From Thermoplasmata archaeon (lineage in GTDB: Archaea > Thermoplasmatota > Thermoplasmata > Lutacidiplasmatales > UBA184): a stretch of DNA of 38,393 bases. The stretch covers positions 1 to 38,393 of the forward strand of contig JAKIWY010000001.1 in assembly GCA_022749835.1 (NCBI GenBank). Direction: 5' to 3'. The notes under the pieces were generated by a model. The model was not told the origin of the DNA. It searched no databases and was given only the letters and a program-made list of their open reading frames with translations. Below, in pieces: positions 1-38,393 of this stretch. The first letter of the stretch is position 1. Each line of letters starts with the position of its first letter. The position numbers and the translations under genes were made by a program.

Positions 1-1
1 G

Positions 2-328
2 AAGGAGAAGGTGATCTTCGCGGGGGATCTCGTCATCGTCGGCCTGCAGCCGAGCATCGGTTCGGGGGACCCCCACCATTGGCTCGTGGTCCTGGACGAG
101 ATGGAACGGCTCGGGGCGGAGCGGATCGTCCCGGGGCACGGGCCCGTCATCCCATCGGCCGGGATCGCCGAGATCCGTAGCTACCTCGCGGCCATCCTAG
201 AGGCGGCCGACGGCCCCGTTGGGGCACCGTTACCTCCGGCGATTCGACGCTGGGAGGGTTCCCCCGGCCTCGAGGAGAACCTCCGATTCGCCCGGAGTCT
301 GGCCCCGGCCGCCGATCACCGAGGGTGA
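2..328 (+). CDS. Metallo-beta-lactamase-fold hydrolase, C-terminal part (5' end outside window)
   Basis: The reading frame is open from base 2 and enters from outside the window, so only the last 108 or so residues are visible. They carry the C-terminal metal ligands of the metallo-beta-lactamase fold. A Gly-Asp-Leu follows the strand VIFAGDLV (the bridging Asp), and VPGHGPV contains the last His. The spacing, with GDPHHWLVVLDEM between them, resembles the 'FAGDL...W...L...VPGHGP' pattern of the broad hydrolase and quinoprotein-relay-like branch, as opposed to RNase J/CPSF proteins. The HxHxDH motif that would confirm activity lies upstream of the window. Substrate unknown. The GTG at 11 is internal and is not a start. 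Confidence 0.8.
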   Translation, partial: KEKVIFAGDLVIVGLQPSIGSGDPHHWLVVLDEMERLGAERIVPGHGPVIPSAGIAEIRSYLAAILEAADGPVGAPLPPAIRRWEGSPGLEENLRFARSLAPAADHRG

Positions 329-498
329 CGGAACGGCTCGATGCGCCTCACCCCCCCAACACCCCAGGACGCTCGATCTCGGGAGCCGGAAGGCGCGTAC
401 CGGAGTCCTCCCGTCGCCCTACCGCAAAGTCCCCCAGGGTCGGTCCGCCCAGTTAATGGCCCGCGTCGCCTTAGGGAGGAGCTGCAGGCCACCTCTCC

Positions 499-2577
499 AT
501 GCCCGCTTCGACCGACTCGAAGCCCTCTTCGCGCCCCTGGCGTCCGACTTCCGGGGAGCTCGCCCTGGCGATCGTCGCCTCGCTGCTCTTCGGCAGTCTC
601 CTGGGCGGCGTCGCGCCAAGGTCGTCGGAGCCGACCGGAGCTTCTGTCGGCTCCCCGCCCGGAGGTGGACTCGACCATCACGCGGCGAAATCCGGTTCCT
701 CGATTCGAGGCGCGTCCTCGGAGCTCGCTTCCAGCGCCCTGACGCTCGCGGTCGGCACGGCCCCGGACGGAGTCGCATTCGACCCGCTCAACGGGATGGT
801 GTACGTCGCGAACTCCGGTAGCGACAACGTCAGCGTGATCGATGGGACCACGGTCGTCGCCTCGATCTCGGTGGGAGCGCGTCCGGAGGGAGTGGCCGTC
901 GATCCGGCGAACGGCTACATCTATGTCACCGACTACGCCGCGGCCAACGTCAGCGTCATCGACGGGGCCACCAACACGGTCGTCGATACGATCCCCGTAG
1001 GATATTCCCCGACATCGATCGCCTATGACGGTTGGAACGGGGGACTCTACGTCGTCAATCTGGGATCGGCCAACGTGAGCGTGATCGACGGGGCCACGGA
1101 CCGGCTGATCGACTCGATCCCGGTGGGACCGAACCCCGAGGGGATCGCCTTCGACGGGGCGAACGGGTACCTTTACGTCGATAGCTACATCTCGTCGAAC
1201 GTCACGGTGATCGACGGGGCCACCGACAACCTTCGTGCCCCGGTGACCGTACCGTGGCCGGCGTCGAACTGCCACAACTGCAGCTATCCTTCCGCCCTGG
1301 CGTTCGACAGCTGGTACGGGACGATCTATCTCGCCAAGTGCGGCGCGAACAATGTGACCGTGATCGATGGGACCACCGACACCATCGGCGGCACGGCCGG
1401 TTCCGGCGCCTGCCCCGACGGAGCGGCGTTCGACAACGAGAGCGGATTCGTATACGTCGCGAACTGCGGCGCCTCCAACCTCACCGTCATCAACACGACA
1501 TCGAACGCCGAGGTCCGCTCCATCCCGACCGGGAACTGCCCGGACGGGGTGGCGTTCGACCACCGCAACCTCAAGCTCTACGTCGTGAACTTCAACGCCG
1601 ACACCGTTTCCGTCATCTCCACCCCGGCCGCGGATGCGCGGTACCCCGTGGCGTTCCGGGAGTTCGGATTGAACGCGGGAACACTGTGGTCGGTTAGGTT
1701 CGCGGGCTCGACCGAGGACTCTGTGACGAGCTCGCTCACGTTCTATGAACGGAACGGGAGCGACTACGTCTACTCGGTAGGCAAGCTCCCGTCCTACCGA
1801 GAGAGCCCGGTGGTGGGCACCGTGAACGTTACCGGGGCCACGGTGACCGTGCCCCTCAACTTCACCTTCGTCCCGCCGCCTCCGACCCCCCTTTGGTTCA
1901 ATGCCACCGGATTGCCTCCGGGGACTGACTGGTCTGTGACCGTGTACGGCGCCGGCACCTACGCCGGGTCGACCTCGAATCACTCCACGACGACGACAGT
2001 CGGCTTCGGGCTGCCCGCGGGCTTTGCCGGAAACTACGCAGTCCCCGCGGTCGGACGGTACGTTCCCACCCCGGACTCCGGAATCCTCAGCATCTCCCCG
2101 GCGGGAAAGCCCGTGGCCGTGAATCTCTCATTCAGCCCGTTGGGGTCCAACGCTCCCCCGATCTCGGTCGGGCTGTTCGAGGCGAACCCCTCCCGGCTCG
2201 CCCTGGGAGGGAACGTGACGCTGACGGTAGGGGTCTACGGAGGCACAACGCCGTTCACGTTCGCATTCTCCGGCCTTCCCGCGGGATGCACCTCGCAGAA
2301 CCGGTCGACGATCACCTGCGAGCCGGCGGGGCAAGGGGCGTTCGACATCACGGTCCGCGTCTCGGATGAGCTCGGAAGGTCGGCCGGGGCGAACACCTCG
2401 CTGACGGTCGGGCCGCCGACCTCGACCGCGACCGGGCCACCCAACGCAAGCTCCACGGGCGCCTCCGGGTCGTTCACGCTCACCATGGCCGAGCTTTGGG
2501 GCGCCTTGGGGGGAGCCGTGGGGACGACCGCGATTCTCCTGGCGATCTCTACCAAGCGGCGGACCCGGGACCCGTAG
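499..2577 (+). CDS. Membrane-anchored surface protein with seven-bladed YVTN-type beta-propeller
   Basis: 692 residues. An N-terminal hydrophobic segment (about 21-39) acts as signal or anchor. A second membrane helix near 666-684 followed by KRRTRDP anchors the C-terminus, so the bulk should face outside. Residues about 83-377 hold seven repeats of the YVTN/40-residue propeller type, each ending in a strand such as NVSVIDGAT, followed by 'P.G.A.D..NG.LYV'. I count seven such strands, enough to close one propeller. After this come one or two Ig-like domains (one opens ATGLPPGTDWSVTV), a motif recurring in Thermoplasmata surface proteins, and a PKD-like stretch. Two blades carry paired cysteines. 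It is probably an adhesin or S-layer-associated protein. Ligand unknown. A GGGAGGAG near 474-481 is too far from the ATG to be a clear ribosome binding site. Confidence 0.85.
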   Translation: MPASTDSKPSSRPWRPTSGELALAIVASLLFGSLLGGVAPRSSEPTGASVGSPPGGGLDHHAAKSGSSIRGASSELASSALTLAVGTAPDGVAFDPLNGMVYVANSGSDNVSVIDGTTVVASISVGARPEGVAVDPANGYIYVTDYAAANVSVIDGATNTVVDTIPVGYSPTSIAYDGWNGGLYVVNLGSANVSVIDGATDRLIDSIPVGPNPEGIAFDGANGYLYVDSYISSNVTVIDGATDNLRAPVTVPWPASNCHNCSYPSALAFDSWYGTIYLAKCGANNVTVIDGTTDTIGGTAGSGACPDGAAFDNESGFVYVANCGASNLTVINTTSNAEVRSIPTGNCPDGVAFDHRNLKLYVVNFNADTVSVISTPAADARYPVAFREFGLNAGTLWSVRFAGSTEDSVTSSLTFYERNGSDYVYSVGKLPSYRESPVVGTVNVTGATVTVPLNFTFVPPPPTPLWFNATGLPPGTDWSVTVYGAGTYAGSTSNHSTTTTVGFGLPAGFAGNYAVPAVGRYVPTPDSGILSISPAGKPVAVNLSFSPLGSNAPPISVGLFEANPSRLALGGNVTLTVGVYGGTTPFTFAFSGLPAGCTSQNRSTITCEPAGQGAFDITVRVSDELGRSAGANTSLTVGPPTSTATGPPNASSTGASGSFTLTMAELWGALGGAVGTTAILLAISTKRRTRDP

Positions 2578-2632
2578 CCCCCGGGCCGGTCGGAACGGGG
2601 GGGGCTCGGAAGGAGAGGACCGGTCTTGGATC

Positions 2633-2953
2633 CTACTTCATCATCGCGATCCGTTGCTTGGTGATCTCGATGAAGTTCGAGATCGCTGTGGTCAGCGGGG
2701 TCGCTTGATGACACGTGCACGTGACGAAGGGAGCCCACTGCTGGAGAACCATCTGCATCTTCTCGTGGGAGATGTCGGCGCTGACGTAGTATCCGGTCAC
2801 GCCGTCCAGGTTGGCATGGACCTCCTTGACCAACCCCGCCTGCACCTGGGCCTTGTGCTGGGCGAGGAACGCTTCGTAGAGTTTCAGTTGCATCCCAAGG
2901 TCGGGTCCTAGCATTTCCGGGTGGTACACCCAAGTTCCCCAGTAGGTCGGCAT
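2633..2953 (-). CDS. Small conserved-looking protein of unknown function (possible DUF3303-like ferredoxin fold)
   Basis: 106 residues, no signal peptide or membrane helix. The order is an N-terminal segment (MPTYWGTWVYHPEM), a helix (LKLYEAFLAQHKAQVQAGLVKEV), a strand (GVTGYYVSADIS), a helix (HEKMQMVLQQWAPFV) and a strand ending CTCHQATPL. This beta-alpha-beta-beta-alpha-beta order and size recall small dimeric ferredoxin-fold proteins such as DUF3303 or muconolactone-isomerase-like families, but I do not recognise the family firmly. Codon use and the absence of a better frame support a real gene. It is transcribed convergently to the propeller gene, with about 55 bases between the stops. 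A Cys-x-Cys at the end of the last segment could bind metal. No partner gene is adjacent. Confidence 0.6.
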   Translation of the reverse strand: MPTYWGTWVYHPEMLGPDLGMQLKLYEAFLAQHKAQVQAGLVKEVHANLDGVTGYYVSADISHEKMQMVLQQWAPFVTCTCHQATPLTTAISNFIEITKQRIAMMK

Positions 2954-3103
2954 GGTCGAAGGCGGGGTAGGGGATTCGTCCCCTTAATCGTGTCGCAACC
3001 CGGCCGGCGTCCGGGGCGTTTTCCGAGGTGGCGGACGACCCTCATCGCATGACCAACGGCCCGGGCGCTGGGTAAGTCGGTGGCGGCGTTCGGGCGGTGG
3101 GGT

Positions 3104-3117
3104 CAGCCGAGGGAGGG
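3104..3117. repeat. Distal copy of tRNA-Cys 3' end (attachment-site-like direct repeat)
   Basis: The 14 bases CAGCCGAGGGAGGG occur here and again at 3993-4006, where they span one base beyond the tRNA, the discriminator, the 3' acceptor strand and the edge of the T stem of tRNA-Cys. The two copies are in the same orientation and enclose the vapB/vapC-like pair. Identity stops abruptly on both sides. This is the geometry of attL and attR around an element integrated into a tRNA 3' end. The shortness of the repeat is the main weakness. Confidence 0.55.
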
Positions 3118-3145
3118 TCCGGCAGAAAAGTTCCGCTCCTCCGCG

Positions 3146-3598
3146 TCAGTCTGGTCGGGCGACCGCCGTTCCGAACTGAATGTCCGATGGCCGCTTCGTG
3201 GCCGTACCCGACCTTGCTCTGAGCAACTCGCGATCCTCTGTCACAACGCAATCCGCCCCCCTACACGTTGCGGTCGCCAGGATTAGGGCGTCCGGGAGCG
3301 TGAGGCCGTGGGCGCTTCGGATTTCCCCCGCGGTCAACGCGATCGCTTCATCCACCGGTTCGATGGAGTAGGCCTGGGAGGCCCGAACGTGGCTCAGGAA
3401 GGGAGTCCAGAGCGCCGGGACCTGGGCGACGGTGAACCCGCATCGGAGCTCCGCGAGGGTGATGACCGAAACCAGGCCCTGGATCCTATCCTCATCCACG
3501 GCATTGAGGAGTCGACGGCACGGGGAATGCCCCGCTTCCCCGGGGTCCCGGGCCGCAACGAAGACGTTAGTGTCGATGACGAGCTTGGCGACCCTCAC
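3146..3598 (-). CDS. vapC: PIN-domain ribonuclease toxin, VapC family
   Basis: 150 residues from GTG 3598, where a GGGAG lies five bases upstream. An in-frame ATG at 3616 would add six residues but has no ribosome binding site. The PIN fold is clear. There is an N-terminal LVIDTNVFVAA with the first acidic ligand, a mid-protein TLAELRCGF with the conserved Glu, LTLPDALILATA with the third acid, and CVVTEDRELL near the C-terminus with the fourth. VapC toxins use these to hold Mg2+ and cleave RNA, often initiator tRNA or the 23S rRNA loop. The gene overlaps the AbrB-type antitoxin upstream by about 32 bases, so the two are co-translated. The target cannot be read from sequence. The catalytic acids are intact, so the toxin is probably active. 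Confidence 0.9.
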   Translation of the reverse strand: MRVAKLVIDTNVFVAARDPGEAGHSPCRRLLNAVDEDRIQGLVSVITLAELRCGFTVAQVPALWTPFLSHVRASQAYSIEPVDEAIALTAGEIRSAHGLTLPDALILATATCRGADCVVTEDRELLRARSGTATKRPSDIQFGTAVARPD

Positions 3599-3836
3599 GG
3601 CTCTCCCATTCCGCACGAAGCCGACGTTGGAACTCCACCCCCGATTCCTTCGACGGACCCCATGTGGCGATGATGTCGGTCAACCGGGCCGGCCGCGCCT
3701 TGCGGAGTACCACTCGATCTCCGGACTCGACCTCAAAGAGAAGCCGATCGCCGGGGTGGATTCCCAACGCGTCGCGGACATCCCGCGGCACGGTGATCTG
3801 GCCCTTTTCGCTGACGGTCCCGCTGCCGCTTGCCAC
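3567..3836 (-). CDS. vapB: AbrB/SpoVT-type antitoxin partner of VapC
   Basis: 89 residues, GTG start with AAAGGAG seven bases upstream. Residues 6-50 are a swapped-hairpin AbrB/MazE DNA-binding domain: TVSEKGQITVPRDVRDALGI, then HPGDRLLFEVESGDRVVLRKA. The C-terminal half (about 51-89) contains LTDIIATWG and a charged helix. It is the likely segment that threads into the VapC active site. Its own promoter contains a 6-bp inverted repeat (3847-3864) over the ribosome binding site and expected transcription start, fitting autorepression by the VapBC complex. It is the first gene of the two-gene operon. Confidence 0.9.
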   Translation of the reverse strand: MASGSGTVSEKGQITVPRDVRDALGIHPGDRLLFEVESGDRVVLRKARPARLTDIIATWGPSKESGVEFQRRLRAEWESREGRQARHRH

Positions 3837-3846
3837 GTCGGAACTC

Positions 3847-3864
3847 CTTTACGATTAAGTAAAG
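3847..3864 (-). promoter_or_regulatory. Inverted-repeat operator of the vapBC operon
   Basis: CTTTAC-gattaa-GTAAAG is a perfect 6-bp inverted repeat with a 6-base spacer. It overlaps the AAAGGAG ribosome binding site of the antitoxin and covers the expected transcription start. AbrB-type antitoxins bind palindromes of this size, so autorepression is the natural reading. Confidence 0.55.
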
Positions 3865-3874
3865 AATACTGGCA

Positions 3875-3883
3875 CATTTAACC
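3875..3883 (-). promoter_or_regulatory. TATA box of the vapBC operon
   Basis: On the minus strand this reads GGTTAAATG, an AT-rich island in GC-rich surroundings. It is about 27 bases before a start point near 3852, which leaves a leader of about 16 bases carrying the ribosome binding site. Confidence 0.5.
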
Positions 3884-3992
3884 ATACCGCCGCGCCCCTG
3901 CGTTGAATGGGGCGGGGAGACTATCGGGGTGCGACGACGTTCGTCCGCACCGAGGGGCGATGCGGGCTAAGGGAGGACTGCGAGAGGATCGC

Positions 3993-4006
3993 CAGCCGAG
4001 GGAGGG
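3993..4006. repeat. Proximal copy of the tRNA-Cys 3'-end repeat (attL-like)
   Basis: Same 14 bases as 3104-3117. Here they are part of the intact tRNA-Cys gene plus one base beyond it, so insertion at this point would leave the tRNA functional. Confidence 0.55.
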
Positions 4007-4066
4007 AATCGAACCCCCAAGAAACAGATCTGCAGTCTGTCGCATTAACCATTCTGCCACCTCGGC
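3994..4066 (-). tRNA. tRNA-Cys (GCA anticodon)
   Basis: 73 bases on the minus strand. The acceptor stem is GCCGAGG/CCTCGGC with discriminator U, which is characteristic of tRNA-Cys. The anticodon arm is ACAGA-CTGCAGA-TCTGT with GCA at 34-36. The T arm is GGGGG-TTCGATT-CCCTC with one G-U pair. CCA is not encoded and there is no intron. The gene lies 41 bases downstream of the PHP gene but has its own TATA box. The vapBC pair starts about 160 bases beyond its 3' end. Confidence 0.96.
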
Positions 4067-4091
4067 GCGGGGGTCCCTGACGCGAGGGTGG

Positions 4092-4098
4092 CTTAAAG
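4092..4098 (-). promoter_or_regulatory. TATA box of tRNA-Cys
   Basis: CTTTAAG on the minus strand, centred 29 bases before the mature 5' end of the tRNA. This suggests transcription starts at or very near the first tRNA base. Confidence 0.6.
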
Positions 4099-4107
4099 GC
4101 GTCCGCC

Positions 4108-4788
4108 CTATATCGGACGGAACCCGCGGGTGGCCCTCAACAGTCCCGTTCGTACCCCCAATCGCACCCTGTCGAACCCCGTGAGCGAACGACCTGCCGG
4201 CTGAGCACGTCCGCTTCTCAGCTCCCGCAACAGATCGTCGACGTCCGCCACCTCCGGGCTCACCTCCGTGTAGGCTCGCCCGACCCCCATCGCGTGGTGG
4301 GCATCGCTTCCCCCGGTGGCGGAGAGGCCCCGGCGGGTGGCGAGGAGGTGGGCCCGCGCGTTCGCGAGCTCTGAGTTGTGGCCGTTGATCCCTTCGATGC
4401 CGTCGACCCGCGCCAGGTCGGCGATGCGCCGGCCCACCCCGTGGCTCCATCGGAACGGGTGGGCGAGAACGGCCACGGCCGCTCGCTCCTTCACCCAATC
4501 GAGCGTGTCGGAAAGGGGCCGGTGGGGCGGGGGTGGCTCCGAGACGCCGTAGACTAGGAGGTGTCCTTCGACCGTCGAGACCTCGACGCCCGGCACCAAG
4601 AGAAGGCGTGGGTACTCCCGGGCGAGCTCCCGCAGCCGGCCATGACCGGCCGTGGTGTTGTGGTCCGTGAGGGCGAATCCATTGAGCCCGACGATGCCGA
4701 GGCGCTCGATCACCGTCTCTACCCGAAGGCCTGAGTCCGGAGAGTTCACGCAGTGCACGTGCAGGTCGAGCCGCAGCGTCGGGGTCAT
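4108..4788 (-). CDS. PHP-domain phosphoesterase
   Basis: 226 residues. Metal-binding PHP motifs appear in order: LHVH (His10, His12), LTDHNTT (Asp42, His43), VPGVEVST (Glu), LAHPFRW (His) and GGSDAHH (Asp-x-His) near the C-terminus. Such proteins hydrolyse phosphate mono- or diesters with a di- or trinuclear metal centre. Stand-alone archaeal members are mostly uncharacterised, and nucleotide or oligonucleotide substrates are typical for relatives. The start codon overlaps the metG stop (ATGA), so it is translationally coupled to methionyl-tRNA synthetase. That could suggest a housekeeping role around tRNA or nucleotide metabolism, but this is inference only. All expected ligands look present. 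Confidence 0.88.
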   Translation of the reverse strand: MTPTLRLDLHVHCVNSPDSGLRVETVIERLGIVGLNGFALTDHNTTAGHGRLRELAREYPRLLLVPGVEVSTVEGHLLVYGVSEPPPPHRPLSDTLDWVKERAAVAVLAHPFRWSHGVGRRIADLARVDGIEGINGHNSELANARAHLLATRRGLSATGGSDAHHAMGVGRAYTEVSPEVADVDDLLRELRSGRAQPAGRSLTGFDRVRLGVRTGLLRATRGFRPI

Positions 4789-7070
4789 CGGACCTTGGAT
4801 CCGGGGGCGAGCTCGGGGTCCGGAAGGATCGGTCCGCGTTCGGCGAATTGAAGCACGCTTCCCGTCGACGCCTCTGCGGCGACGAGCCGGACCACTACGA
4901 GGGTACCTAGCGGAACCAAGGTGGGCACGGTGACTTCGCGGCCTCCGACGTCCAACCGACAGCCGCCCCCCTCCGAGGGGCCGACCGACCGTCCGACCAG
5001 CATCGGGGTGCGTTCGAACTCCTCGTAGCGGATCACCCGGGGGGATCCGCTCGTCCCCTCGATACCCGATCCGGGACTCGCGGTGGCCGGCGACGTGAGG
5101 AGTCGGGCGCGGGTTCCGTCATCCGCCGCGAGCAGCATTCCGTGTGACGTGACCTTGCGGATCGTCCTCGGCTCGAGGTTCGCCAACAGGGCGACCCGCC
5201 GACCCCGGAGCTGCTCGGGGGAGTAGAACGGCCGGATCCCTGCGACCACGGTGCGAGGTTCCGCCTCCCCCACGTCCAGCCGGATGACGTAGAGTCGGTC
5301 GGCGGAAGGGTGGTTTTCGACCTCCAGGATGACCGCGGAGCGGATGTCGAACTCCGCTGGCGTCTTGGTGGTAGCCGTGGGCGACGGCGAGGAGGGCGGG
5401 GCCTTGGGCGCGCTGGCCGCCGGGGGAGCCGCGGTCCTTGCTTCCCTTCGCAGGAAGAGGGGGCGGATCTCCCCGAGCTCCTGGGCCGGAGGGACCGGCT
5501 CCTTCGCCTGCTCCCAATCTCCGGGGCTCGGTGGCTGGGCGTAGCCGAGCATCCGGAACAGCTCAGCGGAGGAGAACGGGATCACCGGCGAGAGCCAGAT
5601 CGCGGCGGCCTTGAGGGTCCAGAGGCTCTCGAAGAGGATGCGCCGGCGATCGTCGTCGCTCGCCGACCAGGGCTTGGCGTCATGGAAGCGTCGGTTCGCT
5701 TCCCGGACCTCGCCGAGAGCGAGCTCGAGCGCCTCCTTCAGGTGGACCCGCTCGTACTCCGCGGTGATCTTCTCGTGCGACGCCTTGAGCCGCTCGACGA
5801 ACGCCGCATGCGACGCCCCCGCGTCGCCGGGTGGCTCCGGGACCCGGTTGGCGCAGCGGTCCCTCGTGAGCACGAGGACCCGCTGGGCTAGGTTGCCGTA
5901 CTGGTTCGACAGGATGTCGTCGGTGACCTGGTGGAACTCCTCCCATCGGAAGTCGGTGTCGTGGTTCTGCGGGGCGAGGAGCGCCGCGTAGAAACGGATC
6001 AGGTCCGGGGGGTAGTGCGCGAGCAGCGCCGGCATGAACAGATCCTCGTCGACCGTCCGGGACTTCGAGATCTTCCGCCCATCGACTTGCATCCACTCGT
6101 TCGCGGCGACGTCGTACGGCAGCTTCAGCCCGCCGCGGCCGATCAGGATCGCCGGCCAGGTGACCGTGTGAAAGAAGATGTTGTCCTTCCCCAGGAAGTA
6201 GTAGGAGCGGACCGGTTCCCTCTCGAGCCAGTAGCGCTCGTAGGCGTCCGGCCGGCCCGCCCGGATCGCCCACTCCTTGGAGGCGGAGAGGTAACCGATG
6301 ACCGCCTCGAACCAGACGTAGAATCGCTTCGAGGAATACCCTTCGAGCGGGATGGGGATCCCCCAGTCGAGGTCGCGGGTGATTGGGGTCGCCTTCAGGC
6401 CTTCTCGCAGGAAATTCTCGACGACCCCCGTGACGTTGGAGCGCCAGTAGCTCTTGTCCGCAAGGTACTCCCGGATCTTCGGCTCGAGCTTGTCGAGCAG
6501 CAGGTAGAAGTGCTCCGTCGGACGGAACTCGGCCGGGGTTCCGCAGAGGCTGCACCGGGGCTCCTTGAGCTGGGACGACTCGAACTGGCGGCCACAGTGG
6601 TCGCACTCGTCCCCGCGCGCCGCCGGGTCGGCGCAGAACGGGCAGGTGCCGACCAGGTAGCGGTCCGGGAGGAAGCGCTCGTGCTTCGGGCAATACGGGT
6701 TCTCGCTCGTCCGCCGGCCGACGAAGCCGTTCTCGAGGAGCGTTAGGAACAGCTCCTGGACCGTCCGCTCGTGGACGAGGGTGTGGGTGCTGGTGAACGT
6801 GTCGAAGCTCACCCCGAGGCGTACGAAGGCATCGCGGTTGATCGCGTCGTTGCGCCGCGCGATGGTCTCGGCGCTCGCCCCCTCCTTCTCGGCGGCGACC
6901 AGTATCGGGGTGCCGTGCATGTCGGAGCCCGACACCATGAGGACCTCGTCGCCGCGCAGCCGGTGGAAGCGGGCGAACGAGTCTCCGGGAAGGTAGGAGC
7001 CGGCGAGGTGGCCGATGTGGAATGGGCCGTTGGCGTACGGCCAGGCTACCCCGACGAAGATCCGCGCCAT
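4785..7070 (-). CDS. metG: Methionyl-tRNA synthetase with C-terminal tRNA-binding domain
   Basis: 761 residues. Class I synthetase that charges tRNA-Met with methionine. The HIGH motif is HIGH at residues 18-21. The KMSKS motif is KISKS in DGRKISKSRTV. The zinc knuckles in the connective peptide are visible as CPKH...CPFC and CDHCG...CSLCG, so two zinc sites are likely. After a Pro/Ala linker (about 545-580) comes a Trbp111/EMAP-like tRNA-binding OB domain (FDIRSAVILEVENHPSADRLYVIRL...GMLLAADDG). Many archaea encode this domain as a separate protein. Its last strand (LPDPELAPGSKVR, residues 749-761) is separated from the rest by about 89 extra residues, described under findings. On the minus strand an A-rich CAAAAAGGTA lies about 40 bases upstream of the ATG as a candidate TATA element. 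Confidence 0.97.
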   Translation of the reverse strand: MARIFVGVAWPYANGPFHIGHLAGSYLPGDSFARFHRLRGDEVLMVSGSDMHGTPILVAAEKEGASAETIARRNDAINRDAFVRLGVSFDTFTSTHTLVHERTVQELFLTLLENGFVGRRTSENPYCPKHERFLPDRYLVGTCPFCADPAARGDECDHCGRQFESSQLKEPRCSLCGTPAEFRPTEHFYLLLDKLEPKIREYLADKSYWRSNVTGVVENFLREGLKATPITRDLDWGIPIPLEGYSSKRFYVWFEAVIGYLSASKEWAIRAGRPDAYERYWLEREPVRSYYFLGKDNIFFHTVTWPAILIGRGGLKLPYDVAANEWMQVDGRKISKSRTVDEDLFMPALLAHYPPDLIRFYAALLAPQNHDTDFRWEEFHQVTDDILSNQYGNLAQRVLVLTRDRCANRVPEPPGDAGASHAAFVERLKASHEKITAEYERVHLKEALELALGEVREANRRFHDAKPWSASDDDRRRILFESLWTLKAAAIWLSPVIPFSSAELFRMLGYAQPPSPGDWEQAKEPVPPAQELGEIRPLFLRREARTAAPPAASAPKAPPSSPSPTATTKTPAEFDIRSAVILEVENHPSADRLYVIRLDVGEAEPRTVVAGIRPFYSPEQLRGRRVALLANLEPRTIRKVTSHGMLLAADDGTRARLLTSPATASPGSGIEGTSGSPRVIRYEEFERTPMLVGRSVGPSEGGGCRLDVGGREVTVPTLVPLGTLVVVRLVAAEASTGSVLQFAERGPILPDPELAPGSKVR

Positions 7071-7202
7071 CGACGTACCGACCCGGCAATCTAGCCGGCG
7101 TAGCTCCTTACCTTTTTGCCGGGCGGGCCCGGAGGACCGGGCCCATCCTCTTTATTCCCGGGGCGGCTCGCCCGCCGCATGGATTCAGGGGAGGCGTCCC
7201 GG

Positions 7203-8108
7203 ATGGTCCGTCCGTCGGTCCCGGCGGCGGACGCACTCATCGGGGTCAAACGGCCCGTCCTGGGCCACGGCTACGTGGTGCTCGTCGATTACATGGGCAA
7301 TGACGCGGCGATCGTCCAGGCGGCCCGGGTCTCCTACGGCGTCGGCACGAAGAACGTCCGGGACGACCGCGGTCTCGTCCGCTACCTCCTGAGGCACCGC
7401 CACACGACGCCCTTCGAAATGGTCGAGTTCAAGTTCCTCGTCCGGCTCCCGATCTACGTCGCCCGCCAGATGGTGCGCCACCGCTCGGCGTCGATTAACG
7501 AGTACAGCGCGCGCTACTCGGTGATACCCGACGAGTTCGACCTGCCTTTGCCCGAAGACATCCGCCGGCAGTCGACGAAGAACCGTCAGGGCCGCGGCGA
7601 TGCGCTCCCGGACGCGGTCCGGGAGAAGTTCCGCTCTGACCTCGACCGGCTGTCGCGCGAGGCGTATGCGGCCTATGAGCAGGCTCTTGCGGCGGGCGTT
7701 GCTCGGGAGACGGCGCGCCTCCTGCTCCCTCTCGCCTACTACACCGAGTGGTACTGGAAGATCGACCTCCACAACCTTCTCCATTTCCTCTCCTTGCGCC
7801 TGGACGCCCACGCCCAGGAGGAGATCCGTCGCTACGCGGTGGAAATCGCCGCGATCGCCCGGACGCTCTGCCCGGTCGCGGTCGAGGCGTTCGAGGAGTT
7901 CCAGCTCGACTCGGTCTCCCTGAGCCGTCGGGAGCGGGCCGCGATCCGCTCGCTGTTGGAGGGAGCCTCGCCCGAGGCGGCGTGCGTGCGGGCGGGCCTT
8001 CCCCTCACCCGACCCGACGGGAAGCCGATGACGAGCGGGGAAGGGGTGGAGTTCCTCGAGAAGCTAGAGCGGATCCGGGAGACCGACGTCTCCTTCGTGA
8101 CGGAGTGA
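7203..8108 (+). CDS. thyX: Flavin-dependent thymidylate synthase
   Basis: 301 residues from ATG 7203, chosen because GGGGAGG precedes it by about eight bases. An in-frame ATG at 7179 lies about 25-28 bases after TTTATTC (7151-7157) and could be a leaderless start. ThyX makes dTMP from dUMP using methylene-tetrahydrofolate (or an archaeal equivalent) and FAD with NADPH. The signature RHR-x7-S is present (RHRSASINEYS), as are VDYMGNDAAIVQAARVSYG at the N-terminus and LLPLAYYTEWYWKIDLHNLLHFL, whose RxxLP/NL segment binds dUMP. The C-terminal 60 residues (SLSRRERAAIRSLLEG...) form a helical extension. No thyA is seen nearby. The gene is divergent from metG. Confidence 0.96.
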   Translation: MVRPSVPAADALIGVKRPVLGHGYVVLVDYMGNDAAIVQAARVSYGVGTKNVRDDRGLVRYLLRHRHTTPFEMVEFKFLVRLPIYVARQMVRHRSASINEYSARYSVIPDEFDLPLPEDIRRQSTKNRQGRGDALPDAVREKFRSDLDRLSREAYAAYEQALAAGVARETARLLLPLAYYTEWYWKIDLHNLLHFLSLRLDAHAQEEIRRYAVEIAAIARTLCPVAVEAFEEFQLDSVSLSRRERAAIRSLLEGASPEAACVRAGLPLTRPDGKPMTSGEGVEFLEKLERIRETDVSFVTE

Positions 8109-8411
8109 ACCCACCCACCCAGTCCTCTACATCATCCGGGTGCCGGGAAGGGTGCCCGGCTCGTCGGACCCAAGATTCGTCGCGACGTACCGACGCCCGG
8201 GAAGGGGGACGTATTGGGCGCTCCCGCGCGGCACGTAGTGTCGTATAACTCTACGAATGTCGTATAACTCGTCTCGTTTTGAATCGTGCGATGAGCGCTT
8301 ATCGCTGAGAGCGCGGGATCGGGCGAAAATCAGCGACGTTGCCAACCTTGGCACGCGTGCCGGATTTGACCGGGCTGGCCCGCGTCGGGGCCCGCGAGCT
8401 GAGGGGATGGG
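8109..8411. other. Intergenic region between convergent genes, with TCGTA repeats
   Basis: 303 bases between the stops of thyX and a surface-protein gene. No reading frame with coding character was found. It holds a GCCGGG/CCCGGC hairpin shortly after the thyX stop, a tandem direct repeat at 8239-8270, and a GCGCT/AGCGC stem at about 8295-8314. The repeat contains TATA-like GTATAAC, so a small RNA promoter is possible but unproven. Confidence 0.5.
8239..8270. repeat. Two direct copies of TGTCGTATAACTC, 19 bp apart, with TCGTA/TACGA half-sites
   Basis: TGTCGTATAACTC is exact at 8239-8251 and 8258-8270. Within it TCGTA (8241-8245), TACGA (8252-8256) and TCGTA (8260-8264) alternate in orientation, forming two overlapping inverted repeats. 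TCGTA also occurs twice, in TATCGTA, at 9589-9595 and 9602-9608, just upstream of the neighbouring surface-protein gene. Confidence 0.6.
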
Positions 8412-9584
8412 TTACGGTACGACGGTAGAGCCCGCTCCGGTGGAGTAGGGTGCGCCGAGTGGTGGACCGCCCATGCACCCATAGTACGTCGGGACGAGCA
8501 GTGCGGGGCCCCCGTAGCAGTTGCCGTACCCCCCGGTGAGCCAAGCCTGCGCGCTCGAGAGGGTCCCATTTACTGCGTTCAAACTGGCGCTGAACATGGC
8601 GTTCGAGCTGCAAGCTCCCGGGGAGAACGGCGAGCAACTCGTGTAGATGACGTCCCACGCGCTTGGGCTGGTGTAGGAAGTGTTGTTGAGGGGAAACGGG
8701 ACAGGAGGGGCACAGGGAGACACCACAGTCGAGTTGGTGCCATTGCAACCGCTCCCATTGTAGTGCCACGGATAGCTCGAGTTGTACGAGACGCTGGTCG
8801 TGACCGACCCGCTCACCATCAATTCGCGGACCTGAACGCTCGCATTGGCCAGGAAGGCGCTCCCACCCCAGGAGTTCGCGATATTGACGGCGGTCGGGGA
8901 GTCGACCTTGACGGCATCGAGGCCCCCAAAGGTCGTCGTGACCTTCACGAAGCTGGAGGGGTAGCTGCCCGTCGAGCAGGCGGCGGAGAGTTCGGCGTAC
9001 GCGGTGGCGATCCCCCCGATGACCGTCACGATCAGCGTGTCGCCGGCGGGGTCGGAGAAAGAGATTGCCCAGAACGGCGAGAGTCCCGCGCCGAGCGAGG
9101 CGGGGCTGGCCGGGACGAGGACGTTCGTGAACGGCGAGTGGGACGGGGAGCTCCAGGTGCAGTTCGAGCCACTGAGCGCACCGTAGGTGTTGTTGGGGGC
9201 GGGCAGCGACAGACTTGCCGCGGTGACCAGCCCCATGGCGTTCACCGCCGTCCACGAGCCGCCGAGCTGGGAGCTGACCTGCGATTCGGCGGCCGCGAGG
9301 GCCGACGAGAACGACACGGCGGTCCCGGTTCCAGCGCCACGGCCAGAGTTTCCCGACAACCAGTGGCTCCATGGAGCGCCGGTGGCAAACCCGAGTCCCA
9401 CGAACGAAAGGGCCAGCAGGACGGCTCCCGCACCCACTAGGACCGCGCGCCTCCCGCGGGGTCGGGGGAACAGGGGGCTCGAGCCAACAGTGGAGGACGC
9501 AGGGAACGGGTGGGTGAGATAGTTGGGGGAACCGCCGGAAGGGACGGACGGGGCAGGGGCGGGCGATACCTCGCTAGCGACCAT
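8412..9584 (-). CDS. Membrane-anchored secreted protein of unknown function
   Basis: 390 residues. A Pro/Ser-rich cytoplasmic N-terminus of about 45 residues is followed by RGRR and one membrane helix (about 46-69: AVLVGAGAVLLALSFVGLGF). The remaining 320 residues should be outside. The exterior part is rich in Ser, Thr, Asn and Gly with many N-x-S/T sequons (NNTY, NSSY, NGTNST, NNTSYT), and has about eleven cysteines that could form disulphides. It contains no recognisable enzymatic motif. The first 60 exterior residues (SFSSALAAAESQVSSQLGGSWTAV) look like a helical segment after the anchor. It is probably a cell-surface glycoprotein. Upstream are two TATCGTA repeats, one of which may overlap the TATA region. 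Confidence 0.75.
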   Translation of the reverse strand: MVASEVSPAPAPSVPSGGSPNYLTHPFPASSTVGSSPLFPRPRGRRAVLVGAGAVLLALSFVGLGFATGAPWSHWLSGNSGRGAGTGTAVSFSSALAAAESQVSSQLGGSWTAVNAMGLVTAASLSLPAPNNTYGALSGSNCTWSSPSHSPFTNVLVPASPASLGAGLSPFWAISFSDPAGDTLIVTVIGGIATAYAELSAACSTGSYPSSFVKVTTTFGGLDAVKVDSPTAVNIANSWGGSAFLANASVQVRELMVSGSVTTSVSYNSSYPWHYNGSGCNGTNSTVVSPCAPPVPFPLNNTSYTSPSAWDVIYTSCSPFSPGACSSNAMFSASLNAVNGTLSSAQAWLTGGYGNCYGGPALLVPTYYGCMGGPPLGAPYSTGAGSTVVP

Positions 9585-9588
9585 CGAT

Positions 9589-9608
9589 TATCGTAGCCCA
9601 CTATCGTA
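9589..9608. promoter_or_regulatory. TATCGTA direct repeat in the promoter of the surface-protein gene
   Basis: TATCGTA at 9589-9595 and again at 9602-9608, 13 bases apart. On the coding strand this reads AATACGATAG...TACGATAA just before the ATG. It may combine the TATA element with a regulator site. The TCGTA core is the same as in 8241-8264. Confidence 0.4.
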
Positions 9609-9673
9609 TTTCATCTCCATGCGGGACGGGTACGGGCATCTCGGGATCGGGAGCCCGCACGGACCGGCTCCGT

Positions 9674-10870
9674 TCAGAACCTCGGACGGTCTCCCCCTTC
9701 GAGGGTGAAACCGGGACGGGGCGAGAACGGCGCCGGACGACCCTCAAACCGTGGGGCCCAGGCGGGCCCGAGGGCGGCCCTTGCCTTCGCATCGCCATCC
9801 CCGGAGGCGAGCAGGTCCGCGAGCCGTCGGCTCGCGCCGCCGGCGCGCATCACGCCGAAGCCGTTGAATCCCGAGAGCACGTAGAGCCCCTCGGCACCGG
9901 GTACCGGGCCGATCAGTGGATGACGGTCCGGCGTGGCGGTGCACACCCCGGCCCAGCTGCTCACCATTTCGCTCTCCGACCAGCCGGGAAACCGTGCGGC
10001 CAGGCTTTCGGCGATATGGGCGAGGAACTCCTCGTCGCCCCCGGTCACGAACCTCTTGGGGTCCGCCTCCCGGTCCTCGGTTCCATCACCGGCCAGGATC
10101 CTCCCATTCGACTCCGGCCGGACGTAGACGTCGGTGTCGAGGTCGTGGACGGTCGGGAACGGCTCCGCCGGGCGTCGGGTCGGGCGGAGCAGGGCGGCCT
10201 GCGTCCGGTAGGGAACCAGCGGAAGGGGGTGGTCGAGGTCAACGAGGATCTGCTTCGACCAGGCTCCGGCCGCCACGACCAGCTTCCTCGCCCGCAGTAT
10301 CCCGGTGCTCCGGGTCAGCTCGTAGCGTCCGTCGACGTACCGTAGCGACTCCATCGGCAGGCCGAAGTCGAAGACCGCGCCGGCCTCCCGTGCGCCTTCG
10401 GCGTAGATCGTCGTGATCGAGCTCGGCGTCACACAGGCGTCATGGCGGCTCACGAGCGTCGACAGGACGTCGTTGTACCGGCCCTCGGGGACCCACCTCG
10501 ATAGCTCCTCCGGGCTCGCCTCCTCGACGTCGACCCCCCAGGAGCGCAGTCGCTCCCTCGCCTCGTCGACCGCTTCGGCGACGTTCGAGCGGGCGGTGAA
10601 CCGGACGAATCCGTTGGCCTGATACGCCGCGGGATCCCACCGGTGGGCGAGCTCCGCGTACTCCCGGTTGCTCTCGCGGGTCACCTCGACGTCCCAGCGG
10701 TCCCACAGCTGCTCGGTGACGACGCCCGCCGCCCGACCGCTCGCTCCCGCCGCCGGGGTCGCCGGGTCGTAGACGGTGACCGAGATGCTCCGGCGGGTCA
10801 GGTGGTAGGCGAGCGCGCAGCCGGCGATGCCGGCGCCCAGCACGAGAACCTCCGGGTCCGACGCCGCCAT
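9674..10870 (-). CDS. FAD-dependent amine/amino-acid oxidoreductase (DAO family)
   Basis: 398 residues. The N-terminal Rossmann motif VLVLGAGIAGCALAYHLTRR (Gly12, Gly14, Gly17) binds FAD ADP, with Asp/Thr at the end of the second strand. Mid-protein KLVVAAGAWSKQIL and the C-terminal GLYVLSGFNGFGVMRAGG are the second and third FAD contacts typical of the D-amino-acid oxidase/sarcosine oxidase/glycine oxidase family. Substrate is probably a small amine or N-methyl amino acid. The exact one is not predictable. It lies 24 bases downstream of xerA on the same strand and is probably co-transcribed, though no functional link is evident. No signal peptide, so cytoplasmic. Confidence 0.88.
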   Translation of the reverse strand: MAASDPEVLVLGAGIAGCALAYHLTRRSISVTVYDPATPAAGASGRAAGVVTEQLWDRWDVEVTRESNREYAELAHRWDPAAYQANGFVRFTARSNVAEAVDEARERLRSWGVDVEEASPEELSRWVPEGRYNDVLSTLVSRHDACVTPSSITTIYAEGAREAGAVFDFGLPMESLRYVDGRYELTRSTGILRARKLVVAAGAWSKQILVDLDHPLPLVPYRTQAALLRPTRRPAEPFPTVHDLDTDVYVRPESNGRILAGDGTEDREADPKRFVTGGDEEFLAHIAESLAARFPGWSESEMVSSWAGVCTATPDRHPLIGPVPGAEGLYVLSGFNGFGVMRAGGASRRLADLLASGDGDAKARAALGPAWAPRFEGRPAPFSPRPGFTLEGGDRPRF

Positions 10871-10894
10871 TCGCTCCCTTGGGGCAGCGGGGGC

Positions 10895-11812
10895 TCAGTA
10901 CTCAGGCTTTGCGCGCTGGTACGCCGCCTTGAGCGCGGTCGTGTCGACGTGCGTGTAGATCTGGGTCGTCGCGACCGAGGCGTGCCCGAGGAGCTTCTGG
11001 ATGTATCGTATGTCGCAGCCGCGGCTCAAGAGTGCGGTCGCCAGGGTGTGCCTAAGCATGTGGGGCGTGACCCTGCGGGGGATCTCGGCAATGCGCGCCG
11101 CCCGTCGGACGATCCGCTCCACGGTCACCGGCCCGACCGGGATGAGGCGGCTGTTCCCCTCGCCGGAGAGTGCCCGCTCGGTGAGGTAGCGGTCGATGGC
11201 GGCGCGCGTGCGGTCCTCGAGGACGACCTCGCGGTCCTTGTCGCCTTTGCCGGATCGGACGTGCAGGATGTTCCTCTCGAACTCCACGTCCTCGAGGGCG
11301 AGGTGGCAGAGCTCGCCGACCCTCAGACCGCAGAACGCGAGGATGTGCAAGATCGCGCTGTCCCTCGAGGAGTCCTTCACCGCATCGAACAAACGGTGCG
11401 TCTCCTCCTCGGAGAGGTAGTGCGGGAGCCGCTCGGGGCGGCGCGGCGCCTCGAGACCGTCGGCGACGCTGAAGCCGAAGCTGCGGAACAGGCACGCGAG
11501 CCCCCGGACGGTCGTGTAGAGCGAGTTCTTGCTGTACTTGCGCTCGAGGACGAGGTATTCGCGGTACCGTTCGAGGTCCTTGAGCGTCACCTCATCGAGG
11601 GGCTTTCCGACGAACCCGAGGAACGTCCGCGCGATGTGCGTGTACTGCTTGACGGTGCACGGGCTGCGCTCCTGGGCCCTCAACAGGCGAGAGAACCGGT
11701 CCACGAGTTCGGGGCCACCGAACGACGGCACTCCCTCCTCGACCGGAGGCGCCGAGAAGGCGTGCCGGCGCCCGGAGGTCGGGCGCTCACGCCCGACTAT
11801 AGCGGAGGCCAT
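10895..11812 (-). CDS. xerA: Tyrosine recombinase XerA/XerC-like
   Basis: 305 residues. An N-terminal SAM-like core-binding domain (about 35-120) precedes the catalytic domain, with all expected residues: Arg164 in CGLRVGEL, Lys189 in VRSGKGDKD, His251-x-x-Arg254 in HMLRHTLAT, His277 in LLGHASV, and nucleophile Tyr286 in TTQIYTHVD. Archaeal XerA resolves chromosome dimers at a dif site. Length and domain order match the chromosomal protein better than SSV-type integrases. It is divergent from ncsA. On the minus strand CCTTTATTAGG lies about 31 bases upstream as TATA box. Whether it could act in trans on the tRNA-flanked elements in this window is unknown. Confidence 0.92.
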   Translation of the reverse strand: MASAIVGRERPTSGRRHAFSAPPVEEGVPSFGGPELVDRFSRLLRAQERSPCTVKQYTHIARTFLGFVGKPLDEVTLKDLERYREYLVLERKYSKNSLYTTVRGLACLFRSFGFSVADGLEAPRRPERLPHYLSEEETHRLFDAVKDSSRDSAILHILAFCGLRVGELCHLALEDVEFERNILHVRSGKGDKDREVVLEDRTRAAIDRYLTERALSGEGNSRLIPVGPVTVERIVRRAARIAEIPRRVTPHMLRHTLATALLSRGCDIRYIQKLLGHASVATTQIYTHVDTTALKAAYQRAKPEY

Positions 11813-11838
11813 CGACTTTCAAATTGGCCCGGAATGGC

Positions 11839-11848
11839 CTAATAAAGG
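11839..11848 (-). promoter_or_regulatory. TATA box of the xerA operon
   Basis: Minus-strand CTTTATTAGG centred about 31 bases before the xerA ATG, giving a leader of only a few bases. Confidence 0.45.
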
Positions 11849-11890
11849 CGTGACCCGCAATGGTATCGACTTCGCCCGTTCCGGTCGTCG

Positions 11891-11899
11891 CTCAAATAC
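11891..11899 (+). promoter_or_regulatory. TATA box of ncsA (leaderless start)
   Basis: CTCAAATAC centred 26 bases before GTG 11921. This places the transcription start at or within a base or two of the start codon. There is no Shine-Dalgarno-like sequence between. Confidence 0.45.
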
Positions 11900-11920
11900 G
11901 GTGGGCGTGTCCGGCCGCCC

Positions 11921-12862
11921 GTGCGCTGCTCTCTCTGCGACGAGGAGGCGGTCATCGACCAGCCGTACGCCGGTCAGCATCTTTGCGATCGGCACTTCCG
12001 TCGCACGATCGTCGAGCGGCTGCGAAGGGAGATGCACCGGCAACTCCCTCGATTCCCCGGCGGGACCGTCGCCGTTGCGCTCTCCGGAGGGAAGGATTCG
12101 GCGGTCGCCCTCACGCTCGCCCACCGCTACTTCGCCCGCCGACCGAACGTTCACCTGGTCGCGCTGACCGTGGACGAGGGGATCGAGGGATACCGGCTCC
12201 CGACGATCGAGCGGGCCGCGGAGCTCTGCAAGAACCTCGACGTCCCGCACGAGATCCTTAGGGCGCGCGACGAAGTCGGCAGCACGACCGACGAGGCGGC
12301 GCTCCGGATGGTCGGCACCGCACCGTGCTCGTTCTGCGGCGTCTGGCGACGCCAGCTGCTCAACCGAGCCGCGGTGAGGGCGGGAGCGGACGTGCTCGTC
12401 CTCGGCTTCAACCTGGACGACCTCGCCCAGACGATCCTCATGAACCTCGCACGGGCGGACCTCGACCGGATCCCTCGGATGGCCCCCCACCGGTCCCGCC
12501 AACCCGGCCTCGTGCCACGGATCGCCCCGCTCGCGACGATCCCCGAGCGGGAGGTCTACCTGTACGCGCGCCTCGAGGGGCTTCCGTTCGACCACGGGGA
12601 GTGCCCGCACGCACGCCGTGCCGCGCGCAACGTCTTTCGCGAGGCGGTCTGGAACCTCGAGGAGGCACTTCCCGGCACCCGGCACGGCCTCCTCAAGACC
12701 CAGGAGCGCCTCCAGGCGCTGTTCGAGACGGTCAAGCCGTCCCGGGCCCCGTCGCTCTGTTCGGAGTGCGGCGAGCCGTCGACCGGCGCCGTCTGCCGCG
12801 CGTGCGAATACCGTCGGGCGGCGCGCGAGCCTCTCGCGGGCGGGGAGGGGATCTCCCCGTGA
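11921..12862 (+). CDS. ncsA: tRNA 2-thiolation adenylyltransferase (NcsA/Ncs6, TtcA superfamily)
   Basis: 313 residues, GTG start. PP-loop ATPase that activates U34 or U54 of tRNA for sulphur transfer. The N-terminal zinc finger is CSLC (Cys3, Cys6) with CDRH. The PP-loop SGGKDS is at 55-60. The catalytic pair CSFC is at 136 and 139, followed by GVWRRQLLNRAA. GFNLDDLAQTILMNL is the second conserved block, ECPHARRA carries another cysteine, and the C-terminal zinc finger is CSECG...CRAC. Archaeal homologues work with the ubiquitin-like SAMP sulphur carrier and an Fe-S cluster held by these cysteines. The stop overlaps the start of the next gene (GTGA), implying translational coupling. Confidence 0.93.
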   Translation: MRCSLCDEEAVIDQPYAGQHLCDRHFRRTIVERLRREMHRQLPRFPGGTVAVALSGGKDSAVALTLAHRYFARRPNVHLVALTVDEGIEGYRLPTIERAAELCKNLDVPHEILRARDEVGSTTDEAALRMVGTAPCSFCGVWRRQLLNRAAVRAGADVLVLGFNLDDLAQTILMNLARADLDRIPRMAPHRSRQPGLVPRIAPLATIPEREVYLYARLEGLPFDHGECPHARRAARNVFREAVWNLEEALPGTRHGLLKTQERLQALFETVKPSRAPSLCSECGEPSTGAVCRACEYRRAAREPLAGGEGISP

Positions 12863-13761
12863 GCGACCCGTCATCCCCGAGCGACCCGAGGGCCTCGATC
12901 GCGACCCGGGTGTTCGTCGTGGGGGCAGGGATCATGGGAAGCGGCATCGCCGCCCAGTGCGCTCTCTCCGGACACCTCGTCACCTTGGAGGATGTCAACG
13001 AATCGCTCGCGGCCAAAGGGGTGGAGAACGCCCGTCGGGCGCTCGACTCGGCCGTGCGGCGTGGGAAGATCGCCCCGGCGGCGCGCGACGAGGCGCTCGG
13101 CCGGATCGACAGCGCCATCGGGCTGAGGCGGGCCGACTCGGCCGACTTCATCATCGAGGCGGCGCCGGAGAAGCTCGAGCTCAAGCGGGGGCTCTTTGAG
13201 GAGCTCGAGCGCTCGGCGAGCCCTAAGGCGATCCTCGCGACGAACACCTCTTCGCTCCCGGTGACCTCGATCGCGAGCCGCCTTTCGGACCCCGGCCGGC
13301 TGGTCGGGATCCACTTCTTCAACCCCGTCCTCCAGATGGAGCTCGTCGAGCTGATCCCCGGCCACCAGAGCCGGCCCGAGGTCGTGGAGAAGGCCAAGGC
13401 GTTCGCGCAAGGCCTCGGCAAGAAGGTCGTTCTCTCGCGCGACACCCCGGGGTTCGTCACCACCCGCGCGCTCGCCGTCCTCGGCAACGAGGCGGTCTTC
13501 ATGCTCTACGAGGGGGTCGCGACGCGCGACGATATCGACGCGGCGTATCGGCTCGGCTTCCACCACCCGATGGGACCGTTCGAGCTGCTCGACCTGGTCG
13601 GGCTCGACACCGCGCTCGCCATCCTGGACGTCCTGTTCGACGGCTTCAAGGACCCGAAGTACCGGGCCTGCCCTCTCCTGCGCACGATGGTCGAGGCGAA
13701 GAAGCTCGGCCGCAAGACCGGGGAAGGCTTCTACGTCTACCCGGCGAAGCCGGCGGCTTGA
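12859..13761 (+). CDS. 3-hydroxyacyl-CoA (3-hydroxybutyryl-CoA) dehydrogenase
   Basis: 300 residues from GTG 12859, which overlaps the ncsA stop. The open frame runs further upstream but that part is a shadow of ncsA. The NAD-binding motif is VFVVGAGIMGSGIA (Gly22, Gly24, Gly27). Conserved blocks follow: IIEAAPEKLELK, LATNTSSLPVTSIA (catalytic Ser/Asn region), GIHFFNPVLQMELVELIPG (catalytic His and Glu), and in the C-terminal helical domain GFHHPMGPFELLDLVGLDT. The length fits the short single-domain form and not the FadB fusion. The enzyme interconverts acetoacetyl-CoA and 3-hydroxybutyryl-CoA in fatty-acid or butyrate-type metabolism. No thiolase or crotonase is adjacent here, so the pathway cannot be confirmed from context. 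Confidence 0.94.
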   Translation: MSDPSSPSDPRASIATRVFVVGAGIMGSGIAAQCALSGHLVTLEDVNESLAAKGVENARRALDSAVRRGKIAPAARDEALGRIDSAIGLRRADSADFIIEAAPEKLELKRGLFEELERSASPKAILATNTSSLPVTSIASRLSDPGRLVGIHFFNPVLQMELVELIPGHQSRPEVVEKAKAFAQGLGKKVVLSRDTPGFVTTRALAVLGNEAVFMLYEGVATRDDIDAAYRLGFHHPMGPFELLDLVGLDTALAILDVLFDGFKDPKYRACPLLRTMVEAKKLGRKTGEGFYVYPAKPAA

Positions 13762-13782
13762 ACGTAACGGAGGAGGAGGGCG

Positions 13783-14640
13783 ATGGCCAGCCTGAACGGC
13801 GCCGAGGACTTGGCGATCCTCCTCGCCGCCGCGCTCTTGCCGGCGCTCGCCTACCTGACGTGGGTGCGCAAGAGCGAGCAGCACGACGCGGAGCCGTGGG
13901 GCCCGCTCCTCTCCGCCTTCGCCTACGGAGCCCTGTTCGCGACGTTCGTCGCGGGGGTCATCGAGGTCATCCTGGTGACCGTCGGCACCGAGCTCTCCAC
14001 GGCGTACCCCGCCCCGGAGTTCACCTTCCTCAACGGGAACTCCTCGCTCGGGGTCTTCTTCCTGGTCCTCGTGATCGCGCCGTTCGTCGAGGAGGCGTTC
14101 AAGGCCGCCGGGCTCATCCAGAAGGCCGGCGCCCTCCGCATGATCTCCGACGGGCCGGTCGTCGGGGCGTCGGTGGGGCTCGGCTTCGGCTTCTTCGAGA
14201 CACTCCTCTACGGTCTCGGCGCCTTCCTATCCGGCGGCCTGGTCGCCGGTCTCGGCCTCATCTTCGTGCGCAGCATCTCGAGCGTCCTCCTGCACGGCAG
14301 CACCACGGCGATGTTCGGCTACGGGTACGCCGAGATGCGCCTCAACGGCCGCTCGGGGCTCGCGGGCGCGTACTATCTCCTGGCGGTCGTCATGCACTCG
14401 AGCTTCAACGCGCTCGCCTCGCTGCCGGCGATCCTTTCGTACCTCAACGTGCCGAGCGCTCTCGCCAACGACGCCTCCCTCCTCGCGCTGATCGCGGCGG
14501 TCGTCTTCGCCTTCTCGGCGATCGAGCACGTGCGTAGCGTCATCGCGCGCACGAACCTCGCGCTCCCGCCGAGCCCCTCCCAGCGTCTCCTCGGACCCCC
14601 CCGGCCCCCGAACTCCCCCGGGGGGTACCGGAGCCGTTAG
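13783..14640 (+). CDS. PrsW-family intramembrane metalloprotease
   Basis: 285 residues, about seven or eight membrane helices. GGAGGAGGAGGG precedes the ATG. The family motifs are all present: EExxK (Glu103, Glu104, Lys107 in FVEEAFK), FFETLLYG (Glu139), His171 in LLHGSTTAMFG, and HxxxN (His205, Asn209 in VVMHSSFNA). In Bacillus, PrsW cleaves an anti-sigma factor at site 1. Archaea have no such sigma system, so the substrate is unknown. The Pro-rich C-terminal tail (PPSPSQRLLGPPRPPNSPGG) is probably cytoplasmic and disordered. It follows the dehydrogenase by 21 bases and may share its transcript. Confidence 0.9.
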   Translation: MASLNGAEDLAILLAAALLPALAYLTWVRKSEQHDAEPWGPLLSAFAYGALFATFVAGVIEVILVTVGTELSTAYPAPEFTFLNGNSSLGVFFLVLVIAPFVEEAFKAAGLIQKAGALRMISDGPVVGASVGLGFGFFETLLYGLGAFLSGGLVAGLGLIFVRSISSVLLHGSTTAMFGYGYAEMRLNGRSGLAGAYYLLAVVMHSSFNALASLPAILSYLNVPSALANDASLLALIAAVVFAFSAIEHVRSVIARTNLALPPSPSQRLLGPPRPPNSPGGYRSR

Positions 14641-14647
14641 GCCGACC

Positions 14648-15052
14648 TCAGGGAGCGTGCGCCTTCGAGCCGGCGTCGCTGCGCCGTTCCCAGGCCGAGT
14701 CGCCCATCGCCCGGTAGACGGACTCTGCGTCGGAGTTCGCCGGGGAAACGCCGGCCTGCCCGACGTCGCGGATGCGCGCCTTCTTGAGAAGCCAGTAGTG
14801 GATCCGCCAGGTCTTGCCGCGCGAGACGGTGGCGTCCTCCTCCTCGCTGGTCAGAAGACCCTCCTCCTCGAGCCGGTAGAACCGGTCGCGGTCCTCGCTC
14901 GACAGCTTGTTGTCGAGCACGCTGCTCTCGAGACCGAAATACCCGAGGACCATCCGGGCCGTCGGCACCGCCTCTTCGGCGGTGAGCTTGCCGTGGGCGA
15001 CGAGGGTCCGCTCGATGGCACGCGTCAGCTCCGCCTCGTTGATCGAGCTCAT
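14648..15052 (-). CDS. Small archaeal protein, winged-helix-like (possibly DUF6015)
   Basis: 134 residues. Residues 1-50 form helices (INEAELTRAIERTLVAHGKLTAEEAVPTARMVLGYFG). Then come DNKLSSEDRDRFYRLEEEGLLTSEEEDATVSRGKTWRIHYWLLKK, where a helix-turn-helix-like part is followed by a wing-like strand pair and a Trp/Arg-rich end. I recall Thermoplasmata proteins of this layout labelled DUF6015, but the match is from memory and uncertain. A role in DNA or RNA binding is plausible and unproven. It is convergent with the PrsW gene, with 7 bases between stops, and divergent from pus10. The C-terminal 20 residues look disordered. Confidence 0.7.
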   Translation of the reverse strand: MSSINEAELTRAIERTLVAHGKLTAEEAVPTARMVLGYFGLESSVLDNKLSSEDRDRFYRLEEEGLLTSEEEDATVSRGKTWRIHYWLLKKARIRDVGQAGVSPANSDAESVYRAMGDSAWERRSDAGSKAHAP

Positions 15053-15194
15053 GGGAACGGTCGTGCTATCGTGGAGGGCGTCAAGTAGCTATCCCCGCAC
15101 TGGAACTCCGGGGACGGGGCCGGGAACCTCGGCCGGCCCGGATGGGCAACCTTTACCGTGCCCCTCCGCTGGCGCGAACCCCAGGGCAGCACGA

Positions 15195-16433
15195 ATGGAG
15201 GCCGGGACGTCGACCTTTCCGATCGACGACAAGGTCCGGGCCGCCGCGCGTGCCGCGCGCCCCCTGGGACTGTGCCCGGAATGCTACGGGCGGATCTTCG
15301 GCCGCCTCGGCCATGGCCTGAGCAACCCGGAGCGCGCCGAACGGCTGAGCGCCGAACTCGGCGAGCCGCTTCCGGCAACACCGGACCCCTGCGCCCTCTG
15401 CCACGGTGCCTTCGACCGGTGGGAGACCTGGGTGGAGCGCTCGCTCTCCGCCACCGCCGGGTTCGAGTGGCATCGGTTCTCCTGCGGCTCCCGGTGGGAG
15501 CCCGAGACGCTCGCTCGCGAGGAGGCGAACTGGGTGATGGTCGGGAGCGAATGGGGGGAGAGCGCCCGTGGTGCCTTCAACCGGGAGCTCGGAAAGCGCA
15601 TCGAGGCGCGCACCGGCTCCCCCGGCGGGCCGGAGCGGCCGGAGGTCGTCATCCTCGCCGACCTTCCGGTCGGCCGGGTCGAGCTCACCGTCCTCTCCCT
15701 CTACCTAAGGGGGCGCTACCGCAAGTTCGACCGGACCGTTCCCCAGACCCGCTGGCCGTGCCGACGCTGCCAGGGGCGCGGCTGCGAGACCTGCTCCGGC
15801 ACCGGCAAGACCTATCCCACCAGCGTCGAGGAGCTCGTCGCCGCCCCGGTGCTCGCGGTGACCGGGGGCCTCGGAAGCCGCTTTCACGGGATGGGCCGTG
15901 AGGACATCGACGCCCGGATGCTGGGCGACGGAAGGCCGTTCGTCCTCGAGCTGCTGCAGCCGAGGGTCCGCACCCTCGACATCCCGTCCCTCGTCGGCCA
16001 GATCAACTCGCAGGCCGCCGGGCGCGTCGAGGTCTTGGAGCTCGCCCTTGCGCAGGCGGCGGACGTCGTCAAGGTCAAGGAGGCGAGCCCCCAGAAGAGC
16101 TACCGCGTCGACATCGCCGGGGATTACGAGGTGGGCAAAGTTAATGAGGCGCTGGCGTTCGTAGCGGGCCGGGCCATCGCCCAGCGCACGCCGCAACGCG
16201 TCGTTCACCGCCGCTCCGACCGGGTTCGCTCCCGTCGGGTCGTCTCGGTACGGCTCGTCGAGAGCGGGCCGGGACGATTCGTGCTCGAACTGCGCGCAGA
16301 CGCCGGAACGTACGTGAAGGAGTGGGTGGAAGGAGATGGAGGGCGCACCGAGCCGAACCTCTCGAGCCTTCTCGGGGTCCCGCTCAAGGTGACGGCGCTC
16401 GACGTAGTCCAGATCCACGATAGGGAGGCGTAA
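15195..16433 (+). CDS. pus10: tRNA pseudouridine synthase Pus10
   Basis: 412 residues from ATG 15195. The frame is open upstream to 14907 but that part has no homology and runs through the divergent promoter. Pus10 makes pseudouridine 54 and 55 in the T loop of archaeal tRNA. The N-terminal zinc-binding THUMP-containing part has CPEC (27, 30) and CALC (66, 69). A further CRRCQGRGCETC cluster is at 189-200. The catalytic domain carries GREDIDARMLGDGRPF, with Asp237 the likely catalytic residue, and LRADAGTYVKEWVEGDGGRTEPNLSSLL near the C-terminus. CAACCTTTACC at about 15144-15154 is a candidate TATA element. It heads the cluster with rpl21e two bases downstream. Confidence 0.96.
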   Translation: MEAGTSTFPIDDKVRAAARAARPLGLCPECYGRIFGRLGHGLSNPERAERLSAELGEPLPATPDPCALCHGAFDRWETWVERSLSATAGFEWHRFSCGSRWEPETLAREEANWVMVGSEWGESARGAFNRELGKRIEARTGSPGGPERPEVVILADLPVGRVELTVLSLYLRGRYRKFDRTVPQTRWPCRRCQGRGCETCSGTGKTYPTSVEELVAAPVLAVTGGLGSRFHGMGREDIDARMLGDGRPFVLELLQPRVRTLDIPSLVGQINSQAAGRVEVLELALAQAADVVKVKEASPQKSYRVDIAGDYEVGKVNEALAFVAGRAIAQRTPQRVVHRRSDRVRSRRVVSVRLVESGPGRFVLELRADAGTYVKEWVEGDGGRTEPNLSSLLGVPLKVTALDVVQIHDREA

Positions 16434-16435
16434 CC

Positions 16436-16759
16436 ATGGTCAAGAGCTCCAAGGGATTCCGCTCGAGAAGCCGCGGCACGTTCACGAAGGACGTGCGGGA
16501 GCGCGGGCTGCCCCCGGTGACCCGGTTCCTCCAGAAGTTCGAAACCGGCGACAAGGTGATCGTCCGGATCGAATCCTCCGACCCCCACGGGATGCCCCAC
16601 CCGCGCTACCAGGGCCGCGTCGCCACGGTCGTCGAGGGCGTCGGCCGGGCGTACAAGGTGACGTTCCTGGACGGCGGCAAGCGGAAATGGCTCATCGCGA
16701 ACCCGATCCACCTCATCCCGGCCGGCTCCCAGAAGGCCGCAGGGGCCCCGGATGCCTGA
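16436..16759 (+). CDS. rpl21e: Ribosomal protein L21e
   Basis: 107 residues, the normal archaeal size with a short C-terminal extension. The basic start VKSSKGFRSRSRG and the SH3-like core FETGDKVIVRIESSDPHGMPHPRYQGRVATVVEGVGRAYKVTFLDGGKRKWLIANPIHL are diagnostic. It sits in the large ribosomal subunit. It begins 2 bases after the pus10 stop and ends inside rpoF (8-base overlap). The order L21e-rpoF-DUF655-ksgA is widely kept in archaea, which supports every assignment in the group. Confidence 0.97.
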   Translation: MVKSSKGFRSRSRGTFTKDVRERGLPPVTRFLQKFETGDKVIVRIESSDPHGMPHPRYQGRVATVVEGVGRAYKVTFLDGGKRKWLIANPIHLIPAGSQKAAGAPDA

Positions 16760-17066
16760 CCCGGTCCCGCTCTCCCAGGTGAAGGCGCTCCTCACCGAGG
16801 AGGCCGCCCACCGGACGCCGCCGCGCGAGGCGACCCTCGCCCTCCAGCATTCGGAAGGGTTCGCCCGACTGACGGTCCCCGACACGGACAAGCTCGTCCG
16901 CGAGCTTCGGACCCTACCGTACGTCGATGCCGCGCTCGCGGTGAAGATCGCCGACGTGCTCCCGCAGTACCCCGAGGAGGTCCGTCTCCTCTTCTCGAAA
17001 GAACGCGTCGTGCTGGACGAGGCGCAGATCACCCGCCTCCTCGAGCTGGTCGCCCAGTACAAATGA
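16752..17066 (+). CDS. rpoF: RNA polymerase subunit Rpo4 (RpoF)
   Basis: 104 residues. Homologue of eukaryotic Rpb4. It pairs with Rpo7 to form the stalk that binds nascent RNA and helps open the promoter. It shows the N-terminal tip (PVPLSQVKALLTEEA), then the HRDC-like helical bundle: KLVRELRTLPYVDAALAVKIADVLPQYPEEVRLLFSKERVVL, and the C-terminal QITRLLELVAQYK. The length fits the family. It overlaps rpl21e by 8 bases and is followed 15 bases later by the DUF655 gene in the same frame. Confidence 0.95.
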   Translation: MPDPVPLSQVKALLTEEAAHRTPPREATLALQHSEGFARLTVPDTDKLVRELRTLPYVDAALAVKIADVLPQYPEEVRLLFSKERVVLDEAQITRLLELVAQYK

Positions 17067-17081
17067 GCGGGGGCCGCCCCC

Positions 17082-17609
17082 TTGGAAAGCCACGTCTACC
17101 TGCTCGACGCGCTCACGACGCCGCGCGGTAGCGAACCCATCGCCCTCGCCATCGGGGCCTCCGAACTCAAGCTCTTCGAGCTCGTCCTTCGCCCGGGCCC
17201 CCCTCCGGCGGCGGGGAGCCGGATGGAGCTGGGGTCCGGACCGGGCTCGAGCGGGCCGGTCGACCACGTGAGGCGTCGGATCGGCTACGAGGAGCTCACG
17301 GCGGCGGCCCGCACGCAGCTTGCCGAGACGCTCCCTAGGCTCGTCCTCGCCGACCCGGCGCGTTACTTGCGCTTCTTCAACGAGGCGCCGGCAATCTCCC
17401 GCCGCCTGCACGTGCTCGAACTTCTGCCGGGGATAGGAAAGAAGACGATGCAGGCGCTCCTCGACGAGCGTCGGAGGGCGACGTTCACCTCCTTCGCCGA
17501 CATCGAAGCACGGCTCCACCTCAAGAACCCCGAGAGGCTCATCGCGGAGCGGATCGAGCGGGAGTTGAGCCATGCCGACGAGAAGTACCGTCTCTTCGTC
17601 GTCCCGTAG
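17082..17609 (+). CDS. DUF655 protein with helix-hairpin-helix, RNA-binding
   Basis: 175 residues. The start is TTG 17082, the only start codon between the in-frame rpoF stop and the conserved ESHVYLLD. An N-terminal OB-like half (to about 85) ends VDHVRRRIGYEELTAAAR. The C-terminal half has YLRFFNEAPAISRRLHVLELLPGIGKKTMQALLDERRR, containing a helix-hairpin-helix (LLPGIGKKTM), then ERIERELSHADEKYRLFVVP. DUF655 proteins are nearly universal in archaea and always travel with rpl21e, rpoF and ksgA. Their biochemical job is not established, although nucleic-acid binding is expected from the folds. It overlaps ksgA by 38 bases. A Pro/Ala/Gly-rich insert (RPGPPPAAGSRMELGSGPG) sits in the first half. 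Confidence 0.93.
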   Translation: MESHVYLLDALTTPRGSEPIALAIGASELKLFELVLRPGPPPAAGSRMELGSGPGSSGPVDHVRRRIGYEELTAAARTQLAETLPRLVLADPARYLRFFNEAPAISRRLHVLELLPGIGKKTMQALLDERRRATFTSFADIEARLHLKNPERLIAERIERELSHADEKYRLFVVP

Positions 17610-18480
17610 TCCGCCGTCCGACGCGGGGCTGCCGGCGCCCGATTCCGCGCGGGCGGTCGAGGAGACCCTGGCGGGCCTGGGGGTCCGCCCGTCGAGGCGG
17701 CTCGGCCAGTCGTTCCTCGTCGACGCGTTCGTGGCGGATGCGGAGGCGGCGCTGGTCGCCTCGAGCGACCCGTCCTCCGTCGTGGAGATCGGCGGCGGTC
17801 TCGGGATCCTGACGGAGGCGATCGTGCGACGGGGCCTCTCCCCCCTCACCGTCGTCGAGCGCGACCCCCGGCTCGTCCGCTTCCTGCGGGGGCGCTTTGC
17901 GCAGCGAGCCCGCGTGATCGAGGCGGACGGCGCCTCCTTCGAGATCCCCAAGGGAGCGGTCGTCGTCGGGAACCTTCCGTTCTCCGTGGCGACGCCGATG
18001 CTCATCCACTGGATGGAATCCCGTGTGAAGGCGGTCGTCGCGATGGTGCAGAAGGAGGTCGGGGACCGGCTCTGCGCCTCGGAGGGCTCCAAGCTCTACG
18101 GACGGCTGTCGATCGTCGCGGCCCTCTACGGGAGCGTCGAGCCGTTCCAGGTCGTCCGTTCCTCCTCCTTCTTCCCGATGCCCGAGGTGGAAGGACGGGT
18201 GATCGTCTTCCGACGCCACGAGGGGGAGCTCCCCGCCCGCTCCCCCGAGCGGGTGGTCTCGGTCGTGCGGACCCTCTTCTCCTCCCGGAGGAAGAAGCTC
18301 GGCAACCTCCTTCCGCGCCTGGCGAGCTCGCGCACCGACGCCAAGGAGCTCGCGCGCCGGGCGCAATGGCCCGAGGATTGGCAGGACCGACGGCCGGAGA
18401 CGCTCCCGCCTTCCGACTTCTTCCGGCTGGCGGACGTCCTGGAAGAGCTGCGTCCGCACCCCGAGGTTCGGCATCCTTAA
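17572..18480 (+). CDS. ksgA: 16S rRNA dimethyladenosine transferase
   Basis: 302 residues. It uses S-adenosylmethionine to dimethylate the two adjacent adenosines of the helix 45 loop in 16S rRNA. Motifs are RRLGQSFLVD (N-terminal substrate side), VVEIGGGLGILTEAI (SAM motif I), VVERDPRLVRFL (motif II, acidic end of strand 2), VVVGNLPFSVATPML (motif IV, N-L-P-F in place of the commoner N-L-P-Y), and the C-terminal helical domain with SSFFPMPEVEGRVIVF. The first 25 residues are Ser/Pro-rich and may reflect a start further in. No better start with a ribosome binding site was seen. It is the last gene of the cluster. Confidence 0.95.
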   Translation: MPTRSTVSSSSRSPPSDAGLPAPDSARAVEETLAGLGVRPSRRLGQSFLVDAFVADAEAALVASSDPSSVVEIGGGLGILTEAIVRRGLSPLTVVERDPRLVRFLRGRFAQRARVIEADGASFEIPKGAVVVGNLPFSVATPMLIHWMESRVKAVVAMVQKEVGDRLCASEGSKLYGRLSIVAALYGSVEPFQVVRSSSFFPMPEVEGRVIVFRRHEGELPARSPERVVSVVRTLFSSRRKKLGNLLPRLASSRTDAKELARRAQWPEDWQDRRPETLPPSDFFRLADVLEELRPHPEVRHP

Positions 18481-18618
18481 GCGGTCCCTCCCCGATCGAG
18501 TAGGAGAAATCCTCGATGCTCCACCCACCTGTCACCGCAGCCGCCCTCCGGCCCGGCCGCAACGGCCGAGCTCTCGACCGGCGCCCGCCGGCACCCAAGA
18601 CCGTCTGAGGGCGACCGG

Positions 18619-19143
18619 ATGCCAACGCAAGAGTTCCCGAATCCCGTCGTTCGCACGGTCCTCGTGCGCGACGTCGGGCCGTTCGTGCCGGTCTGGCTGT
18701 TCGGGGTCGTGCTCGCGGTCAGCCTCGACCGGCTCGGCCTCGGGGTTGCTCCCCTACCGCTCGGGAACCTGGCCGCGTTCACGGGGGCGTACACCACCCT
18801 CGTCTTCGGCCTGGTCGGGGTGCGATTCTACTGGGATCGGTTGAACTGCCCCAGGGCGATCTCGCTCGACGGCGACCAGGTCGTCGGCCTCGCCGGCTCG
18901 CCATCGGCATCCGGCCCGAAGAGGATCCCCTTCGGGAGCATCCACGCCATCTCCGTCGGCGGTCTCTTCGCTCCCCGCCTGGACGCACGCCCGGCGCAAC
19001 CCGATGGTCGGTCGCACCGTTGGGAAGTGCTCTTCCTCACCCGCGAGAACGCCGTCCGAGTCCGGGACGCGTGGGAGGAGTGGGTCCGGCGGGAAAGGGC
19101 GATAGCGCTCGGCGCAGAACTCGCCGACGCCGCGGGGTTCTAG
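18619..19143 (+). CDS. Membrane protein with two helices and a PH-like domain
   Basis: 174 residues. Two membrane helices (about 22-42, PFVPVWLFGVVLAVSL, and about 50-70, LAAFTGAYTTLVFGLVGVRFYW) are followed by a cytoplasmic half: AISLDGDQVVGLAGSPSASGPKRIPFGSIHAISVGG, then HRWEVLFLTRENAVRVRDAWEEWVRRERA. Strands ending in one amphipathic helix match the bacterial PH-domain pattern found in small membrane proteins. I do not recognise a named family. It precedes an ABC exporter on the same strand by about 90 bases and could be part of it. Confidence 0.65.
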   Translation: MPTQEFPNPVVRTVLVRDVGPFVPVWLFGVVLAVSLDRLGLGVAPLPLGNLAAFTGAYTTLVFGLVGVRFYWDRLNCPRAISLDGDQVVGLAGSPSASGPKRIPFGSIHAISVGGLFAPRLDARPAQPDGRSHRWEVLFLTRENAVRVRDAWEEWVRRERAIALGAELADAAGF

Positions 19144-19233
19144 CCGGGCTCCCTCCCCCGCCGGCACATGCCCCCTTTTGGTACGGCGGGCGAGCCGTTA
19201 TCGGAGTTCCGGGGAGTGCGGGATCGGACCGTC

Positions 19234-20151
19234 GTGATCGACACCGAGCACCTGACGAAGCGCTTCGGCGGCCAGGCGGCGGTCGAGGACTTGAGCCTGC
19301 TCGTCGCCGCCGGCGAAGTGTTCGGCTTCCTCGGGCCGAACGGCGCCGGGAAGACAACCACCGTCCGGATGCTCGCGGGGCTGATCTCGAAGACGAGCGG
19401 CTCGGCCCGCATCGCCGGGCACGAGGTCGGCCCCGAGGACTCCGCCCTTGAGATCCGCCGGATCGTCGGGCTCCTCCCCGAGAACGTAGGACTCTACGAG
19501 GCACTGAGCCCGTACCAGATCCTCGACTTCTTCGGTCAGATGTACGACTGCCCCGACGGCCCGCGGCGGGCGAACATCGAGCGGCTGCTCCGCCTGTTCG
19601 ACCTGTGGGAGCTCAAGGACCGGCCCGTCGCGACTTTCTCGAAGGGAATGAAGCAGAAGGTCGCCCTCGCCCGGGCGCTCGTCCACGACCCGAAGCTCCT
19701 GTTCCTCGATGAACCGACTGCGAACCTCGACCCGGAGGCCGCGAAGACCGTCCGGGACTGCATCCTTGCGCTGAAGAAGGAGGGTCGAACGATCTTCCTC
19801 ACCACCCACAATCTCGACGAGGCACAGCGCATCTGCGACCGGGTTGCGATCCTCAGGACGAGGCTTCTGACCGTCGGCGCCCCCGACCAGTTGCGGGCCT
19901 CGCTCTCCGGCCATCGGACGCAGGTGAGGCTCGAGCGGACCGACGACACCCTTCTTCACCAGGTCCGAGAACGCCTTTCGCCCCGGCGCGTCGAGCGCTC
20001 CGCCGAGGGGTTCGTCGTGGAGGTCGAGGACCCGGACCGGGAGAATCCCGAGGTCGTCCGGGCGATCGTCGAGGCCGGCGGCCGGGTCCGCTCGGTGACG
20101 GAGGTCGGCCCGTCCTTCGAGGACGTCTATCTCAAACTGGTCCGCGGGTGA
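19234..20151 (+). CDS. ABC-2 type exporter, ATP-binding subunit
   Basis: 305 residues from GTG 19234, giving VIDTEHLTKRFG, the usual N-terminus. In-frame ATG 19168 would add 22 residues of poor character. GTTATC (19194-19200) is a possible TATA box for the shorter form. Motifs: Walker A GPNGAGKTT, Q-loop region IVGLLPENVGLYE, a signature variant FSKGMKQKVALARAL, Walker B LLFLDEPTANLDPEA, and the switch His in TTHNLDEA. The C-terminal 85 residues (RTQVRLERTDDTLL...VTEVGPSFEDVYLKLV) are the accessory domain typical of drug, antibiotic or lipid exporters (DrrA/CcmA-like). It pairs with the permease that starts 13 bases after its stop. Confidence 0.93.
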   Translation: MIDTEHLTKRFGGQAAVEDLSLLVAAGEVFGFLGPNGAGKTTTVRMLAGLISKTSGSARIAGHEVGPEDSALEIRRIVGLLPENVGLYEALSPYQILDFFGQMYDCPDGPRRANIERLLRLFDLWELKDRPVATFSKGMKQKVALARALVHDPKLLFLDEPTANLDPEAAKTVRDCILALKKEGRTIFLTTHNLDEAQRICDRVAILRTRLLTVGAPDQLRASLSGHRTQVRLERTDDTLLHQVRERLSPRRVERSAEGFVVEVEDPDRENPEVVRAIVEAGGRVRSVTEVGPSFEDVYLKLVRG

Positions 20152-20164
20152 GGAGCGGTCGACG

Positions 20165-20902
20165 ATGCGCGTGGCCAAGGCGTGGATCGTCGCGAAGAAG
20201 GAGCTCGCCGTCCTCCGCAAGACCAAGAGCGTCCTCTACTCGGTGCTCGCCTTTCCCCTGTTCGTCGCGGTCGGACTTCCCCTGGTCGTCATGGCCGCCG
20301 GCGGTCGTGGCCCGGGCATTCCCGCCTCCGTCCTCCCCGTCCTCCTCGACTCGTTCTCCTTCTTCTTCATCATCGGAACGGCCGCGCTCCCGGTGACGAT
20401 CGCCTCCTACAGCCTCGTCGGCGAGAAGGTGGAGCGCAGCCTCGAGCCGCTCCTCGCCACGCCGGCGACCGACAGCGAGATCCTTCTCGGCAAGGGCCTC
20501 GCGGCGTTCCTTCCCCCGATCGTCTCGACGTACGCGGGCTCGGTGGTGTTCATGGCCCTCATGGACAAGTTCACCATCGCCAAGCTCGGCTACCCCTACT
20601 TCCCCAACCCGACGATCGCGATCATCCTCATCGCCATCGCACCGCTCGCCTGCCTGCTGAGCGTGGAGAGCGGCATCGTCATCTCCTCGCTCGTGAGCGA
20701 CATCCGCTCGGCCCAGCAGGTCGGGGGCCTGATGATCCTTCCGTTCGCGGCGATCTACGTCGCCAGCGAGATCGGGCTCCTCCCGCTCACGTGGCTCAAC
20801 CTCCTGGCGATCTCGGGAGTCCTGCTCGTCGTCGACCTCCTCCTCTACTTGGTCAGCCGCGCGACGTTCCGGCGGGACGACATCCTTACGCGCTGGAAGT
20901 GA
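20165..20902 (+). CDS. ABC-2 type exporter, permease subunit
   Basis: 245 residues, about six membrane helices. A short cytoplasmic amphipathic start ([28 protein letters not shown]) is usual for ABC-2 permeases, which insert their N-terminal elbow helix in the membrane surface. [31 protein letters not shown] is the conserved coupling segment after helix 2, with the Glu-Lys and 'LLATP' signature. The last residues ([15 protein letters not shown]) are cytoplasmic. It forms a heteromer with the preceding ATPase. Substrate unknown. It shares its operon with the two-helix protein at 18619. Confidence 0.93.
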
Positions 20903-21280
20903 CGGGGGCCGCCGTCCTCCCGTTGCCGCACTCCCGAACCCGGCCGTTGATCGATTCCGCGGTCGGCGCCCCCGGGCATCCGTAAACCGAACAGCCGCTC
21001 CTGGAGTACGTCTCCGCACGGTTCACCCAGGAATCGAAGTGGCCCGGATTCGACCGTGATTCCCGCGACTTCTTGCGCTCGACGAAGTAGCGGCGCGGCG
21101 ACCCGCCGCTCCCCGCTACCCACCCCCCCTTCGAAAAGCCGCCGGGGCGGGGAACCGGGGGGTTTCGGGACGGCCCAACACCCGGGGAGTTGGCGCGCCC
21201 GCATCGGGCGGCCGGGGCAGAGAATCCGACCGCGCGAGGTGCGTTTGGCCGCCGGGATTACCCCGACGGTCGAACAAAGT

Positions 21281-21288
21281 CTATATAG
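21281..21288 (+). promoter_or_regulatory. TATA box of the thermosome gene
   Basis: CTATATAG is the strongest TATA box in the window. It is preceded by purine-rich CGAACAAAGT in the position of a BRE. The start of transcription is expected near 21310, leaving a leader of about ten bases. Confidence 0.8.
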
Positions 21289-21306
21289 AAGTCCTGATTG
21301 GCTACT

Positions 21307-21318
21307 GTTGGTGCCAAC
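21307..21318 (+). promoter_or_regulatory. Inverted repeat over the thermosome transcription start
   Basis: GTTGG-TG-CCAAC, a 5-bp inverted repeat centred about 27 bases after the TATA box and ending one base before the ATG. A protein bound here would block polymerase, so it is a candidate heat-shock repressor site. It could equally be a small hairpin in the leader. Confidence 0.45.
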
Positions 21319-21319
21319 G

Positions 21320-22942
21320 ATGATGCAGGGAACGCCGATTCTGGTTTTGAGGGAAGGGACCGAGCGCGCGCGCGACAAGAGCGCTTCGTCCAGCAACATC
21401 GCCGCCGCGCGGGCGATCGCCGACGCGGTGCGCACGACCCTCGGGCCCCGCGGCATGGACAAGATGCTCGTCGATTCGATGGGCGATGTCACGATCACCA
21501 ACGACGGCGTCACGATCCTCAAGGAGATCGACGTCGAGCACCCCGCCGCCAAGATGATCGTCGAGGTCGCCAAGACCCAGGACCAGCAGGTCGGGGACGG
21601 GACCACGACGGCCGTCGTGCTCGCCGGAGAGCTCCTCAAGCGCGCCGAGGGCCTCCTCGAGCAGAACATCCACCCGACCGTCATCACCCGCGGCTACCAG
21701 ATCGCCGCCCAGGAGGGCCAGCGCCTCCTCACCAAGGAGATCGGCACGACCGTCAAGGTCGACGACGAGAAGATCCTCATCGCCTGCGCCTCCACGGCGA
21801 TGGGCTCGAAGGGCGTCTACGGCTCGCGCGAGGAGCTCGCGAAGATCGCCGTCAGCGCGGTCCGCAAGATCACCGAGGTCCGCGGCGACCGGACGATCGC
21901 CGACGTCGACCAGATCAAGGTCGAGAAGCGCCACGGCGGCACGATCGCCGACACCCAGCTCATCGACGGCATCATCCTCGACAAGGAGCGCGGCCACCCG
22001 AGGATGCCGAGGGAGGTCCACGGGGCCAAGATCGCCCTGCTCAACTCCGCCCTCGAGGTCAAGAAGACCGAGATCGAGAGCAAGATCAACATCAAGAGCC
22101 CGAGCCAGATCCAGGGCTTCCTCGACGAGGAAGACAAGACGTTCCGCCGCATGGCGGACCAGGTCAAGGCGTCCGGCGCCAACGTCGTCGTCTGCCAGAA
22201 GGGGATCGACGACGTCGTCCTCCACTACCTCGCCAAGGCCGGCATCTTCGCAGTTAAGCAGGTCAAGGAGAGCGATCTGCAGAAGCTCGCCCGCGCCACC
22301 GGCGCCAAGATCGTGACCGGGATCTCCGAGCTTTCGAGCACGGACCTGGGAAGTGCCGAGCGCGTCGAGGAGAAGAAGGTCGGGGACGATGACATGACCT
22401 ACATCACCGGATGCAAGAACCCCCGCTCCGTCTCGATCCTCATCCGCGGCGGGACCGAGCACGTGACGCAAGAGGTCGAGCGCGCGCTCGAGGACGCCCT
22501 CAAGGTCGTCTCGAGCGTCATCGAGGACGGGGTCGTCTGCCCCGGTGGCGGCGCGACCGAGATCGACCTCGCCGTTCGGCTGCGCAAGTTCGCCCCGACG
22601 ATCGGCGGGCGCGAGCAGCTCGCGGTCGAGGCGTTCGCCCAGTCGCTCGAGGCGGTGCCGTGGGCGCTCGCCGAGAACGGCGGCTACGACTCGATCAACA
22701 CGCTCATCGAGCTGCGCGGTGCCCACGACGGGCCGAACGCGAACCGGAACATCGGCGTCAACTTGGCGGACGGCAAGGCGGCGGACATGTGGAACCTGCA
22801 CGTCGTCGAGCCGGCGCGCGTCAAGCGCCAGGCGCTCTCGAGCGCCGTCGAGGCCGCGAACATGATCCTCAGGGTCGACGACGTCATCGCCTCGAAGAAG
22901 AGCGCCCCCGGTCCATCTCCCGGCGGCGGCCACGACCACTGA
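21320..22942 (+). CDS. ths: Thermosome subunit (group II chaperonin)
   Basis: 540 residues from ATG 21320. ATG 21323 is equally possible, and the frame is open to 21056 but that part holds the promoter. ATP-driven folding chamber, usually a 16- or 18-subunit double ring. Motifs: [12 protein letters not shown] (40-51), [10 protein letters not shown] (58-67), [16 protein letters not shown] (91 onwards, nucleotide binding with the catalytic Asp), the helical-protrusion apical domain ([22 protein letters not shown]), and GGGATEIDL near the end for the equatorial ATP site. The C-terminal tail is [12 protein letters not shown], a short form of the Gly-rich tail that projects into the cavity. No second subunit gene lies in the window. 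Confidence 0.97.
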
Positions 22943-23020
22943 GCCGATCGCCCCGAACCTCTTCCTTCCGCCCGCCCGGTCGATGAACTCTTATCGGGGT
23001 ACGGATAGCCGCGGACCGCC

Positions 23021-23416
23021 ATGAGGACGAAGGCTGTCGAGGGCGTCCTGCGCCTCGACATCGTCACCCTCGACCCGAGGCCGGCGGTCTACCTCGCCTA
23101 CGACGGCTTGGGGGGCCTCTCCCAGCGCCCGCTGCTTCGCGACCTGGTCGAGGAGCTTCAGCACAAGGGGCCGGACGACCTCAAGACGTTCCTCGAGGCG
23201 CTTCGCCGCCACCGCTCGGGAATGGTCCACGTCTACTTCTCCGACTACGTGAGCTACGGCATCGGCGGAGGGGACGCCACGGCGGAGTTCTTCTTCGGCA
23301 CGTTCCTGCTGCTCTTCGAGCCCAAGCCGAGCAAGGAGTCGACCGAGCCGGACTCCCTCATCCTCCTGAGGCCTGGCGGCGCCGAGCGTCTCCCCCTCGA
23401 AGGGATCGCCGGTTGA
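23021..23416 (+). CDS. Unknown archaeal protein, 131 residues
   Basis: Not recognised. Strand- and helix-rich, no membrane segment or signal peptide. MRTKAVEGVLRLDIVTLDPRPAVYLAYDGLGGLSQRPLLRDLVEEL is followed by a helix (DLKTFLEALRRHRSGMVHVYFSDYVSYGIGGGDATAEFFFGTFLLLF) and an acidic-hydrophobic tail. CTTATCG (22990-22996) is about 28 bases before the ATG, so translation is probably leaderless. Between the thermosome gene and lysS, both housekeeping genes, so it may itself be a conserved lineage protein. No catalytic motif is visible. Confidence 0.65.
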   Translation: MRTKAVEGVLRLDIVTLDPRPAVYLAYDGLGGLSQRPLLRDLVEELQHKGPDDLKTFLEALRRHRSGMVHVYFSDYVSYGIGGGDATAEFFFGTFLLLFEPKPSKESTEPDSLILLRPGGAERLPLEGIAG

Positions 23417-23473
23417 CCCCACCCTAAAGCTCGGGTCCGGCCCGTTCGTCGGGCGCTACGCTTTTCCCCCGGA

Positions 23474-23490
23474 GACCTCCCTCGGAGGTC
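23474..23490 (+). promoter_or_regulatory. Leader hairpin that sequesters the lysS ribosome binding site
   Basis: GACCTCC-CTC-GGAGGTC is a perfect 7-bp stem with a three-base loop. The 3' arm contains GGAGG, seven bases before the lysS ATG at 23496. The 5' arm is an exact copy of the anti-Shine-Dalgarno sequence. If transcribed, the stem would hide the ribosome binding site. Confidence 0.5.
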
Positions 23491-23495
23491 GACCG

Positions 23496-24989
23496 ATGGT
23501 CGACGCGGACGACTCCCATCTCGTGACCGAACGGCGGCAGAAGGCCGCTCGATACCGCTCCGCGGGCAAGGAGCCGTACCCCTGGGATTTCCCGGGGCGC
23601 GTCCCGACCTCGGAGGTGCGCGCGGCCTGCCAGGGCCTTTCGAACGGCGCCGCCGACGAGGCGCGTACCCTCAAGGTCGCCGGCCGCCTGAAGATCGTCC
23701 GCCAGCACGGAAAGAGCGCCTTTCTCGACCTCGAGGACCGGTCGGGGGCGATCCAGCTGTTCGCCCGGGTCGACGAGCTCGGCGAGGAGGGGTACGCCGA
23801 CCTCCTGAGCGTTCTTGACCCCGGGGACATCATCGGGGCGACCGGTCACCCACTCGTGACCCGCCGCGGTGAGCCGTCGGTGCGCGTCGACTCCGTCGTG
23901 CTGCTCGCGAAGGCGATCGCGCCCCCGCCGGAGAAGTTCCACGGCCTGCAGGACCCTGAGGAGCGGCTTCGGCGCCGGTACGTCGACCTGCTCTCGTCCC
24001 GGGAGAGCCTCGCCCGGTTCACGGCCCGCACGCTGCTCGTCCGGGAGCTGCGGGCGTACCTCGACGGCCTCGATTTCCTCGAGGTGGAGACGGCGACGAT
24101 CGTCCCGGTGGCGAGCGGCGCCGCCGCCCAGCCGTTCGTCACCCACTCGAACTACCTCAACGCCGAGCTCCAGCTCAGGATCGCCCTCGAGCTCGCGCTC
24201 AAGCGCCTCTTGGTCGGCGGGATGGAGCGGGTCTACGAGGTCGGCCGATGCTTCCGCAACGAGGACCTCGACACCACCCATTCGCCGGAGTTCTCGATGC
24301 TCGAGCTCTACTGGGCGTATGCGGACTACTCCGATATGCGCCGCCTGGTCGAGGGGATGTTCGCGCGCCTGGCCGAGGTCGCCGCGAAGGCGCTTCCCGA
24401 CCTTCCCGCCGCCCGGGAGGCCCCCGAGCTGTTCCGGCCGCCGTTCGCCACCGTGGATTACGTCGGCGAGCTCGAGAAGCGCTCGGGGATCGCCGACCTG
24501 CTCGGGAGGAGCCGGGAGGAGCTGAGAGAGCTCGCCCGCACGGTGGGCGCGACGGTTCCGGACGATTCCCCGAAGGGAAAGTTCATGGACAAGCTTTTCG
24601 AGCATTACGTCGAGCCGCACCTCATCCGCCCGACGTTTGTCCTCGATTTTCCCGCCGACACCACGCCGCTCGCCAAGCGGCACCGCAGCCGGCCGGGGCT
24701 CGTCGAGCGGTTCGAGCTGTTCGCCCGCGGCTACGAGCTCGGGAACGCCTACACGGAGCTCAACGACCCGGACGAGCAGGAGGCCCGCTTCAAAGAGCAG
24801 CTTTCGGGCCGCGGAGAGGACCACTATGCGCTCGACACCGACTTCATCGAGGCGCTCCGCTACGGCATGCCCCCGGCGACCGGGTACGGCGGCGGGATCG
24901 AGCGGCTCGTGATGGCGCTCTGCGGAGTCTCGTCGATCAAGGACGTGATCCTTTTCCCGCCCGTCAGGGCGAGGTCGCCCAAGGCGTAG
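23496..24989 (+). CDS. lysS: Lysyl-tRNA synthetase, class II
   Basis: 497 residues. Charges tRNA-Lys. The N-terminal OB anticodon-binding domain (about 55-150: LKVAGRLKIVRQHGKSAFLDLEDRSGAIQLF) is followed by the class II catalytic core. Motif 1 lies in YLDGLDFLEVETATIV. Motif 2 is ERVYEVGRCFRNEDLDTTHSPEFSMLELYWAYADY, and motif 3 is GYGGGIERLVMAL. Many other Euryarchaeota use the unrelated class I enzyme, so the class II form narrows the likely lineage. The middle loop reads ASGAAAQPF where the usual sequence has GGA.A.PF. The matching tRNA-Lys (CUU) is at 36489. Confidence 0.96.
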   Translation: MVDADDSHLVTERRQKAARYRSAGKEPYPWDFPGRVPTSEVRAACQGLSNGAADEARTLKVAGRLKIVRQHGKSAFLDLEDRSGAIQLFARVDELGEEGYADLLSVLDPGDIIGATGHPLVTRRGEPSVRVDSVVLLAKAIAPPPEKFHGLQDPEERLRRRYVDLLSSRESLARFTARTLLVRELRAYLDGLDFLEVETATIVPVASGAAAQPFVTHSNYLNAELQLRIALELALKRLLVGGMERVYEVGRCFRNEDLDTTHSPEFSMLELYWAYADYSDMRRLVEGMFARLAEVAAKALPDLPAAREAPELFRPPFATVDYVGELEKRSGIADLLGRSREELRELARTVGATVPDDSPKGKFMDKLFEHYVEPHLIRPTFVLDFPADTTPLAKRHRSRPGLVERFELFARGYELGNAYTELNDPDEQEARFKEQLSGRGEDHYALDTDFIEALRYGMPPATGYGGGIERLVMALCGVSSIKDVILFPPVRARSPKA

Positions 24990-24991
24990 GC

Positions 24992-26146
24992 CTACAGCTC
25001 GGCGCGCAACTTCTGGTCGCGCTTCCGATAGGCGAGGATTCCCCCGGTCGCCACCAGGACGCAGAGACCGAGAGCGCCGAGGTAGGGGACGCTGCTCCCG
25101 CGCACCAGCTCCGGAAGGTTCGAGACAAAGGGCGGGAGGATCGAGGGGTTGGCGATCGCAAAGGTGACGGTCCCCCGGGTGACCGAAGCGCCGCCGGTCG
25201 AGGCTCCCAGAAGGAGGTTGCCGACGCCGCCGGTCCCCTGGTTCGCCCCGGCGAGGACGGACTCGCTCGCGCCCCCGGTGACCCCCACGGTCGGCGCCCA
25301 CGTGACGAGCGTGGTCGGGCCAGACGGGCCGATCCCCTCGATCCCGTTGAGGCCGGGGGTCCACGAGGGGGGGGCGGTCGACAGCGCGGCGCCGGAGGCG
25401 CACGGCGAGGGTCCGAGCATCGGCCCTCCGCCGGAGCCCGCGCAGGTGGAGAGGCTCCCCGGGAAGTTCTGGGAGATGCCGAACTCGACGGCGATGAGGT
25501 CGCTCGTGTTGAGGTACGGCCAGCTCTGGAGCGTCCACTGCAGGAGGACCCCCGAAGCTTCGGAGGAGCTCGCGAGCGAGTAGCCGGTGACGAGGGTCGC
25601 GACGCCGATCTGACCGGGCTCGCTCCCCTGACCGGGGTGCGGGGCCAGGGGAGGCTTTCCGACGACCGAGACGACGGGGATCTTCATGCTCAGGTTGAAC
25701 CACCAACCGCCTGCGGCGGTCGAGGTCGCCTGGCTGACGAGCGTCGCTTGGCTCATATCGGCCTGGGCAACGACCCCCGGCGGTGAGCCGGGGATCGGGA
25801 CGAGCTCAACGATCCCTTCGACCACGAGCGTCGAAAGGATCGACCCGTTGGTATCCTGCGAAAGCTGGACCGACGGGAGCGCGGTGGGGACGGAGACGGT
25901 CACTCGCCCATTGTCGAACCACGAGGTGGGTTGGCTGGCGGGGAGGAACGCGTTCGGCCGCAAGGGAGAGGGGGAGTGGGTCCCTACAGTCACGAGAAGA
26001 CCGGACGCAATGGTCAGGAGCGCCGCACCGACCACAAAGGCCGCCGGGCGCACCGCGAGCGTCGTCGTCCATCCCCCCCGCGCTAGGTGGCTTTGCGGGC
26101 GACCCCCCCTATAACCGTTCTCGAACAGCCCTTGAACTCTTTTCAT
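24992..26146 (-). CDS. Membrane-anchored surface protein with two anchors
   Basis: 384 residues from ATG 26146, which overlaps the stop of the regulator gene (ATGA) and has GGAG eight bases upstream. The open frame runs further but is a shadow of that gene. A membrane helix at about 36-58 (FVVGAALLTIASGLLVTV) and one near the C-terminus (YLGALGLCVLVATGGILAYRKRDQKLRAEL) place the 300 residues between them outside. The exterior part is Gly/Ser/Thr/Pro-rich with N-x-S/T sequons and paired cysteines (STCAGSG, SPCASG). No enzymatic motif. It is last in an operon with a winged-helix regulator, which may respond to the same signal. Its stop lies two bases after that of lysS, so the two are tail to tail. 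Confidence 0.8.
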   Translation of the reverse strand: MKRVQGLFENGYRGGRPQSHLARGGWTTTLAVRPAAFVVGAALLTIASGLLVTVGTHSPSPLRPNAFLPASQPTSWFDNGRVTVSVPTALPSVQLSQDTNGSILSTLVVEGIVELVPIPGSPPGVVAQADMSQATLVSQATSTAAGGWWFNLSMKIPVVSVVGKPPLAPHPGQGSEPGQIGVATLVTGYSLASSSEASGVLLQWTLQSWPYLNTSDLIAVEFGISQNFPGSLSTCAGSGGGPMLGPSPCASGAALSTAPPSWTPGLNGIEGIGPSGPTTLVTWAPTVGVTGGASESVLAGANQGTGGVGNLLLGASTGGASVTRGTVTFAIANPSILPPFVSNLPELVRGSSVPYLGALGLCVLVATGGILAYRKRDQKLRAEL

Positions 26147-26685
26147 GGGTGAAGCTCCGTCCAGAACCTCAGGAATCGGTCCACCGTCCCCTCCGGGAGC
26201 GGGGGGTACTTCAGCAGGACCTGGTGGACCGTCTTCGGGTCGATCAGACGAACGATCCGCTGGCTCCCCTGCCCCTCCCGTCGGAGCGTACCGGCCGCTT
26301 CGAGACGCTTGAGGAAATACGAAAGGTTGGGGCCGGTGGTGGCGACCGCCTCCCCGAGGGCGGAAGGGGTCGTCGGGCCTTCGAGGTACAGATGCAACAG
26401 AAGCGCCCTTGGCACGGGTTGGCGGAGCAGCGAGAGTATCTTCTGTTCCGCCTCGGGGATCGGGGGGCTGACCCCGGGGACCGCGCCCGGAAAGCAGCAC
26501 TTGTAGCCGCCCTGGAAGCGCAGCGTGATGAGCCCCTCCTTCCCGAGGCGGTAGAGGTGGTAGTCGAGCGTCCCGATCGGGATCGAGAGGCGACGGCGGA
26601 TCTCGCGCAGGTGGACGCCCGGGTACCGCTGGACGAACGTGAGGAGCGCCTCCGCCCAGGTCCCCGACCGCTCCTCGACGCTCAC
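26143..26685 (-). CDS. Transcriptional regulator with two winged-helix domains
   Basis: 180 residues, GTG start with GGGAAGGG upstream. The first winged helix (about 8-70) is GVHLREIRRRLSIPIGTLDYHLYRLGKEGLITLRFQGG, followed by YKCCFPG. The second (about 80-145) is EAEQKILSLLRQPVPRALLLHLYLEGPTTPSALGEAVATTGPNLSYFLKRLEAAGTLRRE. The first recognition helix (GTLDYHLYRL) is ArsR/MarR-like. The C-terminus (DPKTVHQVLLKYPPLPEGTVDRFLRFWTEL) may dimerise. Such tandem winged-helix regulators are common in Thermoplasmata. Its position, divergent from an ABC exporter across a shared promoter, suggests it controls both directions. Confidence 0.88.
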   Translation of the reverse strand: MSVEERSGTWAEALLTFVQRYPGVHLREIRRRLSIPIGTLDYHLYRLGKEGLITLRFQGGYKCCFPGAVPGVSPPIPEAEQKILSLLRQPVPRALLLHLYLEGPTTPSALGEAVATTGPNLSYFLKRLEAAGTLRREGQGSQRIVRLIDPKTVHQVLLKYPPLPEGTVDRFLRFWTELHP

Positions 26686-26701
26686 GGCGTTCCCTTCCCG
26701 C

Positions 26702-26974
26702 TCAGCGAACGAGCGTCGCCACGAACAGGACGACGAGAAGCGCCGCCTCGAACAGGGCGCTGAGCGCGAGCAGCGAGGTGGGGCTCCAGCCGGAGGTGAA
26801 CAGCCCGATGCTCACGACGGCGCCCTGCACGGCGATCAGGAGGAAACCGGTCGCCACCAGGGCCATCCGGGGCGAGGGGGCGCGACGGAACGCGAGGAGG
26901 CCGAGCGCCCCCAGGACGGCGCCGAAGACGGCGACCCCGGCGAAGGCGGCGTTGGTCAGCGACGTGAGGTCCAT
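26702..26974 (-). CDS. Small membrane protein with three helices
   Basis: 90 residues from ATG 26974. An ATG at 27004 lies inside the TATA box and cannot be the start. Three membrane helices: LTNAAFAGVAVFGAVLGALGLLAF, MALVATGFLLIAVQGAVVSIGLF and LLALSALFEAALLVVLFVATLV. No motif points to a function. It is first in the minus-strand operon with the two-winged-helix regulator (17 bases further on) and may act as its membrane sensor, which is an inference. The short leader follows from the TATA position. Confidence 0.7.
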   Translation of the reverse strand: MDLTSLTNAAFAGVAVFGAVLGALGLLAFRRAPSPRMALVATGFLLIAVQGAVVSIGLFTSGWSPTSLLALSALFEAALLVVLFVATLVR

Positions 26975-27002
26975 GGGTCGAGGCGAAGGAAGCAACCTGA
27001 CC

Positions 27003-27010
27003 ATTTATAG
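27003..27010. promoter_or_regulatory. Shared bidirectional TATA box
   Basis: ATTTATAG reads CTATAAAT on the other strand, so it works either way round. It lies 33 bases before the ATG of the plus-strand ABC ATPase (27039) and 32 bases before the ATG of the minus-strand membrane protein (26974). It is therefore almost exactly midway. No other TATA-like element is present in the 64-base gap. Confidence 0.65.
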
Positions 27011-27038
27011 CGGGAGTAGCGTGAGAAACCGTCGTACC

Positions 27039-27842
27039 ATGAGCGGAGCGTCCCTATCGGAGGATGGGGCGCTCCCCCTCGAGGTGGCCGGGCTCGCCGT
27101 CGCCTACGGAGAGAGGACCGCCGTTCGTCAGCTCAGCTTCCACGTCGCCTCCGGCGAGATCTACGGGCTCCTGGGGTCGAACGGCGCGGGAAAGACGAGC
27201 ACGATCCGCAGCGTCGTCGGCCTGGTGAAGCCGAGCTCGGGGTCGATCCGCATCTTCGGCATCGACCCGCACGTCGACGGGCTCCGGGCGAAGGAGAAGG
27301 TCGGCTACGTCCCGGAGTCCCCGCTCCTCTTCGACGCCCTCACCCCCCGGGAGTTCCTGGAGTTCGTCTCGAGCGTCCGACGGCTGGCCAGCGAGGAGGC
27401 GACCGCGCGAACGCTCACCTACGCCCGAGCGTTCCAGGTCGAGCGCGAGCTCGACACGCCGATGGCGACGCTCTCCCACGGGACCCGCCAGAAGATGCTT
27501 CTGACCGCCGCGTTCCTCCACCAGCCGCCGCTGCTCGTGCTGGACGAGCCGCTCAACAACCTCGACCCGAGGTCCGTGTCGATCATGCGTGAGCTCCTCG
27601 GTCGCTACGTGAAGACCGGGCGCCGCGGCGTCCTCTTCTCGACCCACACCATGGAGGTCGCCGAGCGCCTGTGCCATCGCGTCGGCATCCTCGACCAGGG
27701 GGAGCTCAAGGGCGAGGGAACCCTGGGAGGGCTGCGAGCGCAGGTCGACCAGGGGGACGCGAGCCTCGAGCAGATCTTCCTGCGGCTGACCTCCGAGGAG
27801 GAGGCGGTCCGTGAGGCCGTCCGCAGCCTCGGGACCGGTTGA
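27039..27842 (+). CDS. ABC exporter, ATP-binding subunit (second system)
   Basis: 267 residues. Walker A GSNGAGKTST, Q-loop VGYVPESPLLF, signature variant LSHGTRQKMLLTAAFL, Walker B LLVLDEPLNNLDPRS, and switch His in STHTMEVAERL. The signature's His-Gly-Thr in place of Gly-Gly-Gln is common in ABC-2-type exporters of this lineage but not the consensus. The C-terminus (GDASLEQIFLRLTSEEEAV) is the usual 'sLEdiFl.lt' end. It shares a promoter region with the divergent regulator operon, and its stop is four bases before the permease ATG. Confidence 0.92.
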   Translation: MSGASLSEDGALPLEVAGLAVAYGERTAVRQLSFHVASGEIYGLLGSNGAGKTSTIRSVVGLVKPSSGSIRIFGIDPHVDGLRAKEKVGYVPESPLLFDALTPREFLEFVSSVRRLASEEATARTLTYARAFQVERELDTPMATLSHGTRQKMLLTAAFLHQPPLLVLDEPLNNLDPRSVSIMRELLGRYVKTGRRGVLFSTHTMEVAERLCHRVGILDQGELKGEGTLGGLRAQVDQGDASLEQIFLRLTSEEEAVREAVRSLGTG

Positions 27843-27846
27843 ACCG

Positions 27847-29517
27847 ATGCCCTGGCGGGACGCCTGGCGCCTCAGCGACCGCTGCTACCCGGAGATCTCC
27901 TACCAGGCGATCTACGCGGTGCGCCAGGGGAACCTGCCGAGCAGCGTCCCGTCCTCGGAGCTCGTTGCGCGCGCCCGCCGGCGGGTCCAGCAGAGCAAGC
28001 TCTTGGTGAGCTTCGTGCTCGCGATCCTGAACGCGGGCGCCTTCGCCGCGATGGGCAGCCTCGCCCAAGCGAACTTCGGCGCGGGACTTCCGCTCGGCCT
28101 CTACCAGGTCGGGGTCGTCGCCGGCTTGCTCATCCTGGAGGTCGCCCTCCTCTGGTGGACCGCGCTCCAGGTGCTCCCGACGTACCTCGCGTCGAACGTG
28201 GTGCCGTTCCTCGAGACGCTCCCGATCCCCCGACCCGTCGTCGACCGGGCCGCGTTCCTCCTCCTTCTGAGGCTCGTCGATGCCCCGGCGATCACCTGCC
28301 TCGTGCTGACCCCGGTCGTCGTGGGGGTCGCCTTCGGTTCACCGCTCGCCGGCCTCGCCGTGCTACCGGGCGTTTTCGCGTCCATCGTCGCCGCGCTCTC
28401 CTTCGCCCTCCTCACCGCCCGTTTCTTCGTGCGCCGCGTGCAGGGCGCGGGCGGAGGGCACGGCCAGACCGCGCTGCGCTGGACCTACCTCGTTCTCTGG
28501 GCGATCCCGGCGTTCGCGATGTACGGCTCGCTCGCCATCGCCCCCAAGTTCTTCGGCACCCTTGCCGGCCTGCTCGCGGGGGGCCCGAGGCCGCTGCTCG
28601 ACCTCCTCTTGTCGGCCTATCCGTTCCCGCTCGCCTTCCTTCCCCTCGAGCTCTCGAGAACGGCGCCGCCCACCGGGCTCGTGGGAGGCGACATCCTGGC
28701 GATCACCGCCGCCGCGGTGGCTTACTTCCTCGCGACCGGTTGGACGGCGCAGTGGCTGATCCGTGCCCCCCGACTGCTCGCGGTCTCGACGAGCTCGCAA
28801 TCCGCCCCGGGAGTCCTGCGGAGCGCGGGCCTGACGAGCCGGGGGATCGTATCCGCCGTGCTGCGCCGTGACCTGAGGACGGCCTCGAGGACTCCGGGGT
28901 TCGCCTTCCTGATCCTCCTGCCACTCCTCGATGCGTTCGCCATCGGCATCTGGACGGTTCTGGCCAACCCGTCGAACTCCGACGCCTTCAACATCGCCGC
29001 CGGTGCCGTCAGCACCGCCGCGTTGCTCGCAACCTTCTTCGGCCCCGCGTTCTTCGCGATCGAAGTGCTGGGCTATTCGTACAACCGCACCCTGCCCATC
29101 CCCGAGCGCTCGCTCCTCCTGGGGAAGGTCTCGCTGGTCGCCCTCATCTACTTCCTTTCCGCCGGGGTGGTGCTCGCCCTCACCCTGGTGAGGGTCTTCG
29201 ACCCGCTGACGTTCTTAGGGTTCGTCCTCGCAGAGGCGCCGGCGATCATCGCGGCCTCCTTCTTCGAGCTCGGGCTCCTCTTCCGCTACGCGCGCAAGAA
29301 GGGACTGCCGATCGTTAACCTCTACTCCGGGGCGTGGTGGGCGACCGCCGTGGCGATCCCCGCGCTCCTGGTCGCGGGGGCTCCCCTCGTCCTCTTCGAG
29401 CTCCTACGCGCCTCATCGATACCGCTCGCCATCGGGGCGATGGGCGGGCTCGCGCTCATCGAGCTCGGCGCCTGCCTGCCGGTCGCCTGGTGGGCGGAGG
29501 GGAGGGGGTCGGTATGA
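27847..29517 (+). CDS. ABC exporter, large permease subunit (second system)
   Basis: 556 residues from ATG 27847, about twelve membrane helices. The N-terminus WRDAWRLSDRCYPEISYQAIYAVRQG is cytoplasmic. Membrane runs include LLVSFVLAILNAGAFAAMG, GVVAGLLILEVALLWWT, GLAVLPGVFASIVAALSFALL and, after a second cytoplasmic segment (SAVLRRDLRTASRTPGFAFL), six more. The doubled arrangement (two halves, each beginning with a cytoplasmic basic stretch) is that of a fused ABC-2-like transporter with both membrane halves in one chain. Substrate unknown. The end overlaps the valS start (ATGA), so export and valS share a transcript. Confidence 0.88.
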   Translation: MPWRDAWRLSDRCYPEISYQAIYAVRQGNLPSSVPSSELVARARRRVQQSKLLVSFVLAILNAGAFAAMGSLAQANFGAGLPLGLYQVGVVAGLLILEVALLWWTALQVLPTYLASNVVPFLETLPIPRPVVDRAAFLLLLRLVDAPAITCLVLTPVVVGVAFGSPLAGLAVLPGVFASIVAALSFALLTARFFVRRVQGAGGGHGQTALRWTYLVLWAIPAFAMYGSLAIAPKFFGTLAGLLAGGPRPLLDLLLSAYPFPLAFLPLELSRTAPPTGLVGGDILAITAAAVAYFLATGWTAQWLIRAPRLLAVSTSSQSAPGVLRSAGLTSRGIVSAVLRRDLRTASRTPGFAFLILLPLLDAFAIGIWTVLANPSNSDAFNIAAGAVSTAALLATFFGPAFFAIEVLGYSYNRTLPIPERSLLLGKVSLVALIYFLSAGVVLALTLVRVFDPLTFLGFVLAEAPAIIAASFFELGLLFRYARKKGLPIVNLYSGAWWATAVAIPALLVAGAPLVLFELLRASSIPLAIGAMGGLALIELGACLPVAWWAEGRGSV

Positions 29518-32189
29518 GCGCGAAGGAACTCCCCTCCCGCTTCGACCCCGCGACGCTGGAGGCCCGCTGGCAGGCCGAATGGGAATCGCGCGGCTTCTTC
29601 CGTGCTCCGGCCGAGCCCAAGGGTTCGGTCTTCTCGCTCATCCTCCCCCCCCCGAACGTCACGGGCGTCCTCACGCTCGGCCACATGCTCGGTGACACCG
29701 TGATGGACGTCCTCGCCCGGTGGCATCGGATGCTCGGGCGCTCGACGCTCTGGGCGCCGGCGGTCGACCATGCCGGGCTCTCGACGCAGGTCGAGGTCCG
29801 ACGCAGGCTATCGAAGCAGGGCGTCAATCTCGACGCCCTCCCCCGGGAGGAGGTCCTGGGCCACATCCAGCGCTGGAAGGAGGAGCACGAGGCCCGGATC
29901 ATCGCCCAGCTCAAGGCCGGCGGCTTCTCATTGGACTGGTCGCGCTACCGCTACACGTTCGATGCCGACGCCTCCCGGGCCACCCGCAAGGCGTTCGTCC
30001 GGCTCTACGAGGCCGGGCTCATCTACCGGGGGGAGCGGATCGTCAACTGGGATCCCAAGCTGAGGACCGCCGTCTCCGACCTCGAGGTCCTCCACCGCGA
30101 GGAGGAGGCCGACCTCCTCTACGTCGTCTACCCGTTCGCGGACGGTAGCCCCGGCGGGCTCACCGTCGCCACCGTCCGGCCCGAGACGATCTTCGGGGAC
30201 GTCGCGGTGGTCGTCCACCCGGACGACGACCGGCACCGCCACCTCGTCGGCCGGATGCTCAAGGTGCCGCTGACCGACCGGAGCGTCCCGGTGATCAGCG
30301 ACGCGGGGATCGACCCCACCTTCGGGAACGGCGCCCTGAAGCTCACGCCCCGTCACGACCTCCTCGACTTCGAGATCCATCGCCGGCACGCCGATCTCCC
30401 CATGCCCCCGACGATCCTGGACGACTCCGGGCGCCTCACCGGAGAGCTCGTCCCCGAGCGGTATCGCGCTCTCGACCGGTTCGTCGCGCGCAAGGAGGTC
30501 ACCGAGGCGCTGAAGGCCGAAGGGCTCGTCGAGAAGAGCGAGCGCTACCGCCACTCGGTCGCCCGCTCCGAGCGCTCGGACGCGGTCGTCGAACCGATGC
30601 TCTCCAAGCAGTGGTTCGTCAAGATGACCGACCTCGCCGTGCCGGCGGTCAAGGCCGTCAAGGACGGGGAGATCCGGATCCACCCCGAGCGCTGGAACCT
30701 GACCTTCTACCGATGGATGGAGAGCCTCCAGGACTGGTGCATCTCCCGGCAAGTCGCCTGGGGCCACCCGATCCCGGTGTACTACTGCGGGCTCTGCCAC
30801 TCGGAGACGGCGAGCGAGGAGGAGCCGAAGCTCTGCCCGTCCTGTCAGTCGGCCGGCCTTACCGCCGACCCGGACGTTCTCGACACCTGGTTCACCTCGT
30901 GGCTCTGGCCGTTCGCCGCGCTCGGCTGGCCCGGGCGCACCGACGACCTCGCGCGGTACTACCCGACGAGCGTCCTCGTCACCGGCCGCGACATCATGTT
31001 CTTCTGGGTCGCCCGGATGATGATGGCCGGCTTCTACTTCACCGGAAAAAAGCCGTTCTCCGACGTCTACTTCACCGGCATGCTCAGGGACGAGACCGGG
31101 CGGCGCATGTCCAAACACCTCGGCAACTCGCCGGATCCGCTCGTCGTGATCCGCGAGCGGGGGGCGGACGCGCTGCGTTTCGGACTCCTGTTCCCGAACC
31201 CCGTCGACCAGGACGGACCGTTCGGAGCGAGCCAGCTCGATGGGGCCCGCAACTTCCTCACGAAGCTCTGGAACGTCGTTCGGTTCTCCCTCGCCAACCT
31301 TCCGGAGGGGACCGAGCCGCCGGGGGCGGCTCCCAAGCTCTCGACAGATTCTCCGGTCGAGAACCGGTGGATCCTCTCCCGGTACGGCCGGGCCCTCTCC
31401 GACGTCAACGAGAGCCTTGGGGCGTTCGAGCTTTCGAAGGCGGCGACCACGTTGCACGGCTTCATCTGGCACGACCTCGCCGACCGGTACGTGGAGGTCG
31501 CCAAGGAGGCGCTCCAGGGAAAGCGCGGCGAGCTCGCCGAGCGGGAGACCCGGGCCGTCCTCCTCTTCGTCCTGGAAGGATCGCTCCGGATGCTCCACCC
31601 GATCGCACCGCACGTGACCGAAGAGCTCTGGCACGCGATGCCGCACCGGGGCGAGTCGCTCTCGCTCGCCGCCTGGCCGACCCTCTCGACCTCGCTAGCG
31701 GACCCGGAATCCGAGCTCGCCATGGAGGTCGTCTTCGACGCCATCCGAGTCCTGCGCAACCTCAAGGCGGAGGGAAAGGTGCCGGCGTCGGAGATGCCCG
31801 AGGCGTTCGTCACTCCCGCCGGTCTCGAGGAGGGCCGGCTGATCGCCCAGGAGCGGGCGACGATCGTCCGCCTCGCCCGCGTCGCATCGCTCGGGGACCT
31901 ACGGGCCGGAAGCGAGCGGCCGGGCTCGTGCGCGAGCAGCGTGACGTCCCGGGGAGAGTTCTTCGTTCGCCGCCCGGAATCGTCGGAGGGGGAGACCGGG
32001 GCGTTGACGCGCGAACGCGAGAAGTTGAGCGAGCTGCTTGCGAAGACCCGGGGACGCCTCGCCGATGCGGGCTTCCGGGCCCGCGCACCCCCCGAGGTCG
32101 TCCGCGAGGCCGAAGAGAAGGAACGCGAGCTTGCGGAGCGCTTGAAGCGTCTCGCCGACCACCTCTCCCCTGCGGAGGCGCCCCCGTGA
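29514..32189 (+). CDS. valS: Valyl-tRNA synthetase
   Basis: 891 residues. Class I synthetase with editing domain. The HIGH motif is TLGH (54-57) after PPPNVTGV. MSKHLGNSPDP is the KMSKS equivalent. The CP1 editing domain includes GGLTVATVRPETIFGDVAVVVHPDD and GIDPTFGNGALKLTPRHDLLDFEI, which clear misactivated threonine. CGLCHSE...CPSCQ is a zinc knuckle and SKQWFVKMTDLA is conserved. The anticodon-binding domain is followed by a C-terminal coiled coil (EVVREAEEKERELAERLKRLADHL). It starts within the stop of the upstream permease and overlaps the aldo/keto reductase by four bases. Confidence 0.97.
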   Translation: MSAKELPSRFDPATLEARWQAEWESRGFFRAPAEPKGSVFSLILPPPNVTGVLTLGHMLGDTVMDVLARWHRMLGRSTLWAPAVDHAGLSTQVEVRRRLSKQGVNLDALPREEVLGHIQRWKEEHEARIIAQLKAGGFSLDWSRYRYTFDADASRATRKAFVRLYEAGLIYRGERIVNWDPKLRTAVSDLEVLHREEEADLLYVVYPFADGSPGGLTVATVRPETIFGDVAVVVHPDDDRHRHLVGRMLKVPLTDRSVPVISDAGIDPTFGNGALKLTPRHDLLDFEIHRRHADLPMPPTILDDSGRLTGELVPERYRALDRFVARKEVTEALKAEGLVEKSERYRHSVARSERSDAVVEPMLSKQWFVKMTDLAVPAVKAVKDGEIRIHPERWNLTFYRWMESLQDWCISRQVAWGHPIPVYYCGLCHSETASEEEPKLCPSCQSAGLTADPDVLDTWFTSWLWPFAALGWPGRTDDLARYYPTSVLVTGRDIMFFWVARMMMAGFYFTGKKPFSDVYFTGMLRDETGRRMSKHLGNSPDPLVVIRERGADALRFGLLFPNPVDQDGPFGASQLDGARNFLTKLWNVVRFSLANLPEGTEPPGAAPKLSTDSPVENRWILSRYGRALSDVNESLGAFELSKAATTLHGFIWHDLADRYVEVAKEALQGKRGELAERETRAVLLFVLEGSLRMLHPIAPHVTEELWHAMPHRGESLSLAAWPTLSTSLADPESELAMEVVFDAIRVLRNLKAEGKVPASEMPEAFVTPAGLEEGRLIAQERATIVRLARVASLGDLRAGSERPGSCASSVTSRGEFFVRRPESSEGETGALTREREKLSELLAKTRGRLADAGFRARAPPEVVREAEEKERELAERLKRLADHLSPAEAPP

Positions 32190-33163
32190 GCCCAACGAAA
32201 AAGGCGGCGCCCCGGGGCTCGGCAAAGCCGGCCCCCAAGGCGATCGCGGGCCTCCCCCTCGGCAAGACGGGCGGCCGCCATCCGGCGATCGGGCTCGGCC
32301 TCTGGGCGCAGGGCCGATGGAACCCCGAGTTCGAGGCCCGGACGAAGGCGACCGTGGCGCACGCGATCGAACGGGGCGTCGAATGGTTCGACACCGCGGA
32401 AGTCTACGGGGGCGGACGCTCGGAGCGCCTTCTCGGCGATCTGCTCGACCGTCGCGGCCGGGACGCTCCTCCGCTGTTCGTCACGACGAAGCTCTCCTGG
32501 GAGCACCTTCGCCCCGCGCAGATCCGCTCGTCGCTCCAAGGCAGCCTGCAGAGGCTCGGGCGTCCGAGCGTCGACGTCTACCTCGTCCACGCCCCCGACC
32601 CCCACGTCCCCATCGCCGCGACGATGGGCGCCCTCGAGACGCTCTGGAAGGAGGGGAAGTTCCGGGCGATCGGCGTCAGCAATTTCTCCCTCGAGCAGCT
32701 CGAGGCGGCGGTGGGGGCGCTCGGCGATGCGCCGCTCGTGGTGAACCAGGTGCTCTACAACCTGCTCGACCGGGAGGACGGGGACCCGCTCGTCGACTAC
32801 TGCCGGAAGCACTCGATCGTCCTGGAGGCGTACACGCCGCTGGGCCGGGGCCTGCTCGCGGGCAGGTTCCTCACCAAGGAGAAGCCGTCGGTCGAGGTGC
32901 TTCGCTACGCGCATCGCCTCGCGGAGACCGACCGCTTCCCGGTCCTCCTGGAGCGCGCGCGAGCCCTCAACGCGCTCGCTAAGGCGGAGGGCGTCCCGCT
33001 CGCCTCCCTCGCGTTGCACTGGCTCGCCGGTCGCGGGTGTGCGCCGCTGTTCGGCGCGAGCCGCCCGGAGCAGGTCGACGGCCTCCTCAAGGCGTGGAGC
33101 CAGCGCCCGAGCGACGCGCTCCTTCACCGGGCCGAGGGGATCGCGCAGGGCAACGATGCTTAG
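32186..33163 (+). CDS. Aldo/keto reductase
   Basis: 325 residues, GTG start overlapping the valS stop (GTGA). A (beta/alpha)8 NADPH-dependent reductase. The catalytic tetrad is complete: Asp69 and Tyr74 in WFDTAEVYGGG, Lys102 in TTKLSW, His135 in YLVHAPDP. VSNFSLEQLEAA and VVNQVLYNLLDRE are conserved cofactor-side segments. The sequence is closest in style to the small-molecule or potassium-channel beta-subunit-like branch (Tas/YajO type). The first 20 residues (SPTKKAAPRGSAKPAPK) are a basic, probably disordered extension. Substrate unknown, and the position behind valS looks incidental. Confidence 0.93.
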   Translation: MSPTKKAAPRGSAKPAPKAIAGLPLGKTGGRHPAIGLGLWAQGRWNPEFEARTKATVAHAIERGVEWFDTAEVYGGGRSERLLGDLLDRRGRDAPPLFVTTKLSWEHLRPAQIRSSLQGSLQRLGRPSVDVYLVHAPDPHVPIAATMGALETLWKEGKFRAIGVSNFSLEQLEAAVGALGDAPLVVNQVLYNLLDREDGDPLVDYCRKHSIVLEAYTPLGRGLLAGRFLTKEKPSVEVLRYAHRLAETDRFPVLLERARALNALAKAEGVPLASLALHWLAGRGCAPLFGASRPEQVDGLLKAWSQRPSDALLHRAEGIAQGNDA

Positions 33164-33857
33164 GCTCGTCGCCTTCGACATGGACGGCACGCTGGTCGAC
33201 GCCGACAGCTCCTGGCGATGGGTGCACGATCACTTCGGGGACTCGAACCCCGAGGCGCTGCGCTTGTTCCTGGACGACCGGATCGACGACGCCGAGTTCA
33301 TCCGGCGGGACATCGCGATCTGGTGGAAGCACCGGCCCGGGCTCCGGCTCGCCGAGGTCGAGGAGATCCTCTCGGGCGTGCCGCTCATGCCCGGGGCCCA
33401 CGAGATGGTGGCGTCGGTCAGGGAGCGCGGGGTCACCACGCTGATCGTGAGCGGGGGGATCGACCTGCTCGCCGACCGCATCGCCCGGCAGCTGGGGATC
33501 GACTACGTGCTCGCCAACGGATTTCGCGTCGACCCGGAGGGCCGGCTCACCGGGGAGGGGATCATCCGGGTCCCGATCAAGTCGAAGGAAGGGGTCGTCG
33601 AGAGGGTCCAGGCGCAGCTCGACGTGCGGCCCGAGGAGACGGCGAGCGTCGGCAATTCGGACATCGACGTCGGAATGTTCCGCCGCAGCGGGATCGGGAT
33701 CGCCTTCCAGCCCGCGGACGAGCACGTCCGAAAGCACGCGAGCGCCGTGGTCGAGGAGCGCGACCTCCGGGGGATCGTCCGGCACCTGTTCCCCGCCGGC
33801 GAAGCGCCCGGCGCTCACGGTCAACCTTTTGTGGGGTTCCCGGCTCCCAACCGGTAG
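33156..33857 (+). CDS. HAD-family phosphoserine-phosphatase-like hydrolase
   Basis: 233 residues from ATG 33156, overlapping the aldo/keto reductase by eight bases. Motif I is AFDMDGTLVDADSSW (Asp8 nucleophile, Asp10). Motif II is LIVSGGIDLLADRIA. The Lys of motif III is probably in VPIKSKEGVV, and motif IV is VGNSDIDVGMF. A helical cap sits between 20 and 80 (WVHDHFGDSNPEALRLFL...). The pattern fits SerB-like enzymes, so phosphoserine is a fair guess and other small phosphomonoesters are possible. The last 15 residues (HGQPFVGFPAPNR) lie over the promoter of the next gene. Confidence 0.88.
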   Translation: MLRLVAFDMDGTLVDADSSWRWVHDHFGDSNPEALRLFLDDRIDDAEFIRRDIAIWWKHRPGLRLAEVEEILSGVPLMPGAHEMVASVRERGVTTLIVSGGIDLLADRIARQLGIDYVLANGFRVDPEGRLTGEGIIRVPIKSKEGVVERVQAQLDVRPEETASVGNSDIDVGMFRRSGIGIAFQPADEHVRKHASAVVEERDLRGIVRHLFPAGEAPGAHGQPFVGFPAPNR

Positions 33858-34474
33858 TGGAAGAGTACCGCGCCCTCCTCGAACGCGCCCGGGAGAAGCT
33901 GCCGGAGGTCCGTCCGGCGACCGAGCGCTTCCAGGTCCCCGAACCGGACATCATGGGGGACGGCAAGAACACGGTCATCCGCAACTTCCAGGAGATCACC
34001 ACGGTGCTCCGACGCGAGCCGGCCCACCTGATCGGCTACCTCGCGAGGGAGATGGGCTGCCCGGGGGTCCTCGACCTGCCCCGCGGCGTGCTCAAGTCCC
34101 GGCTCTCCAAGGATGCGATCCAGCAGCGGATACGTGAGTACACCGAGAAGAACGTCATCTGCTCCGAGTGCAAGCGACCGGACACCCACCTGAGCAAGGA
34201 GGGCCGGCTGACGCTGCTCATCTGCGAGGCGTGCGGTGCCCAGCGACCGGTGACCGTCCGTCGGGTCGTCGAGCCCGAGAAGCCCAAGACGCCGGTCGTC
34301 GTCGGCGAGATCTACCGCCTCACGATAGAAGACGTCGGTCGCCGAGGGGACGGCGTCGCCAAGAAGGAAGGGTTCGTCATCTTCGTCACCGGGGCGACGA
34401 CCCGGGGGACGACCATCAACGCCAAGATCACCAAGGTCCTCGGCAACAACGCCTACGCAATCGTGCAGCCGTAG
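33857..34474 (+). CDS. Initiation factor aIF2-beta fused to a TRAM domain
   Basis: 205 residues from GTG 33857, one base inside the stop of the preceding gene. Residues 1-137 are aIF2-beta: helical start EEYRALLERAREKLPE, the alpha-beta core KNTVIRNFQEITTVLRREPAHLIGYLAREMG, and the C-terminal zinc ribbon CSEC (102, 105) and CEAC (123, 126). aIF2-beta is part of the heterotrimer that brings initiator tRNA to the ribosome. Residues about 147-203 (VVVGEIYRLTIEDVGRRGDGVAKKEGFVIFV...GTTINAKITKVLGNNAYAIV) form a TRAM domain, an RNA-binding beta barrel, joined by a Pro-rich linker. CAACCTTTTG (33822-33831) is a weak TATA candidate about 30 bases upstream, so the transcript may be leaderless. Confidence 0.93.
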   Translation: MEEYRALLERAREKLPEVRPATERFQVPEPDIMGDGKNTVIRNFQEITTVLRREPAHLIGYLAREMGCPGVLDLPRGVLKSRLSKDAIQQRIREYTEKNVICSECKRPDTHLSKEGRLTLLICEACGAQRPVTVRRVVEPEKPKTPVVVGEIYRLTIEDVGRRGDGVAKKEGFVIFVTGATTRGTTINAKITKVLGNNAYAIVQP

Positions 34475-34483
34475 GCGCGCTCC

Positions 34484-35452
34484 ATGCGCGGGCTCCGGTC
34501 GCTCGGGCTGCTCGCCCTGTTCGTCGGGGCCCAGCTGGTCGCGCTCCTGCTCGCTCTCCCCTTCAAGAGCGCCGGACTCGCCTCCACCTCCAACCCGAAC
34601 AACCCGACCGACCCCTTGTTCCTCATCCTCATCATCATCCTCGCACCGCTCGTCATCTTGCTGCTCGCCCGCCGGGCCGGCTCGATGCGCGCGCTGCGCT
34701 GGCTCATCCTCCTGGGGATCGGCGGCTCGCTGACGATCACCCTCGGCGCCGCGATCGGACTCGTCACCCCGCCCCCGATCATCCTGTCCCCGGTCGGCCC
34801 CGGCCTGTTCGTCGACCTATCGGTGCCGTTCGCCACCGCGATCGCGGTCGGGCTGTTCCTGGCGCTCCTCATCGAGCCGCAATGGTACGTCGTCGATGCG
34901 GCCGGGTTCGTCGCCGCGGGATCGCTCATCGCGCTGCTCGGCATCTCCTTCGGCATCCTGCCCGTCTTCATCCTTCTGATCGCGCTCGCCGTCTACGACG
35001 CGGTCGCGGTCTACGGGACCAAACACATGATCTCGCTCGCCGACGTGGTGACCGACATGAAGCTACCCATCCTCATGGTGATGCCCGGGAGCGCCGACTT
35101 CGACTACACCCGCAAGGGGACGTTCACCGAGCAGCGGGCCGCCCCGGTCGCCGAGCGCGAAGCGATGTTCATGGGCCTGGGCGACGTGGTGTTCCCCGGG
35201 ATCCTGGTCGTCTCCTCGTTCGTCTGGCTGCCGACCTCCCACGGCGTCGGGGGGATCGGGGGAAACCTGCTCGTCGCCTTCGGCTCGCTCCTGGGCGCTC
35301 TCCTCGGCTTCAGTGCGCTCATGCGGCTGGTGGGAGGCGGGAACCCGCAGGCCGGACTCCCGCTGCTGAACGGCGGGGTGATCGGCGGGTACATCGTGAG
35401 CTTCCTCATCGTCTATCACAGTCTCGGGCTCGGCCTCACGGTCAGTCTATGA
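34484..35452 (+). CDS. Presenilin/signal-peptide-peptidase-like intramembrane aspartyl protease
   Basis: 322 residues, about nine membrane helices, the family A22 layout. The catalytic aspartates are Asp172 in AVYDAVAVYGTKHM (the YD motif) and Asp234 in MGLGDVVFPGIL (the GxGD motif). The PxL-type motif is in GLPLLNGGVIGG near residue 298. Such archaeal homologues (MCMJR1-like) cleave substrate helices within the membrane. Natural substrates in archaea are unknown. The large loop between the two catalytic helices (ADFDYTRKGTFTEQRAAPVAEREAMF) is cytoplasmic. It starts nine bases after the aIF2-beta stop and is probably co-transcribed. Confidence 0.94.
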   Translation: MRGLRSLGLLALFVGAQLVALLLALPFKSAGLASTSNPNNPTDPLFLILIIILAPLVILLLARRAGSMRALRWLILLGIGGSLTITLGAAIGLVTPPPIILSPVGPGLFVDLSVPFATAIAVGLFLALLIEPQWYVVDAAGFVAAGSLIALLGISFGILPVFILLIALAVYDAVAVYGTKHMISLADVVTDMKLPILMVMPGSADFDYTRKGTFTEQRAAPVAEREAMFMGLGDVVFPGILVVSSFVWLPTSHGVGGIGGNLLVAFGSLLGALLGFSALMRLVGGGNPQAGLPLLNGGVIGGYIVSFLIVYHSLGLGLTVSL

Positions 35453-35472
35453 GCCGGGAGTGGTAAGGAGCG

Positions 35473-36414
35473 ATGCCGCGCAAGGTCGAGGACTTCGAGG
35501 TCGGGGACGCGCCGGGGCTGGACGAGCTCACCCGCCGGATGGAGGCGGGAGGAGGGTTCAGCTCGCGCGGCGTCGCGCGGGGGGTGGACCTGCTCGCCCG
35601 GATGTTCCGGGACGAGGGGATGACCGTCTTCCTCTCGTTCCCCGCCGACATCGTCGCGACCGGCACCCGGGGCGTCCTCGCCGAACTCGTCCGGGGCGGC
35701 TACGTGGACGCCGTCATCACGACGTGCGGCACGCTCGACCACGACCTCGCCCGCTCCTTCAAGCCGTACTACCACGGGGAGTGGGAGCTCGACGACGCGA
35801 AGCTCCACGCGAAGGGCCTCTACCGGCTCGGGAACCTCGTCATTCCGCAGGCGCACTACGGCGGGGTCATCGAGCGGGAGATGCAACGCCTGCTCGGGCG
35901 GCTCTACCGGAAGGGGACGCGATCGATCTCCACGCGCGAGCTCGTCTGGGCGATCGGGGAAGCCCTCGGGGAAAAACGCGGGCGCGGCAGCATCTGTCGG
36001 GCAGCGTTCGAGCGGAAGATACCGGTCATCGTCCCCGGCATCACCGACGGAGCGGTCGGCTCGCAACTCTGGCTGTTTTGGCAGCAGCACAAGGCGCTCT
36101 CCCTCGACCTCTTCTCCGACGAGCAGACGCTGTGCGACGTGGTCTTCGAAGCGAAGCGCGCGGGTGCGATCATGCTCGGCGGAGGCATCTCGAAACACCA
36201 CACGATCTGGTGGAACCAGTTCCGCGACGGGCTCGACACCGCTCTTTACATCACGAGCGCCGTCGAGTGGGACGGCAGCCTCTCGGGAGCGAGGACGCGC
36301 GAGGCGATCTCCTGGGGGAAGCTCAAGCCGAAGGCCCGCCACACGACCGTCGACGGCGACGTGACGGTGCTGTTCCCGTGGATGGTCGGAGCCGCGCTCG
36401 AGCGGATTCGCTGA
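35473..36414 (+). CDS. dys: Deoxyhypusine synthase
   Basis: 313 residues, near the archaeal norm. It transfers the aminobutyl part of spermidine to a lysine of aIF5A, the first step of hypusine formation. The active-site Lys241 lies in LGGGISKHHTIWWNQFRDG, with ITSAVEWDGSLSGARTREAISWGKL after it. NAD-binding segments include VFLSFPADIVATGTRGVL, VITTCGTLDHDLARS and VPGITDGAVGSQLW. AAGGAG lies eight bases before the ATG. It follows the presenilin-like gene by 20 bases, so initiation (aIF2-beta) and elongation factor modification are on one operon. Confidence 0.96.
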   Translation: MPRKVEDFEVGDAPGLDELTRRMEAGGGFSSRGVARGVDLLARMFRDEGMTVFLSFPADIVATGTRGVLAELVRGGYVDAVITTCGTLDHDLARSFKPYYHGEWELDDAKLHAKGLYRLGNLVIPQAHYGGVIEREMQRLLGRLYRKGTRSISTRELVWAIGEALGEKRGRGSICRAAFERKIPVIVPGITDGAVGSQLWLFWQQHKALSLDLFSDEQTLCDVVFEAKRAGAIMLGGGISKHHTIWWNQFRDGLDTALYITSAVEWDGSLSGARTREAISWGKLKPKARHTTVDGDVTVLFPWMVGAALERIR

Positions 36415-36450
36415 CGGTTGTGGCCCAGCACCGGAGCGCCTCCCGACGCC

Positions 36451-36457
36451 TTAATAG
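36451..36457 (+). promoter_or_regulatory. TATA box of tRNA-Lys
   Basis: TTAATAG, centred about 35 bases before the mature tRNA 5' end. This implies a leader of several bases removed by RNase P. Confidence 0.5.
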
Positions 36458-36488
36458 GGCGAGACCAAGTCGGCCCGCCCCGTCACGT

Positions 36489-36561
36489 GGGCCCGTAGCT
36501 CAGTCGGTAGAGCAGGCGGCTCTTAACCGCAAGGTCAGGGGTTCGAATCCCCTCGGGCCCG
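36489..36561 (+). tRNA. tRNA-Lys (CUU anticodon)
   Basis: 73 bases. The acceptor stem is GGGCCCG/CGGGCCC with discriminator G. The D arm is GCTC...GAGC. The anticodon loop CTCTTAA gives CTT at 34-36. The T arm is AGGGG-TTCGAAT-CCCCT. No CCA is encoded and there is no intron. The first pair of the anticodon stem is a G-A mismatch. The 3' end doubles as the left boundary of the HEPN/MNT element. Confidence 0.96.
36539..36561. repeat. Proximal copy of the tRNA-Lys 3'-end repeat (attL-like)
   Basis: The last 23 bases of the tRNA (T arm, 3' acceptor strand, discriminator) are repeated with 21 identities at 37753-37775 in the same orientation. This copy keeps the tRNA whole. Confidence 0.6.
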
Positions 36562-36651
36562 TCGATTCCGCGGTGCGGTTGGGGAGGTGGCCCCGGTGGC
36601 GCCGCGGTTCCCCTGTCGAACGCACCAGGCGGTGGGTCCATCCGAGATGTC

Positions 36652-37056
36652 CTACTCGATTTGGTCTCGAATCCATCGAACTACTCGCTCCGCTTGAACG
36701 ACGAGCCGATCCGCTTGGCTCTCGGACAGTCCCTGGCCCCCGTACTCTACGAGATTCTTTGAGGACAAGATCACTCTCACTTGTCGGACCAGCCCAGCGT
36801 CAGTGGTTCCGGGGATCCTTCCGATCAGCGAGAGGACATCTCGGTGGTCCTCCCCATGAGATCGGAGTTCCAGTTTGGCAATGGTAAGGGCGTCGCACGC
36901 AGAAATCGCCGCGTGAATGCCCTCCAACCCAGCGCTGTTCGGTCGATGGTCGTCCAGCGCGACTCTGGCCGACGTGGCGAACTCTTGCGCCTTGCGAAGG
37001 AAGCTCCCGAACTCTCGTCTCGGGACCGCGACGGTCCGGGGCGGCGAGCGCGTCAA
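36652..37056 (-). CDS. HEPN-domain protein, likely toxin of a HEPN/MNT pair
   Basis: 134 residues, all helical, starting within the stop codon of the MNT gene (ATGA). The segments EFGSFLRKAQEFATSARVALDDHRPNSAGLEGIHAAISACDALTIAKL and QADRLVVQAERVVRWIRDQIE fit the four-helix HEPN bundle. In toxins of this type an R-x4-6-H pair cleaves RNA. Here the equivalent place reads RVILSSKNLVEYGG, with Lys-Asn and a Tyr but no His. The toxin is therefore either a variant family with different chemistry or one that lacks ribonuclease activity. The start (MTRSPPRTVAV) may be a few residues long. Confidence 0.82.
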   Translation of the reverse strand: MTRSPPRTVAVPRREFGSFLRKAQEFATSARVALDDHRPNSAGLEGIHAAISACDALTIAKLELRSHGEDHRDVLSLIGRIPGTTDAGLVRQVRVILSSKNLVEYGGQGLSESQADRLVVQAERVVRWIRDQIE

Positions 37057-37646
37057 TCCCGTGCCTTCACGACCTTCCCCTCGCGTTCCACTGTATCGAG
37101 AAAGCTGGGAGAGAGTTGCCCCTGGCCCTCATCGAGGGCGATGACGAGAGGGGCGAGAGTCAGCCCGAATTTCTCCCGGATCCTGCCCGCCAGCGGGTCC
37201 AGCGCGTCCCAGACCTGCTCGATGAGGCGGGCGGACTCCACCTCCACCAGAAGGTCGACGTCGCTCCACCCGGTCTCATCACCCCGTGCAACCGAGCCGA
37301 ACAGAATGGCTCTCTGGGCCGGAAGCCCAACAAGGGCTTTCCGGAGGTCGGACTCCAACTCCACGGCAAGTCCGCGCTCGATGCCGAAAAGCGTCCTGAG
37401 GACTGGGACGAAGACGTTGTTCGGCGCAATGGACCAGGTGTGGTTTCTCCCGGCGACGTGCCGATCGACGACCCCCTGACTCTCCAGTCGCCCCAAGGAA
37501 CTCTGTACGTGCGACAGGGCCAGCCGACCGGAGTCGCGGAGCTCGAGCGCGGAGTAGGCCCGACCCGGGTGGCCGCAGAGCACGCGCAGAACGTGAAGGG
37601 TCCCCCTTCCTCGGAGAATATCGTCCAATGGCAGGTGAACCCTCAT
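37053..37646 (-). CDS. MNT-type nucleotidyltransferase antitoxin with N-terminal winged helix
   Basis: 197 residues from ATG 37646, preceded one codon earlier by a TTG. The N-terminal winged helix (about 12-75: LHVLRVLCGHPGRAYSALELRDSGRLALSHVQSSLGRLESQGVVDRH) should bind DNA. The C-terminal minimal nucleotidyltransferase shows the G-S-x10-D-x-D motif intact (Gly117, Ser118, Asp129, Asp131 in FGSVARGDETGWSDVDLL). MNT antitoxins are known to silence HEPN partners by adding AMP to a tyrosine near the active site. The fused DNA-binding domain and palindromes over its own start suggest that it also represses the operon. It heads the two-gene operon. Confidence 0.9.
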   Translation of the reverse strand: MRVHLPLDDILRGRGTLHVLRVLCGHPGRAYSALELRDSGRLALSHVQSSLGRLESQGVVDRHVAGRNHTWSIAPNNVFVPVLRTLFGIERGLAVELESDLRKALVGLPAQRAILFGSVARGDETGWSDVDLLVEVESARLIEQVWDALDPLAGRIREKFGLTLAPLVIALDEGQGQLSPSFLDTVEREGKVVKARD

Positions 37647-37647
37647 C

Positions 37648-37676
37648 AACCTTTAAACAGGTTATAGGACCTATAA
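37648..37676 (-). promoter_or_regulatory. Promoter and two operator palindromes of the MNT/HEPN operon
   Basis: AACCT-TTAAAC-AGGTT (37648-37663) is an inverted repeat directly at the start codon. TTATAGG-A-CCTATAA (37662-37676) is a perfect 7-bp palindrome around one base. The minus strand of the latter contains the TATA box (CTTTATAGG, 37670-37678), about 28 bases before ATG 37646, so the transcript should be leaderless or nearly so. Repressor bound to either site would block transcription. Confidence 0.65.
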
Positions 37677-37958
37677 AGAGGTTCACGCTTCCGGCCGCCC
37701 ACCCATCGGAGACTTGCGTCCCCGGACGAGCCCCCGAGGACCGGGACCAAATGGGTACGAGTCCCCTCGGGCCCGGGACGCGCTCCGTTGCGCCGGAACT
37801 TCGCGGTCGCGCCGGCGGATTCACGCGCTCTCCGACCGGGAGAACGTTGTAGGAATCGTCTAATCCCGCGGCGGCCTAACCGTCTCGGGTCGACCTTGCC
37901 GCCCCACCCGGCCCGCCCCTCGTGCCCGCCTGTCGAGCCGCCGGTTTCGGGCCGCCCG
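37677..37958. other. Intergenic region with the distal tRNA-Lys repeat
   Basis: About 280 bases between the MNT promoter and the next gene. The only structure recognised is the repeat at 37753-37775. The rest is GC-rich without a convincing reading frame on either strand. Confidence 0.5.
37753..37775. repeat. Distal copy of tRNA-Lys 3' end (attR-like)
   Basis: Twenty-one of 23 bases equal the end of tRNA-Lys, including the 14 bases TCCCCTCGGGCCCG without a break. The two differences fall in the T loop, where TTCGAAT has become TACGAGT. This would not support a working tRNA, and the 5' part of a tRNA is absent. Both copies point the same way, 1,214 bases apart, with the HEPN/MNT operon between. 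Confidence 0.6.
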
Positions 37959-38393
37959 ATGGGGCGGCCGTCGAGCAACGCCCGAGCGCATCTTTTGCCG
38001 TCCCCTCGACGCAGGACGATCGCCCGCCGGTTCCGGAGCTCTCCCTGGGGAGCCCCGGTCACCCTGGCGATACTTCTTGCGGCTCCCCTCGTTCCGCTGG
38101 GGGCCGTCCCAAGGATGGCACCCTCAGGGCACCCGCCGCTCGGGGGGAGTGGCGCGGCCCTACCGGCCGCACGCGTCGGGGCACACGACGATTGGCCCAC
38201 GTACCTGGGTTCGTCCGAGCGAACGAGCTCTAGCTCCGCGGACCACTCGATCTCCAACGCCACGGCGAACGAGCTGGTCCCGCTTTGGTCACATGCTACC
38301 GGGGGGCCGGTGGCTTCTTCCCCCGTTATCGCCAACGGCACGGTCTTTGTCGGCTCGTGGGATGGCTACGAGTACGCCCTCAACGCCACCAAC
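37959..38393 (+). CDS. Secreted PQQ-like beta-propeller protein, N-terminal part (3' end outside window)
   Basis: The frame is open from 37959 to the window end with no stop, so at least 145 residues are visible. ATG 37959 is the best start. TTG 37995 is an alternative. A basic stretch (PSPRRRTIARRFRSS) precedes a signal or anchor segment (PWGAPVTLAILLAAPLVPLGAV). After a short linker come HDDWPTYLGSSERTSSS and then a repeat PLWSHATGGPVASSPVIANGTVFVGSWDGYEYALNATN. The DWPTYLG start and 'SSPVIANGTVFVGSWDGYEYALNA' are hallmarks of PQQ/quinoprotein-like propeller repeats in archaeal surface proteins. N-x-S/T sequons suggest glycosylation. It is probably structural or adhesive, as no PQQ ligands can be checked here. 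Confidence 0.7.
   Translation, partial: MGRPSSNARAHLLPSPRRRTIARRFRSSPWGAPVTLAILLAAPLVPLGAVPRMAPSGHPPLGGSGAALPAARVGAHDDWPTYLGSSERTSSSSADHSISNATANELVPLWSHATGGPVASSPVIANGTVFVGSWDGYEYALNATN

What the first reader, a model, noticed from the sequence alone, without database searches (positions are those of the whole stretch)
3104..37775. Two unrelated toxin-antitoxin types share one architecture: tRNA 3' end, autoregulated operon, tRNA-end repeat
Within 38 kb, each of the two tRNA genes is followed directly by a toxin-antitoxin operon, and each operon is bounded by a repeat of its own tRNA's 3' end. In both, the antitoxin has a DNA-binding domain and palindromes over its own start. The operon is oriented toward or away from the tRNA differently (vapBC away from tRNA-Cys, MNT/HEPN toward tRNA-Lys). 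The families are unrelated, so shared descent does not explain it. Possible readings: remnants of two larger integrated elements in which only the addiction genes could not be lost, or a class of very small elements moved by an integrase acting in trans. I do not know of a described class of integrase-free, tRNA-anchored toxin-antitoxin islands of this size in archaea.
Basis: inference. Interest (0 to 1): 0.8.

Follow-up and report, generated by a model that had tools for sequence, protein, structure and literature searches.

The report
Mobile toxin-antitoxin cassettes at archaeal tRNA genes
In a genus of acid-soil archaea, tiny two-gene toxin-antitoxin units, each ending in a copy of a tRNA gene's tail, have repeatedly been inserted behind tRNA genes, sometimes stacked two to four in a row, without carrying the enzyme that moves them; this is a very small, addiction-gene-centred kind of mobile element that I did not find described in the papers searched.

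Summary
Both tRNA genes are followed by a toxin-antitoxin (TA) pair and a copy of their own 3' end. Across 108 tRNA genes of four near-complete congeners, 9 have a strong 3'-end copy within 4 kb downstream, against 0.19 expected and none antisense. In the window's own genome, 5 of 15 tRNAs are followed by a TA pair. These are discrete insertions: in three comparisons the same flank begins at the repeat in one species and at the tRNA in another. One 1,035-bp cassette is 96% identical in two species whose core DNA is 73% identical, and identity ends exactly at the repeat. A RelBE cassette has the same two ends in three species. Arrays of 2-4 TA modules occur at tRNA-Lys and tRNA-Cys. No TA cassette carries an integrase, but a tyrosine-recombinase family sits directly behind tRNA genes elsewhere in the genus. 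Best reading: non-autonomous, site-specific integrative cassettes, mostly TA pairs, mobilised in trans (that last step is inferred). Non-TA cassettes also occur. Closest known kinds are cis-mobilisable elements (CIMEs) and 'additive' genomic islands; it differs in size, TA cargo and archaeal host. New variant of a known kind.

The parts
3994..4066 (-). tRNA-Cys(gca), integration target; its 3' end is the left boundary of the Cys cassette
   Evidence: ARAGORN, Rfam tRNA model
3118..3993 (-). Cys cassette body (vapBC island), GC 0.646 against 0.686 for the window
   Evidence: bounded by tRNA-Cys and its repeat
3567..3836 (-). VapB-type antitoxin, AbrB/MazE fold DNA-binding protein
   Evidence: PF04014 6e-12
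3146..3616 (-). VapC-type toxin, PIN domain
   Evidence: PF01850 1e-16
3847..3864 (.). inverted repeat CTTTAC-TTAATC-GTAAAG just upstream of vapB (candidate operator)
   Evidence: sequence
3104..3117 (-). copy of the tRNA-Cys 3' end, right end (att) of the cassette
   Evidence: 14/14; exceeds all matched controls; upstream bases resemble ends of tandem Cys cassettes in G024
36489..36561 (+). tRNA-Lys(ctt), integration target; hotspot across the genus
36562..37752 (+). Lys cassette body (MNT/HEPN island), GC 0.636
   Evidence: no near copy in 78 congeners
36652..37056 (-). HEPN-domain protein, presumed toxin
   Evidence: PF05168 5e-4, slightly under the cut-off
37053..37649 (-). MNT nucleotidyltransferase with weak N-terminal MarR-like winged-helix match, presumed antitoxin and repressor
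   Evidence: PF01909 5e-7; MarR_2 0.07
37663..37675 (.). palindrome TATAGGTCCTATA upstream of the MNT gene (candidate operator over the promoter)
   Evidence: sequence
37753..37775 (+). copy of the tRNA-Lys 3' end, right end (att) of the cassette
   Evidence: 21/23; score 17 against at most 13 in controls

Best explanation
The two islands are members of a genus-wide class of very small, non-autonomous integrative elements ('TA cassettes', mostly 0.6-1.4 kb). Each is a TA operon with its own promoter region, closed at its right end by an att sequence whose last 13-20 bases copy the 3' end (T-arm plus acceptor strand) of a particular tRNA gene. Site-specific recombination between that att and the tRNA gene inserts the cassette directly behind the intact tRNA and leaves the copy at the far end (shown: exact ends, empty sites, interspecies movement). 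Because the insertion restores the same site at the tRNA, further cassettes can enter, giving tandem arrays (shown: up to three repeats and four TA modules). The recombinase is most likely a tyrosine integrase acting in trans, of the family found directly behind tRNA genes in congeners (inferred). The TA pair probably makes loss of a cassette costly, so TA cassettes persist and accumulate (inferred).
For: Unbiased scan: 9 of 108 tRNAs with strong own-end copies against 0.19 expected, 0 antisense. Empty sites: G032 against G006 at tRNA-Lys; L404, with two TA cassettes, against G016 at tRNA-Lys; G013 against G019 at tRNA-Cys. Interspecies transfer: G013/G007 cassette 96.4% identical over 993 bp from the tRNA end, against 73% for the tRNA-Lys upstream region, its right end found split off and stopping at the last base of the repeat. 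RelBE cassette with identical ends in G030 (third position), G011 and L404. Arrays: G030 tRNA-Lys, G024 tRNA-Cys. TA behind 5 of 15 tRNAs of the own genome; 7 of 14 PIN genes within 1.6 kb downstream of a tRNA. Integrase family beside many tRNA kinds, with recombinase residues and fold.
Against: No integrase of this family was detected in the window's own genome (82% complete) or in the TA-rich G030. Integrase-bearing elements show no detectable right-end repeat in the stretches read, so their att sites could not be matched to those of cassettes. No excised circle or recombination was observed. Some TA pairs behind tRNAs have no detectable repeat (G025 tRNA-Thr; own Leu(caa)). The window's own two loci have no matched empty site.
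Confidence: 0.75

Rival explanations
1. Remnants of larger integrated elements: viruses or plasmids integrated at the tRNA, then lost everything but the addiction genes between attL and attR.
For: Integrase genes sit at the same tRNA-Lys in G007, G033, G022 and, broken, in L372. Decayed repeats and solitary antitoxins exist (G010).
Against: The same 0.7-1 kb unit with the same two ends recurs in different species and array positions, and a 1,035-bp unit was transferred recently as such. Parallel deletions to the same size are unlikely.
Confidence: 0.15
2. Exchange by homologous recombination after DNA uptake: cassettes spread because the tRNA gene and the repeat give short homology, with no dedicated recombinase.
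For: The 73-bp tRNA-Cys is identical in G013 and G007. No integrase was found in the own genome.
Against: Homology would be limited to a 73-bp tRNA and a repeat of about 18 bp; flanks upstream are unalignable. It does not explain how the first copies arose, nor insertion into an empty site with only one copy.
Confidence: 0.06
3. The repeats are target-site duplications of a transposon or casposon-like element that prefers tRNA ends.
For: The core identity of 14-18 bp is of the size of casposon target duplications (own knowledge).
Against: Repeats match the tRNA only at the acceptor side and carry non-tRNA motifs shared between cassettes on the other side; cassettes hold only the cargo genes and no transposase.
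Confidence: 0.02
4. Chance or a functional pairing: TA genes sit near tRNA genes because their toxins act on tRNA, and the repeats are coincidental.
For: A 14-bp GC-rich match within 1 kb is not extraordinary on its own; VapC and HEPN toxins often act on tRNA (own knowledge).
Against: Genome-wide excess over mismatched tRNA/downstream pairs with strict sense-strand bias; empty sites; non-TA cassettes with the same ends.
Confidence: 0.02

Closest known systems
CIMEs (cis-mobilisable elements) and tandem accretion at att sites (reviewed in PMC5704250)
   Same: att-flanked, no integrase or transfer genes, tandem at one target gene, mobilised by another element's integrase
   Different: CIMEs are described as decayed bacterial ICEs or IMEs, in general much larger; here the minimal unit of about 1 kb recurs with fixed ends, mostly TA, at many tRNAs of an archaeon
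Additive genomic islands with recurring tRNA-Lys 3'-end repeats (Methylophilaceae, PMC10872708)
   Same: tandem segments separated by copies of the last about 20 bp of a tRNA gene
   Different: Bacterial, one tRNA, metabolic and resistance cargo; here archaeal, many tRNAs, TA pairs as single cassettes
Integrons and their archaeal form (PMC9668308)
   Same: Small cassettes, tyrosine recombinase, arrays, TA cassettes common in chromosomal integrons (own knowledge)
   Different: Docking site is a tRNA gene and not attI; ends are tRNA-like and no general attC-like fold was found; orientation is mixed; the integrase is not adjacent to the arrays
Tycheposons (cited in PMC10872708)
   Same: Built on tRNA genes with a tyrosine recombinase
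   Different: 4-200 kb with recombinase at the border; here 0.6-2.5 kb without it
Cryptic integrated elements of Thaumarchaeota (PMC6563490)
   Same: Archaeal elements integrated by tyrosine recombinases and flanked by att repeats
   Different: 2.6-98 kb, median 17 kb; most TA cassettes here are well below that range

Membership tests
Non-autonomous integrative element of the CIME kind | flanked by attL and attR copies at a target gene | tested here: met
   tRNA 3'-end repeats and empty sites
Non-autonomous integrative element of the CIME kind | no integrase or transfer genes inside | tested here: met
   gene content of the TA cassettes
Non-autonomous integrative element of the CIME kind | derived from, and mobilised by, an element with matching att sites | tested here: inconclusive
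   integrases sit beside the same kinds of tRNA, but their right att sites were not found
Non-autonomous integrative element of the CIME kind | excision as a circle | not testable with these tools
   no reads available
Integron | attC sites with conserved hairpin structure | tested here: not met
   inverted repeats at only 4 of 29 ends
Integron | integrase gene with IntI-specific extra domain next to the array | tested here: not met
   no integrase next to the TA arrays of G030 and G024; the family's model matches XerA best by E-value, integron integrase also high; the IntI-specific domain was not looked for
Additive genomic island with tRNA-end repeats | tandem segments separated by the last about 20 bp of a tRNA gene | tested here: met
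   G030 tRNA-Lys, G024 tRNA-Cys, L404
Tycheposon | tyrosine recombinase within a 4-200 kb tRNA-bounded element | tested here: not met
   0.6-2.5 kb TA cassettes without recombinase
Casposon | Cas1 gene, terminal inverted repeats and target duplication | tested here: not met
   cassettes hold only cargo genes
Type II toxin-antitoxin, VapBC | PIN toxin with adjacent DNA-binding antitoxin | tested here: met
   PF01850 and PF04014
Type II toxin-antitoxin, VapBC | toxicity and neutralisation | not testable with these tools
   no experiment possible
MNT/HEPN toxin-antitoxin | nucleotidyltransferase next to a HEPN protein with Rx4-6H motif | tested here: inconclusive
   NTP_transf_2 over cut-off, HEPN slightly under it; the one Rx5H seen in the protein is not clearly at the canonical place. 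Relatives in other cassettes are HepT-like over cut-off

The most novel reading that the evidence does not exclude
These archaea run an integron-like system in which ordinary tRNA genes act as the docking sites: a family of tRNA-3'-end tyrosine integrases, widespread in the class Thermoplasmata, captures two-gene TA cassettes in trans and stacks them behind tRNA genes, so that the smallest mobile unit is a selfish addiction pair with its own att end, among the smallest integrative elements known.
Probability: 0.4. Interest if true: 0.85.

Novelty: new variant of a known kind. Interest (0 to 1): 0.72.

Why it matters
It gives a concrete, genus-wide example of TA modules moving as units of their own, with defined ends, empty sites and a recent transfer. 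That bears on the open question of whether chromosomal TA pairs are passengers, stabilisers or selfish elements. It also offers a ready set of natural att substrates for an uncharacterised archaeal integrase family, and a warning that short genes behind tRNAs in these genomes are mobile.

Tried and rejected
General inverted-repeat (attC-like) structure at cassette ends: only 4 of 29 ends, so not general. Xer-like gene in the window (10895-11812) as part of the finding: it is the only Phage_integrase hit in the genome and lies far from both tRNAs; set aside as probably chromosomal. attR of integrase-bearing elements: not found in the stretches read, up to about 20 kb. Relatives of the integrase in phage records and viral contigs: none. 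Matched empty site for the window's own cassettes: none. Near copies of the window's Lys cassette in 78 congeners: none.
Full report
WHAT IS IN THE WINDOW. ARAGORN finds two tRNA genes, Cys at 3994-4066(-) and Lys at 36488-36563(+). Behind tRNA-Cys lie an AbrB/MazE-type antitoxin and a PIN toxin, then an exact 14-base copy of the tRNA-Cys end at 3104-3117. Behind tRNA-Lys lie a HEPN protein and an MNT nucleotidyltransferase with a weak winged-helix match at its N-terminus, then a 21/23 copy of the tRNA-Lys end at 37753-37775. Palindromes lie just upstream of both antitoxin genes. Both islands are lower in GC (0.646 and 0.636 against 0.686), and the TA genes have GC3 of 0.69-0.78 against 0.83-0.92 in five other genes of the window, as expected of acquired DNA.

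LINEAGE. The genome is an 82%-complete assembly of 311 contigs. The nearest named relatives by deoxyhypusine synthase are Thermoplasmata assemblies such as AcS5-116, AcS4-93 and SubAcS10-22, which Sheridan et al. list under Ca. Lutacidiplasmatales, acidic-soil archaea (PMC9287336). Placing the window in or near that order is inference from those names.

IS IT MORE THAN CHANCE? I did this for 108 tRNA genes of four near-complete congeners. The last 22 bases of each tRNA were compared with its own 4 kb downstream. Nine reach a score of 14 or more, against 0.19 expected from pairing tRNA ends with downstream regions of other tRNAs, and none on the antisense strand. Behind the tRNAs with repeats lie: VapBC (Glu, Lys, Arg); RelBE-like pairs (Thr, Gln); a CDGSH plus cupin-like pair (Arg); small ORFs without TA similarity (Gln, Ala); and larger genes in two cases whose repeat is more distant. 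In the window's own genome, 5 of 15 tRNA genes are followed directly by a TA pair: Cys, Lys, Leu(cag) with a 13-base end copy at +613, Arg(tcg), and Leu(caa). Of 14 PIN genes in five genomes, 7 lie within 1.6 kb downstream of a tRNA (against the tRNA positions), a zone that I calculate to be about 2% of the sequence. With a library of TA proteins taken partly from these loci, 9 of 99 near regions match against 3 of 93 regions 2.5-4 kb away; this last figure is biased by the choice of library.

THE tRNA-Lys SITE ACROSS THE GENUS. Nearly every congener examined has deoxyhypusine synthase just upstream of tRNA-Lys, and a different downstream side. Repeats of the tRNA-Lys end occur on the sense strand, apart from one hairpin-like antisense match next to a tRNA. 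G025: VapBC, repeat at +789, then a second VapBC of another type. G030: VapBC plus GNAT, repeat; MNT/HepT, repeat; RelBE/ParE-like, repeat. G011: RelBE with a slightly decayed repeat. L404: RelBE, repeat, then a further gene with AbrB/PIN-like genes, repeat. L393: VapBC, repeat. L403: a pair resembling the G019 nucleotidyltransferase/HTH module, repeat. G032 and G015: a methyltransferase-like gene, repeat. G007, G033 and G022: a tyrosine integrase gene directly behind the tRNA.

THE tRNA-Cys SITE. G013 and G007: zinc-ribbon MNT plus HEPN-like protein. G024: VapBC, a RelBE-like pair (no Pfam match, judged by context), and MNT/HepT, each closed by a repeat, then a fourth TA-like pair.

THE CASSETTE IS A DISCRETE MOBILE UNIT. 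(1) Interspecies transfer: the G013 and G007 Cys cassettes are 96.4% identical, counted from the tRNA through 993 bp behind it, while the DNA upstream of tRNA-Cys is unalignable and the region upstream of tRNA-Lys, including deoxyhypusine synthase, is 73% identical. The missing right end of the G007 copy lies on another contig, probably displaced by an inserted sequence, and its identity to G013 stops at the last base of the repeat. (2) Same ends in different contexts: the RelBE cassette begins at the same base after the tRNA or preceding repeat, and ends with the repeat, in G030 (third in the array), G011 and L404. (3) Empty sites: the flank that follows the repeat in G032 directly follows tRNA-Lys in G006. 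The flank after the second repeat of L404, beyond two TA cassettes, directly follows tRNA-Lys in G016. The flank after the Cys cassette of G013 (1.2 kb compared, 76% protein identity) directly follows tRNA-Cys in G019. These comparisons are the strongest evidence in this report.

ATT SITES. The copies match the tRNA best at the acceptor side and often diverge upstream, where groups of cassettes share non-tRNA motifs (an ACCCTTAGC type at Cys and Thr; a CGAACTT type in the three G024 cassettes and, loosely, at the window's Cys end). This fits a hybrid att site better than a target-site duplication. Perfect inverted repeats occur at some ends (for example GGGACTCGAA-10-TTCGAGTCCC in G015) but are not general.

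WHO MOVES THEM? A family of proteins of about 440 aa has the conserved residues of a tyrosine recombinase (R157, K200, R285, H312, Y321; the assignment to catalytic roles is mine). It matches no Pfam model and PHROG integrase only moderately (2e-6). Its AlphaFold model (mean pLDDT 81.5, pTM 0.60) matches archaeal XerA, integron integrase, Cre and lambda integrase. It occurs in 25 of 61 congeners and 87 of 300 genomes of the class. In 18 of 30 integrase loci ARAGORN finds a tRNA, of many kinds, usually right beside the integrase gene. The family was not detected in the window's genome or in G030. Trans mobilisation, from such elements or from ones since lost, is the most economical reading but is inferred.

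HOW IT LIKELY WORKS. A circular cassette recombines through its att with the matching tRNA 3' end, keeping the tRNA intact; the site is regenerated, so cassettes stack. TA genes resist loss by post-segregational or similar effects; that is the standard view of TA function and was not tested here. Related TA families occur behind different tRNAs (for example MNT/HepT behind Cys and Lys, AbrB-PIN behind Cys and Thr), so cassettes seem to change tRNA specificity over time; how they do so is unexplained.

COMPARISON WITH KNOWN KINDS. Tandem att-bounded elements without integrase are known as CIMEs (PMC5704250). Additive islands with recurring tRNA-Lys-end repeats are known in Methylophilaceae (PMC10872708). 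Archaeal integrons exist but use attC sites (PMC9668308). Thaumarchaeal cryptic elements are larger, 2.6-98 kb (PMC6563490). In Sulfolobus islandicus, tRNA genes are preferred targets and TA genes are abundant in the variable region, but no such cassettes turned up in the passages I read (PMC3718332). My literature searches covered only open-licence papers and found no description of TA cassette arrays at archaeal tRNA genes; absence there is weak evidence. I therefore call it a new variant of a known kind.

LIMITS. ORF calls in GC-rich DNA used a simple codon model. The share of TA among repeat-bounded cassettes (about 20 of 32 by my count) comes from partly selected loci. No function was tested.

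Noticed in passing
window 10895-11812: Xer-like tyrosine recombinase, the only Phage_integrase (PF00589) hit in the whole assembly; probably the chromosomal XerA.
   Followed up: partly
L360 98-3379 region, L361, L358 (own genome, contigs C308, C89, C59): Three more TA pairs directly behind tRNA-Leu(cag), tRNA-Arg(tcg) and tRNA-Leu(caa) of the window's own genome; the first also has a 13-base copy of its tRNA end at +613.
   Followed up: yes
L228, L237 (G065 tRNA-Thr), L304 (G084 tRNA-Thr), L303 (G006), L050 (G021), L389: Large adenylate-cyclase-like genes (start ...LAAIMFTD...) recur downstream of tRNA genes, sometimes between tRNA-end repeats; another possible cargo family.
   Followed up: no
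L043 (G003) and L058 (G015), first 30 bases after tRNA-Lys: A second, decayed T-arm/acceptor-like sequence directly behind the tRNA (for example TTCGAATCCCGGCGGGGCCG), possibly a scar of past insertion and loss.
   Followed up: no
L094/L254 (G007 C137) near +993 and L301 (G007 C64) near 1535: The G007 Cys cassette is split near its right end between two contigs, with an IS110-like transposase gene nearby on one side.
   Followed up: partly
L049 (G029), 2006-4075 downstream of tRNA-Lys: A serine-recombinase-like 689-aa frame and small ORFs behind tRNA-Lys; similar small ORFs follow tRNA-Met in the own genome (L353).
   Followed up: no
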